Assembly (NCBI GenBank): GCA_031213475.1
Contig: JARUPZ010000012.1
Coordinates: forward strand, 11,603,299-11,667,298
DNA from: Nereocystis luetkeana
Taxonomy: Eukaryota; Sar; Phaeophyceae; Laminariales; Laminariaceae
Direction: 5' to 3'
DNA length: 64,000 nucleotides
Both the position numbers and the translations under genes were made by a program. Under the pieces are notes generated by a model. That model made no database searches. It saw nothing but the letters and a program-made list of their open reading frames with translations, and was not told where the DNA came from. This document shows, in pieces, positions 1 through 64,000 of this stretch; within the stretch, counting starts at the first letter, position 1, and each line of letters starts with the position of its first letter.

Positions 1-600
1 CTTATGGGTACATCTTCATAAGGTTTTCCTGTTGACCTTGCTTTGTTTCCCGTCGGATTCATTCTGATCTGAAACTGTATATGCCTGCAATATGTACCAA
101 GGTGCTTTGTATTGTCATGTTCTTGTGGGTGATGCTGTATGTTCTTGCGGGCGAACGACCGGGAACTCTCCATTTTGTCGGCTGGACGTCGGTATCGTGT
201 ACGAACAATCTGATGTAATGTTTTCGAAATTCTGATTTCTGCAGCACCTACCGACTTTAGATTAGGTACAAGAAAGTGCGTTGAGATTTCATGCCGCGGC
301 AATGCTTTTCCCCCTGCGCATGCGTTCTTTCCGCATAAAGCTGGTGCTGCCGCTGTCCAACTAGCCCCAAACGGTTCGATCCCAAAAATCGCCTCTTTGA
401 CCATTCAATGCGGCGCCGAGTGTATCCCCAGGAATTTGAAAAGCTCGCTTGGAGTTCTTTGGGCTCATACCTACTTAGTCGCTAGCTATCGTGGTGTGTT
501 TGCGATGTCGGGGGCGGTGCGTTTCTAGAGATTTTCCGGCCAAACCAACCACCGAGTCTGAATAAGCCAAAGTACGGTAGCCGTTCACCCTCCGTTGCAG
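1..600. other. Gene-free stretch
   Basis: I see no supported gene here. The short open frame on the minus strand near the start has no recognisable domain, no coding-like composition and no splice context. A perfect match to a pol III B-box consensus (GGTTCGATCCC) lies at 371-381, but no A box is visible at a proper distance upstream. Confidence 0.4.
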
Positions 601-604
601 AAGA

Positions 605-940
605 CCCCTGTAAACTGGGACTTTTTTATTCCTTTTTTTTAAACCACGTTTACTTTCCAGCCTAACTCGTAGGAGGTTTTACCCTCAGCGATCTACTGGA
701 CAAGCCGTGGTCACAGGTGTCGTCCCTTCTCCCCTCCGGTACGCCTTCTTTTTTTGTCGCGCATAGGGTTCAGCATTCCCACTGCTCGTCGATTTTCATC
801 GAACGTAACTAACTTACGCTCTCGCGCTTTCCGCTGATAATTTTTTATGCCAGAAGTCCCTACGAGCATGTACTCCTTGAGACGTTTCTATCCTAAGGAA
901 ATGATTTTGATAGGCCCGCGGGTCACCTACCAAATCATCG
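605..940 (-). mobile_element. SINE-like dispersed repeat, copy 1 (degenerate tRNA-like head)
   Basis: About 320 bp shares clear, patchy similarity with 53815-54165; for example both contain blocks reading CAGC(C/T)TAACTCGTAGGAG and CAGCATTCCCACTGCTCGTCG. Read on the minus strand, the element starts near 935 with a tRNA-like A-box stretch (TTTGGTAGGTGACC), continues through a body of about 250 bp, and ends in an A-rich tail (the T-rich run at 625-650 on the plus strand). That is the usual SINE plan. The B-box region is much more decayed here than in copy 2. No target-site duplication is obvious. Which partner LINE mobilised it cannot be judged from the sequence. Confidence 0.55.
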
Positions 941-991
941 GGGTGTACGTAGAATAGTACACAACACAAATGGGATTACAAAAGCATTGGG

Positions 992-1006
992 GTTAGGGTT
1001 AGGGTG
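992..1006 (+). repeat. Short interstitial telomeric repeat
   Basis: GGGTTAGGGTTAGGG-type sequence, about 2.5 units, far from the terminal array. It is one of many such short tracts in the window. Confidence 0.75.
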
Positions 1007-3051
1007 TGGGCCCCGTCCTTCATAATTCTATTGTTTATAGCACCCCCCCTCCCTCCTTGCCGTAGCATTTCAATTTGGCTTCACACGAGGCGCGTTGACC
1101 GTGGGTTAATTCTATCCCGATATCGAAGTTCTGATTTGATAATTGTCGCATGAAGCCGCTGAAGTGTCATCGCTTGTCATCGCACCCGATACCGGATGAT
1201 GAGACGAACAACATATTAACGAACAATGGCTCTGTATCATACGAAAACCGACCACAACATCGAGAGATGATGCTGATGGGTCGTGGCACAAGGCACCGGG
1301 ATCGCGGGATGTTTCACATTGTTGGCGGGCTATCGGGCAAGCCAAGTGAGCGGAGCTAACAGTCTCGAACGTTTTGGGTAGATCCGTTCTCTAGACGTGA
1401 GAGCAGCAGAAACAGTAGTAAGTAGTATTAATAGTAGTGGAACCCGAAATACACAGACAACCATGGAGTGACGTTTTTGTCGGGTAGGGAGTGGACAAGT
1501 TCCTCGGCGAAACCAGCCCTTTCAATCTCGTCTGGGGCATCGACTTCAGGGCCGGCGACATGCGAGCCTTGCGACCTCGGCGCTTGGCCGGGACCCAACC
1601 TTTTAGGCGATATCCCCATGAAGACCCGATACCAGCTTGACCCCCCCCCTCCCCCACCTTAGCCCCCTTCCCGCGCCACTTTCGTCTCACCCCCCGATAT
1701 TGGGATTCATGATATCAGCGCAACCATCCCAGCCGGAACCACTACCTCTACACTGGATCAACTCCTACCCCCCTAACCCCGGGAAGAAACTCCGACGTGT
1801 GCTATGGTCTCTGCCCGTTCAGCCGGAGTTGACGCGTTCCTTACCTCTACTCCAGTCATGGCCGAATATAGACCTGACCTCTCGAGCGGGATCGTTACCG
1901 TCGATGACGCCTCCTTCGCCACATTAGACCTTCTGCAGACGACCGGTACGGCCTAGTAACCCTTTTGGACACTGGCTTTCCCCAAGCCTTCATCTCTACT
2001 GAAGCTTGGGCCCGCATGAAGCACATCGGGCAACTGCGAACGACACGTGTCCCTTCGTTCTTGGGTTGGTTTCGACAAATACGCTTCTCTCCCCACTTCA
2101 ACGTACGTACGATCCAGCATCCAGTTCTCGCACGGCAATATTCCCACCGTGGAACTTGCCGTATGAATGTGCCACATAGTTCTACGCAGCGCCGCGTTAT
2201 TCTGGGGCAAGACACTTGGATGCGGCGCGAGAAGAGCACGTACACCACCCTGCCCCACCTCCCCTCCTAACCGATCACCGGCGAAATTTCCCTCACCATC
2301 CCTTACACGGATGGCCGTTACACCTTCATCCACGAGAGCCGACCGACAACCGACAGATTCCAGGTCGAGTTTGCCAGCGTCATGTAATCTTGCTTGCGTC
2401 TGCGCCGTCCTATATTCCGGTTAGCTTGGTGCTTTCTTCGAGTATCCCGGCACTCGCCGGCCTCTACCTGGTCGACATGCTCCCCCGCGACGGTCTTTCC
2501 TCAGAAACCGAGCACACATCGTCACCGACGGCTACCAAACAATTCCGCCCTCGGGATTCACCGATCTTGAACCAGGCGACCTTCCGGGGACTTCTTCTTC
2601 TCCCCTATGCAAATTCCGATCGCCGGCCTCAGAGGTCTCTCTTGGGAACCACTGGCGACCCCCCTCACGACCGATGCCCACGTCTTGCACGACGATATCC
2701 CCGTGGTCCACGGCGGACTGCCCCCTGCAGAACACCCAGAGACACTCTGCCCCGAGCTCCTGGAACCCCTGATCAATGACCAACCGACTAGCTTCCTCCG
2801 CGTCTGGGATCATCTCCCCCTCCACATGCGCGACATCACATTCAATATCTATGGTTCGGGTTGGTCTCCGTCGGTTGTCACCGCTTTGGGCGACGTCCTC
2901 TGCGAGTTCCCCGATGTTTTCTCCACGTCTAAAAACGAACTGTGGTTCGTGCTCCCTTACGCCGGTCAAGATTTCCATCCCTCCAGACAGCGCTCCCGTC
3001 TTTTCCCGCCCTTAGTACCGCATCAATCCCATTCTCGCCAAGCGGGCTGAT

Positions 3052-3063
3052 GGGTTAGGGTTA
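3052..3063 (+). repeat. Interstitial telomeric repeat inside the gypsy relic
   Basis: GGGTTAGGGTTA lies within the decayed pol region, where a gypsy coding sequence would not be expected to encode it. This suggests a patch added at a break. Confidence 0.6.
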
Positions 3064-4794
3064 CTCGATCAATGCCTGGCCGCCGGTCTCATCCAACACT
3101 CGACGTTTCCGTACGCCAGCCTGTTGATTGATCTCTTAAGGTAAATAAGAAGCTGGCACGGGAACGCGTGGTTGGTGACTCAAGGCAATAACACGGGACT
3201 CTTGTTGTAATATCCCCGAGCTGGTGAATCCACTTGCCTCACAAGGAGCAACACAACGGGTGACATCAGGAGGCTCGCGCTTTTCCCCGATATCCCAACA
3301 TCTCACTACCAGAACCCCTATCCAACGTGAAACTTCTGAATCTAAGATGGATCTTATGCGTCGTTATCCTGAGTGCAATCAACACAGCCCCATGGTCGCC
3401 ATCCCCAAGCAAGACGGCAACGTCCAGATATCGGTGGACTACAAGTAGCTCAACGCCATCGACTCTCTTGGCCCACTCCCCATCCCCCGCGTCGACGAGG
3501 TCCTGGACTCTTTAGGCAAAAGGGCGCATCTTCTCCCTGTTCGATCTCGTGTCTTTCGTTCCACCCAATCGCCATCGACAAGGATACCGTACCCTGGTTA
3601 CCCTCAGCACGCCTACCCGAATCTTCGAGTGGCTCGTCATGCCTCAAGGCAACATCGCCACACCTAGCTGGTTTGTCAAGGTCACGAACGAGGTCATCAA
3701 GGACCTTGGTCACGCAGCAGCCCCTCGACGACGTCAAACTCTTCGACCCCGACCCGGCGGCACACATCGCCAAAATCCGCTCCGCTCCCTCTTCGAACGC
3801 CTTCGAAAGCACACACTCAAAGCGTTCATCCTCCAAAGTCAAGAGAGGCGCTACCAACGCTGATTTCCTGGGACACACCATCTACTCCTCCGGCGTTCTA
3901 GCCCAAACGCTGACAAGGTTGTCGCTCTCACGAAGATTTCCATGCTCGAGAACATTGAGTGGATCCGTTCACTCTTCGGAGGCATTGAGTACTACCGTAA
4001 ATTCCAAAATAACTTTTCTACTCGGCTCCGCACATCGACGCCCTGCTCAAGCAAGGTGTTAAGTTCGTTTTCACCCCAGAATTTGAAACCATCGTCGGTC
4101 AGATCCACCAAGAACTCACTACCCCCCAATCTTGGTCCCCCTGGACTGGGATGCCGTCGCCGACAATTCCTACTTTTTCGCCTCTATTGTGACGCCAGCA
4201 CCATGGTGTTGGCGCTACCCTAGATGAAGAACATCCCGACGGCTCCGTCCGTCCAATCGTCTTCATCAGCTGCACCATCCTCGACAACAAACGTTCATGG
4301 ACCCTCCCCGAAATTGAAACCGGTAGCATCGTCTGGGCCCTTTAACGCCTCCTCGACCATCCACCATGTTCCTCCTCTACTCCGACCACAAGACCCTCGA
4401 GAACATCACAACGCTCGCGTCCAGCTCTGGCTGGAATTCCTCTTCGCCTACTCCTACCCCCTGGGGTACCCGAAAGACTCGACCAATGGTAATGCCGACA
4501 TTTTCCTCCGTCTACCACAACCAGCGACCGATCTCGACCGCATTGGACCCAAGCGACTCACCAGCCCCGACACCGTAGGTGTCCACTTTATCGAAACCTG
4601 CGGTTTTACTCCGGTTGAGCTCTTCACCCCGGGCATCGGCTCGGGTGGGCTCGTTCCCCCTTCTTCCGTTCCCTTCGACACTATTCCCCCGCTCCCCTGC
4701 ATCGACAACGACGTTGGCAATTTCCGCCGCCACGGACCACGAGTGCCCAGCTCAAACTTGGTTCACAACCTTTACCCCTTAGTGGCTTCTGTGG

Positions 4795-5165
4795 CCTCTC
4801 AAGATACCGTCGCTGTATCACCTCGCAGCCTTCCCCCCGGCCCCCACTTTGCTTAGGATACGGTTGCTTGATCGCCTTGCAGCCCCCCCCCGGCAGCCGC
4901 TTTGCTCAAGATAACGCCGCTGCATTTCCTCGCAGCCACCCCCCCGCCCCCCGCCTTGCTCAAGATACCGCCTCTGGATCATCTCACAGCCTTCCTCTCG
5001 TCCCCTGCTTTGCTTCAAGATGCCGCCAAGGGATCGCCTCGTAGCCTCCCCCCCAGTCCCCGCCTTGCGCAAGACCCCGCCGTTGGATAGCCTCGCAGCC
5101 TTTCCCTCTGCACCCGTCTTTCCAAAGACTCCACCGCCGAACCGCCCCGCTGCTTTTCCGCCGGC
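4795..5165 (+). repeat. Degenerate 54-58 bp minisatellite (about six units) inside the gypsy relic
   Basis: Units beginning with variants of CCTCGCAGCC recur near 4816, 4874, 4931, 4982, 5035 and 5089. In one plus-strand frame the best-preserved units encode an 18-residue repeat resembling TPPLDSLAAFPSAPVF. The array sits between the RNase H-like and integrase-like segments. The period near 54 bp (18 codons) suggests it may have expanded while still coding. Confidence 0.7.
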
Positions 5166-7623
5166 CCACGCCATATTCAAGACACCACCGTCGACTCGCC
5201 TTGGAACGCCCACTCGGTCACATCCATACTCTCAACCTCACCGCAGAATCGCCTTCCAGCTCTGAGAAAGCCGCCGTCGTCGATGACGCTCCTCTTAGTT
5301 AAACTTGCAGGCCACCCTCTTCGTCTTTCCATCTCCCACCTCGGGCGTCTCAGCGGTCTCAAGTGCCAGGTGCAAACAACTTCGCGCCAAAACAATCGCT
5401 GGCCTACCCTTTTTTTGCCACTGCCAAGCGGTTGCGGAATTCTCTTCAGCGTGGACTATTCCCGTCCCCTGCCCATCACGCCTCGCACCGCATCCGGCAC
5501 GGCCGAAAATCTCGTCGACCGCTACATTCGGATCTGAGGATGTCTCGTTACCCCCCTTTCCGACAATAGTCTCCGATTCTGCTCCAGTGTTTCCCACGCC
5601 CTCTCAGTCTAGTGTTTCTTTGGGCGAAACACATCGTCTCGAGCTTATATCACCCCCGCACCAACGGCGGCATCGAGTCCTTCAACCACACAATAGCCTT
5701 AGTGCTCGCTATAATCGGGCGCCAAACAACAAACACGTTGGGAAACAAAACTACCTCACGTCGAGAGCGCCTACAACAACTCCGTCAGCGCCGTTACTGC
5801 GCTGTCCCCCAATGGAAATATAGGGCGTCTGCCTCGCCTGCTCTTCACCGTTTTCGAGCCGCCCAACATTGGCGGACATCAACGCCTCAACCGGGACCAG
5901 GTAGCTTATATCGAACTCGCCACCGCCCGCTAAAAACCCGCATACCGCGCCGTCCGGGACCTCAACGCCATCTACGTATCGCGCCCTAACCTCTGCAACG
6001 CCCCCATCGTGGACGCCCTCCGCCTTTCTCCTCAACTATCCATCGACGGTTGGGCGTAGATCTACAACATCGCTGGCACCACCCCCCAAGGCTTCGGGAA
6101 AGGTATTGATACCACCGTCCTCAAAACCAAAATTTTCGTCAACTGGATCGGCCCGTTCAAGATCCGTGGGTCCGGCGCTTGTCTCCGCCGTTCCGGATGG
6201 GCGGCTTCTTCACGACAAGCTCCTGCACCTCGACCTCCCCTCCAACATGCCAGAGCGCGACTCCAAACACCGTGTCTCTGTTCACCGATGCAAGCCTTGC
6301 TGGAACCCCGACGGCATCCACGATTTGCCAAAGCACCTCGGCCGACCTCGCCAAGTACGCGCTCAACGCATTTTCCACTAAGTCCCCACCCTTCCACGTC
6401 ACCCTTGACGACATCTCTCCATCGCCGGAACGCCTCGGGGTCGATGCGATCTAGGGAAATCAGCTCATTTGCGGCCGGGGAGGCGTTCTCGTCGTCATGT
6501 ACGAAATACACTGGGCCGGACTCTTTAGCCCTTTCTGAGAACACGGACTGGCCCCAAAACACCTCCGGCTTCACACCCTCCACTATTGGTCGGGCACACC
6601 TCCACAGCACCGCCAGGCCAACCGCTTGTTCAGCCAAATACGTATCGGACTCGCTCACCGTGAACTATCGCGGTCCCGGTGCGACACCGTCCTCGCTCCC
6701 GGGTACGGCTTCGGCTCGCGCACCCTCTGGTTTTTCCGTTTCAGCTGTTCAACACTTCCCTCTGGGGCACACCTGTGGTACAAGGGCCGCAATGACCTCT
6801 GGTGGTTAGGCATCGCACCATGACCGACAACTCCTACATCGTGCGCTTCCTCGACGATCCGAGCCCGATCAAGATCACAATCCTCCCGTCGCTCTATTAA
6901 TACATAATTTACGTAGTGCCGTCCAAGGATCGTGGTGATTCACCGTAATCAGGTCGGAAGATTGGCTTGCGTTGTGCTAATGGACCCCGTGGACCCCCCC
7001 ACAACTGCTTGACCAGTTTGTAGTAGTTGATGGATAGCCGATGCGGTAGGTTGCAGTGCTTCTTCAGAACCATGACAACATTTGCGTCGGTTATCTTTGA
7101 TCTGTGTTCGTGATGTGATGTATTCCCATCTGACACCTGACGTTTCGCTTGTCTCGCTGGGACCTCCAGTTTTTTTCTTGTCTTTGTTTCTGTATTTTTA
7201 TTTGCGGCGGTTGTTCTTTCTGCCTTTTTCCTGTCTTTCTTTTCGTCTTTGGTTTTCCTTTTTTCGTTTTTTTTCGTTTTTCGGATTAAGACGCGCAGCA
7301 CACCAGTTTATTCTTGCAATTTTATTTTTCGTGTTGTCTCCTTTTTCGGACTCGAGTACACAGGATTGCGCAGAGCACTCCTCTTTTTCTCTCTGGCTTT
7401 CCATAATTTTGTTACTTACAGAAGCAAAATGTGTCCTTATGTTAGGTTGGTGTGGACCTCTTCGTAGGATACGCATTTTCAAAGCTCTTGTCGATTTTTT
7501 TGTTTTTCCTAGCGTATTTCCCTCAAGCACGTTTACATGGTTTCGCGTTCCGTTTTACTTTTGCCTGGTTTCCAACACAATCCCGGTCTCAGACACGTAA
7601 TCCTAAGCCGTTGTCGGCTACCC

Positions 7624-7645
7624 GTCTGTGTGTGTGTGTGTGTGT
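7624..7645 (+). repeat. (GT)n microsatellite
   Basis: About ten GT units interrupted only at the left edge. Confidence 0.9.
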
Positions 7646-8500
7646 TTTTTTGTGTTCGTCCGGCTTGACCCCCTATTCCACACTCACTCACTCGCCAACA
7701 TACGCCTATCTACAGCTCAGGCTAGTGTTTCCTTGGTTTTCTTGTTAGCGTCTTATTTTCTTGGCCTTTCTCGCTTTTCTCGTCAGCTTGTTGTGCTACG
7801 ATTATATAGTCATGACTGGCTCTACTATCTGGTCCACCGTTGTCAACCCTCTCTTTAGTATTTTTGTTTGATGACGTACTAGGTCGAAAGGTTTTCTCGT
7901 TTTCAACTTCCGTCTCATTTCTGTTTTCCCTAGCATCAGTACTACCCCCCCCTAAATCCCCTTGGTCGTAAGTCACAGGGTTTAACTCTTACCAGAGTCA
8001 GTCGCCTGAGCCTTATTGAGGAGGTGTGGGTCTATAGTAGTCTCATAGGGCTTTTATGTGTTTCGAATAGGAGTATCTTCGACCCCTTTGTTCCGATTTT
8101 CTGATGTATATGGTTGGTTGTCATCCCCCTCCATCGGCGTGTGATCTGCATCGAGGACTATTAATATTTACGTTGGGCTAATGTGACGGCGTGTCTGATG
8201 AATGGATGCATGCAGATTCATGTAAGATCTTGTTGCTTTAGATAGTATTTTAGGCTTGAATCAATTTATTCCCGCCTAAAACACGACGTGCTGTATTTGC
8301 CACGGGCATCCAGGTTAGTATGTTGACGTAGCCTGAATAGGCGAAAGTTGTACACACGAGCCATATTCATCTGGTTGAAGCAGTTATAGGTCAGAACTTG
8401 CGGATTATTCGTATGAGTGACGCTTCGTGATAACGCATGTGCTCCTGTCCAGTAGATCGTAGCCGGTGGGGGCAAGATGACCAACTTCCATCAGTCCTAG

Positions 8501-8522
8501 CCAGTCAGTCAGTCAGTCAGTC
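8501..8522 (+). repeat. (CAGT)n microsatellite
   Basis: Five tandem CAGT units, followed 25 bp later by interstitial telomeric sequence. Confidence 0.9.
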
Positions 8523-8546
8523 CTATCTCTTGACCCCTCAATCAAG

Positions 8547-8570
8547 CCCCTAACCCTAACTAACCCTAAA
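8547..8570 (-). repeat. Interstitial telomeric repeat
   Basis: CCCTAACCCTAACTAACCCTAA-like sequence, about 3.5 imperfect units in the C-rich orientation on the plus strand. Confidence 0.8.
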
Positions 8571-10115
8571 TAAGGAGATGGTTAATCCTTAGAGCCGGAT
8601 CTGAGCGTGATCAAGCAGAAGACTCCTTTCCTGCGTTCTAGTTCAGTGGATCGTCTTCGGTAGCATACCACTGCGCTTCCGCCCCCTAGATCATGGATCC
8701 ACCTGATATCTTCGAGGCCGTCATCTACATTTTTTGGCCTTGCCCGACGCCAAGTGAGTTGGCCTTGGGTTGAGTCTACGTGGAGATCGAAGGTCTATTA
8801 TCAAACGAAGCGTTTTTGTTTCAGCGTGTTGACGATTTACAACGAGTAAAAACAACTTGCGCCGCCTGCAGCCAGTGTGAAAATCAACAAGAAAACCTTT
8901 TCTGGTTTTCCCCACAGCAGCGGAGCGAGAGCGTCTTCAGCTATTTCTTGGAGCCAATATTTCTCGGCACTCAACCGTTAAACGTCGTGTTTCCATTGTC
9001 ATCGGTTTTATTCCAGGCGGAAAATATAATTTTCAACTCCTAGGGGTTAGGCAGTTCTTCAGCTACTTACTGTTACAGTAGTTAATACCTGGTACTCCCG
9101 TTTCTACATGTATGTTTGGGTTTAACAGCGCCCTCCCCTACCGTACCATTGGATGAGTTCGACGGTCTTCCTAGTGTTCGATGCCTGCCGCACATTATCC
9201 GGTTTCGGGAAGCGAGAAATCCAGCAGAAAGCGTCGTGATTACCGTACCTTATGTCGACTACCTGCTCGTTGGAACAGACTCCACAGACAACCTACTGTA
9301 GTGAGGCCACACTGCCGTGCTTGCATCAAATATTGGAATACAAGCCAACGTTCCCTTTCTCTGAGCTGTTCAGTTTTCGGGGAATATCCCACTGAATACA
9401 CCGTAAGGCCAAAGACGGCTTCTATTGGGACACTTGTATGATATTATTATACGTACATGCTATCTATGGCGATCAGCCAAAAAGGGCAACAACACCAATC
9501 CCACTGCGAGTACAAATCCTACAGTTTGTTCAAACTTCAACATCTTGCTACCGGCAAGCCCACCCACCACATTTATTTGTTGTACACCCGGTATACGCTC
9601 ATGTATGTTGTGTCGACAACCGACCACGCTTTCAATCCAGTCAGTGACAATTCACGCTCAGTCCTTTCAACTATGAGAGCGCGAACCCGCGATCACTCTG
9701 CCCGCATCATTGAAAAAATGGAAATTCCCCTACTTGTAATACATTGGTATATTCTACTGTATGATGTACCAGGTACCTTCTAGCACTTACTTGCCCCCCT
9801 TGTGAAGAGGCAACGAAGATATCATTTCTACGGGTATGCCAGGTATATCGCTGGGTGGACGGTTTGGCCGCTGCGCCAGTGACGACGACACATTGTTTTC
9901 TACTACCACGGTACTATTAATACCGCAACCATACTCTACTATAAATGCTGCATTGCTCAGCCCCTCCACCCAACGCGGCATTAATCAGTCCCTCCAATCT
10001 CCACACCCGAGGTACGTGTCCTTTATCTTCAGATGTGTGCGCCCAACATTGAGGATGCATCTGAGGTACTACTGCAGCAGCACGAGCAGCAGCAGCGCGG
10101 GGCAGTCGGCGGGCG

Positions 10116-10271
10116 TTACGAGCAACGGCGCCTCCGTGGGCAGCCGTCAAAGCCCGAGTGGCGGCACCATTTCCTGACTTTAGTCGAGCATGTCTCGTGG
10201 TCCTCGCAAGGGCTGTTGGCACAGTTGTCCGAGCAGTAAAATTTACTGTTCCGCTGGTACATGAGGCATTC
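10116..10271 (-). CDS. Gene A exon 5: diverged terminal Cys-rich module
   Basis: The acceptor is CCGAAACAG|GAATGC, phase 0, and the frame runs ECLMYQRNSKFYCSDNC, then CANSPC, and ends in a basic, Cys-containing tail with TAA at 10116-10118. It keeps eight of the ten module cysteines and lacks the last two. The same CSDNCANSPC core occurs in a damaged exon of gene B at 48447-48598, which supports it as a real terminal exon. Confidence 0.68.
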   Translation of the reverse strand, partial: ECLMYQRNSKFYCSDNCANSPCEDHETCSTKVRKWCRHSGFDGCPRRRRCS

Positions 10272-13200
10272 CTGTTTCGGGGAGGACAATCAATGCGGAA
10301 CGTACGTGGGCAAAAGAAAACAAGCCAAGAATGTTGCAGTTCGGTAGTCCAAGTAATGCGCCAAGAAAGCAATGCTTTTGACACAGTCCACTCCTTTCAC
10401 GAGTCAGTTAGTAGTGTACGATGTGTGGCTGGCTTGCTGGCTTGCCAGATGATGGTGACGAGTGCTATGTACCGGTATAGCAGTACGACAGTAGGTACGT
10501 ATATACTATTACTAGGATACAATACGGTCCCGCCAACAAGACATGCGTATTTTGAGCAAGCCTTAGCAAGCCTTACAAGTGTGTTGCGACACAATCATTG
10601 AACAGCCTTGAGCGTAGGCTAATAATACTTACCAGGTAGGTACAGTACAGGATAGTACCTAAGTTAGTTAGGGTTAGTGTAACGCTCGCCGCTGAGCATG
10701 ATTTCTTAGCCAGCCCAGATTTCCAAGCGCCCCTCGCAAAATGGGCCTTCAGTTCTTACTATTATTACTACAGCAGTAAAGTCGGTTATTTCTTATTGGT
10801 GGTCCTATACAGTATTATACTGATGTACATACAGTATAGTACTCACGTTTTCATGGAAAATCCTCTTGCAAATTGGTAGGAATGTACTGTAAATAGTATA
10901 CTTGTATACAGTCAGTCATAGACACGGAGGCCAGAAAAAGCCGATAGCGTCGAATACCGAACGACTTCTCATACAGCATGCATGCAACGCCAGCGTACAG
11001 TATCTCGGGACACGCCTGACACTTGCTCCTATCCATGTAACCAGCTACTTACTACAGTAGCAGTTTCTGTTGGACTCAATCTTGCAACGCAACGCGGGTT
11101 TAAGGAGCGCAACCGATCGAGCAACCAAGCTACAGTTACTTAAACATGCCGGTATATATCTACACGGCCCTTAGGCGCCCGGTCCAACTCTGCAGTTCTG
11201 TTCTTACCTGGGATTCATCGCAGCCACCGCAGAGGTCGGTGCAGACAGCAATGGGCGGGCACGGGGCACGAACGCAGTCCACTTCCTCCAAGGTACACAC
11301 CTCTTCGTCGCCACATGTGCTCGGGATGCACACGTCGGCGCAGTAGTATTCATCCGTGGAACCTTCGGTGTACAAAAGGCACTCCTGTCATGGTGAACAC
11401 GTAAAAACACACACACACACAGCAGTGTCATCAGCTTTTTTTGCCGTTGCTATCGGAGAGTTTTGTTTTTTAGAATTTCCAATTTTTGGAATTGTTGGAA
11501 ATTGGTATCAAGATACGGAGGCGTTCTGTCACAATTTGTGAAAAACTTAGCAGAGGGAAAAATATCAGGAAATTTAATTTTCACAAGGAACATAAAAACG
11601 TGGAAGACACAAAAGTTGCGCGAAAAAAACCCTCCACCAATTAATTTTGGAAATTCTGGAAACAAAACTCTGCAATAAAGAAGAAAGAAAACACCAGCTA
11701 GCTGTGCGATGCGATCGAGGGTTTCGTCGATACTCATCTCTGCAAGCTGTGTGTGATAGTTCGATCGACATGGACCAAGTAATGATGCGGGGTGAGTGTG
11801 ACGTCTTGGGCCATGTTGATAGGCGTGTCCCATTTGGGGTCGTTTTTATTTTGCCTTCGATTTTTTTTTGATACAAAACCTTAACCTTTTCAGTGCGGAG
11901 TGGGTGGAGCCTTCCAGTCGTTAAATACAGTGCCCACTTGTTTGGTCGCCGCTCGTCAGGCTGTCTACTGAGTTTCTCGTCTATCTGTGGGCCCATCTGA
12001 CTGTGTATCACGGAATGAAGCATATACCATTCATGGTGAGACCTGTCACATCATATATTATATATAATCGATTGCGACCACACGCGCACCTACAAAAAAA
12101 CGCAGACGAGTTTGCTGCGCTGACTCATTGGGCTTTCGCATAATAACCTATCTCGATTTGGCAGCGGTGGCTGTGTGTGTAGTGTGATATTAGCCTTGCT
12201 GTGATGTCCTTTAAAGCGGAGGGACCAAAACGTTCTCAAGTTAGATGAATCTCCAGATGGCGATATCCGCACCTAAGTGGGCCCTCGCACTATCCTGATG
12301 TACTACTGCTGTAGTGCGGTTTCGCGAGCAAAAGTAGGTCCAAATGCAGTGCGGTCCCCAACTAAAAGGAGCGGTAAAAATAGAACTACCGTATGTAGGA
12401 TGCATCTACTTACAACATTCGGGGACGCACTAAATAGCGTGGATCCGAGCTGTATAGGCAATACAGTGTGAAGAAACGACGAAGTGATCAGGGCTCGTGT
12501 CAGGAGTGCTATACACGATATGTCAGGTATTATACAGCGGTACAGCAGCAGTTGAGTAGGAGAAACTTACGTAGTTTTCCTGATGCTTTATTCACTCGCG
12601 TTTACTATTATTATTAATAATATCATATCACTAATAAATAACTGCTGTGTTGCAAATTAATCCCGAAACATGCATCCTTCGTTACGCAAGGCTAGACAGA
12701 TCCTCGACGATACTTGTGGCAACCCATTTGAAGACATACATACCTGGTACGTAGTATTTAGTTAGGAAACGGGCAAGCAAGTTACCAGCTATGCTCTGCT
12801 ATAGTATCTCCATCGAGAGGGCGTGTTAGAAAATATATTCAGTGATCGATTTATCGATGGCCAGGGGTAGTGACCCTCTCTGTGATCTACTAATTGATGG
12901 CCTGCAGCAATGGATGTCCTAGCGTTGTGATCCAATCGACGCGTATGTCGAGTGGCGTAACTAGTATTGTATCGCAGTGTGTCTACGTACATGTTTGGCA
13001 AACCAAAGACGCCACCACTACTAGGAGACGGCATGTATGTTCACCCCTTGGCCGACGACAGTTTTCAATTTTTTTCCGTGATTGACGCCAAAATACTACC
13101 AGGTAGTTTTTAGTGTCACATGTGGAGGACTCGGATCCACACCCTTGATCGGTGCTTGTTTCCCTTTGACCACCGTCTCCTAACGTCGTTGTTCTAGACG

Positions 13201-16200
13201 GACTGCAGATTTAGGCTTTTCAGATATCTCTGTACGATACCCAGTCATCGCTCTGGTTTTGTTTCTTTTTCCCTCTTCGTTCTCCTGGTGTTGATGTCTT
13301 TTGTGATGGCCCGAGAGCACCTGGTAACGGTATCATCTACTGGTACACCTATTATGTACAAGTGTAGTTGCTGCGGTTATGCGTCTGACTGATACAGTGT
13401 GATTCGGGATGAGTCGGACAGCTATCCCCGCCACTTTTACACTGTCGATATCAATCGATTACACTCTACCAACTCCAACACGCTTTGGAATTTTAGGTAC
13501 CACAGCAGCCCCCCTGCCGTACATGACATCATGCTTGCGTGTACTGCTCGTGCGGTACCAAATGGTACTGCACCAAAGGGGCACGCTTGCTTCTCTTCTT
13601 GTATCTAAGCAATGTTGCCGATTTCTTACCTGGGTTTCAGTGCAAGCCCCACCGCAGGAGTCAGTGCAGACAGCAACGGGCGGGCACGGGGCACGGACGC
13701 AATCCACATGCTCCAAGCTGCACACCTCTTCGTCGCCACATGTGCTTGGGGTGCACACGTCGGTGCAGTAGTACTCATCCTCGGAAGCGTAGAAAATGCA
13801 CTCCTGGGATGGCCAACACGTTAAAACGGCAAAAAAAAACATATCTGACATTCATATACTCATCAAACACCCGCCAAACAACAAGTCAGGAGTATGTACC
13901 AGGTATATACGACAATAATAGGGATTTCAACAATGTAACTGCCAGTCGGGCTTTTGTTTAGCCACCCTGCTTCGCTGTAACTTGCGATCTTGTATTTTGC
14001 ATACACGACATGCATCAGGAAGCAGTAATTTGTTGTACCAGTACGTTTTAATAATACTGCGTACTGCAGATCTCTACAGGTAGCTAAGAAGGTATACCGG
14101 GTGTGTGTATATATATATAATATATATATATTAGCCCTAACCCTAACCCTATAATATATATATATATATATATATATCAGGTATATCATTTTCATATTCT
14201 CCAGTAACTAATTAGTTATTTTTGGTAGCTGTTTGTTGAAACATTACACTCGTGAGCGTGTGAAGATGTTACCTACTGAGCTATGGGGGTGCCTAATCTA
14301 CCAATTATCCAGTCCAGGGTAATCTATGAAACACTCTATTTCTTTTACCACCATACCAGGTAGCTCAGTAGGTAACACCTTTGGCGTCGTCGGCAGGGCA
14401 CGGGTTCGAATCTCACTTCGAGCCTTTCTTTTAAAGGACGCTTGCACATGCGCCCCTAAAAACATGTCTTGGTAGGTTCACGTACAGCTGTATACGGCAC
14501 CTTTACGCTTCATAATATATATACTCTGTCGTTCAGAGAGGGGGAGAGTCGTAAGGATTATTACCCTGTGCTGGGTTTTTCGATCGATGTGTCACCCCTG
14601 GGAGCACGTTCACACGCGCAGAATAAAGGCGGTCCCGGTCTTCCCTATTGTTGGTCATAGAATACGTCGATCGCTGCTTGGAATTGTATAGCATCGTCCG
14701 TGTTCGATAAGAAAAATGCTGCCCAAAGTAAAACCCCTGTCGCTTCTGCTCTCAGCTAGCTGCTCTTCGTTATCGTTATACCGGGTACCAGGTATGGAAT
14801 ACAAGGCGCTTCGCTCCGCGGGCGGCCTACGCCGCCCGCTACGCTCGCTAAGGAAGGAAAAATACATCAAATTACTATGCCAAGCGGACAGAGAGGTCCA
14901 CGGTAGAAAATAGTTTTCATGATCGATCGTAGTTGCAAACTGGCGACTTGATAATGCCAAGAGCCCCGCCGTAACGCTTCAGAAGAAAACAGCTCGGACG
15001 CCACATACGATTCGCATCGCGGGCGGTTGCCGGACGTACGTCGCCCTACGTATATACCCGAGGTAGGGTACTCCTTTTTCTCTTTTGATACGCTTGCTCT
15101 ATGTACTGCTGTACGAAAGAGAAATAAAAGCACGGCACAGCAGTGCAGCAAAAGCAATGAAAATGAAACCGAAAAAACGAGAAGAAAAACATTCCCGTCC
15201 CCTCATGAAATAGTGTTCTGTCTGATTGGAACACCTTTTTTTTACACCGGTCAAAATATAATAAAAAACGTGCAGCAGAGCTTTTCTCTCAGCCTCGTAC
15301 GCCGCCCGCCCCTCTCGCAATCACCTCGCCACCGATTCGGTCCCGGTAATTTTTTCTTTACTCTTTGCCACAGTGAGCCCCGCCTCGCGTTAAGCCCGGT
15401 GCTCACTGTGGCCGTCGTTCGCCAGCTCGACAATGTTGTTGTTGACTGGGTGCCTCCCTCTGTGGTTTTGAGCCCGATCGCAAAGATAAGCACCGCTTGA
15501 ATATTAGTATCTAGAAATGCCGACCGACCCTTACAACTCGTACGCACCCTATAAAAAAATCACAAATGGAGGCCAGACAGAGCCCATTCATGCATCCTTC
15601 GTGTCTCCAGGCACACGCGACGCCTAGGCACGGAAGCGGCGACCGCGCTCCTTGCAACCCCCCCTCTACCCGCCAGCAGACCACTGACACCCGCGACGGC
15701 GCCGGGCTCACCCGCCGTGCCGTACTACACGGAGTACAAACACGCACACGAAACGAGAGAATAAAAAAGGGAGAAATCACCGAGAGTGCCAAGAGAAAGG
15801 GAGAAAACAAAGACCCGCAGGAAAGGTCCGGAAATAATGAAGGGAGGCGGTTTCGAAGTGGGAGTTCTGAATGGCCAGGGATGTACCAACCGAGCACGCT
15901 CAGGGATTGAGATATAAGTAAGTGATTCTATATCACATCGGCGGTGGGTGGTAGAACATATACTAATTAATTATTAATAGTCATAATGCGTCTCCGGTGG
16001 CCACGAGCGTATGTATGTTAGGATAATATATGAGCGGATAAAGTGAAGCACCACCAGTGGGGTATTTCACACATCGGACATGACGATCTACCAGGTACAT
16101 ATATATCGTGCCAGGTACGTATAGATCATCGACTGCGTACCAGGTATAATATATATCCTAATCTGCCAAGAAGAGTGAGATGTTGCGCATGACCTCCATA

Positions 16201-19200
16201 CACGTATCATCACGGAACACGATCAAATCCAGGAAAGTTGTGCTAGATCATGCAGATTGGACAGCCCTCGTCCAAGGGCAACTTTATGTGCTGGGTCATG
16301 CAGACCAGAAACTATCTGACCTGAAACATTTAGATAATAAAGTTGGGATCAATCTCTGTCCGGTACGTGGAGTGTATGTACACCACCCCCCCCAAGAGAC
16401 AGCGGGGTGCGCACGCATACGCTTGTTGCTTGTTGTGTGATACCTGGTACATGGTATCATATAGTGGGCGCGCGCAGTTAAGAAACACTATCATCTAGAG
16501 AAAATAGGCTCAGATCGGTACGGACATGACATTGTGAAATTTGGGTCAGAAATATAGCTCAACAGTGGGACCAACTCTAAATCCCGCACAATTGGATATA
16601 TATATACCAAGGTCGGGAAAAAAATAAAGACATCGAGCCTGGACACCAAATTGACGTTTCTGAACAGCGGGCGCCCACTGCTGCTGTATACCTGGTACCC
16701 GGTACATACGAGTGTAATATGTAATGCTTGTTTGCGGCAGTACCAGAATGTGACCGGTAGACGCCTCCTTTATCTCTGCATTGCTGTACCAGAATGTGAC
16801 CGGTAGACGCCTCCTTCATCTCTGCATTGCTCTGCTTCACCCAAAAGCGCCCACAATTCAATATCCCTACCATACCATAGTCGAACCACACATACATGTC
16901 TCCTACATGGTAAAAAAAAAAAACGTACAGTATACCGGCGTACCACCCCACCAACCCCATTCGGCTAGGCAAGGCAAGGCAAGATTTCACGTGTGCACAG
17001 CCCAGGACAGGACACGACAACACAGGGAAACTGGTCGAGACTCCTGCATTTCTTACACTGCTGTATCTAATAATAATCTGGAAACTAACATATTATGCCA
17101 GGAGACATTTCAAACAACGCAAGGCGTAAGCCTGTGTCGGACCGAGTTCTCCACACTAAAACCTATTATTAGTAGTTTGGTGTCAGTCAAGGCATGTCAA
17201 GGCAAAGTCGCTGTCTGTCAAGGGGTGAAAGTGCTGTCTCCTGACATCTTTGCTTGGAAATGGGGTGCATTCTTAACCCCTATAGAACTCCAGTCCCGTT
17301 TTGGGGACAAGCCAGTCAAATTCCAAGTAATTTTTTCATGCAGCCCTAAAAGCAACGTAGCGGCTCCAAGACTTCCATTTATTTCTCAGTTCTACGATTT
17401 CCTGTGAATCTCAGCCTGGATCATGTTTTACGTAACAGGCACCAGAGTACCCTGGTACCAAGTACAAGGTATTTTCTGTCGTACGGGATTATTTTCTCGG
17501 CAGGACCAGGTATTCTGTACTAAATGCCAGTATTTACGAGTCACGCCCTTTCTTCTCTCCATCCAATATGAGCACCTGAGAATCGCCGCAAGATCCAGAG
17601 CATTGGTCGGTGTCGCCGCACCCAGCGTCTAGAGTTGCCTTGTCCTCATCGGTCACGGCGCTCCAGAGTTGGACCAGGTCGCACAAGCCGACCGTCAGCT
17701 GCCCATCCCGGTCAGGGTCGAAACTGTTGGGTCCGATCCGGTATAGGCCAATGAGGTACTCCTTACCGAGCTCTAGCGAGACACCGCAAATGGCGCTGTT
17801 GCCTCCAGTCAAGAATTCTATGTCCTGAGCGTAGTTCACGGTCGGTTCCGCCTTGTAGAGGGTGGTGGTGCTGACGGTATAGGTCACTTCGTCGTTGATG
17901 TTCTCCTGCTCCGACCTGCCGTTCGTTAAAGGGATAAGACAGACGAAATTATTGAATACCTGCAATAAATAATAGTGTTGTGTTCTTTCAGGCTATCTAT
18001 AGATATACTCCTGATCGGATACCACTACTACTACTGCTGTATGGTTTACAAGTAGTAGCTGATCATGTTGCCGGGTGGGCGCCATATATTTAGCATGATC
18101 CAGCACATGTTTCCTGGATTCGGTCCGTATTCTAGCTGCACAGAATACACTACACTGCACAGCATGTTATGACGTCAGGTCAGGATCTACAGCCGTAGCT
18201 CGTGATCTGTGCGATGCGTGAATACAACAGATAAATGCGATGCGTGAATACAACAGCAGTAGGAAGTACCAGGCATACACTCGCGAATCGTCGTACGAAC
18301 ACATCAGTACTACCGTATTGATTTAGGAATGTCAGTCACTTCGGAAATCCCCATGAGGACTCTCTCAACGAACGACAACAACAGCTAGCTGGCTATCGAG
18401 GTGAGACCGTGCCGATAGCGGCACCAAGAGGAGGTCAGCTGTAACATTAATATACCAGGTTACCTGGTATAACATTCACCACTCTGGCCGGTAACCGGTA
18501 ACATATCATTTATGCTCCGACGGGACCACCGAACGGATATTACATTCACGTCCATATATACAGTAGAAGTGTCTTGACGGGGTACTATTTAATACCTGGT
18601 ATGAAGATGTACGAAGATGCGCAAACCTATCTACAGCAGCACTCGTAAAACGAATATCAGAATGCGAGAGGGGTTTGTACGACTGCTTCTTTCTGCGTTT
18701 CTGCGTGCTGATGATCCTACCAAAGGGAAAACAAATAATCGCGGCGCTGCTCATTTTTGCTGTTGTTGATGAAGAGAGCTCTTCGAATTTTAGCTTGATG
18801 ATCCCAGATTGAAGCAGAACTTTGGGTGTGCCAACCACGGCGAAAACGAGGGATGCTCGACCAACAGGAGTACATGAGTACAGGACAACCAAGCGACGCG
18901 GGGTCGACAGTCTACAGCCACTGACTTAAAAACAAAAGAAACGCTCTATCGGCCAAGGTACGTGTGGACTCACTACGACTTCTCACAGAGGAGGTTGTCT
19001 ACAGAGTATTCATAATAACATTTGCTGCACAGCTGACGACAAACACGCCTTTCGCTCCGACCGCCGCATCGCCCATTGATTCAACGGTACAAATAACAAA
19101 TACCGGCTGTACCGGCACAAAAATAAAACACAACACAAGGAGTATACTCGTAGCGTTGATACGTTGGGTCTCTGGCGCGCAAACGGCAGCTGGTATGTTG

Positions 19201-19654
19201 ATATGCATGTACCTGTATATCAACCCGGAGTGAGTCTCTAGCTGGCTCTACAGTACTGTTTTGTTTCCGTAGGTCTACCGCACGAGGCGCTTGCCCGCAC
19301 CGCCGCTGATAAATCACCATTATTTGCTGTTTGCTGTGCTTGAAGGTAGTTGGCTACTGCTGTAGCCGCGTGATTGTGGTCTTGAAGAAAAAAAAGTTCT
19401 ACGTATCTACATCGACGAGCGAGGCCGCCGGCCGAACACCCGGCTGGCTACTGCACAGCACAGACTCATCCTCATCCTCTTCCTCACCTTGAAAGCGCCG
19501 TCGCTTGCAGCACGACGTCTGCGTCATCGATGTAGTCGCACAGATCCCTAGCTTGAGATATACAAGAGCAAGCGTCCACCTTTTCCGTTTGGTCCAGGAG
19601 CTGAAGCAGGACGGCGGCTATCGCTACGATACTCCGAACCTTGTGGAAGGCCAT
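10116..19654 (-). CDS. Gene A: secreted TIMP/NTR-like protein with three Cys-rich modules (5 exons)
   Basis: I assembled this gene from five minus-strand exons with canonical GT-AG borders: 19654-19488, 17915-17576, 13803-13630, 11384-11208 and 10271-10116. The joined frame is 1014 nt, or 337 aa plus TAA. Residues 1-28 (from the second ATG) form a signal peptide ending VDA. The mature protein would start CSC, followed by an NTR/TIMP-type domain (TLYKAEP, then a CGVSLELGKEYLIGL segment) and three Cys-rich modules of 58, 59 and 51 residues. In animal TIMPs the free amino group of Cys1 binds the metalloprotease zinc and the C-x-C start is diagnostic; here the match is to the N-terminal domain only. 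The inferred role is an extracellular protein that may bind or inhibit metalloproteases, but this is unproven. Exon 1 ends in phase 2 and all later joins are phase 0. The paralogue is gene B at 48-56 kb, in the same orientation. The introns hold most of the TA-CCWGG-TA inserts in the left half of the window. An upstream in-frame ATG at 19657 is an alternative start. Confidence 0.78.
11208..11384 (-). CDS. Gene A exon 4: Cys-rich module 2
   Basis: Fifty-nine codons between ATGACAG|GAGTGC and ATCCCAG|GTAAGA, both phase 0. It starts ECLLYTEGSTDEYYCADVC and is a near copy of exon 3, with the same ten cysteines and the shared CGDEEVC and RAPCPP motifs. It plainly arose by exon duplication. Confidence 0.8.
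11451..11700 (+). mobile_element. Partial copy of MITE family 2 (TATCGGAGAG end)
   Basis: The stretch starts TATCGGAGAGTTTTG, contains AATTTCCAA and ATACGGAGGCGTTCTGTCAC, and matches the copies at 56277-56547. A second terminal repeat is not visible here, so this copy is truncated. It lies in intron 3 of gene A, close to the 5' side of exon 4. Confidence 0.6.
13630..13803 (-). CDS. Gene A exon 3: Cys-rich module 1
   Basis: Fifty-eight codons between CCCAG|GAGTGC and ACCCAG|GTAAGA. The module starts ECIFYASEDEYYCTDVC and contains CGDEEVC and RAPCPPVAVC; ten cysteines in all. Both ends are phase 0, so the exon can be duplicated or skipped without changing frame. I do not recognise a named domain; the spacing resembles small disulfide-rich extracellular repeats. 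Confidence 0.8.
14098..14178. repeat. (TA)n tracts flanking an interstitial telomeric repeat
   Basis: Two TA dinucleotide runs (about 14107-14131 and 14151-14177) bracket CCCTAACCCTAACCCT at 14135-14150. The telomeric units interrupt what would otherwise be one TA run. Confidence 0.85.
14268..14425. repeat. Inverted pair of tRNA-like A-box sequences; plus-strand copy has a B box
   Basis: TAGCTCAGTAGGTAAC occurs on the plus strand near 14361-14376 and as its exact inverse near 14269-14284. The plus copy is followed by GGGTTCGAATC at about 14403, a good B box, giving tRNA-like spacing. The acceptor stem and T-stem do not pair properly, so I do not call a functional tRNA. It may be the head of another SINE or a foldback of one. 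Confidence 0.5.
16741..16832 (+). repeat. Tandem duplication, 46 bp x 2
   Basis: The unit beginning TACCAGAATGTGACCGGTAG is repeated with a single visible change (TTTATC versus TTCATC). It lies in intron 2 of gene A. Confidence 0.9.
17576..17915 (-). CDS. Gene A exon 2: core of the TIMP/NTR-like domain
   Basis: The acceptor is ACGGCAG|GTCGGAG and the donor is TCTCAG|GTGCTC. The first base completes the phase-2 codon from exon 1, then 113 codons follow. Key stretches are INDEVTYTVSTTTLYKAEP, FLTGGNSAICGVSLELGKEY and the Cys-rich end CGDTDQCSGSCGDSQ. The equivalent exon of gene B (52597-52933) aligns along its whole length with a one-residue difference in size. The frame stays open 5' of the acceptor, so the exon limit rests on matching gene B and the phase of exon 1. 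Confidence 0.82.
18211..18256 (+). repeat. Direct repeat, 20 bp x 2 with 6-bp spacer
   Basis: GCGATGCGTGAATACAACAG occurs at 18211-18230 and 18237-18256. It lies in intron 1 of gene A. Confidence 0.9.
19488..19654 (-). CDS. Gene A exon 1: signal peptide and CxC start of the TIMP-like domain
   Basis: Translation begins MAFHKVRSIVAIAAVLLQLL, a short charged start then a hydrophobic core, and the predicted cleavage after VDA exposes CSCISQARDLC. The segment DADVVLQATALSR aligns with TIMP N-termini (ADVVIRA-type) and with exon 1 of gene B (SDVVLRATVLSR). The donor is TCAAG|GTGAGG, phase 2. A tandem ATGATG precedes the frame; I chose the second because gene B starts with the same MAF. Confidence 0.8.
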
Positions 19655-19659
19655 CATCG

Positions 19660-20800
19660 AACACTGCTGCTGCTGCGAGGGGCGGAACCGGCTACCGATC
19701 TTTTTTTGGGCCTGAAAAGATCTCTAGGTCGGCGTGCCGATAGGAGCTGTGAGAGGAGTGCTTGTGGGGGTGGAGCTTCTTCGGGATGTTCTTGCGACTT
19801 GCGAAAAACAATCGATACTAGCTTCTCGTCTGGCAGGAAAATTGCTGGCGGGTGGTAACTAAAACGCGGCGTAATCAGTTCTCTTGCTTGCTTCAAATTA
19901 TCATATATCTGCGATTTATTATATGGCGATCTATCAGATCTGCGGAATGTCTCGTAGTTTGTGACTACGGGGCGTGTTGTATCTCTGTCGTACGAGTACG
20001 TTGGAGAATCAGCAAGGATCACTTACTTGATGTCTGGATGTATGCGCTGGATGTCGATGGGTACGTATATAATATGTATGATACGTACAACAACAGCAGT
20101 ACAGCAATACTATTCTTTTTTTTACCGTAGAGAAAATAAAATCAGAAAAAAACATACCGCGGGGTATTTACTTTAAAATATGAAAACAAGTCTGCTTGCT
20201 GCGTGGTGATCGATGTGGTGGCTGCTACGAGTACGAGCGCCCATAAACACGCTGAACTATAAAGGCAATTACCCATACGCCCCGTAGTAAAATGCGCAGA
20301 CCTGCGGCAGATAGATAGATAGATGCTATGGGGCTACAGTAGTAGGTATGGTTGGGTCTGGCCAGGAGAAGGTTTCCTGGTTGGATCGACAGCCAGGAAC
20401 CTGTGGACCCGACCACCACAGGACTCCCCCCCCCCCAACCCCCTCGGCTGGCGAAGGGGTCCCGCCGAGGGCCCCGCTGGAGGCACCCTGTCGGAGGCAC
20501 GTTTTCATGCGAATTGGTTTCACCAGAGATACACAATACGTTAATTTTGAGCCGTGTCTCAAGGGCAATGCAATGTTTTGGGGTTAGGGTGGTGCCACAC
20601 AGTGTGTGTGTGTTCTTCACATTAAACCGTTCTTTCTACCCGTCGACATCCAGCACAACCAGTGTCCGTGCCGATTCTTCAATCCTAGAAGAGATACAAG
20701 TTCTGTGGTCACAAAGCTACGCCACAGAGATACTACGTTGCCACGTGTGCAGTGTGAACTGCAGTGGGCAATGCAAATCCATGTCCTCATACTAGATACG
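19660..20800. other. Region upstream of gene A, no supported gene
   Basis: This holds the presumed promoter and 5' region of gene A (transcribed leftward), a short GATA/AGAT run near 20315, and a telomere-like GGGGTTAGGGT at 20580-20590. The frames around 20.3-20.6 kb overlap each other in several phases and show no domain. Confidence 0.4.
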
Positions 20801-21420
20801 ACAGGCACGACATACGCAATCTATGAAATAGTGAAACGAAAAGAAACAATCAAAGAGAAAACAAAAACAAGGTAGACAAATCGAAAAAGAAAAAGAAGAA
20901 AAATGAAAGCAAAATCTAAGAGAAACAATCTGTCGTGCCCCCCCCCCCGCAGGCGAGGTGGCCAACACTTGAAAAAGAACGAGCTGGAAAAAAGAAGAAA
21001 TAACAAAAAACACCACTGCTTGTGAACAGAGTAAGACAAATAATATAATAGGAGAAAGTAACAAGGAAAAATAACAAAGGGGAAATAACAGGCAGACCAA
21101 AGCCCAAAGCACCTTCCAGGTGGCGGCAGCAGCTTGTGGTACGAGTAGTATAGCCAGGTTCTCCCTGCTAATCCGCCTGATACCTTGCTACCCAGACTGC
21201 CGTCTCCGCCCTGCGTTCGTCAACTATGCCCAGCCCCTTGGCGTCAGACAATACGAGCCGAGCAGAGCAGGTTCGTCTTCCAACCACGCCACACGGCTCC
21301 TTGAGTACGGCTTATCAATCAGAAAAGGAAGAGGAAGAGAAAAAACGAAATGAAAATCACGGAGAGTCAGCGCAAGAAAGAAAAAAAAACAAAACTAAAA
21401 GAGAAGACAAGGGAAGACCA
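20800..21420 (-). mobile_element. 3' fragment of a second LINE, with A-rich DNA on either side
   Basis: On the minus strand, 21235-21175 encodes VDERRAETAVWVARYQAD followed by a stop. This aligns with the extreme C-terminus of the intact LINE next door (VDESRKEMADRVARHQVD and stop). The two ends also share the downstream ATACTACT(A/C)GT motif. Upstream coding sequence is missing, as in a 5'-truncated LINE insertion. The A-rich blocks at 20820-21080 and 21310-21420 resemble each other but have no clear coding content. Confidence 0.65.
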
Positions 21421-21476
21421 CGTTCGAGCCAGCTGCACCCGTTGGTAGCACTAGTAGTATGGTCATATTCTACTTC

Positions 21477-24400
21477 CTAGTCGACTTGGTGCCTTGCTAC
21501 CCTGTCTGCCATCTCCTTCCTACTTTCGTCTACCGCCGTTTCCCTTCTACCCCTCCTGTTCCCCCCCCTCTCCGCATTCCCTCGGTCGGGCTTTATGCCA
21601 CTTCTCCTGTTGCCCCCTCCCCCCCCGTTCCTTTGGGCACCATCCACGGCGGATGCGCGGCGCTGTCTACTCATCTCAGCCTCAGCCTCGTGCCACCTCA
21701 CCATGAACCGTTCGGCTGCTTCAAGGATCCCCCGGTACCACTTCCCCACCTTTTTGGCTGCAGTGGACCACAACGCGGTCTCAACTCCAAACACCAAGGG
21801 GGCAACTTCCGTTGACCCTTCGGTGGCTCGGAACTCCCTAAGGTCTTCGACTATGCATCTATGCCAAGTCTTACACTGTCCGCCTGGTCTCGGGTTCTCC
21901 CCACCAGCTATCGTCCCGAGCATTACCCGATTGGGTAATCGCTCCTTGCTTTGCCGTGCCACGCCCCCCGCAAAGAAGAGCCGCCGTTTACGAATGGTCG
22001 TTTCGATGCTCTCGCAACGTGTCATCTTGAGGGCCTTCGCGTACGAGAGGGTGGCATGGTCAGTATGAAGTCGGCGCTGGAAGCCAATGACTCGCAACAG
22101 GACTTGGTGGTGAGCCGTTCGAAGCTTGGCAAAGTGTTCCGCTCTGAGGGTCCACGTCACACACCCGTACAGCAGGGTCTCAATCACCTCGGCCTTCAGC
22201 ATTCGGACTTTAAGGCTAAGGGGGGCGGTCGTCCCATCATACAACTCCGGGCCGAACCGTTTGAGGCATGCTCGCATGAGGCGGATCCGTCGGTCGATTT
22301 GGAGCGAGAGGTCAGCGTTTTCGTGGATAACGCCGCCTAGGTATAAGAACTGGGTCGTCTGCTTATACCTCTGACCTGCCGCTTCGATGACGAGCGGTGG
22401 TGCGAGGGTTGTCCGGTCTGGTGTTTGTAGGACCATTGTCTCAGTCTTCTTTTCCGACACCGTGAGGCCTGCTGCTTCGAAGACAGTCACGATGACTGTC
22501 ATCATTTTTGCGAGCCCTTCAGCCGACTTCGAGACAATTCCTGCATCGTCGGCGTACAACATGCCCCATACAGACCTTCGCACGCACGCCAATGGCTCCT
22601 CCTTCCCTGTTCGAACTACTCCAGCTTCCCAGAGTTGGACCAAATCCCTTACAATGGCTTCGTCTTGGCTGAAGCGTACTAGTACGACGTGTAACGCAGC
22701 AGCGAAGAACACGTTGAACAGTAACGGTGATAGTACACAGCCTTGCCGCAGCCCCTGCGTGACATCAAACCATTCCGAGAGCTCGCCGTCATCAGTACGC
22801 ACGCGAGCCCGCATGCCATCGTGGAAATTACGGATAATTCTCAGCATCTTGGTTGGTACGCCAAAGCATGTGAGTACCTTCCATAACAGCTCTCGGTCGA
22901 CAGAGTCGTACGCTTTCTGCAGATCGATGAAGCACACGTATAAGGGGATTTTCCTCTGTCGTCCGAGCTCTTGCAGCCGGCGCACGACGAACAACATATC
23001 AATCGTTGATCGTGCGGGGCGGAAGCCGCACTGTTCCTCGGGGAGTAGTTCCTCGGTCTCGCAGTAGTTGCTGAGGCGGGACGCGACGATTTTCAACAAC
23101 ACTTTGCCTGCGTGGGCAACAAGCGAAATCCCTCTATAGTTGTTGCAGTCAGTTCGATCCTTCTTTTTGTGAAGGACCTTGATGATCGCATCTTTCCATT
23201 GCTGAGGGACTTCTCCTGTTAACCAAACATTGACAAGGATGTTGTGAAAGCGCTGGGCGAATGCCGGGTGGTCGATTTTTAGGAGTTCGACCGGGAGACC
23301 ATCTGGCCCGACAGCTTTCCAATTCGACATCCCCTTAAGTGCTTCGGTCATCTCGTCTATGGATGGTTCATCTTCAAGCGACAGTTTAGGCGGTCGCGGT
23401 GGCAAGAGGTCGATGATCGTGGGATCGAGTTTCAGCGACTTCGTGTTCAAGAGTTTGTGGTAAAACCCCGCCCATCGTTCACGAATTCGCACCTTATCCC
23501 GTAGGATCGTGCCATCCTCGTCCCTCATGATTTGTTCGCTCCTTGCTTTAGTCCCTTCCAATCCTACCGTACTCTTAAGGTGCTTGTAAAAGCCTCTTTG
23601 GTCGTTGTTCGCTAGGAGTCGTTCGGTTTCGGCAAGGTACGCTTCGAAGTACGCATGCAGTCCTGCGGCAATCACCTTCTGCAGGTTCGCACACGCAGAT
23701 CTCAGGGTCTTCCACGCGGTTCTGTCCCGGGGGTGGGCACGCAAGAATTGTCGTGCATCCTCCCTCGCTGTCCATGCTGGCATGAATGCGGCCAAGGTTT
23801 CGGCAGACTCACACCATCCATGTCTGCGGTGGCGACGTGCAGGGGGTGGTACCTCTTTTTCGACCGCATCAATAACAGCCGTAGTGAAAATCTCAACCAT
23901 ACCAGACGTATTACGGGGCTGGATAGGCTGGTTGAGAGTGGAGATGATCCTGGAGACTACTCGTTCACGACAATTTCCATCGGACATAAAAAGCTGCCTG
24001 TCGAACTCTCGGCGTTTCGTCGGTCTACGTATTTGTCTGTTGGGCGCAAAATGACGACCGAGTCGGACTTTGATATACAAGATGTTGTGGTCTGAGTCAG
24101 CCTTAGCTGGGGCAGGAGGCTGTGGGACGACTTTCGCATCTTGTACTCTAGGTCGATGGACTTGACGGGTTAGGATATAGTCAATCCGCTTACGGTCATT
24201 CGGGCCGGTGCCGTTGTAAGTATGCGATATCCCACCCTTGCGCGTGCTGAAAAACGTGTTGGTGAGAGCCAACTTGCAATTGGTGGCGAACGACAGGAGC
24301 CGTCTGCCATTATCGTTACGAACATCACGTCCATACGCTCCCAGCACTCTGCTTTCATCATCACCGCACCCTTCCTTCCTCTGTCCAGTTCGCGCGTTGG

Positions 24401-25154
24401 CATCCATCAGTACAAACAGACACTCTTTCGTTGGGATTTTTTCCACCAAGTACTCCAGCTTCTGCCAGAAAATACGTTTCAGTTCGGCGTCCTTGGTACA
24501 ATCAGTTGGAGCATACGCAACGACGAAATTGACTGCCTCGCATTTGCCAGCCAGCTCAAAGCGCATAGACATTAGCCGCTCGTCAACGAACTGATGAGTA
24601 CACACAGACTTACTGCACAACGATTCCTTGACAGCTAGGCCTACTCCGTACAGCCCTTGCCTGGTGGCTGTTGTTTCCTGCCCTGAACAGAAAACACGAT
24701 ACCCTGCCGCACGGAACGTCGTGCTGCCGGACCTCCGAGTTTCTTGCAGGCCAATGAAGTCACAGCCGAGTTGCCGTCCCTTCGCCAGTACCCGCTCGTC
24801 ATGTCCGTGCCCGTTCTTCCCCTTTACAGCCAGGGTGCGCACATTGTAGGTCGCTACCGTCACAAGTGCCTCCTTCTGTCTCTTACGAGCCTCGCGTGCT
24901 GCTTTCTTTGCCAGCCGACGTGAGGCTCGTCCCCGCCTTCTTGTTTTCTTTTTTTGTTCCTTTTTTTTCTCTATGGCGAAAGTGGCTCTCCGTTTCGTAG
25001 CCCGGTACGCGCCTTGGTTTCCGTTGGCTGGGTGCAGCCGTCCCAACCCACGCCGACAATCCCATCCTTCCTGTCGTGCAGTACATACACAGCAAGTCAG
25101 TAGCAGTAGTAGTAGTAGTAGTAGTAGTAGGAGTAGTAGTATTACGGGGACCAT
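21477..25154 (-). CDS. Non-LTR retrotransposon (RTE-like LINE) endonuclease/reverse transcriptase, intact frame
   Basis: One open frame of 1225 codons encodes a complete LINE ORF2-type protein. Residues ~98-360 are an APE-type endonuclease: TYNVRTL at 102, GLQETR at 135, LMDANARTG at 249, RIDYILTR at 323, DSDH at 353. Residues ~610-910 are reverse transcriptase: CGFRPARSTID at 709, FIDLQKAYDSVD at 742 (catalytic Asp), GLRQGCVLSPLLFN at 801, and LYADD at 866-870 with the paired Asp. The C-terminal part (LYGCVTWTL near 995, and an RKRRLFFAG segment) is typical of RTE-type elements, and the end is Gly/Arg-rich. All catalytic residues I can check are present, so it may be recently active. The N-terminus is odd: residues 1-5 come from a flanking MITE end and the poly-Leu run from an AGT microsatellite. 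No other Met occurs before about residue 195, so the native start is missing, non-AUG or upstream. Confidence 0.92.
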   Translation of the reverse strand: MVPVILLLLLLLLLLLLLLTCCVCTARQEGWDCRRGLGRLHPANGNQGAYRATKRRATFAIEKKKEQKKKTRRRGRASRRLAKKAAREARKRQKEALVTVATYNVRTLAVKGKNGHGHDERVLAKGRQLGCDFIGLQETRRSGSTTFRAAGYRVFCSGQETTATRQGLYGVGLAVKESLCSKSVCTHQFVDERLMSMRFELAGKCEAVNFVVAYAPTDCTKDAELKRIFWQKLEYLVEKIPTKECLFVLMDANARTGQRKEGCGDDESRVLGAYGRDVRNDNGRRLLSFATNCKLALTNTFFSTRKGGISHTYNGTGPNDRKRIDYILTRQVHRPRVQDAKVVPQPPAPAKADSDHNILYIKVRLGRHFAPNRQIRRPTKRREFDRQLFMSDGNCRERVVSRIISTLNQPIQPRNTSGMVEIFTTAVIDAVEKEVPPPARRHRRHGWCESAETLAAFMPAWTAREDARQFLRAHPRDRTAWKTLRSACANLQKVIAAGLHAYFEAYLAETERLLANNDQRGFYKHLKSTVGLEGTKARSEQIMRDEDGTILRDKVRIRERWAGFYHKLLNTKSLKLDPTIIDLLPPRPPKLSLEDEPSIDEMTEALKGMSNWKAVGPDGLPVELLKIDHPAFAQRFHNILVNVWLTGEVPQQWKDAIIKVLHKKKDRTDCNNYRGISLVAHAGKVLLKIVASRLSNYCETEELLPEEQCGFRPARSTIDMLFVVRRLQELGRQRKIPLYVCFIDLQKAYDSVDRELLWKVLTCFGVPTKMLRIIRNFHDGMRARVRTDDGELSEWFDVTQGLRQGCVLSPLLFNVFFAAALHVVLVRFSQDEAIVRDLVQLWEAGVVRTGKEEPLACVRRSVWGMLYADDAGIVSKSAEGLAKMMTVIVTVFEAAGLTVSEKKTETMVLQTPDRTTLAPPLVIEAAGQRYKQTTQFLYLGGVIHENADLSLQIDRRIRLMRACLKRFGPELYDGTTAPLSLKVRMLKAEVIETLLYGCVTWTLRAEHFAKLRTAHHQVLLRVIGFQRRLHTDHATLSYAKALKMTRCESIETTIRKRRLFFAGGVARQSKERLPNRVMLGTIAGGENPRPGGQCKTWHRCIVEDLREFRATEGSTEVAPLVFGVETALWSTAAKKVGKWYRGILEAAERFMVRWHEAEAEMSRQRRASAVDGAQRNGGGGGNRRSGIKPDRGNAERGGNRRGRRETAVDESRKEMADRVARHQVD
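25097..25141 (+). repeat. (AGT)n microsatellite at the LINE 5' end
   Basis: About 14 AGT-type units separate the LINE body from a MITE terminal repeat. Read through on the minus strand they give a run of leucines. Confidence 0.9.
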
Positions 25155-25226
25155 ATTAAAAACCAGTAGGACCTAAGGTACAGACAAAAACCCCTATAAA
25201 TCATTATTTTTACTAACAATATTGCA
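25140..25226 (+). mobile_element. MITE family 1, left part of a copy split by a larger element
   Basis: It starts TATTACGGGGACCATATTAA and continues with the family's AGGACCTAAGGTA and ATTTTTACTAACAATATT interior. The matching right end (TTTGGTCCTGTT to CCCCCGTAATA) lies 3 kb away at 28308-28340. The 3.06 kb TIR element therefore landed inside this copy. Confidence 0.8.
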
Positions 25227-28200
25227 CACCTCGGACAACGTAACACTCTTGTAAGACTTATCTACGTTATTGGGCCTAACACACGAGCGTGGTAACGTGC
25301 TAACATAGTGTTAGCACTGGAGGAGCGATCACGGTGTCGTGGTAACACAGTGTGAACTGTCAACCCACGAACGCGCACACACCTTAACGTTATGTTACTG
25401 CTCGATCTCGTCCAGCCTTCTTGGTACAGTTACATTATGTTACGCCGTGCTCAGTCGTTGAATTAACACCGTAACACAGTGTTACGCTTTGGTCAGACAC
25501 GTACGTTATCACTCTATAACACGCCCAGATCGATATCCGCGTATTTACTACCAGGTATTAAATATTTAATAACACGATAACATAATGTTAATGTCGACGC
25601 AGCGTTAGACCTAATAACTTTTAAACAATGTGGTTTGCGTGTGTCAGCTCGAAGCTGGTATACGCGTAGCGTGTGTCAGCTCGTGGCTGGTATACGCTCA
25701 GATCCGCTTATCGATGGCCGATAAGACACAATCTGGAGAGGGCAAACGCTTAAGCTGCCGTTAAGCAAACTTGTATGTGTAAGCTTCTCTTGTAAGATAA
25801 AGAGATGTTGTTGGCGACTCCTGGCCAGTGTTGATTGATTGCTCAGCTGGAAGCTGATGATGATGAGCAGATGTAGAGCAAAAGTAGAGTGAGCTCAAAG
25901 GGGAGGGCGGTGCGCGTGTGCGCTCGCAGCTCGCAACAAAGGACGACCCTTGCACTTCGGTCAAACAAAAACAAAATGAGGGAATACCCTCGTATTCCGT
26001 TCAAAATAAAAACAACGAAGAGAACCCCCAGATTTACTGTAAAGAACAATATATCTTGGGGTACATATCCATGACCCCAGTGTAGCCTATGTTGTTTCTC
26101 CAACCAGAACTGCATTGTAACACAGTAAAACTATGCTACCGGTCTCGGAGGGATACTGAAGATATCCTGTCCATTATGCACCAATGATAGCACGTACTAA
26201 ATGTGCTGTCTACCGTAGATCATGTACGTACGTACCACAACAGTAGATCCATGGCACTACTCGTCATTGGGACTTTATTCTGTGCGTACGGGTGCACAGC
26301 AGTATATTATATGCGTAAAAAGACAGCTGCTGGTATCCTACTATAACTCAGACTGGAAAACTGTCTGTCGTACATAGAATGCGTAAATGTATACCAGATG
26401 ACGTAAGTGTAATCGAGTAACGAATATGATGGTTACTGACAAGTATCATCTCTAATAATAACACACTAACATAGTGTTACCCTTGGGAGGAGTGTTATAC
26501 ATACCACCGTAACATAACGTTACGATGTTCGCCAACACTACTAACATAGTGTTATAGATAACACAGTAACGTAACGTAACGTAACGCAGTGACCAGCACT
26601 ACTAACATTACGTTATCTGGACCCCCCATCTGATTGCCTTAGGCTCGGATAACGTAACACTTAACGTACGTTAGGTACGTTGCAGTCTCAGCCGGTCCAT
26701 AGGTAACACTAACCCACGACATACTATATGTTAGGATGCTCAGGGGAGGGAGGGACGACAGACTCACACCGATGGCGTGGGGATGGAGCTTGGATGCAGC
26801 TTAGGATTTAAGGATAGAACGTAATGAAAAGGAAGGAGCAAATGCAGCAAATAAATAGAGTCGACAAGCCGAAAGTTGGCACGGAAGGGAGGTAGACTTG
26901 GTGCATGGATTTCCTTTTGTTTCCGAAGTTTTCTTCTTTCGGGAAAGTTATGAGTGATCCATGTTGAAGATCATGCTGCACATTGTCGGATGGTAAGAGA
27001 AATAATATTAATAATGTTATTAATAGTCTAAATGCGCAGGTCTCCGTAACATTATGTTACGGTGTTACCGTCAGTAAATATCTGACGGTAACATTACGTT
27101 ACCGTGTTACCATAAAAATCAATTAGGGTCTAACACGGCGTTACTGAGTTACCGTTGGGGTCGAAGTTGTTCGAACGTTATGTTACTACGTTATACCCTT
27201 AAGATCTTCCCGAGATCTAACATGTGTTACCTGTGTTATAGTGGTAAAGCGGCGTGTGGAAGTAACATAACGTAGCCGTGTTATCTAATTTCGACGACAT
27301 CCCACTAGGGGATACCTACAAAAAACCCCCGGGGGAAGGTTAGCATGTCATCCCCGGTAAAAAAACGCCTCCATATTTTTAAACCTCTACACAAGGGATA
27401 TCTAGGAGGGTTCCCCGAAAAAAACGCCTCATATTCTGGAAACCCCGCCAGTACGTTATCCATCTATAACGTTATCTACGTTATCCATCTATAATATAAT
27501 CTGCACACTCGCACGTACGAGCTAATACGGCAGTAACATATTGTTGATGTTAGATTGGGGGTGTACGTTATCTGCTAACTTGTGTCACTACATATATTGC
27601 ATACGAGCTACACATTAATAGAGTATGTTATGGTAGCAAGACTTCCGTTAACACCCTCACGTAACGTCGCTCGATACGGACTGCTGCTGCGGCTAATACG
27701 GTAACATAATGTTAACGCTGTATTGACCATATACGCTATCCCTCTAACGGGTGTTACGATAGCCACTAGGAATTTCACTAACACACTAACATAGATAGAT
27801 AGTGTTATGTACGCGTTTTTCGGCCGTGTACGTTATCCGTCTAGAGGATGTTACGGTAGCAAGTAAGAATCCCGCCAACACAATAACATAATGTTACTCG
27901 CTATTGGCTGATGCCGCTGACACGGTAACATATTGTTAACGTTTACTTGGCCGTTTACGTTATCCCTTCAACGTGTGTTACGATAGCCACAAGGAATTCT
28001 GCTATTAATAACATGCTAACATAGTGTTACTCGCTATGGGCTGCACACCCTAACACTGTAACTCATATATATACTGCGGTCAGTACGGGATCAAGGTAAC
28101 ACTCTAACATAGTGTTACGCGATCGCCCGCCAATATCGTAACACACTATTAGTCTAACACTATGTTATCACAAAGTCCAGAAAGTAGCTAACGTAGTAAC

Positions 28201-28281
28201 GTAATGTTACGGGTTTTTTTCGCGGACGCCCAACATTAACATAAACGTTAAGTGTTACGTTATCCGAGGTGTGCAATATTG
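25217..28281. mobile_element. Non-coding TIR element (3.06 kb) full of a 13-bp near-palindrome
   Basis: A 31-bp terminal inverted repeat, starting CAATATTGCACACCTCGG at 25217 and inverted at 28251-28281, matches with one mismatch. It bounds an AT-rich block with no credible gene. AATATT flanks both ends, possibly as target duplication, within the interior of a MITE. About twenty copies of TAACATWRTGTTA-type near-palindromes fill the element, for example at 25301, 25578, 26467, 26542, 27047, 27702, 27926, 28017 and 28105. Some lie in longer units of roughly 100-130 bp that repeat near 27727, 27827 and 27956. The TIR inner part (GATAACGTAACACT) recurs internally near 26648. I know of no named family with this plan; a non-autonomous DNA transposon with many transposase-binding sites is the likeliest reading. 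Confidence 0.72.
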
Positions 28282-28307
28282 ATATTAATATAACTATATT
28301 AATATTG

Positions 28308-28340
28308 TTTGGTCCTGTTTACCCAGGTCCCCCGTAATAG
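28308..28340 (+). mobile_element. MITE family 1, right part of the split copy
   Basis: TTTGGTCCTGTTTACCCAGG leads into CCCCCGTAATAG. It completes the copy begun at 25140. An extra AT-rich stretch of about 25 bp separates it from the TIR element. Confidence 0.7.
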
Positions 28341-28748
28341 ATTGATGACTCTGGAAAAAGCTAAAATGCGAACAAAATGTACAATGATACAGGGGTGTAC
28401 GGAATGCTCCTGTACTATCGCACGTTTCGGGGGGCTTCCACTGCATATGAACATCTTAAATGTATGTCCTGGAGTCAAGGCACCTCCCCCAGTCGACAAA
28501 TATTTACTGCCAGTACCACACAGTGTACTGGTAGAATACCAGTCAGTGTATACTACCAGTAACTATTGGCCAAGACCATAACAAACTCGGCAGAGACGAT
28601 GCCGTGCCTCGCCAATATACTGGGATATACGAGTAACACAATACACCAACAACGCAAGCCAGCACGCGAGGCAACGCTTCACGTCACAGATAAATAAGAC
28701 TCTTGGTCGGTGCGAGCAAAATGCTACTATTATAGAATACCCAGAGCT

Positions 28749-28840
28749 ATTACGGGGGACCATAGTAAATAGGACCAAATATTGTCAGTTAAAATAGGTG
28801 AATATATCAGTTTTTGTGTCTACCGTAGGTCCTATTCAAG
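28749..28840 (-). mobile_element. MITE family 1, truncated inverted copy
   Basis: From 28749 the sequence is the family right end in reverse (TATTACGGGGGACCATAGTA), then the interior in reverse up to CCGTAGGTCCTATTC. The distal terminal repeat is missing. Confidence 0.8.
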
Positions 28841-28869
28841 CCTTGTGACCACAGAACTTGTATCTCTTC

Positions 28870-28978
28870 TATTACGGGGGATCATAGTTAATAGGACCTA
28901 TGGTATACATAAAAACCTATATATTCAACCATTTTTACCAACAATATTTGGTCCTGTTAACTATGGTCCCCCGTAATA
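28870..28978 (+). mobile_element. MITE family 1, complete copy
   Basis: About 109 bp, with terminal inverted repeats of roughly 29 bp starting TATTACGGGGG(A/G)(A/T)CATAG and ending CTATGGTCCCCCGTAATA. TA lies at each border, as expected of elements that target TA (Tc1/mariner-type). There is no coding capacity, so movement would need an enzyme supplied in trans. Confidence 0.88.
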
Positions 28979-29419
28979 GGAGTAAACTGTTCCGAAATAT
29001 AATCTGGCGAATACTGCATCTATACTACTGGTATTATTATTCCATTCGCCATCTGAAAAATTACAGCCATTTATTATTTTCCGATCATACCCTCCACTTA
29101 CTTATGGAAGGGTAAAAAATATTGATAAAATCCCATGACTGAAGGAAGGTGCTATCATTCAGACTTGAATACTTGACAAAACTACCCAATAATGATATCC
29201 TATTGTGCAGCCTCCCTTACGAGTGACTCTACTGACTCCTGACCGACGTTCCACCGATGAAATTTGAAAGGTGACATTACTCATGCCTTGCCAGTGAAGT
29301 CTAACCTAATTACGAATTAATCCAAATTGTGTTGCCCCTCGTGAAAGTATCGATACCCTCGTGAAAATATCGATGCACGCATTTCCTGCTTGCTTCGGGA
29401 TTATTCTCGTCCAAACGCG

Positions 29420-30656
29420 GTTTCTAACCTCTTGCGTATAGTCCCAGCCGCAATAAAGCGCCTCCCCAAACGAAAGCAGGCGGAGTTTTCCCCGCAGGGC
29501 AGTGAGGTTTGACTACACAAAGAGCTCGCCAAACTCCGGCAGAAAAGCGTCAGGTTCATCCACCATCCTCCTCCAGCAGGCTTCGATGCCGGTGCCGAAG
29601 TGTTTTTGGCAAAATCGGGTCCTGATGATGGTCTGTAGGCGCGAAAAGAGCAGGCCCTCAGTCCCCGCTCCTGCTAGTGCTTTGCGAGAGTTGATGACCT
29701 CGAAAGCCACCTGAGGGATAAACTCTCCCTCCGCGCGCCACGTGGGGTCAATCCCTTCCTCTGGTTCGGTCACACTAATCACCCTGGATGTAGCCGTCGT
29801 TTCCTTCGCGTAGTTTTGGCCTTCTTCGGAGCGTTTCCTTCACTATAGTTCATGTAGGCTCATTCCCGGGCGCGTGCGGCACCGCTAGAAAGCCACGCGC
29901 CGCTACTGTTATCTGCCCTTGGGGTCGGGACGATGACGTGGCCCTCTCGAACTTCGCTTTGTCGGTTGCGTTGCGTGCTGGTCTCCGGGGATGTGTTGCC
30001 GTGCCTCCGGTGCACCCCATAAGCCATGGCAGAAGCGTGGTCAGGTCCACGCCTTCGGCATACTCGAGCCTCGACGTTCGACTCATTCGCCCGTCCTGAA
30101 AGTACAGCAGGGCTGGGAGGGTATACCACAGCTTGAGTGCACGCAAACGAGAGTTCCGTGTGTTCAGGCTCCCGCTCATTCGTCGCGCTCCAAACGCGTG
30201 GTTGACGAGACCGAGCGAGTGGATGCTAGTATGTAGTTGCCCGTTCGATTGCACTTTGACGGCTGTGATGAGCCGCATTTGAAGATCGTTCAAGGATACT
30301 CTGTCTAGAAGCTCTGCCACCCCCAAACAACCTTGGTCCCAGGGGTTGTAGATCTCTCGGCGGGGTCCCTCATCGTCCTCTTTGGGCCGCCCCCGTACAG
30401 AAGCGGCGGCATCTCGAACACCGGGGTCGGCCTGTCCAGCGGCATCAAGAGGTCCTCCCGTCTCCTGTGGCGGCCTCCGTACCCACGCTCGCTGTGGATG
30501 AGCGGTGGTTGTGTCCCCCTTAGCGCTCCACCTATCTTATCCGTACCAGCATGGGCCTCGCATAGATGACGTGGATTCCGTCCCCGCACGGTAGCCTTAC
30601 CACGCGATGTCCCTCGATAACCACTGCGGTGCAGACCCGGCACATTATGCGATCAC
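29420..30656 (-). pseudogene. Relic of a RING-bearing non-LTR retrotransposon
   Basis: Minus-strand pieces in order are: a RING-like start MCRVCTAVVIEGHRVVRLPC at 30654, with a Cys-Gly...His continuation; LRALKLWYTLPALLYFQDG near 30165; GTEGLLFSRLQTIIRT near 29660; and SNLTALRGK near 29510. Together these match, from memory of the family, LINE-type proteins with an N-terminal RING and a GPDGLRFSHLQ-type lead-in to reverse transcriptase. Frames change between pieces and stops interrupt. The catalytic reverse transcriptase part that should follow is absent. Retention of 5' and loss of 3' parts is the opposite of usual LINE truncation, so deletion after insertion is likely. Confidence 0.62.
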
Positions 30657-33600
30657 GATTCTTGCCCTGGGAGGCACGCAGCCGCTACCACCCCGCTGGA
30701 GTTTTTGTTGCTCCTTCACGTGCCTTTCCACTTGGTGGGCCCGTCAGACCCGCTGCCTTACCCTTCGGGAGCTTTCCCACCGCGTGTTTGCCTCTGAGGG
30801 CCCCTGTGTACGGCCATTGAGGTGGAGCGCTGCCCCTGCTCTCCCCCGCACTGCGCTCCCTACCCCTGACGGTACCTTTCCCGCCGCTGATTGCTCGTGG
30901 CCCTCGTCCTCGCCTCGGCTGTCTACCTCGCAATCACCTCCCTGTCACCCCCCCCCCCCTTCCGTTCCCTATCTGACGCATAAGGCATAGGTTCCGAGGC
31001 TTCCGGAGCGGTCGCTAGTCACGCCAAGGTAGCCCCTCGCGCCCCGTAGCTACAACTACGCCCCCCTCTCCTCTCCGGCGGCTTGGCTGCCATCAGTGCT
31101 TCCCCTTGTCATTTCTCCTTGATCCCGAGGGCCTCTTCTCCCACCGGGCTGCTACTCAGTTCGGGGGGGCGCGCTTCCTGCGGGGCAGGTTTAACGACCA
31201 GAAATCGAGGAAATGCCCTGCTTTCGCTCAGTGCTACCCGTACGTCGACGAACCATCTCGCCAAGCGCTTATTGCAAGCAGGGTCCAGGTGCACAAGGAA
31301 CTCTTGCACGTGGGGGACGAAATAGAACCGCCTTCCTGGAAAGTTTAAATAAAGTCTTGGGCACGGACGTTGTATGCACGGATCAGTCCGCGGAAACGGT
31401 AAACGCCTTGTGTCTAGCCTAGTGGGCGAGGACACTCAACGTAAGCTCCTGAAGGTAGACCTGATGTATCACAAAACAGGGTACCTGGGAGGATTATGCT
31501 TGCTTCGCAGTGTCCCTGGGATCGCAGCATGTCATCGAACGTGTTGTAAACACCAGTGTTTAGTCACTCGGTCCGGTCCAGCTGCGAGGGTTCCCCACCG
31601 GCCATTGTCGAGAACCGTAAGGCCTCGAACGTCGTCATCCACCTCTCGTCTTCCCCTTCCTCGATCCGGGGTATTTGTCTGGCAATTTCCGCTGGGTGGG
31701 AAGGTCGTTGTCCAAGCGGCCAATTTTGGCAATTTAGGCAAGGACGGGAGTCTGCCTTCCCGAGTGTAATACGATCTGCGCGTGCCAGCGTACAATGGCC
31801 GGGTACCCGCTCTCCATGGTCGCGCGGTAACTGTACCAGTGCGTCCATGCGCCCGAGACCCCCAATTGGGTCGTCCAAGGCCTGCCCACAGTAAGGGCAT
31901 GGCTCGTTCCCCGCCTCTATTGCCGGTCTGCATGGTAGTCTCTATTATCCATCTCGCCCGTTCCCCTGATCACGTGCCCCCGACGACACGTCCTCCCAAA
32001 ACCGCGCTTTGAAGAGCTTTTGGCGCCGGCCCCACTGGTAGCGTCGCCGATCCTCGCGTGGAGTCACGGTGGGAAGGCCACCAAGTGAACTGCGCCCCAC
32101 CTGGATCGTCCGGCCTCTCCAATCATTTCAATCTCGAACCTATTCTCGCCCGCATCACCCGCCCCCTTGAGAGCGTTCAGCACGGACCTTGGATGGGCGG
32201 TCTATCCCGAGAAGACGAACCTGTCACGTATCTCTATGTTCTTACCACCCCCCCCACATGGCATTCGTTTGTTCTGTTGCGGACCAGACGAATTGCGCCC
32301 GTCGTCATCCGCGTCCGCCCCCCCTCGCGTCGTTGAAACTCGTGTCAAGTCTACTACCTCCTGTGCCGTGGTCGCCCCGACAAGTAGCCTTTGAGCTCAC
32401 AGGACCCTTTCCATCAGAATGGCTCTATCTGCCAGGCTCGTTCAAAGTGATTTGGGCAACGAGGGGATCCAAATTAAGGTGTTGGTGCTCCGAGGGTAAG
32501 GTGAGGATCGGGCGTGTGATCGTAGTTGATTGGGGTCTGCCATGAGCTGAATCCTTCACGAACCTAAGCGCACAGCGGAGGTTTAAGCAACGTGAACAGA
32601 CCACTCGCACAGTCCTCCATCAATCCGTTGAATATGGCACAGATAATGCGTCTACCCCTTTGCTGCACCCCTTCCTACGGCAGACCTCCCCATCGTGCCG
32701 TCTTCTCCTCCCCTCCCGGTATTCCCCGTCGGCCGTTTTAACGTCGCCGGCATCACCTCGTTACTGTGCTCCTGCAGCGTTCTTCGGTCACACTGATCCA
32801 CCGTCGCGGTCGCCCGACACGTGGGGCAACCTCAAGTCAGTTTCGGATGCGGAGAGCACAAACACGTGGTGGATGAGACTGTGAGTATAACAATCAACGT
32901 GAGCCTGTGGGTCACCTAACGCTTCGTGGCACACGCTGGACTTTTCCTCCTCTTCCCCGCCCGGCTGTCGAGGACCTGGTGGCGTCGGCGATGGCGGTTG
33001 GAGCGGCGACTGCACCAAAGCGGCCTCAGGCATGGTTTCCACGCCTGTCGCCGTCGTTGGCGCACGAGGCAGCGACGCCAATGGCGGTGGTGTCGGCGAT
33101 GACCACGTTAGCTGGGTCGGTGACGGCACGGGAAAATATGCCGGCGAATACACAAGCAACAGGGTCGGCGGAGGTACCAGTAACGTAACGTCGGCGAAGG
33201 TTTCTGCTTCAGAATCAGTGGCCGCACCTGCGGCAAGGTCGACGACTGCATCAACTCGAACGGTTTAGAGAGGAGCCAGGGTTAGCGATGAGGGACGAAC
33301 GCCCCTCAGTGCCCAGAGCGGCTCATGCGGTGGAGGTGGCTGGGAAGGCGTATCAAGAGGTAGCGGTCGTGTCTCTGCCTGAGTTTGAGTGCGAAACAGT
33401 CTATCCGAAACCTTTTCCTGCTGTGATGGCGATGATTGGAGGGGAAGCGTTAGTGGCGGTGGTCGCTGCGCTGGCCCATGTCCTTCTACGGGCAACGTAT
33501 GGTGCTGTGCCATCGTCTCTGCGATGCTTCCGAAGGTCTGTTTGCGGAGCGGCAAGGTTCGTTCCGGCAACGAGGATTTCGCGCATGCCCTCCACTAAAT

Positions 33601-34320
33601 TCTGCGGCTCCAGTAACGAGGGTGATGGGATAGGCGTGACCGACGGTGGTGGTCTATTCCTCGAAAGCAGCATCACCCCCCCTGGCGGCTTATCCGATAT
33701 CGGCGGCGGTCAAGACCGTCCTCGTTCTTCGTTCTGAAAGAAGCAGCCGCACCGTCGCCAGAGGGAGAGGCGGGTCTTCCGATGGTCACGCCCTGTGGAA
33801 ATGCCCCCTCTCCCCGTTCCTCCCCGAGGCTTGTTCGTTTGGTATTTTTACTTGACAGTTGCGTACCGGTTGATACCAGTGCCTATTGTGGAATATGTGA
33901 CTCTTGACACCTGAGGTTGTAAGTGGTGACGCCCGAGGCTCCCTTTTTATCTGCCTCTACCTTGTGGGAGGCCAATAATGCATGACCTGAAACATTCATC
34001 CATAGACTGCCATGCAGTCTGGGCTACCGTTGCCTGAGGCTACGAACGAGCCCCCTCCCCCTCTATCATTTGCCCTCGTACGTGCCCTCGTCCCTGGGGA
34101 GGTACGCCATTCGGCATGCTCTCTTCTTGCCGCATTTCGCGTTTCGATACTTGCCACTCTCTCGGCTGCGGGTGAATCTTGTTGTCGCCCGCGTAGATAT
34201 CCTTCCGGGAGTTGCGCTGCTACCGGCTTAGCTACCACCTTCCAGCTCCCCTTCCCTTTCCATGGCGGGCTTGGGTTACGTACGATTAGTGAGTGTCCTA
34301 AAAACGAATACAAACATGTC
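30657..34320. other. GC-rich decayed DNA, probably mobile-element derived
   Basis: Many overlapping short frames occur on both strands and none is convincing. On the minus strand, Pro/Ser/Thr-rich stretches at 32.8-33.7 kb and a segment with CPYCGQAL and CLNCQNW near 31890 and 31730 (possible zinc ligands) could be the 5' portion of the RING-type LINE or of a gag gene. I cannot name a domain. The composition matches the relic on its left and differs from the AT-richer gene introns. Confidence 0.4.
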
Positions 34321-34355
34321 TGCCAGCCACCACAGCAGCAGGCAGCAGAGTGTTG

Positions 34356-34464
34356 TATTACCGTGGACCATATTAAATAGGACCTACGGTATACACAAAA
34401 ACTTATATATTTACCTATTTTTACCTACAATATTTGGTCCTATTTACTATGATCCCCCGTAATA
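34356..34464 (+). mobile_element. MITE family 1, complete copy
   Basis: TATTACCGTGGACCATATTA to CCCCCGTAATA, 109 bp, bordered by TA. Its left end carries a few substitutions relative to the others. Confidence 0.85.
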
Positions 34465-34469
34465 GTTGG

Positions 34470-35265
34470 GACAGTTTCGTGATTGATGCTGTTTTTTCTA
34501 ATGTAGGCGGGTTCGCTCCCGCGTGGTCAAAACGGCGATGAATGTGGCCACAGCAGCCACCATCATTTAATAATGTTGGATTTTAGGTATTGTCAGAGCA
34601 AAACAAAGCATAGCGATACAAAATTGGTGTAGTCTAACCAATCGTTTAGGAGGAGCGGGCTACAGCACAACTCGTATAATATCATACTGCGCCCAGTGTC
34701 AGATACGTCTATGAATTTCAGTTTGGGTTCATTCCGTACCGTAGCAGCCCGGGATGCTTGGTGTATCTCATACAGCAGCTGTATTCGCGTTACTTTGTTT
34801 CAGCACCCCTTCCCGCGTATACCTGGTACTGTACTTCCAAACGGGTTTGCGTGAGGCGCACATATATTAAACCCCTTACTACCGTTCTGCTACAGGCATA
34901 AACTAACCCTTGAAAAGTGATGAAGCAGTCTCCCGAATTTTTACCTCGCTCCTTTCCCAGCGTGGCTATTCTAAATATCACACCACAAACCCAACCCTAA
35001 AATAAAACAAATGACGCGCAACAACACTGAATAAATCAACCCCGCCCGCGCATGTGCAGCCGAGCCCGCCCCTCTGCGTATGCCATGAAATCTCGCGACT
35101 CCCTCCATCTTTATGAGCACTGAGCTTGCAACTAACTCAACGGTCCCTTTGCACCGTTATATACCCGAGTCTTCGTCCTGATTCCTCCTGAGTACAACGT
35201 CTACTCTGCCGGGGGCACGCCACTGCACTGCTCAATAGGCTCAACGCAATGAAACGAACTACTAT
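34470..35265. other. Gene-free spacer
   Basis: No domain or coding-like frame. It contains one TA-CCTGG-TA unit at 34820-34828 and a telomere-like CCAACCCTAA near 34990. Confidence 0.4.
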
Positions 35266-35271
35266 GATTTT

Positions 35272-36190
35272 CCCATGGAACCCGTTCGAGCTGCCATGGC
35301 ATTAGCTATGACCATGCGCTATGCCACCTGCCATGGTGCCGCCATGGCACCCCACAAGGAGGCACCGCCGTGTCATCCCACAAGGAGGCACCACCATGGC
35401 GTTAGTTGCACTGCCATGCTATGGACAGTAGTGGCTGGACCGTGCTTAGACGGGCCATTACACGTCCTTTACCAACTGCCATGGAATTTTACGGTGATTT
35501 CCCCAATTACTGCTAACTGACTGCTAGATGCACCCATGGTCTTGCGATGGCCTTGCCATGGTTTTGCCGTGGGCTTCGAGGATCTCCCAACGCCATCCAT
35601 GGCTGGGCCATGAGCTTTCGTGGCACGGCACGGCCGTGGGGCTGCCACTGGCTTTTATGGGCCGTCGTGACACTACCATGGCCTTTCATGGGCGTTCATG
35701 GCGCTATGACACTGGTATGGCTCTGCTGATTGTTGTGGACTGCCATGACAGTGCCGTGAGAGTGTCATGACAAGGGTATAACCCCGCCATAGCACTGCAA
35801 CGTCAATGCCATGGCACCCCGATGTTGTAGTGCCATGATGGTCTTGATGAACCGCTATGTCACTACACCATGGACATTTCATGGGCCCTTCATGCCATTC
35901 CCGTGCCCTTGCCTAGGCCTTTACTCGGTTGGCAGATTGTCATATCAATGCAATAGAAAAACAAATGACCATGGCACTGCCATGGGCGCTGGTAGACCGC
36001 CACGGCACAACCAACTATGGGCTTTCATGCGCCTTGATGTACCTTGTTATGGGTCCATGGCTCTGCTTATAACTGCCATGGACTGTCATTGGCTCTCATG
36101 GCATACCATGGCACTTTCGTGACGCGGCCATGGTACTGTATATAACTGCCACGGGACTACAGTGGGGCTGCCATGAATTTTTCCATGGGA
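35272..36190. repeat. CCATGG-rich island
   Basis: The hexamer CCATGG occurs 19 times in about 0.9 kb (chance expectation about 0.2), often as GCCATGGC or TGCCATGG, with many one-base variants such as CCGTGG and TCATGG. Spacing is irregular, so this is not a simple tandem array. The short frames in it are Met/His/Trp-rich by-products of the motif. Confidence 0.8.
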
Positions 36191-36199
36191 GTACCACCT

Positions 36200-37050
36200 G
36201 AGGGGCATGGTTTTCATGACTGCCTTCGCACTACTAGCAGGTACACGGCCCTACCTTAATCTGCAGTGGTCTGCTGTGGCGATTTCATAGACCGACTTGG
36301 AAATCCACGTGATATGTATCAGGTTCGAGGCCTTTAATGGGGCTGTCATGACCCTTCACCGGAGCAACGTTTTTCAGGCTGTCAACAGTAGTGGCGCACC
36401 GAAAACCCTGAAGATACACGTTGCATAACTCCAGCAGTGCTTCCAAAATTCCCACTGGTACCCCCTCCTTCGACCCCACCTCACTCGCGATCCGCGTTCG
36501 AGTGATATGCGTTCTACCCTTGTATTACCCTTCGTCGACACCAAGCACCGTATATATACCACAGTCGCGTCCGATCTGACCTCGAATGCTCCGTGGGTGT
36601 TTTTCAAGCTCTTGCGCGCCAGATGTATTTCGGGGGCAAGCTCGCCCGTTCGTGTGTGCTCATAGCTGTAACACTCTGCATAATAAAACGTAGGACACTA
36701 ACGCGACTTCAAGCCACAGGTTATACCCTCCGTCTTCCATTTCTTCCACCACTACTCCCTGTCTTTCCTTGTAAAAAGACTACCCAATTCAAAAGCAACC
36801 TAACCGCTTGCTCTCGCTTCTTGTGCTTTACATGAATACCTTCGCTTTGTCTATCCTTTAGGGTTAGGCGGCCACAATCATGCAGTTGTCAAGTCCCTTT
36901 CCTGTCACGCCTTGTTGATACATTTTATAGTGGCTAGGTGCCCTCTTACTGTCGATTGCTGGTCATTCTGCAATCAACAGCCGCACGTCATGGAACCCTT
37001 GAAATCTATTCACACTTTGTCGGGATCATCGAGAAGATTCAGCTGTGCCC
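36200..37050. other. Gene-free spacer
   Basis: Short frames on both strands without domains; one telomere-like TAGGGTTAGG near 36860. Nothing further supported. Confidence 0.35.
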
Positions 37051-37073
37051 CTTTCTCGGCACTTTGCTTTCGT

Positions 37074-40000
37074 TTACCCAGCTTTTCTACGTTGGCGAAT
37101 ATTTGTTTTTGTGTGTTCTTCATAACCTACCCTAGCGCAAGGGCTAGCGGTGGCCTTATCAACACCAAGGAGTCCGTAGATGACACGAAATGTCTTAGAC
37201 AAGAGCTGTATTCCATCGACACGGAGAGGCGTGACCGGGCACCCTAACGAGGTATCTAGCGTTCGATGAGCACGCAGGAGGTACTGGAGATCTGAGCGAT
37301 TCGCGAAGGCAAGGGCGCCCAGGATACTGCGCTGATAAAACGGTAGGGTGTTGAGGTTGGCGTCGCCATCGCCAAGCACGCCGGGGCCGCTTGGACGCTG
37401 TAAATAGCGAGTTAGTCACCATAATGCGTGACGGAACAACTTGCGCGCATGGCACGTTTAGCCTTGGACTGATACAAATATCGCTCGCCAATCTATGCCC
37501 TTTCGCTAGAAACAACGCTTGGTTGTACTGAGTGTGTGCGCAACGCCCAGCCATTCGATGAGGTGGTGTTGGCGTGGCACGTGCGTAGAGCCCACAGGCG
37601 CATGGTCATGGAGACGTAAATATACGGTTCAAGTTAGTTGCTTGTGTCTGGTCGCGGCACAGGACGTCGCAGGTGTGGGGTATCGAGGACGCAGGCAGAC
37701 GTCGCACCAAGAAGACGGTGTCGTCATCTATGGTGTGGGGGCGGCCTTTGACAGCGAGAGATAACATTGTACAGCTGTGGCTAGCAACTCGCGCAACATG
37801 ATATTTTTTTAACTGCTATCAACTATGTACGTTGCTGAATGGTGGACAGCAGTGGGCAATGTGTTGTTGCTATTGTTTTTTTGGGTTTTGTGATAGGCCA
37901 GAAAAGTTATACCTGCGTTGGTGGACACCGCACGTTCCAGTATATCGGCTTCCGCCAGCTCTACAAGGGTCCCTATGTTTAGACGCCGTAAAAAAAAGAA
38001 ACTCGCATTCGATGGAAATACTTACCAGGTATATTCTAGGAAAGCTGGGGGCGGCGGAGGTTTGGACGACAAGGCCGTGGGGCCAGCCGGCGTTGGGGAA
38101 GTGCAGCCCAGAGAAGCGAAGGACCGCTACAAGCTGGCAGGAAAACGGTGCTCGGTGCGTTGCTCATTGTGAGCCCAATTAATATACGTGTAGTGCTCAA
38201 CACACGGGCGAATACGAATGCCATTACAGGTTCGACGACGGACTCAGAAAGAAGGAGTGAAACTGACACTGTAGAGAGCCTGTCGCGGGTGGAGGGTCGA
38301 AACGAATCTTGTGTAGTGGTTGCAGGGGGAGAATCCCCGGAGGTGAGTGAGAATGCTGATGGCCACGTCGGTGGTGGAAGGCACCAGTGCAGGGCGTTAC
38401 AGGGTGCAGCAAGGGACGATATTTACGGTAGAGGTCGTACAGGTTGCCCTTTCATAAAGACATTTGGGCGACTGTTCCGACCAAATGGATGATATGCGGT
38501 GGTCGGACGGCTTCCATCAAGTGGCGATCGAGTGCGTTTATGTCCATAAGTAACTTAGGCGAGAGCAGAATGGGGAGAGACGTTTCGAGATAGCAGATTG
38601 GAAGATGGAGGGGCGATTTGGTGGCACAAAAGCCAGACCCGGAGTGGCGCAAGTGTTCATGGCGCCCTTTCCAGAACTTGTTGCTTGGCCGACTATGTCG
38701 GGTAGATTGGTCGGAAATAGAGGCGAGCACGGGTTTGGAAGTGCATGTCTCACACAACAGTATTTCGGCGTCGGATAAATTAAGTCGCAGAAGCTGAAGT
38801 GACGGCTCTGTTTGGAAGGAAAAGTAGCCCACCCACGCTGGTGTCCAATGTAAAAAACGTATTGGAGACCTGGCCGCACACTTACCTAAACATACTGTGG
38901 ACGCAGACGGTACTGAATTCCCATAAGATCTTTGGGTCCATCACAATCCGGGATGGTCCCCGATTATGACGCGCTAGAGTGGGCAGCGGCGACACCGTTA
39001 TCGTTTCGTTTCTAGCGTTCCAGTGTTGACGTATGGCGAAAAAGAATTCTACCGTCTACTGGACGCAGGCGTTGTGCTCTACCAACGTTTGGTTATATTC
39101 TGGAGGAGAGAGTGGTCTTAAGATGAGGAAACTGATGGGCCACAAAACACTCGTGGATACGTCATACTCCCCGAACCAACCAACCTGGGGGGAAAGCGAG
39201 GGGGGTTGCCCTGAAAATAATCCGGAGTTTATACTGTCCCTTGGACCGAAGGCTTGAGAAAATACGCTGCAACAACCGCGGCCGGCATCACGGTTTAGCC
39301 AGACGGAACGGGAGTTGTTGGTGATGCCATTCTAGTCAGTCAAGGGATTCACAATATCCTAGGCAACGTTTGCGGACAGCGACTTTGGCAACGGGCGTAT
39401 GGAACAGTTAAACACGGTGGTTGAACGTCGTGCTTGACATGCCGTGGTTGAACGTCGTGCTTGACATGCCGTGGTTGAACGTCATGCTTCACATGGTGCA
39501 ATTGTACATAGAGCCACTAAAGAGGGGGCGTAGTGGCTTCACGTTGAGTTCCATGGACATGTTGGTAGGAGAGGTGACATTACCGGCGTTGGGGCATACG
39601 CTGACCGGGGAGGTGGGACACCAGAGGAAATGAGCGTCGGTATGGGGCCGTGGAATGCGCAGTACTGGGCGACAGGCATATCGGAACCACCCCGTGAGCG
39701 AGGAGCCGCCAGCCGTTGGCACGTTTGCAGCACGGCACCCCTAGTCTTTAAATGACGAGATGGTAAAGACGAGAACGAGTTTCATAGTATCGGTACCCAA
39801 AATTACCATCGTACTGTAACGTGTGCCAGCTGCAGGACAATACATCTCTACCCTAGAAGTGCAGGGTTTATTGCTTTCTGAATCTTCCACGACAGGGTCC
39901 AAAATCAGATATTGGTGGCGCTTGTGAGGACTTGCAAGAGGCTAGTCCATCAGAGACGGCGACGGGGGTGTAAAACTGACCATTCAAAACGGTGTCAGGA

Positions 40001-40700
40001 TCAAAAGCGACACGAATTTTTCTTTCTGAGAGAGAGACACTGCCGAAAGCGTAGGGTCATGAATTGTGAATCAAAGGATGCACCAACCTAACACAAGTGG
40101 ACGACCTAGAATACTGAATATCAACCAAAGCGAAGGCCGGGAAGCCAGGAATTGTTGGCGTGCAGGCCAACGACCTAGACGCAACTCGACGAACTAATTT
40201 TAGCTATAGTCGACGGTCGTTATTTGTGTCCAGAAGCTGCAGGTTGCCGTTCAGAGTTATGTGGAATTTGGCACGTGTGATGGTTGAGAGGACGTCTTTG
40301 TTGCGTTTTAGTTTCCAATGTTGTTGCTCGAAGTTGGTCCCGGCGCAAGTGAGGGGGGGTATTGTGTGCTCGTGATCAAGAGAAACCGCGATCTGCGAGA
40401 AGTCTCGTCGTCATCGAACAAATTGGCTTTTTTTGCCGACATCATATACATTGTTCGGTTTAAGTGTAGCTCTCCTGGTCGACAGCGAAGACAGTACTCA
40501 GGGGTATCACTGCGAAACAAAGGCTGCCGGTTTCCAAAACAGTGAGATAGACATTCGCTGTAGTTCCTTGTACAGGTGGGGGCAAACAGAGATGTGGCAG
40601 CGTAGCAGCTGTTTCTACTTCTTGGTCAACAGACTGAACGTCGAAAGTAGAGTTTTCCGGGGACAGACGCAGTTGCGCAAGTAGCAGCAAGCACTACATC
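37074..40700. pseudogene. Unrecognised decayed coding-like region
   Basis: Several minus-strand frames of 75-126 codons are not obviously low-complexity. Examples are 37379-37074, containing FANRSDLQYLLRAHRTLD, and 38832-38452, containing LETSLPILLSPKLLMDINAL. A plus-strand run near 39030 reads YGEKEFYRLLDAGVVLYQRL in one frame and continues in another, which looks like a frameshifted gene. The stretch MPWLNVVLD near 39440 faintly recalls the end of a retropepsin. I could not assign a family. A decayed retroelement or a dead host gene are both possible. Confidence 0.35.
39418..39498 (+). repeat. Tandem repeat, 27 bp x 3
   Basis: The unit starting TGGTTGAACGTCGTGCTTGA occurs three times, the third with four changes. 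In the open plus-strand frame it encodes a nine-residue repeat (MPWLNVVLD). Confidence 0.9.
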
Positions 40701-41273
40701 TGGGCTTTTAATAACATCCGTCTTCGTGTGACATGCACCGTTTGAGCACTATATGCATCATGACAGTATTCGTTGCATTTTAGGATAAAACTATCACGCA
40801 CAGCATTCAATTTTCGACTGGTATCCTTTCAGAAGTAACCCTAACGCCAACAAAGGCGTGCGCGGTATTTAATTTACTGATACGGACCGACATCGTACCG
40901 AGCTTATCTATCTAATGCAGCATGTATATAGTGAGACCCGTGCGGGTTCCAAGATCTGTGAGCGATATTTTGCGGCATATTTGCTCGTCGCTGGTACAAA
41001 CCTGTCATAGCAATATATCCACGTTGCTACTGTAGGTTACACGCTGTGGTATTCGTAGTTGTAGAAAGATTGATCTCCTGTCGTAAGCCGAGCAGCAACG
41101 AACGGTTGATTGTGTTGTGAAACGGGCGGCAAAGGAGTAATCAATAACCAACCTTTGTCGTGGCATGTCAACGAGTTCCACTTGTAAATGTCCAGACAGG
41201 CAGGAACAGAGAAATGCTCATAGGTATAGGTTAGGGCCCATCTTACCGAGATTTTTTTTATGATACCCTGCCA

Positions 41274-41372
41274 ATCTTTTTTTCCGTTTTATTCGATTTG
41301 CATCAGATTGGTCAAAAAATGAATCACCAAGCAGGCATTTGACAGTTGATTCGAATAAAACGAAAAAAAACG
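41274..41372. repeat. Inverted repeat, about 20-bp arms
   Basis: TTTTTTTCCGTTTTATTCGA and its near-inverse TCGAATAAAACGAAAAAAAA flank roughly 58 bp. It could be the ends of a very small element or a hairpin. Confidence 0.65.
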
Positions 41373-41399
41373 AATTCGACAAGAACTCTTTCGGGACTT

Positions 41400-42100
41400 C
41401 TTTTACTCTTCGTGCTATTCAAGTGGGGGAGTTAGTCCAACTCGACGTGGAGTGTTCCTGAAACCGAAGCAAGCCACGCAAACTCGAGCCGTGTCGTCCA
41501 CTGCTTCACAGGTTAGCTCCACCATTCCCGAGAGACAGGGTCACCGAAACAGCCGCAGCGCGAGGTCGGATGGTCCTTAGCACAGAGTAGACCATCCGCG
41601 TCGCCTCGAAAAACTACAAGGCCGTCGCAAACCCAGTTTTTTATCCCTCTTTGCCTCGCAACGACACGAGCACCGACCGGGTCACGACTTCGCTCAGATG
41701 TTCGATCGCCGTATCCCCGTCGCTGCTGCCTGCGTGGGGCCTCGGGGCTGCGCCAGCCACCCAAGAAGCCCCAAGAGCGATAGCCCCTTCGGTGGTGCCG
41801 GCAGAAACAATCGGCTGAAACAGACCGCGGCGCCCGGAGGAGGACACGGGCCGTCGCTCGCCTTGCTGGTTGCCCTCTGGTATTCGTTGACCCTTGGGCG
41901 TTCTTCGTTTTGTTTTTTGATAAGTTATTCCTCGATAGGACCCAAAGGCGTATTTTTCACGACATTCCATTCAAATCAAATCTAAACATTTTTTCCTATT
42001 CGATTATCATGAAAAAGGCATCTCGTTAAGACGAGCCCTTATGACAGTTGCAAAGTCCGCCTTAAGCACGAATACACGTGATACTAAGTTTATTGGGTAG
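41400..42100. other. No supported gene
   Basis: The longest frame (minus strand, about 109 codons ending near 41641) is Arg/Gly-rich and overlaps other frames; no domain is visible. Confidence 0.35.
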
Positions 42101-42104
42101 TTAT

Positions 42105-42465
42105 TTTGCAGGGCTGTTCGCGGGATATGACTCGACCCGCGGGTCGCGTCAAGGGGTGTTTAAAAAGAAACCGGTCGGGTGAGGTCAGGAAGTGTTCAAA
42201 ATCTCACGGATCGGGCTCGGTCGGGTCAAGAACTTTTCAAATCTCGCGGGTCAGGTCAGGCCGGGCCAGGAGTTTTTCTAATCACACGGGTCGGGTCGGG
42301 TCGGGTCGGGTCGGGTCGGGTCAAGAGGTGATGGGAATCTCACCGGTCGGGTCAGGTAATGACCCGCGAGAAACGATGACCCGCGAGAAACGGGTCGCTC
42401 GCGGGTCGGACCAGCATGACCCGAGAGGTTTTTTGTGTTGACCCCCGGGTCGGGCCCTCGCATCC
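42105..42465 (+). repeat. GGGTC repeat cluster 1
   Basis: It begins GCAGGGCTGTTCGCGGG, then alternates blocks of (GGGTC)n with short spacers such as CAAGAACTTTTCAAATCTCG, including six pure units near 42297-42326. It ends with opposite-strand GACCCGCGAGAAACG motifs. The start and end resemble cluster 2, so both derive from one ancestral unit. Confidence 0.85.
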
Positions 42466-42932
42466 GGCTCGCAGATGCAATACTTAAAACACTTCCCGCT
42501 CTCTTACCTAAAGGATTTTCTCGAGCCCATACTCGACAACACTCTTTTGGTCCTTTGGTATCATAGTCAAACACTAAATCACCCCTGGATCCATAGACGC
42601 ACACCCGCATCGATCCACACCCACTGCAGCCAGGGTCAGCCACATATCGCTGAGGGGCATAAATGGGCACGAAGCTGGTTTTGAAGTGTCGACTGAGGGG
42701 CCGGATCCGCGGGTCGAACCCGCCGGTCAAGATGAATGATCTTGCGGCCCAAGGTCACCCGTTGTTAAGCGACGTTTTTTTATGTTGTTGTTGGCGTTGT
42801 TGACCTTGCGGTGCCGTTTACTTGCTATAATCAACGACCCGGTAGCCTCTGGCTAATGCGGCTGCAGCAACGCACTTATCATTAACGCGGCCCCAAGCGA
42901 AAAACTTAAATGTACTGTTAGCCATCGAAAAT

Positions 42933-43330
42933 AGCAGGGCTCTTCGCGGGTCATGACCCGACCCGCGGGTCGGGTAAGGGGGGTTTCAAAATGTCGCGGG
43001 TCGGGTCGGGTCGGGTCAAACAAATTCAAAATCTCGCGGGTCGGGTTGGGTCGGGTCAATATTTAAAAAAATATCACGGGTCGGGTCGGGTCGGGTCGGG
43101 TCGGGTCGGGTCGGGTCGGGTCGGGTCAAAGGGTTTGGAAATCTCATGGGTCGGGTCGGGTCGGGTCGGATCAAGAGGTTTTGAAATCTCGCGGGTCGGG
43201 TCGGGTCAGGTCAGGAGGTGTTCAAAATGTCACGGGTCGGGTCGGGTCCTGACCCGTGAGATACGGGTCATTCGCGGGTCAGGCCATCATGACCCGCGAT
43301 TTTTTTCCGGCTGACCCGCACGTCCGACCG
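42933..43330 (+). repeat. GGGTC repeat cluster 2
   Basis: Begins GCAGGGCTCTTCGCGGGTC like cluster 1. It contains about ten uninterrupted GGGTC units near 43080-43129 and spacers of the type CAAAGGGTTTGGAAATCTC. It ends with GACCCGTGAGATACGGG and CATCATGACCCGCGA, as cluster 1 does. Confidence 0.85.
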
Positions 43331-43688
43331 GTGGGTCTGGCCCACGGATCAGTATTTTTGCTAACGTGTGCAGCTACCTGCCGGAAGGCCGCCTTTGTGA
43401 CCCGCGGGTCAGGCCCGCGGGTCCCGCATTTTACAACAAAAAATATTCACCGTTTTCCGCCCAAAGGCTTCTCTCGTACCGATACGTAGACCCCCGAGAG
43501 CATAGAGGGTGTACCATAATCACACGCGAATCCCGGGTCGGATGAAGTCGCGTACAGCAGTAGTATATTTTTGGGTTCATTTTCACCTCCATCCATTTCC
43601 ACAAAAATAAACGGCCACACACTCTCATGCAGGGTGCAACAATGAAGACAAGACATGACAGCAATGTAGGAAGCCTGCGCTCGTCGCG

Positions 43689-43722
43689 GCAGCAGCAGCA
43701 GCAGCAGCGGAAGCAGCAGCAG
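43689..43722 (+). repeat. (CAG)n-type microsatellite
   Basis: About ten GCA/CAG triplets with one GGAA interruption. Confidence 0.9.
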
Positions 43723-44049
43723 GCCCCGGGTCCTCGCGGATCGTGGCCCCCGCTGTCAGATCCACCGCTTCAGTGCTTGCTGCTGGAGCATGCACAGCTA
43801 GGTCGCTCGCCGGGGCGCCAGCAGAAGCCATCGGGTCAGAGCTATAGGGTCGACCCAGGGGCCGGGAGGTATCCACCCGGCAGAGTGCGGGTGTCTGCCT
43901 TTCTCCATGTCATCATATTCCTGGTCATCATGGTATTTTTTGAAGCGCACACCACGCAATGCATAACAACAATACAAAAAAAAAAAAACGAACACGAACG
44001 TACGACATTTTCAGAAAAGTGAAGGGACCAAGGACCATCGAACCGACCA

Positions 44050-44672
44050 ACGTACCAACATTTATGTCTTTGAACCCGTGAGCTTTCGTCATTGACCCGT
44101 GAGATATGTCATGGTTCCAGTTGACCCGACCCGCATGAAACCCGTGTCTCACGGGTCAATCGGAAGGTGGCGGGTCGGGTCGGGTCGGGTCGGGTCGGGT
44201 CAGGAAGTGTTGAACACCTCGCGGGTCGGGTCGGGTCGGGTCAAAGGGTTTTGAAATCTCACGGGTCGGGTCGGGTCGGGTCAAGAGGCTTTTAAATGGG
44301 TCGGGTCAAGAGGCTTTGAAATCTCGCGGGTCGGGTCGGGTCGGGTCAAGAAATTACCAAAATCTCGCGGGTCGGGTCGGGTCAGGTCAACACACCTCAA
44401 AAATTTCGCGGGTCGGATCAGGGCTTTTCGCGGGTCAGGTCAAACCTCAGGGGTCGGGTCGGGACGGGTCAGCTGGCACCCGACCCGAGCCGTGAAAAAC
44501 TTGACGTGTGCTGACTTGACCCGACCCGCCCCGTGAGAGTTTTGAGAGCCCCGTGACCCGACCCGACCCGACCCGCGAGATTTCAAAAGCTGTTGACCCG
44601 ACTCGAACGGACCCGATTCGACCCGATCAGTGAAATTTGAAAATCTTCTGACCCGACCCGACCCGCCACTTT
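44050..44672. repeat. GGGTC repeat cluster 3, with an orientation switch
   Basis: From about 44165 to 44470 the units read GGGTC on the plus strand; from about 44474 to 44672 they read GACCC. The spacers also invert (TTTGAAATCTCGCGGG versus CCGCGAGATTTCAAAAG). The junction near 44470 therefore joins two oppositely oriented pieces. Confidence 0.85.
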
Positions 44673-44679
44673 CCGATTG

Positions 44680-47600
44680 AAAACTATTGCAAATATAAAT
44701 ACGTACGAGGAGTTCTACGATAGCGGTTCACCCTAAGTTTTCTGAGGCTCCTCACTTGAGGAGCTCCTAACCCTAACCCGAAAACTAACTTGAGCAAAAA
44801 TCAATTGCATCCCGATTATTAACCCCATGGCCAACATATATATATATACGAAACAAGTCATTTTTCGAAACAAGATTGGCATTCTGACGATTTCGGGTTA
44901 AGGAGTCCCCGTCATTCAGAACAAAGCTGTCTGTAATGTGCTACCTCCATCGTCGAACGCGTCGTACAATTCAAGATTCTTAAGTATATAACTGGTGCTG
45001 TGGAGGATAGCAGCAGTGTCATGACTTGCATTTATGTGGTACTGCGTCGTGGCGGTCGGTTGTCGTCTGTATGGGTCCACTGCTTTTGGTACATCGACGC
45101 TTTGCGGGACCTGACCGCACTCGTTGAGTTGAAGTTTGATGACGGGATGCTTCAGCACCCCTTCGATCTACTCCAGGAACATGTCATCAAGGGCCGCCAT
45201 CTTAGTGGTGACAGCTTGAAGGGTTTTTATTCCTCGTTGTTCTTGTCAGCAACCCAAGTGAATGGGTGGTATATCAGAAGAAGAACATGGCCAACACGCC
45301 GACGGGGCGGTCGCCGATATTCTGTTTGACAACAGCAGTTAGACGCACGGAAGGTGCTGGGCTCTCTTGTTCATGAGTGGATACCGTGCGGCAATTGGTG
45401 TGTCTGGACAACCTGCCAAGAAAACAAAAGTCGCATTGCACTCCTTCGCAGAAAAATGGTTATGATATTAAGAACTTGGGGTTCTGCATCCCTTCGCACA
45501 ATACGAACATGCCCAAATCAGAGGAAGACAAGCCCTCGCCAAAATATGAGTTTCTCAAGTGCTAGGTACTGTCGCGTCCTGGTAGTAGGTACCGAGCAAT
45601 TGCGACCGTTTCTTTCTGAGTACTGTGGTCCACAGTAGTATGACACACCGCAACACAATATCTCAGGATACTTAAACTGTCGAATGAATACACTCTCCAC
45701 AACTCGAGCAGGGGAAGCGCTTGAATATGCATATGCGAATAGCTGTTATGGGTAGCGACGAAAATAGTCGGGTCAAACCTGGTGGTATGTCAATAGTCAC
45801 TCTGCATGGCAATGTTGCACAGCTTGTGCACCAGCGGACCAAGGCTACTGTATGAGGCACCCACCAGGATAAATAAAGCTGGCAGAAAATGCTTCAGAGG
45901 AACCGTTCGGAACGACCGGTATTAATAGGGCATCTAGACGAACATTCAATTTGGTGGCATAAGGACATAGTTCTTCCCCCCCCAACAACAATGAACAAGT
46001 TACCCTTCACGCTCTGAACATCACATAATCCACTATGGACACGTAGTTAAAGGTATTTATTTCCCACCATGATTTTATTTCAACCCTGGCGTGTTTAATA
46101 TATATATGTGTGTTGCCGAAACAAGCCCAGTTGGGCAATATGGTAGTAAATCGGCCAAGCCTCTTAAAAACTGAAAAGGTCAGCGATATGAGAGCCGTTT
46201 TCCTGACGGCGGGCACAGAAAACCGCGCCGAAAAAATAATCCCCACCGCTCCATGCCTTCTGCAAGATGGCTGGCGTACAATCATCCATATCGTGCCACG
46301 TTTTTATAAAATCAAAGCGACAATGCCTTGACACAAACGGTTTGCGGTTTTTAGCATCGGCCCGTAAATACGGGTGCTATTTGTAGACACGAGCCTGTGG
46401 GAAAATTTCACTGGTCGGCACAATAGCATAATATATTACCAACCCTCTGCTCCCTCTTGGCGCCTTGATCTTACAACTACGAGATTCCACCGGGACCAAG
46501 GCCCCCCTAACCGGCCCCAAATACCGTTGCTTCGAGTCTATATTGCCGTCGGCGGGTGGCACTTGGCATACTCATCCCGGGCCAAGCTACGCAGTTCATT
46601 AAAATCGAGGGCTCACACTGCTGGCTACAGGAAAAACGGGAACAACCCTAAAACCAGTATACAGTGGTAGCCTTCACACGCTTGCGCCTAGTACCAAGTA
46701 AGGCGCGCAAGATGACAAACCCCCCTTTGGCAGATTCCAAAGCCGATTTTCTTGACACCAGGGAAGAGTCGCAAACGCCGAGCGATGGTCTGTGGAATCG
46801 AGATATTTCCACAACTGTTGCAGGCATTTTCGCTGTGTGCACCCTCCTTGCTTTGGAGAAGATTGTCTCGGATGTCCATCCTAGTGGTTGTTATCTTGCG
46901 TACTATGAGGTTATTGTTGTGCCCACCCGTGAAGATGAAACGTCATTAGAACCAGACAGTCAGGTTGAGACTTGAAGCTTTCCTTGAACGAGGATGTTCA
47001 CGCCGGGAGAGGGAGCGCGGCCGCGATGAGCAGTGGGCAGACACAACCGTAAAATATGCCGTAGAATAAGGTACATATTGCCTGGAAGTATGGCATGATG
47101 GCTGGAAGATTATACGGAGAGGCGGCAGGAGAATCCTCTTAGAGGGATGACCGCAGGTGGACAAACATTAATAGTTGGACCCCCCGCACAAACTACATCA
47201 GGTTGGGTCAATGCAATAGTTTAATATAAATTTGGGATTTGCCATTATTAGCCATGTCATTCATACTGTATCATGGCAAGTGACACCTTGTCCTGCTCTC
47301 GGCGGCGCTGAAGGCATGAAGAGCTTAACATTCAGCTCGTCCGATGACACTGTTCAGAGTGCTCACGCACTCGGTGCAGGGATACATGTGTAACGGTACT
47401 TGGGAGTTCCAAACAGAAAATATGCGGGTTTCTGTGTGGAGTTTTGAACAGGTTGTGGGTAGCATTGTCTTTCACTTCAAAATGAGCTTCCCCTGAACTT
47501 CCCATGATAGTTTGTTATGCATAAAAGCAGCGCCGGGATCGAAAGTGGTTGCAGCTCCCTACTACTGTTGCAAGGGCACGCTTATATATAATGCATGGCA

Positions 47601-48440
47601 CTATGCCGTCCCCGTCCCCCCGCCCCCACAGCCAAGCAAGTGCTCCATGGCCACTGACGCCTTTCCTACTCTTGATGCCGACGAAGCCATGTAACTTTGA
47701 GCACTCGCTGATCGTCCACTTATAGTGTATGCTTATAAAGCATCGTTGGGACTGACGATAGCTGTTCACTGTCTCCCTCGATGCTGCATGTATATATATG
47801 TTGAATATTGCACGTCGTGTCGACTTACCCCCCAGCCAAACAGCAACACCTATCCCCTTTCCTCAACATCTTGTTATGTTACCCAATTCTAAAGGCCAAC
47901 AATCCCAGCAGCACGTTTCCAGTTGTTAGAGTATTGATGTAGGTTGTCGCCCAAGTCAGTAGCAGGTCTCACAACAATAGGAGGAGCGTGACCCCGCGAA
48001 AATTATATACCCGCATCATTGGGCAGCCTCCTTAGAGTATACCTGTACCAGGTACCAGGTACCAGGTACTCGTGTTGCTGTTCTTACGGTCTGACTGTAG
48101 GTCACACGACATATCGATTTTATGTTGTTGCCATTATTCCCCACACTCGCGGCTGCTTCAACCCTAGCCTTGCGCCCTGTGACAAAAAAATCCGATCGAT
48201 TCGTGGGCTTATTCTGTAAAACTAGCGTACAACCACGAAAGTAGCGGCAGAAGTATGAACATCGTATGTACGCCTATTCTACTGCAAACCGCCGAGCCAA
48301 TTGCTTGTGGTGATCATAACAGGCGCAGTGAGTGACCGGTGTCACCGCTATATGGACCAGCCCACCCACCCCCTGTGTGTAGTTTGCCTTGAGATGCACG
48401 AGCCTCAGCATGTGCGGTATTACAGCACCAACACGGGCTA
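44680..48440. other. No supported gene
   Basis: Short frames on both strands, none recognised. The best candidates are minus 45158-44916 (80 codons) and plus 46664-46975 (103 codons), both without a known domain. Also present are a telomere-like CCTAACCCTAACCC at 44766-44779 and a run of stacked TA-CCAGG units at 48046-48068. Confidence 0.35.
48040..48068. repeat. Three stacked TA-CCAGG units (plus a 4-bp CCTG variant)
   Basis: TA CCTG TA CCAGG TA CCAGG TA CCAGG TA: each five-base core shares its flanking TA with the next. Confidence 0.9.
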
Positions 48441-48446
48441 GCCGAC

Positions 48447-48598
48447 CTAAGAGGGCAGTCCGAGTAGCCCGGACAACGGGACGGACGCTTCTTTCGAGTA
48501 CCCAAATTTGCCTGTGTTCTTGTGTTCCGCACAAGGGCTGTTGGCGCAGTTGTCCGAGCAGTACCATTTGAAGCGTTCCGTTCGTACTGGAGAAATCT
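48447..48598 (-). pseudogene. Gene B terminal-exon relic (frameshifted Cys-rich module)
   Basis: The minus strand encodes WYCSDNCANSPCAEHKNT, clearly related to exon 5 of gene A. A plausible acceptor (CCCAAGCAG) precedes it at 48599-48601. However, nucleotide alignment to gene A shows two extra bases before the conserved Cys codon, and the initial Glu-Cys is lost, so a phase-0 join would read it out of frame. The stop at 48447-48449 belongs to the ancestral frame. It is a dead or bypassed exon. Confidence 0.65.
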
Positions 48599-50087
48599 CT
48601 GCTTGGGGAGTAACGTGGTTAACGCGCACGAAAACGACTCAAAAGTGTTCCATACGCCAACAGCAAGCATTGCCCCCTACAGCTCATCTCCTGTGGCATA
48701 GTATTGCAGCTGGTCACGAGGGCTGGCTTATCGACAAGGCAGCTACTACTGCAGGTTATATACGTCGTACTTACTTCCCGAACTGAAACGAAAACACGCC
48801 AAAAACGTTCGATACGACACTTTGAAAAAAACAAATAAATGTGGAAGAAGTCTTCTCCTCCCGCGCCCTGGTGTATAGCTGGTGTATAGCTGGTTTGTCC
48901 AACGGTCGCGAGGGCCGAATTATCGACAACGTCGTGACCACAAGTCAGATGTGTTTAGAGTGCTGGACGAAAACACATAAAATATCCGCATACCAAGCCA
49001 CGCGACGTATATATATACATATATATATGATATATATACGAGTATTAAATCTGAGTGCTATTAGTACGACAAACAAACACCTTCATCAAACACAACGGAT
49101 GGAATCGTCAGACTTTAAACTCAAAACGCATCGTCGCCGGACAGGTCTAGCTAGCGCAATCGACAAAGCTACACATGCTGTCCCTAATTAATACAGCTGC
49201 TGTGGTGCTAAGGAAGCACGTACAAGGCCCACCATGACCTATTTTAGCGGCTGATGGTCACTCGGCACAGCTGTCTATATCCTATATAATCTCACAATAA
49301 ATAACAATTCACTACTCTCTAACTTGCGTCATTCATTACCGGTAGTGCTTTTTACCCACCTATACGTGCCCTCTTGATACTATACTCGTAGTTAATATCT
49401 GCCCTCATCGTGTACAGTGCCCCCTCCTCCCCAACGTGTTCTCATTTCGACGAGATCGTCGATCTCACAGTTAGTTGGTGTTTTAATCCTGTTCATTTTT
49501 AATATATTTTTTGTAAGCCTCAAGATTTCGTGCTTTGTATTTCTCGATACTCACACCGCCTTGAAGATGATTTAACGCCCGTTTTTTGGGTGGGGTACAC
49601 AGGGCCGCTCGCGCTACTCGAATTGCCTACAGCCGGTAGCGAAATGAAAATGGGGCTACCCCACTTACCGCAGCCCTTGGTTGCGTAGGATTCGCGTTCC
49701 TAGAGGTGAAGGCCTATACTATTACTAGTAATAATAGTACACTGTAGCTGTGCCGTGCTACGGTAGATGGTAAAAAAACGTTTTTTCAGCGGAAAAAATC
49801 ATTCCGATAATCGGATGGAGTCTTCAACTTTTTGCTGTGAATCTACCGCACCAATGCTATTCACATATTTGCACCCCAAGAAAACTTTGAAGAAACACAT
49901 TACACGTTTGATCACCACCAACCCTTGGAATTGTGTACTCGGCTTAGTTTACAGTGTTTGAGAAGAAATAGGGTTAGGCATAGCTTCGAGAATTGGGTGA
50001 GCTATGATAGGAGCCCCTCGCACGGAATGCCTCATAAAACTTTAGTTCATACCCCTGCTGTAACTCGTCGCAAGCCTCAAGTCTCAC

Positions 50088-50267
50088 CTGGGACTCATCA
50101 CAGGATTAATCACCGGAACCGGTACACGTAGAAAGAGGCGGGCAGGGGGCTCGAGTGCACTGCACTGCCTCCAAGCTGCACATCTCCCCTTGGCCACATG
50201 GGCTCGGGTCGCACACGTCTGCGCAGTAGTACTCGTCCGAAGAGCTGTCTGAGTAGAACAGGCACTC
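50088..50267 (-). pseudogene. Gene B exon 3: Cys-rich module with an in-frame stop
   Basis: The acceptor is CAACAG|GAGTGC and the donor is AGTCCCAG|GTGAGA; 60 codons. It reads ECLFYSDSSSDEYYCADVC, then GQGEMC and APCPPLSTC, with TAA as codon 54 followed by SCDESQ, which matches the end of gene A exon 4. The stop is therefore a secondary change inside a once-full module. Confidence 0.78.
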
Positions 50268-53200
50268 CTGTTGCAGGGTGAATGCGTTGCAACCAAACAG
50301 TATCGTTCGCTTAGAAACATTGATTCTAATTCTAAGCTCGCAGACGGGATATATCTATATCTATGTGTTCCGTTTATCATTAAACGAGAACCATATCGTT
50401 GCTTGCGAAATACTTGAGAGTAGAAACCCTCTCCGCCGGCGCTTGCTTCCACGCGGACGGTTTATATTATTTTGTTCCCCAAGAAAACATCGGATAGAAT
50501 TACACTCGGGACGTATGCTACAGTACATTCCAATACAGCGTGGCCAGGAAAGAGTCAGCCCAAGAAATCTAACCGTCATCGAGCGGAAACTTCCGCAGAG
50601 AAAACAATGTTGCAAGACTCTGCTCCTTGCAAGATTAAGCCATACACAGGTGAAGTGCTGCGAGACCACCTGGGATCGTTTCAACTTAGACTCGCTCGAG
50701 AAGCGCGCGTACTGTGACAGACTTGCTCAAGTTTAAATTTTGCCCACACGCGGCCAACGTGCGAGGAAGCGGCCGCTTGAGCTTTCCCCCCGCTGTTGAG
50801 AAGAACGAAAACTTAGGCACTACTACGGCATAACCCCCCCCTGTGAAAGGCCCGCTAGGTGATGCTCATTATGACCATTTCTCGGAGGGGCACGTGAATG
50901 GACTGTGCCCAGCAATCTCAGCCCCAACCTTTACAGTAACTCCAACCTTAACCCTACACAAACCCCTGACACGGACCTGACTGCTAGCAATACTCCTCGT
51001 CCCTCATACCGGACCTTTCACACGGGGGTTAGCTAGCCATAATCCCCGGAAATGGTCTACCACGCAGCGTGTCCCTGTTCGTGCTACTGTCAACGGTGAT
51101 AATTCCAAGCCCAACTTCAACTCGAGGTGACGCTTTCAACTGCCCAGTATGTTTGGTGGCTGCTCGGCACAGGAGGGGTACCGGTGATCTAGGCATGGAA
51201 CCATGCGTGCTAGGGTACCGGCACGTAGCGCCTGTCAGTGCGCGTTTCTTTATACCTCACACAAAACTTATTATAAGACGATTTTGTATAAAACGATGTA
51301 CGCGCAACCCGGCGAACCAACCCTGGTGAATTCTGTAGCCCCAATCTATACCACAAACAATTATTTTGCAACAGAACACCGCAAATGGGCTTGCAAATTA
51401 GAACGATAGAGGGAATTCCCTAAGCGGAGGAAATCCGTCTGTCAGACAATTCGTGGCCGAGAAGGAAAATTCGTGCCTTGAAACTAGCGTATCACGGCTA
51501 CAACGTACCTGGTACGTAGTATCCCGTGGCAGTGCACCATCCATAGCAATGAATGGCGTAGATGCCAAGCCAACAAAGTAGACGCTTGACCAAGGCTACG
51601 GTAGGCGGGTAACTTTTGAAGCCTCATGTTTCAGTCATAACCTTAAAGCAAGTAACTGTCGCGAGTGGCTACCCTACACTGCATTTCTTTGCAGTCCATT
51701 AAGGGTTTGCGCGTTGGGGTGTGATGATATGCCCCCGCGCTATATAGTTGTTTGAAACGCTGCGTCACTAAAAATAGCTGAAAGGTATTTTTTTAGTGAA
51801 GCTGCAGAGACAGAGTCCCTCGTCCGAGTGAGCTGCACTGGGTGCTCAAAACAACACACAATGATGGCAATATGCTCTTCCTCCCTCCCTCCCTTCCTTC
51901 CTTCCTCTCTCCCACCCGCCCTCCCTACCTCCCGATGAGGCATGCACGGGGAAGCCTTGGCCGCGTGTACGATAAGGCAGTCCTTACGGCACTGACGAAA
52001 ATATTTTGGAACGACGGGGCTTCTGGGGTGATGAACTAACAAGCAGTGTACGGATATTGCCTTTGCCACTCTATATACTGGACTCGTAATTCGTTGCCTG
52101 CCTACTACAGTAGCTTAGTATATAGGACATGGATGAGATCGTCCACGGGGTGTAGTTCGTTGCCTGCTTCCTACAGTAGTTTAGTATATAGGAGATGGAT
52201 GAGATCGTCCATGGGGTCGCCAATCCATGTTTTCTCAAAATAAGTTTTTGAGGGGTACACTGTCTGTCATCAATTGCCCAATATCAACTACAGCACCAAC
52301 TATCTTTATCAACTACCAGGTATCGATTACTCTACCTGGTATCGATTATCAAGCATCAACTATATATGCAGTATGAAGTATACACATTGTAGAGCTCTTC
52401 AAAAGTGACGAACCCTAACCCCAGAAAAATGCAGGGGTACCACTGCCGTATCATCATGACATGTGCTGAAGGTTTTCTTTTTTTTTTCTTTTTTTTTCAA
52501 TGTTTTAGTTTGTTTTCACCATCATCCCCACCGTCACCATCGTCATCTACAGTAGTAGCAGGACTGTACCTCATCAGTTACTTCTTATCATTGTACCTGA
52601 AACTCGCCGCATCTTCCATCGCATAGATCGTTGTCGCAGCCGGCTTGTAGGGTCGCCTCGTCCTCATCGGTAACCGAGCTCCAGACCCGCACCAGGTCGC
52701 AGATACTAACCCTCAGCTGATCCTCCTGTTCAGGGTTGAAAATGCTGCCTCCACTCCGGTATAGGGCGAGGAGGTACTCCTCGTGTAGTCGCAGCGAGAC
52801 CCCGCAGAGGGCGCCGTTCCCCCCAGTGACGATGTCTATCTCCTCGGGGTACTCCACGTTGGGCTCCTCCTTATAGAGGGTGTTTACTGCTACCCTGTAC
52901 GTGACGTCGTCGTTGATGCCCATCTGCTTGGACCTACGACGAGAGACAGTTATACGCGCATAAGTATGTCCGAGGTCAACGGTTTGTGCTTGCTGTACGT
53001 GGGAGTTTGGCGCGAAAGGAAAGTCAACGCCAGGGAGGAGGTTTACGGGAAGCGCTCTGCGCAGACCTTGTGGATGAAATTTCGACGCTGTTTAGTGACC
53101 ACACTGCCTGCCGCGGTACACGTTGTTTTTTTGGGGGTTTTCTCACCCATCATAGTATAGTTAGTACCATAGTATAGTTAGTACCATAGTATAGTTATTA

Positions 53201-55797
53201 CCATAGTATAGTTATTACCATAGTATAGTTATTACCATAGTATAGTTATTACCCTAGTATAGTTATTACCATAGTATAGTTATTACCATAGTATAGTTAT
53301 TACCATAGTATAGTTATTACCATAGTATAGTGATTACCATAGTATAGTTATTACCATAGTATAGTTATTACCATAGTATACCTGGTAGTTATTACCATAG
53401 TATAGTTATTACCAGGTATGCAGTATGGGTGGGTGAAATGGATTAATTACATTTAATATAGTGACTTGAGGCTGTACGACGTAGTGTTGATTCAAGTAAC
53501 TCTGTAATTATTGTTCTTGCCATCCGACCATGTCTATTTTGTAGATTGAGCTTCAACGTTGATCTCCCATAAGCACCCCGGAAGAAGAATGCCACGGAAA
53601 CAAAAAAGGGCCCTATCTATGCACAAAGTCTACTGGAACTCCCTCCTCCTGTACATACTTCTGGCTTGAGCTCTCTATCTACTCCATGGCGTGTGAACCG
53701 TTTTGGTCTTTTTTTCAAGACGATACATATTCAGGACGAACTTCAACGTCGATCGCTTCCACACTATTCACCACATTACGGTTTCGATATTTTTAGTGGG
53801 CGAATCGACCCTTTCGTCCCTCAGATCGTTTTATTCTTCTTGTTTTTTAAGAATCACTTTCGCTTTCCAGCTTAACTCGTAGGAGTTTTTTTACCCTTAA
53901 CAGTCTTCTTCTAGACAAGCCGTGATAACAGGTGTTGTCCCTTCTCCCCCCCGGTACGCGCCTTCATTTTGTTGTCGCGCATAAGGCTCAGCATTCCCAC
54001 TGCTCGTCGTTCTCGATCGAATGTAGCTAACTCACGCTTTCGCGTTTTCCGCTAAAAATCATTTTTTATGCAAGAAATAGTCCATACGAGCATAAACTCG
54101 GTGATACTTGAACCCGCGATTGATCTTAGTAGGCACGCGGGCCACCTACTCAGCCACCGGGGACGCCAGTATCGTTGTACCTGATACATGCAAAAAAACA
54201 CGGGGATGCCAGGGGGTGGAGGGTAACGCACGTTCGACACGATAAATCGAAAGTTCGATGCCTGGTATGTCGATTCGATATCGAATCCTCCGACCGATAC
54301 GGTTTTCAACATTATCACAGATATTCCCAGAAAGACGAAGAAGGTCAAGGGAAATCGTTTTTCGTTTTTACGTTATTATTATTCTGTTTGCCTGTCATCC
54401 ACCAATGGGCAGCGTGAACTTTAGCCACGATGGTTCACACTGGCATATAGCAGTAGACATTATATAGCGAACAAAGAAACTATGGGGGACCGGTCAAGAA
54501 AGCACTACAGCAAGGCCAGTATGCATGCATACATGTGGCATGCCGTAACCATTTCCATGACATGGAAAAGCGAAGCTCCGCGGCAAACACAACTACTAAT
54601 ACAAATAAATACTACTACTGCAGTAGTAGTAGAAAAAAGAGCTCTACCAAAGACTATAATAGTAGTGTACTAAAACAACAACAGTTGGCGCGGCAAATCA
54701 TGGCGACATCGCATGCAAGCTCATGTTGTTGTGTGCCTCGGAGGTGGGAACTAACTTAGTCACCAATTATTATTACTGCCTGGTACAGTAGTATATACCT
54801 GGTACTGTGCAATAGTACCAGGCATGTGAAATATCGTCACGATTCTGTGTCCCCTTCCTTGTTGTTGCTACAGTCTTCATGTGGATCCGTTGAGTGTCGA
54901 GAAGTTCAATGTATGCTCGAAGGTGGAATATCGAGCAGAAGGGATGTAATAATGAACTCGTCGGGTATTCTAGGAGACGACATGCAGGCGGTTATGATGC
55001 CGACTACTGCTGAGTGAGCGCGAAGTGCTCAACCCACCAGTCAGTGCTGCTGTAGCGCCTAACCGAGCGACATAGAGGACCGGCAGCAACAACGGACGAC
55101 GGTACTCATACTCGGTTGTTTTGGGCCTCTTTGACAAACTTCTTATTTTGCCCAACTCCGGACAGCTCATACCAACGCCCATGGTAGTATTGAGAGCAAC
55201 TGTTACACAAGAAGCAGCTGGCACGACACTAACATAGTAGTATTACGGGGGACCATAGTTAATAGGACCTATGGTATACATAAAAACCTATATATTCAAC
55301 ATTTTTTACTAACAATTTTTGGTCCTATTAACTATGGTCCCCCGTAATAGTGGGGCTTGGCTGTGATCCGGAACGAGCTGTCTTGCTGTTGACGACACGA
55401 GAGCATCGTGCGTCCGACCGAAATTCACCAAGGCCCGACTTCTGTTACGGGGGACCATACCTGGTACCTGGTAGTAAATAGGACCTACGGTAAATGCAAA
55501 CCCCCGGATATTTACGTATTTTTACCAACAATATTTGGTCCTATTAACCATGGTCCTCCGTAATAATAGGAGGTATCACACACTGTTAAGAGGGCCAGCG
55601 TTATTGCTGCTGCTGTGTGCCGCCCTTGCTCACCTCGACAGCACGGTTGCACGCAGTACAACGTCTGAAGTGTCCACATAGCCGCACAGCCCCCCCGAGT
55701 TAGGGAAACACGAACAAGCTTCCACGTTGTTGGTGGCTTGGTCTAGCAGCAGGACGGCGCCTAATGCCAAGATACTCAGAAACTTGCAAAAGGCCAT
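50106..55797 (-). CDS. Gene B: shortened paralogue of the TIMP/NTR-like gene A (3 exons)
   Basis: Exons 55797-55634, 52933-52597 and 50267-50106 join in frame (phase 2, then phase 0) to give 220 aa. Residues 1-27 are a signal peptide ending VEA. The mature start is CSCFPNSGGLCGYVDTSDVV, then the NTR-like core with CGVSLRLHEEYLLALY, then one Cys-rich module that stops at a TAA (50106-50108). The exon's conserved donor (CCCAG|GTGAGA at 50087/50088) still exists beyond the stop, so the ancestor continued into further modules, as gene A does. The stop leaves a module with eight cysteines, the same number as gene A's terminal module, so the shorter protein could still be stable. The downstream exon relic at 48.45-48.6 kb is frameshifted. 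I cannot tell a functional short form from early decay. Confidence 0.68.
50750..52080. other. Intron 2 of gene B, no additional gene
   Basis: Short frames only. It includes a CT-rich microsatellite at about 51880-51937 and one TA-CCTGG-TA unit at 51506-51514. Confidence 0.5.
51880..51937 (+). repeat. (CTCC/TTCC)n polypyrimidine microsatellite
   Basis: Pure pyrimidine run of CTCC and TTCC units within intron 2 of gene B. Confidence 0.85.
52086..52217 (+). repeat. Tandem duplication, 66 bp x 2
   Basis: Two copies share TTCGTTGCCTGC, CTACAGTAG, TTAGTATATAGGA and ATGGATGAGATCGTCCA, with about six differences. Confidence 0.9.
52597..52933 (-). CDS. Gene B exon 2: TIMP/NTR-like core
   Basis: The acceptor is CGTCGTAG|GTCCAAG and the donor is GTTTCAG|GTACAA; one base plus 112 codons. 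INDDVTYRVAVNTLYKEEP, VTGGNGALCGVSL, SSVTDEDEATLQAGC and a terminal CDGRCGEFQ align with gene A throughout. The absence of frame breaks, with many synonymous and conservative changes, suggests this exon evolved under selection. Confidence 0.82.
53152..53418 (+). repeat. 17-bp minisatellite (about 15 units) in intron 1 of gene B
   Basis: Unit TTATTACCATAGTATAG, with early units starting TTAGT and single-base variants elsewhere. One unit at 53379-53387 is interrupted by exactly CCTGGTA inserted after a TA. Confidence 0.92.
53815..54165 (-). mobile_element. SINE-like dispersed repeat, copy 2 (well-preserved pol III boxes)
   Basis: On the minus strand the element starts near 54162 with GGTGGCTGAGTAGGTGGCCC (A box TGGCTGAGTAGG). 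About 30 bases later comes GCGGGTTCAAGTATC (B box), then a body of about 250 bp, and an A-rich tail (minus-strand reading of 53830-53850). It is the same family as 605-940. The tRNA cloverleaf is not complete, as is usual in SINE heads. It lies in intron 1 of gene B. Confidence 0.65.
55241..55349 (+). mobile_element. MITE family 1, complete copy
   Basis: TATTACGGGGGACCATAGTT to CCCCCGTAATA, 109 bp, with near-perfect terminal inverted repeats and TA borders. It lies in intron 1 of gene B, about 0.3 kb downstream of exon 1. Confidence 0.9.
55444..55565 (+). mobile_element. MITE family 1 copy carrying two nested CCTGG-TA insertions
   Basis: The left terminal repeat reads GACCATA, then CCTGGTACCTGGTA, then GTAAATAGGACC, where other copies read GACCATAGTAAATAGGACC. 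The extra 14 bp is two units of CCTGG plus TA. The remainder matches the family up to CCTCCGTAATA. It lies just 5' of exon 1's donor side, in intron 1 of gene B. Confidence 0.9.
55634..55797 (-). CDS. Gene B exon 1: signal peptide and CxC start
   Basis: MAFCKFLSILALGAVLLLDQ is a clear secretion signal, and cleavage after VEA exposes CSC. The donor is TGTCGAG|GTGAGC, phase 2, as in gene A. An upstream in-frame ATG nearer 55836 exists but would bury the signal peptide. Confidence 0.82.
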
Positions 55798-56080
55798 GTT
55801 GGAGTATTTTCTGCTGTACTGCACAAATTCACGCAATAATATGAGTTGGGGTTCGGAAAAGGGCTGTATAGCTTGTGGCGCGAGAAGCAGTGAACCAGTG
55901 TTGGTTGGTATTCGGGGGGATATTTAACGATTCGAGAAATAACTTTTGGTCCAAAAGTCTGAACCGCTTGCACGCTTACAAAACAAAATAGTATCTGCGC
56001 TTTGTGGTTGTGGAGCGTAGTTCATTCCGGGTAGCGCCCATGATCCACAAATCATATTGATACATATTATATATTATGTA

Positions 56081-56103
56081 TACCTGGTACCAGGTACCTG
56101 GTA
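56081..56103. repeat. Three stacked TA-CCWGG units in alternating orientation
   Basis: TA CCTGG TA CCAGG TA CCTGG TA embedded in a TA-rich run upstream of gene B. Confidence 0.9.
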
Positions 56104-56276
56104 TATATTATATATATCTTATATATATGATATAGGTATACTGCAACAAAACAAAAACGCTTGGTCGGCGACGACCGCTCACAGCTTGCTTTCAAGTGAC
56201 ATGTTTGCTGTGCAAAACCAACTTTCAGGACTGCACCCACCCACGTTTTTGGGGACGAGTCACTCAGGCTCATTTT

Positions 56277-56547
56277 TATCGGAGATTCTTCTTTCCAAAA
56301 TTTTCCAAAGAGTAGAACTAATTGGAGATATGTATCAATATACGGAGGCGTAACCCAAAATAAATAATAATATACGGAGGCGTTCTGTCACTATATTCGT
56401 GAAATTCTTCAGAAGTTAATTATCGGAGAGCGTTTTTTCCAAAAATACAAAGTTTGGAGATAATTGGAGATATGTATCAATACACGGAGGAGGCGTTCTG
56501 TCACTATTGAAAGAAATGTCGAAAAATTGGGAAAAAACTCTCCGATA
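56277..56547 (+). mobile_element. MITE family 2: one complete copy (56421-56547) next to a partial copy
   Basis: The complete copy has inverted ends TATCGGAGAG(CG)TTTTTTCC and GGAAAAAACTCTCCGATA, TA borders, and an interior with GGAGATATGTATCAATA and GGAGGCGTTCTGTCACTA. The partial copy (56277 to about 56410) starts TATCGGAGA and repeats the interior, with TATACGGAGGCGT duplicated. The same family occurs at 11451. Confidence 0.75.
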
Positions 56548-57303
56548 AGAATGACCCTTATATTAGTTAGGCTATCACATCCTCATCAGTCAGTGTAGGA
56601 TACGTTAGGCACCACTGAACAATCCGTTGCTCCGGAATCAACCCTCCCTACCTACGTACGCACGTATGTACGTTGGAATAATAAATACCAGTGATATGCT
56701 CCTATGGTTGGGGGCAATGAGTACACCAATAATACCGTACGTTTCGTGCTTTGCAGAAGAAAATTGTTTTATTTTTAGGTTGCAGTTTTTGTGGCAGCTT
56801 GCTGCACCCACATACATACGTCTACGAACAAGCTCATAGGAGTAGTTCGAGTTGAAGGACAGAAATTCTCTCCCTGCATGAATGCCGTCAGCATCATCTA
56901 CTCACCGTAGACAACTTAGTACCGCACTGACTGCCTTGAACAGCAGAAGAGGGTGACATGGCCGGTTTTTTAGTTAAAGTTTTGGGCTGTGGCGCTACGT
57001 AGTGGTGAAAATGTGTCCCGACTATCCACGGGCCTCGAATGCGGCCAACAACAGGCAGGCGTTTCCGTACGAGTAGGACGAGTGGGAAGCAAGGATACAG
57101 TTATTAATTTAGTGGTCCGGTGTCAGATTGCGAAATTGCGATATATGCAGGGATGTATGCCCGAAAACCACGTAACAAAGTGCCTCCCGAATCTCGAAAA
57201 GGCGTGTATCAGGATCACAACCTAATTTTCTTTTGTTCTACTACTATATAATACTACAGGCGGAAATAAAAAGGGCTTGAAAAAACAAATCGCCAGCGGC
57301 TAA

Positions 57304-57600
57304 TTAAAAAAGGGTTTTGGATGTTACTTCGACGAAAGATGCTTTGAATTGTGAAAACAGTTGATGATTTGTGAAAACAGTTGAAGGGGGGGGGAAAGGG
57401 GCAGCTCTGCTCCTTTTCCCGCGTACGTCCGCTTCCCCTTCACCAATAACGAAGGGCAAAAGAGGGGGGGGGGAAAGGGGCCGCGCCGCCCCTTTTTCCC
57501 CCCGCGTGTTAGCGCCTTCCCCAAAAACACATAACAAACCGCGGCCGACCTCCCTACCGGTCGCGCTCCGTGAATGGAACTTCCCCCCCCCCCCCCCGTG
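57304..57600. repeat. G/C homopolymer region with an imperfect duplication
   Basis: Two blocks of about 85-90 bp (57386-57455 and 57455-57540) each run G-tract, AAAGGGGC, pyrimidine tract, GCG, CTTCCCC. A poly-C of 14 or more bases lies at 57584-57597. The minus-strand frames across it are low-complexity. Confidence 0.7.
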
Positions 57601-57616
57601 CATGGGCAACCCAGAG

Positions 57617-58265
57617 GAACCCGCTCATATCGGAAATCCGACAAATTGCTATAAGGTCACATAGTTCTGTTTTTAACGGCCCGCTCATCTCGGGAACCCA
57701 CTTGACCGACCACTAGTACCGTGTGCTTTTCCGGTGGTCTTCGGTGACAACGGCCCGCTCATATCGGGGACCCACCATATCGCCAAACGGTTATTCATTG
57801 TAGTGGTTCCGTTTTCTAACAGCCCGTGTTACCGGGAAAACCCCTACTAATCGACCACTATGTAAACGTGCTTTCGAGCGGTCTACGGTATCTAACGGCC
57901 CGCTCATATCGGGCACCCACCACGACTGCTAAACGAATAGGATGGCCCGCTCATATCGGGCCACCTAGACATCGGCCGTCTACGGTCATTACTTGCGCGT
58001 GCATTTCGGGGGGTCTACCGTGACAACGTCCCGCTCATATCGGGGACCCACCGCGATTGCCAATCCATTATTCAGTGCAATGGCTCCGTTTTCTAACGGC
58101 CTGCCCATATCGGGAAACCACTTCTAATCGACCGCTACGTACACGAGCTCTCGAGTTGTCTACCGTATCTAACGGCCCGCTCATATCGGGAACCCACAAC
58201 GATTGCTAAACGATTAGGATGGTCCGCTCATATCGGATCACCACGAAAATCGACCGCCTACGTGC
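57617..58265 (+). repeat. Higher-order minisatellite built on GGCCCGCTCATATCGGG
   Basis: Ten submonomers each start with a version of CCCGCTCATATCGGG, at about 57622, 57680, 57754, 57822, 57899, 57946, 58030, 58100, 58176 and 58223. Their lengths cycle as roughly 70, 76, 47 and 84 bp. Position 57754 aligns to 58030, 57822 to 58100, 57899 to 58176 and 57946 to 58223, giving a higher-order period near 276 bp. CCCG and CGGG in each start can pair as a small hairpin. Confidence 0.85.
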
Positions 58266-58685
58266 TCTGCCCTCTTCCCCTCCGTTTGCCCGTCCGCCGT
58301 GGCAAATACGGGAGGGTGGGTGGGAAAAAATACAAGAACCAAACCCGAAACCGCAAAACAAACGATGCCTGGTGGATCTACGCCGCTCCCTGCTCGGCGC
58401 CTGACTCTCCCCTGCTCGTGCTGGGCCTCGCCCGATATCTATCGACTCTGATTATCTCGCTGCTCCCGCTGCTCTACTCTCTTCCTTACTTGAAGTGCGA
58501 TTGATCCTGCTACGAGGGCCCTCTCGTCTTTCTAGTGTTACCCCCGTACTAAACAACCCGTTGGTTCCGTGTGAGATCCCCACCATCGATTTTTACTGTT
58601 TCTTTCATATTTCTACCCGTTGCCGTTCCAAACACCAGGTTGTCTAACAACCTTCCTCCTTAATTCGTTTTCCGCGAAACGCGAA

Positions 58686-58862
58686 TTTGCAAATAACGTT
58701 TCAATTAAAAAGGCCGCAACAAGTTTTTGGACCTGCGGCCAAAAACGTTGTGAACCCAAAATCGCGTGTTGCGCTGCGCGCAACCACGCCCTTCGCGGCT
58801 GTTGCGGAAAACATATCATTTGACCAAAATGTTGCGCCAGCGCAACACAGAAACAGCAAATT
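58686..58862 (+). repeat. Cluster of short perfect hairpins
   Basis: Inverted repeats lie close together: TTTTTGG...CCAAAAA near 58724-58746, GTTGCGC-TGC-GCGCAAC near 58768-58784, and GTTGCGC-CA-GCGCAAC near 58831-58846. No ORF of note covers them. Confidence 0.7.
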
Positions 58863-58869
58863 ATGTCTC

Positions 58870-61010
58870 TGGTGTTTTTTTTCTTTCTTTGAACACGGCC
58901 CGGTTGCAGGTAAGAAAGACACAGTCTATGGGCATGTCTGTACATTGTTTCGCGCTAACATTCGAATATCTGACGCACAATTTTTCGCGAAAAAAAACCA
59001 ATATCTGACCTACGCATCAATGTTCGATACATACGTACTATTATTCCCTGCAATCCAAAATACACCGTGAAAATCGGTCTTGACAAGGTGTACTGAAACA
59101 ACTAACTACGAGCCAATGCCTTAGTTTTGCACTTTTTATCCGAACTAAAGTCCAAATGTCCACGCCATTTGTATTTGATAGACCCTGGAATTCTGCACGT
59201 GTGTTCTTATTTATGTCTTTCCCGAGGACTGACCTGCGTTGTTTTCTTCTTTTCGCTTCACCTACACTATTTGGGTTAGGCAAGGTGGTCTAAGTTTGCC
59301 ACAAAACCCCGAAACATAACGAAATATCAGACAAAAAAGTGAAGGGTAGCAGCGGAGAAGATGTATAGCTGGTGAGAGACACAGAAAAGTCGATGCTGGG
59401 TAGAGCCGGCTGCTTGTAGATCGCGATCACTGCTACTCGAGTGGGTTTTAAGGGAGCGTGAGAGCTTGACTGAGCGAGGGGGTGTTTCACCTGGAACACA
59501 ACTCAGCCCAGACGTTGACCAATACTACAGCAGTATCCGGTACCAGGTATGCAGATACGAGTCTACCGGGACGTACACATAAATATCCCCAAACTATCAC
59601 ATAATGTTCTGCTCTCAAGAGGGTTTCTAGACGGGGTCCACTAAATATTCCCCAAGCTCTATGGGCAATCATAAAAAAATCGCTTACGGGTGTATTCCCG
59701 AAGCGTTGCGTACAACAACATAAAATTATCAAATATATTATGCTTGCCTTCGGACAATATAGCGTAGATGCCGTTCCAAAATAAACTGAATACCCTTCCG
59801 TAAATAAGCAGTATCCCTCGTACGCTTCTCTGCAAACCGTTTTCCTATTTCCATTCCCAACATCCTTTTACTTTAGCTATATATCCTATTCCTAATCAAC
59901 GGTCCATCCCCAGGTCATTCGCCGCATTCCTCCGGCCTCTTTATCCCCCCCCCTAACGGCCTGGCGGTCCCTCAGTGCTAGTCAATACCGATGCACACGT
60001 CGCGAAATCGCAACCGAACCCTCACCGAGATGATCTGGAAGCGGCGTTCTTTGCAGACGCCTTTCCGCGCCAGGGACGATCCGCCCGTCCGTCCGATAAT
60101 ACTTGCCGCTACCTGATCGATCAGATCGGTAATTCGCATGCGGGTATATCCCCGAAGCGATACGTGCAGCTACAGTATATAAAAATCGCATGCGAAGACA
60201 TTCCCAAACCGCTACATGCCACCATATACGATTCGGTTACGGGCATGTACGTTCTTATCCGGTGGGTGGGCTACTCCATAGGGTTAGCCCACCCTGAATG
60301 ATCGTAGACGCAGATCACACGATGATAAACGTGATGAATATCGTCTAAAAATCGGGAAGAGATACCGAAAATGTGGCTATATTCCACAAAGAAATGGGTT
60401 GAAAGAACTACCCCACAACCTCGTAGTGAGGCCCCGATGCCTCACTTGCGAGTCAAGCGACCATCCGGAGGGAGAACAAACAAAACGCACGAAACGAACC
60501 AGGGCGCAAGGACTGGGAGGTCCGCGGGAAGTACACCGCAAAGCTTGGAATACAATTAAAACGGCGGTCTAAAGCGTGGAGTCGAAAGAAAAAAAAAGTC
60601 CCGTGAGATGAGGTGTTCGCGAGGACTCACATTGACTAAAATACCCGTCCAAAATGTCACTGTCTGACGTCCAAAAAAACCGCTGGAGCTTTGGCCGGGG
60701 CATAGATCCCCGCCGTTAAATTTGAACTAGCTTGTTCGTTGCATCCGGTAGATCTAGTAATCCGCTTTGCAACTGGCTGCACATCTTTACTTGCGAGTTT
60801 CGGGGGCAATTGCTACAGTCTTCAGCAATTTTACTCGTAGTTGACTGTATTCGGGGTATTGGCACAGTATAGTACATGTACTCCTGTAGTACAAAGGAGG
60901 CCCGAAGTGAACACGTGGGCGGCGAGAAAATTAGAGGGACGGAGATTCACGCGACTTTTCGACAAAACAGCGCACGACCAGGGATGGCTCTAACGTCTAC
61001 CTGGTATACC
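58870..61010. other. Telomere-adjacent DNA, no supported gene
   Basis: One plus-strand frame at 59975-60301 (108 codons, containing YVQLQYIKIACEDIPKPLHA) has an even composition but no domain I recognise and no sign of splicing. I leave it as a weak hypothetical. Telomere-like GGGTTAGG bits occur near 59272 and 60280. Confidence 0.35.
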
Positions 61011-61013
61011 TAT

Positions 61014-61140
61014 TTAGGGTTAGGGTCGGGGTTAGGGTTAGGGTTAGGGTTAGGGTTGGGGTTAGGGTTGGGGTTAGGGTTAGGGTTAGGGTTGGGGTTA
61101 GGGTTAGGGTTAGGGGTTAGGGTTAGGGGTTAGGGTTAGG
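61014..61140 (+). repeat. Proximal telomere zone with variant units
   Basis: TTAGGG units are mixed with TTGGGG, TTAGGGG and TCGGGG variants. The mixture ends by about 61130. Confidence 0.93.
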
Positions 61141-64000
61141 GTTAGGGTTAGGGTTAGGGTTAGGGTTAGGGTTAGGGTTAGGGTTAGGGTTAGGGTTAGG
61201 GTTAGGGTTAGGGTTAGGGTTAGGGTTAGGGTTAGGGTTAGGGTTAGGGTTAGGGTTAGGGTTAGGGTTAGGGTTAGGGTTAGGGTTAGGGTTAGGGTTA
61301 GGGTTAGGGTTAGGGTTAGGGTTAGGGTTAGGGTTAGGGTTAGGGTTAGGGTTAGGGTTAGGGTTAGGGTTAGGGTTAGGGTTAGGGTTAGGGTTAGGGT
61401 TAGGGTTAGGGTTAGGGTTAGGGTTAGGGTTAGGGTTAGGGTTAGGGTTAGGGTTAGGGTTAGGGTTAGGGTTAGGGTTAGGGTTAGGGTTAGGGTTAGG
61501 GTTAGGGTTAGGGTTAGGGTTAGGGTTAGGGTTAGGGTTAGGGTTAGGGTTAGGGTTAGGGTTAGGGTTAGGGTTAGGGTTAGGGTTAGGGTTAGGGTTA
61601 GGGTTAGGGTTAGGGTTAGGGTTAGGGTTAGGGTTAGGGTTAGGGTTAGGGTTAGGGTTAGGGTTAGGGTTAGGGTTAGGGTTAGGGTTAGGGTTAGGGT
61701 TAGGGTTAGGGTTAGGGTTAGGGTTAGGGTTAGGGTTAGGGTTAGGGTTAGGGTTAGGGTTAGGGTTAGGGTTAGGGTTAGGGTTAGGGTTAGGGTTAGG
61801 GTTAGGGTTAGGGTTAGGGTTAGGGTTAGGGTTAGGGTTAGGGTTAGGGTTAGGGTTAGGGTTAGGGTTAGGGTTAGGGTTAGGGTTAGGGTTAGGGTTA
61901 GGGTTAGGGTTAGGGTTAGGGTTAGGGTTAGGGTTAGGGTTAGGGTTAGGGTTAGGGTTAGGGTTAGGGTTAGGGTTAGGGTTAGGGTTAGGGTTAGGGT
62001 TAGGGTTAGGGTTAGGGTTAGGGTTAGGGTTAGGGTTAGGGTTAGGGTTAGGGTTAGGGTTAGGGTTAGGGTTAGGGTTAGGGTTAGGGTTAGGGTTAGG
62101 GTTAGGGTTAGGGTTAGGGTTAGGGTTAGGGTTAGGGTTAGGGTTAGGGTTAGGGTTAGGGTTAGGGTTAGGGTTAGGGTTAGGGTTAGGGTTAGGGTTA
62201 GGGTTAGGGTTAGGGTTAGGGTTAGGGTTAGGGTTAGGGTTAGGGTTAGGGTTAGGGTTAGGGTTAGGGTTAGGGTTAGGGTTAGGGTTAGGGTTAGGGT
62301 TAGGGTTAGGGTTAGGGTTAGGGTTAGGGTTAGGGTTAGGGTTAGGGTTAGGGTTAGGGTTAGGGTTAGGGTTAGGGTTAGGGTTAGGGTTAGGGTTAGG
62401 GTTAGGGTTAGGGTTAGGGTTAGGGTTAGGGTTAGGGTTAGGGTTAGGGTTAGGGTTAGGGTTAGGGTTAGGGTTAGGGTTAGGGTTAGGGTTAGGGTTA
62501 GGGTTAGGGTTAGGGTTAGGGTTAGGGTTAGGGTTAGGGTTAGGGTTAGGGTTAGGGTTAGGGTTAGGGTTAGGGTTAGGGTTAGGGTTAGGGTTAGGGT
62601 TAGGGTTAGGGTTAGGGTTAGGGTTAGGGTTAGGGTTAGGGTTAGGGTTAGGGTTAGGGTTAGGGTTAGGGTTAGGGTTAGGGTTAGGGTTAGGGTTAGG
62701 GTTAGGGTTAGGGTTAGGGTTAGGGTTAGGGTTAGGGTTAGGGTTAGGGTTAGGGTTAGGGTTAGGGTTAGGGTTAGGGTTAGGGTTAGGGTTAGGGTTA
62801 GGGTTAGGGTTAGGGTTAGGGTTAGGGTTAGGGTTAGGGTTAGGGTTAGGGTTAGGGTTAGGGTTAGGGTTAGGGTTAGGGTTAGGGTTAGGGTTAGGGT
62901 TAGGGTTAGGGTTAGGGTTAGGGTTAGGGTTAGGGTTAGGGTTAGGGTTAGGGTTAGGGTTAGGGTTAGGGTTAGGGTTAGGGTTAGGGTTAGGGTTAGG
63001 GTTAGGGTTAGGGTTAGGGTTAGGGTTAGGGTTAGGGTTAGGGTTAGGGTTAGGGTTAGGGTTAGGGTTAGGGTTAGGGTTAGGGTTAGGGTTAGGGTTA
63101 GGGTTAGGGTTAGGGTTAGGGTTAGGGTTAGGGTTAGGGTTAGGGTTAGGGTTAGGGTTAGGGTTAGGGTTAGGGTTAGGGTTAGGGTTAGGGTTAGGGT
63201 TAGGGTTAGGGTTAGGGTTAGGGTTAGGGTTAGGGTTAGGGTTAGGGTTAGGGTTAGGGTTAGGGTTAGGGTTAGGGTTAGGGTTAGGGTTAGGGTTAGG
63301 GTTAGGGTTAGGGTTAGGGTTAGGGTTAGGGTTAGGGTTAGGGTTAGGGTTAGGGTTAGGGTTAGGGTTAGGGTTAGGGTTAGGGTTAGGGTTAGGGTTA
63401 GGGTTAGGGTTAGGGTTAGGGTTAGGGTTAGGGTTAGGGTTAGGGTTAGGGTTAGGGTTAGGGTTAGGGTTAGGGTTAGGGTTAGGGTTAGGGTTAGGGT
63501 TAGGGTTAGGGTTAGGGTTAGGGTTAGGGTTAGGGTTAGGGTTAGGGTTAGGGTTAGGGTTAGGGTTAGGGTTAGGGTTAGGGTTAGGGTTAGGGTTAGG
63601 GTTAGGGTTAGGGTTAGGGTTAGGGTTAGGGTTAGGGTTAGGGTTAGGGTTAGGGTTAGGGTTAGGGTTAGGGTTAGGGTTAGGGTTAGGGTTAGGGTTA
63701 GGGTTAGGGTTAGGGTTAGGGTTAGGGTTAGGGTTAGGGTTAGGGTTAGGGTTAGGGTTAGGGTTAGGGTTAGGGTTAGGGTTAGGGTTAGGGTTAGGGT
63801 TAGGGTTAGGGTTAGGGTTAGGGTTAGGGTTAGGGTTAGGGTTAGGGTTAGGGTTAGGGTTAGGGTTAGGGTTAGGGTTAGGGTTAGGGTTAGGGTTAGG
63901 GTTAGGGTTAGGGTTAGGGTTAGGGTTAGGGTTAGGGTTAGGGTTAGGGTTAGGGTTAGGGTTAGGGTTAGGGTTAGGGTTAGGGTTAGGGTTAGGGTTA
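61141..64000 (+). repeat. Telomere: uninterrupted (TTAGGG)n
   Basis: Every line from 61141 to the window end keeps perfect six-base periodicity, about 476 units, with the G-rich strand running outward. This marks the right chromosome end, unless the assembler extended a simple repeat. Confidence 0.97.

Follow-up and report, generated by a model that had tools for sequence, protein, structure and literature searches.

The right-hand end of a Nereocystis luetkeana contig carries many copies of a short word, TACCWGGTA, in which five bases (CCWGG) lie between two TA dinucleotides. This raises the question of whether these units are insertions and, if so, what made them. The window, that is, the whole stretch of DNA analysed, comprised 64,000 nt (assembly GCA_031213475.1, contig JARUPZ010000012.1, positions 11,603,299–11,667,298, forward strand) and reached the end of this contig of 11,667,298 bases, designated C12, which closes with about 3 kb of TTAGGG repeats (telomere).

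Abundance and sequence specificity of the units

The window contained 33 exact copies of TACCWGGTA, whereas 0.78 were expected from dinucleotide shuffles and 33 was reached in none of 100 shuffles. The original prediction had listed the same copies, including stacks at 48046, 55458 and 56081, against a somewhat lower expectation of about 0.5. No strand was assigned to any copy. Single TACCAGGTA units, identified by exact match and shuffles, were located at 9767..9775, 10630..10638, 13097..13105, 13897..13905, 14354..14362, 14786..14794 (with TACCGGG before it), 16089..16097, 16138..16146, 25549..25557, 38023..38031, 52314..52322 and 59541..59549. Single TACCTGGTA units identified in the same way were located at 9086..9094, 12741..12749, 16441..16449, 16689..16697 (followed by CCCGGTA), 18593..18601, 34820..34828, 51506..51514, 52333..52341 and 54796..54804. 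An imperfect pair at 18453..18469 consisted of TACCAGGT, lacking the right-hand A of a full unit, and then TACCTGGTA, the exact unit at 18461. Exact matching also gave three stacked CCAGG units at 48046..48068, a stack of the order CCTGG-CCAGG-CCTGG at 56081..56103, and a TACCTGGTA unit at 60998..61006 with telomere repeat 7 bp downstream. Per TA dinucleotide, the copies numbered 0 of 357 in positions 1–9000, 14 of 710 in 9000–19000, 1 of 677 in 19000–29000, 2 of 791 in 29000–47000 and 15 of 987 in 47000–61000.

The enrichment extended to the whole genome, as had been proposed: the 465-Mb assembly held 182,395 copies of TACCWGGTA and 1,744 of the reversed word, an enrichment of about 100-fold. 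Twenty 10-kb stretches set at round coordinates on contigs C1–C15 contained 67 copies, compared with 1.4 expected. Early statistics were based on 263,064 bases, namely window positions 1–61,000, loci L001–L004 and 19 of the 20 ten-kilobase stretches (the satellite L017 was left out of later counts); double units are over-represented in this sample, since L001–L004 were picked for holding them. It contained 113 copies of TACCWGGTA against 1.8 expected, while TACCSGGTA was rare (10 against 1.9). When loci L025–L030 were added to the 263-kb sample, TA alone stood out among the 16 dinucleotides directly flanking CCWGG (120 against 1.9 expected), followed by AC (6 against 2.3) and TG (6 against 2.4). 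One-mismatch versions of TACCWGGTA were also in excess (125 against 48.5 expected), from which a decay of 4–5% per site was estimated; the units are therefore not all recent. Extrapolation from the sample put the share of all TA sites that carry a unit at about 0.7%. Most clusters in the 263-kb sample were single (90 of 100, with 7 double and 3 triple), so the units are not mostly tandem, as those of a heptamer minisatellite would be. Triple stacks were absent from viral contigs. Eight loci were compared with small contigs as a source of polymorphism, and all were identical.

The original prediction had also stated that the copies avoid GC-rich DNA. This was examined in a sample of 297,384 bases (the 263-kb sample plus L025–L030, L072, L073, L081 and L082), and it held in part. 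The rate per 1000 TA was 8.0 at 40–45% GC, 8.9 at 45–50% and 7.2 at 50–55%, and it fell to 0.9 at 55–60% (1 of 1,120). In contrast, it was 13.0 at 60–65% (2 of 154), and none of 499 TAs below 40% GC carried a unit.

Insertion of CCWGG with duplication of TA

A TA-flanked MITE of roughly 107 bp with TTACGGGGGACCA ends allowed a comparison of occupied and empty sites, for which one TA in the head of the element was examined throughout the genome. Occupied heads (GGGVMCCATACCWGG) numbered 134 + 129 = 263, with 1 + 6 = 7 for the control. Empty heads (GGGVMCCATAGTWAATAGG) numbered 12,493 + 12,446 = 24,939, with 0 for the control. The resulting occupancy of about 1% is a guide only, because the occupied and empty patterns differ in stringency. 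Junctions were read over 180 bases each in 40 of the 263 occupied heads (the first 40 of 100 listed), and the MITE was taken to resume where at least six of seven bases matched directly after one, two or three units. This was the case, after n × 7 bp, in 36 of the 40. In two of the other heads the MITE resumed, by eye, after one substitution (L095) or one extra G (L107); in L097 four of seven bases matched, and L090 continued into other sequence with further units. Each unit is an insertion that adds CCWGG and a second TA, as the original prediction had it, and in this it agrees with the excision footprints of Tc1/mariner elements, which likewise lie at a duplicated TA.

Empty counterparts were also visible in the window, as had been claimed for two places. 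A MITE copy with TTACGGGGGACCA ends next to TA carried two CCTGG units at 55458..55473 and differed by 14 bp, by eye, from the empty copy at 55241. In a 17-bp minisatellite, alignment of the TACCTGGTA unit at 53379..53387 with the neighbouring repeats gave a clean 7-bp difference with TA duplication, the only one of its kind among the paralogue alignments. The second unit of this minisatellite, a TACCAGGTA copy at its end (53410..53418), by eye differed by +2 from the TACCATA of its neighbours and gave no clean 7-bp difference. Other paralogue differences measured 8 bp (L011:3808), 11 bp (L016:8865) and 5 bp within a TATATA run (L022:5762), and differences of +2 only were found at L013:7520 and, by eye, at L024:4762. 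At L013:7306 and L013:7320, comparison with MITE copies by eye gave 7 bp. An unbiased scan for small indels in the 297-kb sample returned 174 sites, at which the duplicated dinucleotide was TA in 31, AA in 27 and CC in 9. TA thus came first only narrowly, and few of the inserts were CCWGG.

The central letter of the unit at the fixed MITE TA, read on the MITE strand, was T in 53 and A in 47 of the 100 listed of 263 occupied heads (p = 0.62). Both letters thus occur about equally at one site, as expected for a Sleeping Beauty-like footprint, and this shows that the unit is not templated as a fixed word. The flanks of A-type and T-type singles differed somewhat in symmetry, but this difference was weak, was absent at the MITE site and was set aside. 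Shorter inserts were found as well. The pattern TACYRGTA matched 47 times at the same MITE TA, with 5 for the control (pattern match alone), and a hand tally of the 47 gave CCGG 17, CCAG 15, CTGG 10 and CTAG 5. The junctions are therefore heterogeneous, as in end joining, with these four-base forms (pattern match alone) on one side and L107, one base longer, on the other.

Target choice and stacking

In the 297-kb sample, the units lay preferentially near a second TA. Around 106 clusters, both sides taken together, a TA exactly 7 bp away was found 73 times, whereas 16.3 were expected from all TAs (p = 7e-25); weaker excesses were seen at 2, 4 and 14 bp. Only 10 of 68 five-base spacers between a unit and such a TA started with CC (about 4 expected), three of them being CCCGG, so that decayed neighbouring units account for only part of the excess. 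Sites with the four-base inserts CCAG, CTGG or CCGG showed a similar preference, with a TA at ±7 in 21 cases in 50 sites against about 7.7 expected. CGAG sites showed no excess (5 in 44, about 6.8 expected), and the three-base forms showed a slight one (CWG, 23 in 104 against about 16.0; CSG, 18 in 73 against about 11.2).

Double units (TACCWGGTACCWGGTA) occurred 15,917 times in the genome, compared with 2 for the reversed word and roughly 1,310 expected if units fell on TAs at random. Same-letter pairs made up 9,539 of them (by subtraction) and mixed pairs 6,378. It had been argued that the TA regenerated by one unit serves as the target for the next in a stack, and that slippage would not produce the alternation of the two letters. 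The mixed pairs bear this out: one unit cannot yield both letters by slippage, which is thereby excluded as the sole cause. The two orders of the mixed pairs were unequal by a factor of 2.4, with 4,522 CCAGG-TA-CCTGG and 1,856 CCTGG-TA-CCAGG (p about 1e-251). This bias is not predicted by a model of excision footprints.

Origin of the units

We consider it somewhat probable that the TACCWGGTA units are scars left on excision by a cut-and-paste element that targets TA, has CCWGG at its ends and is cut with an overhang of 4–5 nt, which is unusual. Such a transposon would enter at TA, duplicating the TA, and would later be excised by staggered cuts 4–5 nt inside its ends. With ends of the type CCAGG.../CCTGG..., the two 3′ overhangs would pair C:G, C:G, G:C and G:C around a central A:A or T:T mismatch. 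End joining and mismatch repair in either direction would then yield CCAGG or CCTGG equally often. The four-base forms at the MITE TA look like products of imprecise end joining. Each scar would restore a TA with another TA 7 bp away, the favoured target, so that scars would draw new visits and stack. In Sleeping Beauty, the CAG overhangs likewise pair with a central mismatch, which is resolved two ways, to CAG or CTG.

The units resemble Sleeping Beauty and Tc1/mariner footprints in their TA target, in the TA duplication and in retaining only a few, presumably terminal, bases between the two TAs. The terminal repeats of the mariner Mos1 begin with CCAGG and are flanked by TA, and in this they resemble the CCWGG unit; its footprints are three bases long. 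The search for a mariner transposase (profile Transposase_1) gave 0 matches in the genome, but its control was silent too. The units differ from these systems in length. In the account of PMC7827188, the staggered cuts of Sleeping Beauty and mariner leave three-base 3′ overhangs as footprints, and 2–4 bp are given for Tc1/mariner in PMC7913693, whereas the main form here has five bases (263 heads, with 47 four-base forms). They also differ in number, with about 182,000 copies, and in that no donor was found in the sequence read. The target, with its preference for a second TA 7 bp away, differs from that of ZB, for which PMC7913693 reports a palindromic AT repeat. Among brown algae, Mariner-Tc1 elements of Ectocarpus are described in PMC12477816 as 17 families with about 12,000 copies, mostly MITEs, and the word "footprint" is absent from the main text of that paper. 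Among the open-access papers listed for the 9-mer, judged by title, and for brown-algal and genome-wide footprints, we saw no description of such insertions.

If the units are excision footprints, roughly 180,000 transposition events of the past are recorded in the genome, and hit-and-run transposition becomes countable and datable. The five-base size class would be unusual for a TA-targeting transposon, and the element itself would now be rare or gone. With about 0.7% of TAs scarred by the sample estimate, each scar represents a small insertion mutation.

Candidate elements and transposases were searched for in the sequence read. No donor element was present within about 125 bases past each of 40 occupied MITE sites, and the contexts listed for the 263-kb sample showed no family that starts with TACCWGG and whose left flanks differ. 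TACCWGG without a following TA occurred in 114 contexts on both strands of the 297-kb sample. These contexts had no shared inner flank, as a hidden terminal repeat would give (10 similar pairs, compared with 3–15 in 20 random draws). Several candidates for element ends were rejected: left flanks were conserved in the GAAAGCCCGGTAATTACCTGGG family, in the TACCCTACCTGGGGTATG family and in two further families with two copies each, and a satellite in L017 with TACCAGACC, which resembled a terminal repeat, proved to be a tandem repeat. Two candidates for similar footprints were dropped as well. GGWCC between TAs was 12.7-fold enriched but is mostly internal sequence of the TTACGGGGG MITE, and TATTAATA (71 against 3.5), considered as a footprint of that MITE, has a 3-bp TA periodicity nearby and is therefore confounded by ATT microsatellites. 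Pogo-type DDE_1 transposases had 28 matches in the genome, several with open frames, with no tie to the scars. Six of these loci showed no TA-CCWGG terminal pair within the 3.3–3.6 kb covered, which may be too short. The DDE_3 profile had 0 matches in the genome, its control being positive in 3 of 14 genomes.

A direct micro-insertion, which the original prediction had named beside the footprints of a Tc1/mariner-like transposon, is possible, if rather doubtful. By this reading, CCWGG and a duplicated TA were inserted about 180,000 times in the nuclei of this lineage, preferentially where a TA lies 7 bp away and with no element involved; an enzyme would cut at TA, and repair would add a five-base palindromic filler. 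It is consistent with the missing source element (263 kb, 40 sites), the nearly uniform product, the presence of both central letters at the single MITE site and the 7-bp TA spacing common to the targets, and it would represent a novel type of enzymatic mutagenesis. However, the four-base forms resemble end-joining products, and we know of no enzyme that adds a palindrome of fixed sequence in which the central A or T is free, which counts against this reading.

It is improbable that the units are themselves mobile, each a palindromic micro-element of 7 bp that is copied in the manner of mitochondrial GC clusters. The yeast clusters, as portrayed in parts of PMC4478555, are short, dispersed GC-rich palindromes that have a short duplication at their flanks and can merge, and the units here match them as GC-rich palindromes with a 2-bp flanking duplication that are dispersed and merge into stacks. 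However, the yeast clusters measure 18 and 42 nt, are flanked by AG or ACT (PMC4478555) and are organellar, whereas the units here lie on the TTAGGG-ended C12 and other sampled contigs of chromosome size, that is, on nuclear chromosomes. Beyond TA-N5-TA, seven bases would offer a recognition signal little space, and the near-equal A and T at one site misfit copying from one master.

Replication slippage or quasi-palindrome correction, making units from flanking sequence, is very unlikely to have been the main source. The +2 cases at L013:7520 and (by eye) L024:4762, which go from TACCATA or TACCGTA to TACCWGGTA, and the many same-letter pairs would suit it. However, a 7-bp insertion from which one TACCA repeat was later lost would also give the +2 cases, and the mixed pairs and the predominance of single clusters speak against slippage. 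At the MITE site, the empty counterpart of 36 of 40 read junctions has just TA, which contradicts slippage as the main cause. A protein-binding motif under selection, which the high density and palindromic form might suggest, is hardly credible as the origin, since the 263 occupied and 24,939 empty heads and the stacks indicate insertion and not selected point mutations, and the n × 7-bp differences between paralogous copies contradict it; later use as a binding site would leave the origin unchanged.

With insertion followed by excision of a TA-targeting element as the favoured reading, some further observations on related sequences and on the genome setting can be added. Bacterial MAGs contained 40 stretches with TACCWGG three or more times; these are local arrays of tandem heptamers, many of them degenerate, unlike the dispersed singles found here. 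A LINE frame with domains for reverse transcriptase and endonuclease, together with the TTAGGG telomere, marks the genome as eukaryotic. For the EsV-1-7 cysteine motif there were 1,718 first-look candidates, and all 150 that were scored lay above the curated cut-off; it had 0 matches in 14 control genomes, a weak control given that those named are prokaryotes. According to PMC12477816, the EsV-1-7 domain is expanded in brown algae and has otherwise been described chiefly in giant viruses, so that these matches make a brown-algal genome likely. At L023:9715–9744, a single 30-bp palindrome was observed that bears CCTGG at each end.

Mobile elements and a possible minimal element

In the sequence read, one stretch alone stood out as a possible minimal element: a 30-bp palindrome, TACCTGGCAGGCGTCATCGCCTGCCTGGTA, with CCTGG at each end (L023, a stretch of the assembly, positions 9715–9744). 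The window contained a TA-flanked miniature element (MITE) of approximately 107 bp with the ends TTACGGGGGACCATAG, at positions 55241–55349 and 28870–28978. This MITE occurred genome-wide, with 24,939 exact matches to its head, of which one copy can give up to two. At one locus (contig C2, 1800717–1800896), an occupied MITE head was followed by other sequence with three further CCAGG units and one CTGG unit, and a second MITE head came after the stretch holding these extra units. On the reverse strand of the window, an open LINE reading frame of 1,225 amino acids (21477–25154) encoded endonuclease and reverse transcriptase domains.

Unit order and other words between TAs

In genome-wide pair counts, the order CCAGG-TA-CCTGG was 2.4 times commoner than CCTGG-TA-CCAGG, although both mixed orders are self-complementary. 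Other words were also enriched between TAs in the 263-kb sample: TACGAGTA/TACTCGTA occurred 41 times (about 6 expected) and TACAGCAGTA/TACTGCTGTA 23 times (about 0.4 expected). A count of TA spacing around the TACGAGTA/TACTCGTA sites did not reveal the excess of TAs at exactly 7 bp that surrounds TACCWGGTA units.

Tandem repeats and duplicated contigs

Heptamers, often degenerate, formed tandem arrays around three TACCWGG copies in bacterial metagenome-assembled genomes (L031–L070), named as Acidimicrobiia, Deltaproteobacteria, Gemmatimonadetes, Planctomycetota, Chitinophaga and others. Within the window, GGGTC-rich pentamer arrays with longer-period repeats spanned positions 42287–44661. L017, a stretch excluded from the 263-kb sample, was a tandem satellite containing TACCAGACCCCGTAGGATCATACCCTC, with a spacing of about 86–88 bp as judged by eye. 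Stretches of 3,335 bases (L073–L080) were identical across eight contigs, C8 and seven small ones, and the small contigs may therefore duplicate chromosome sequence.
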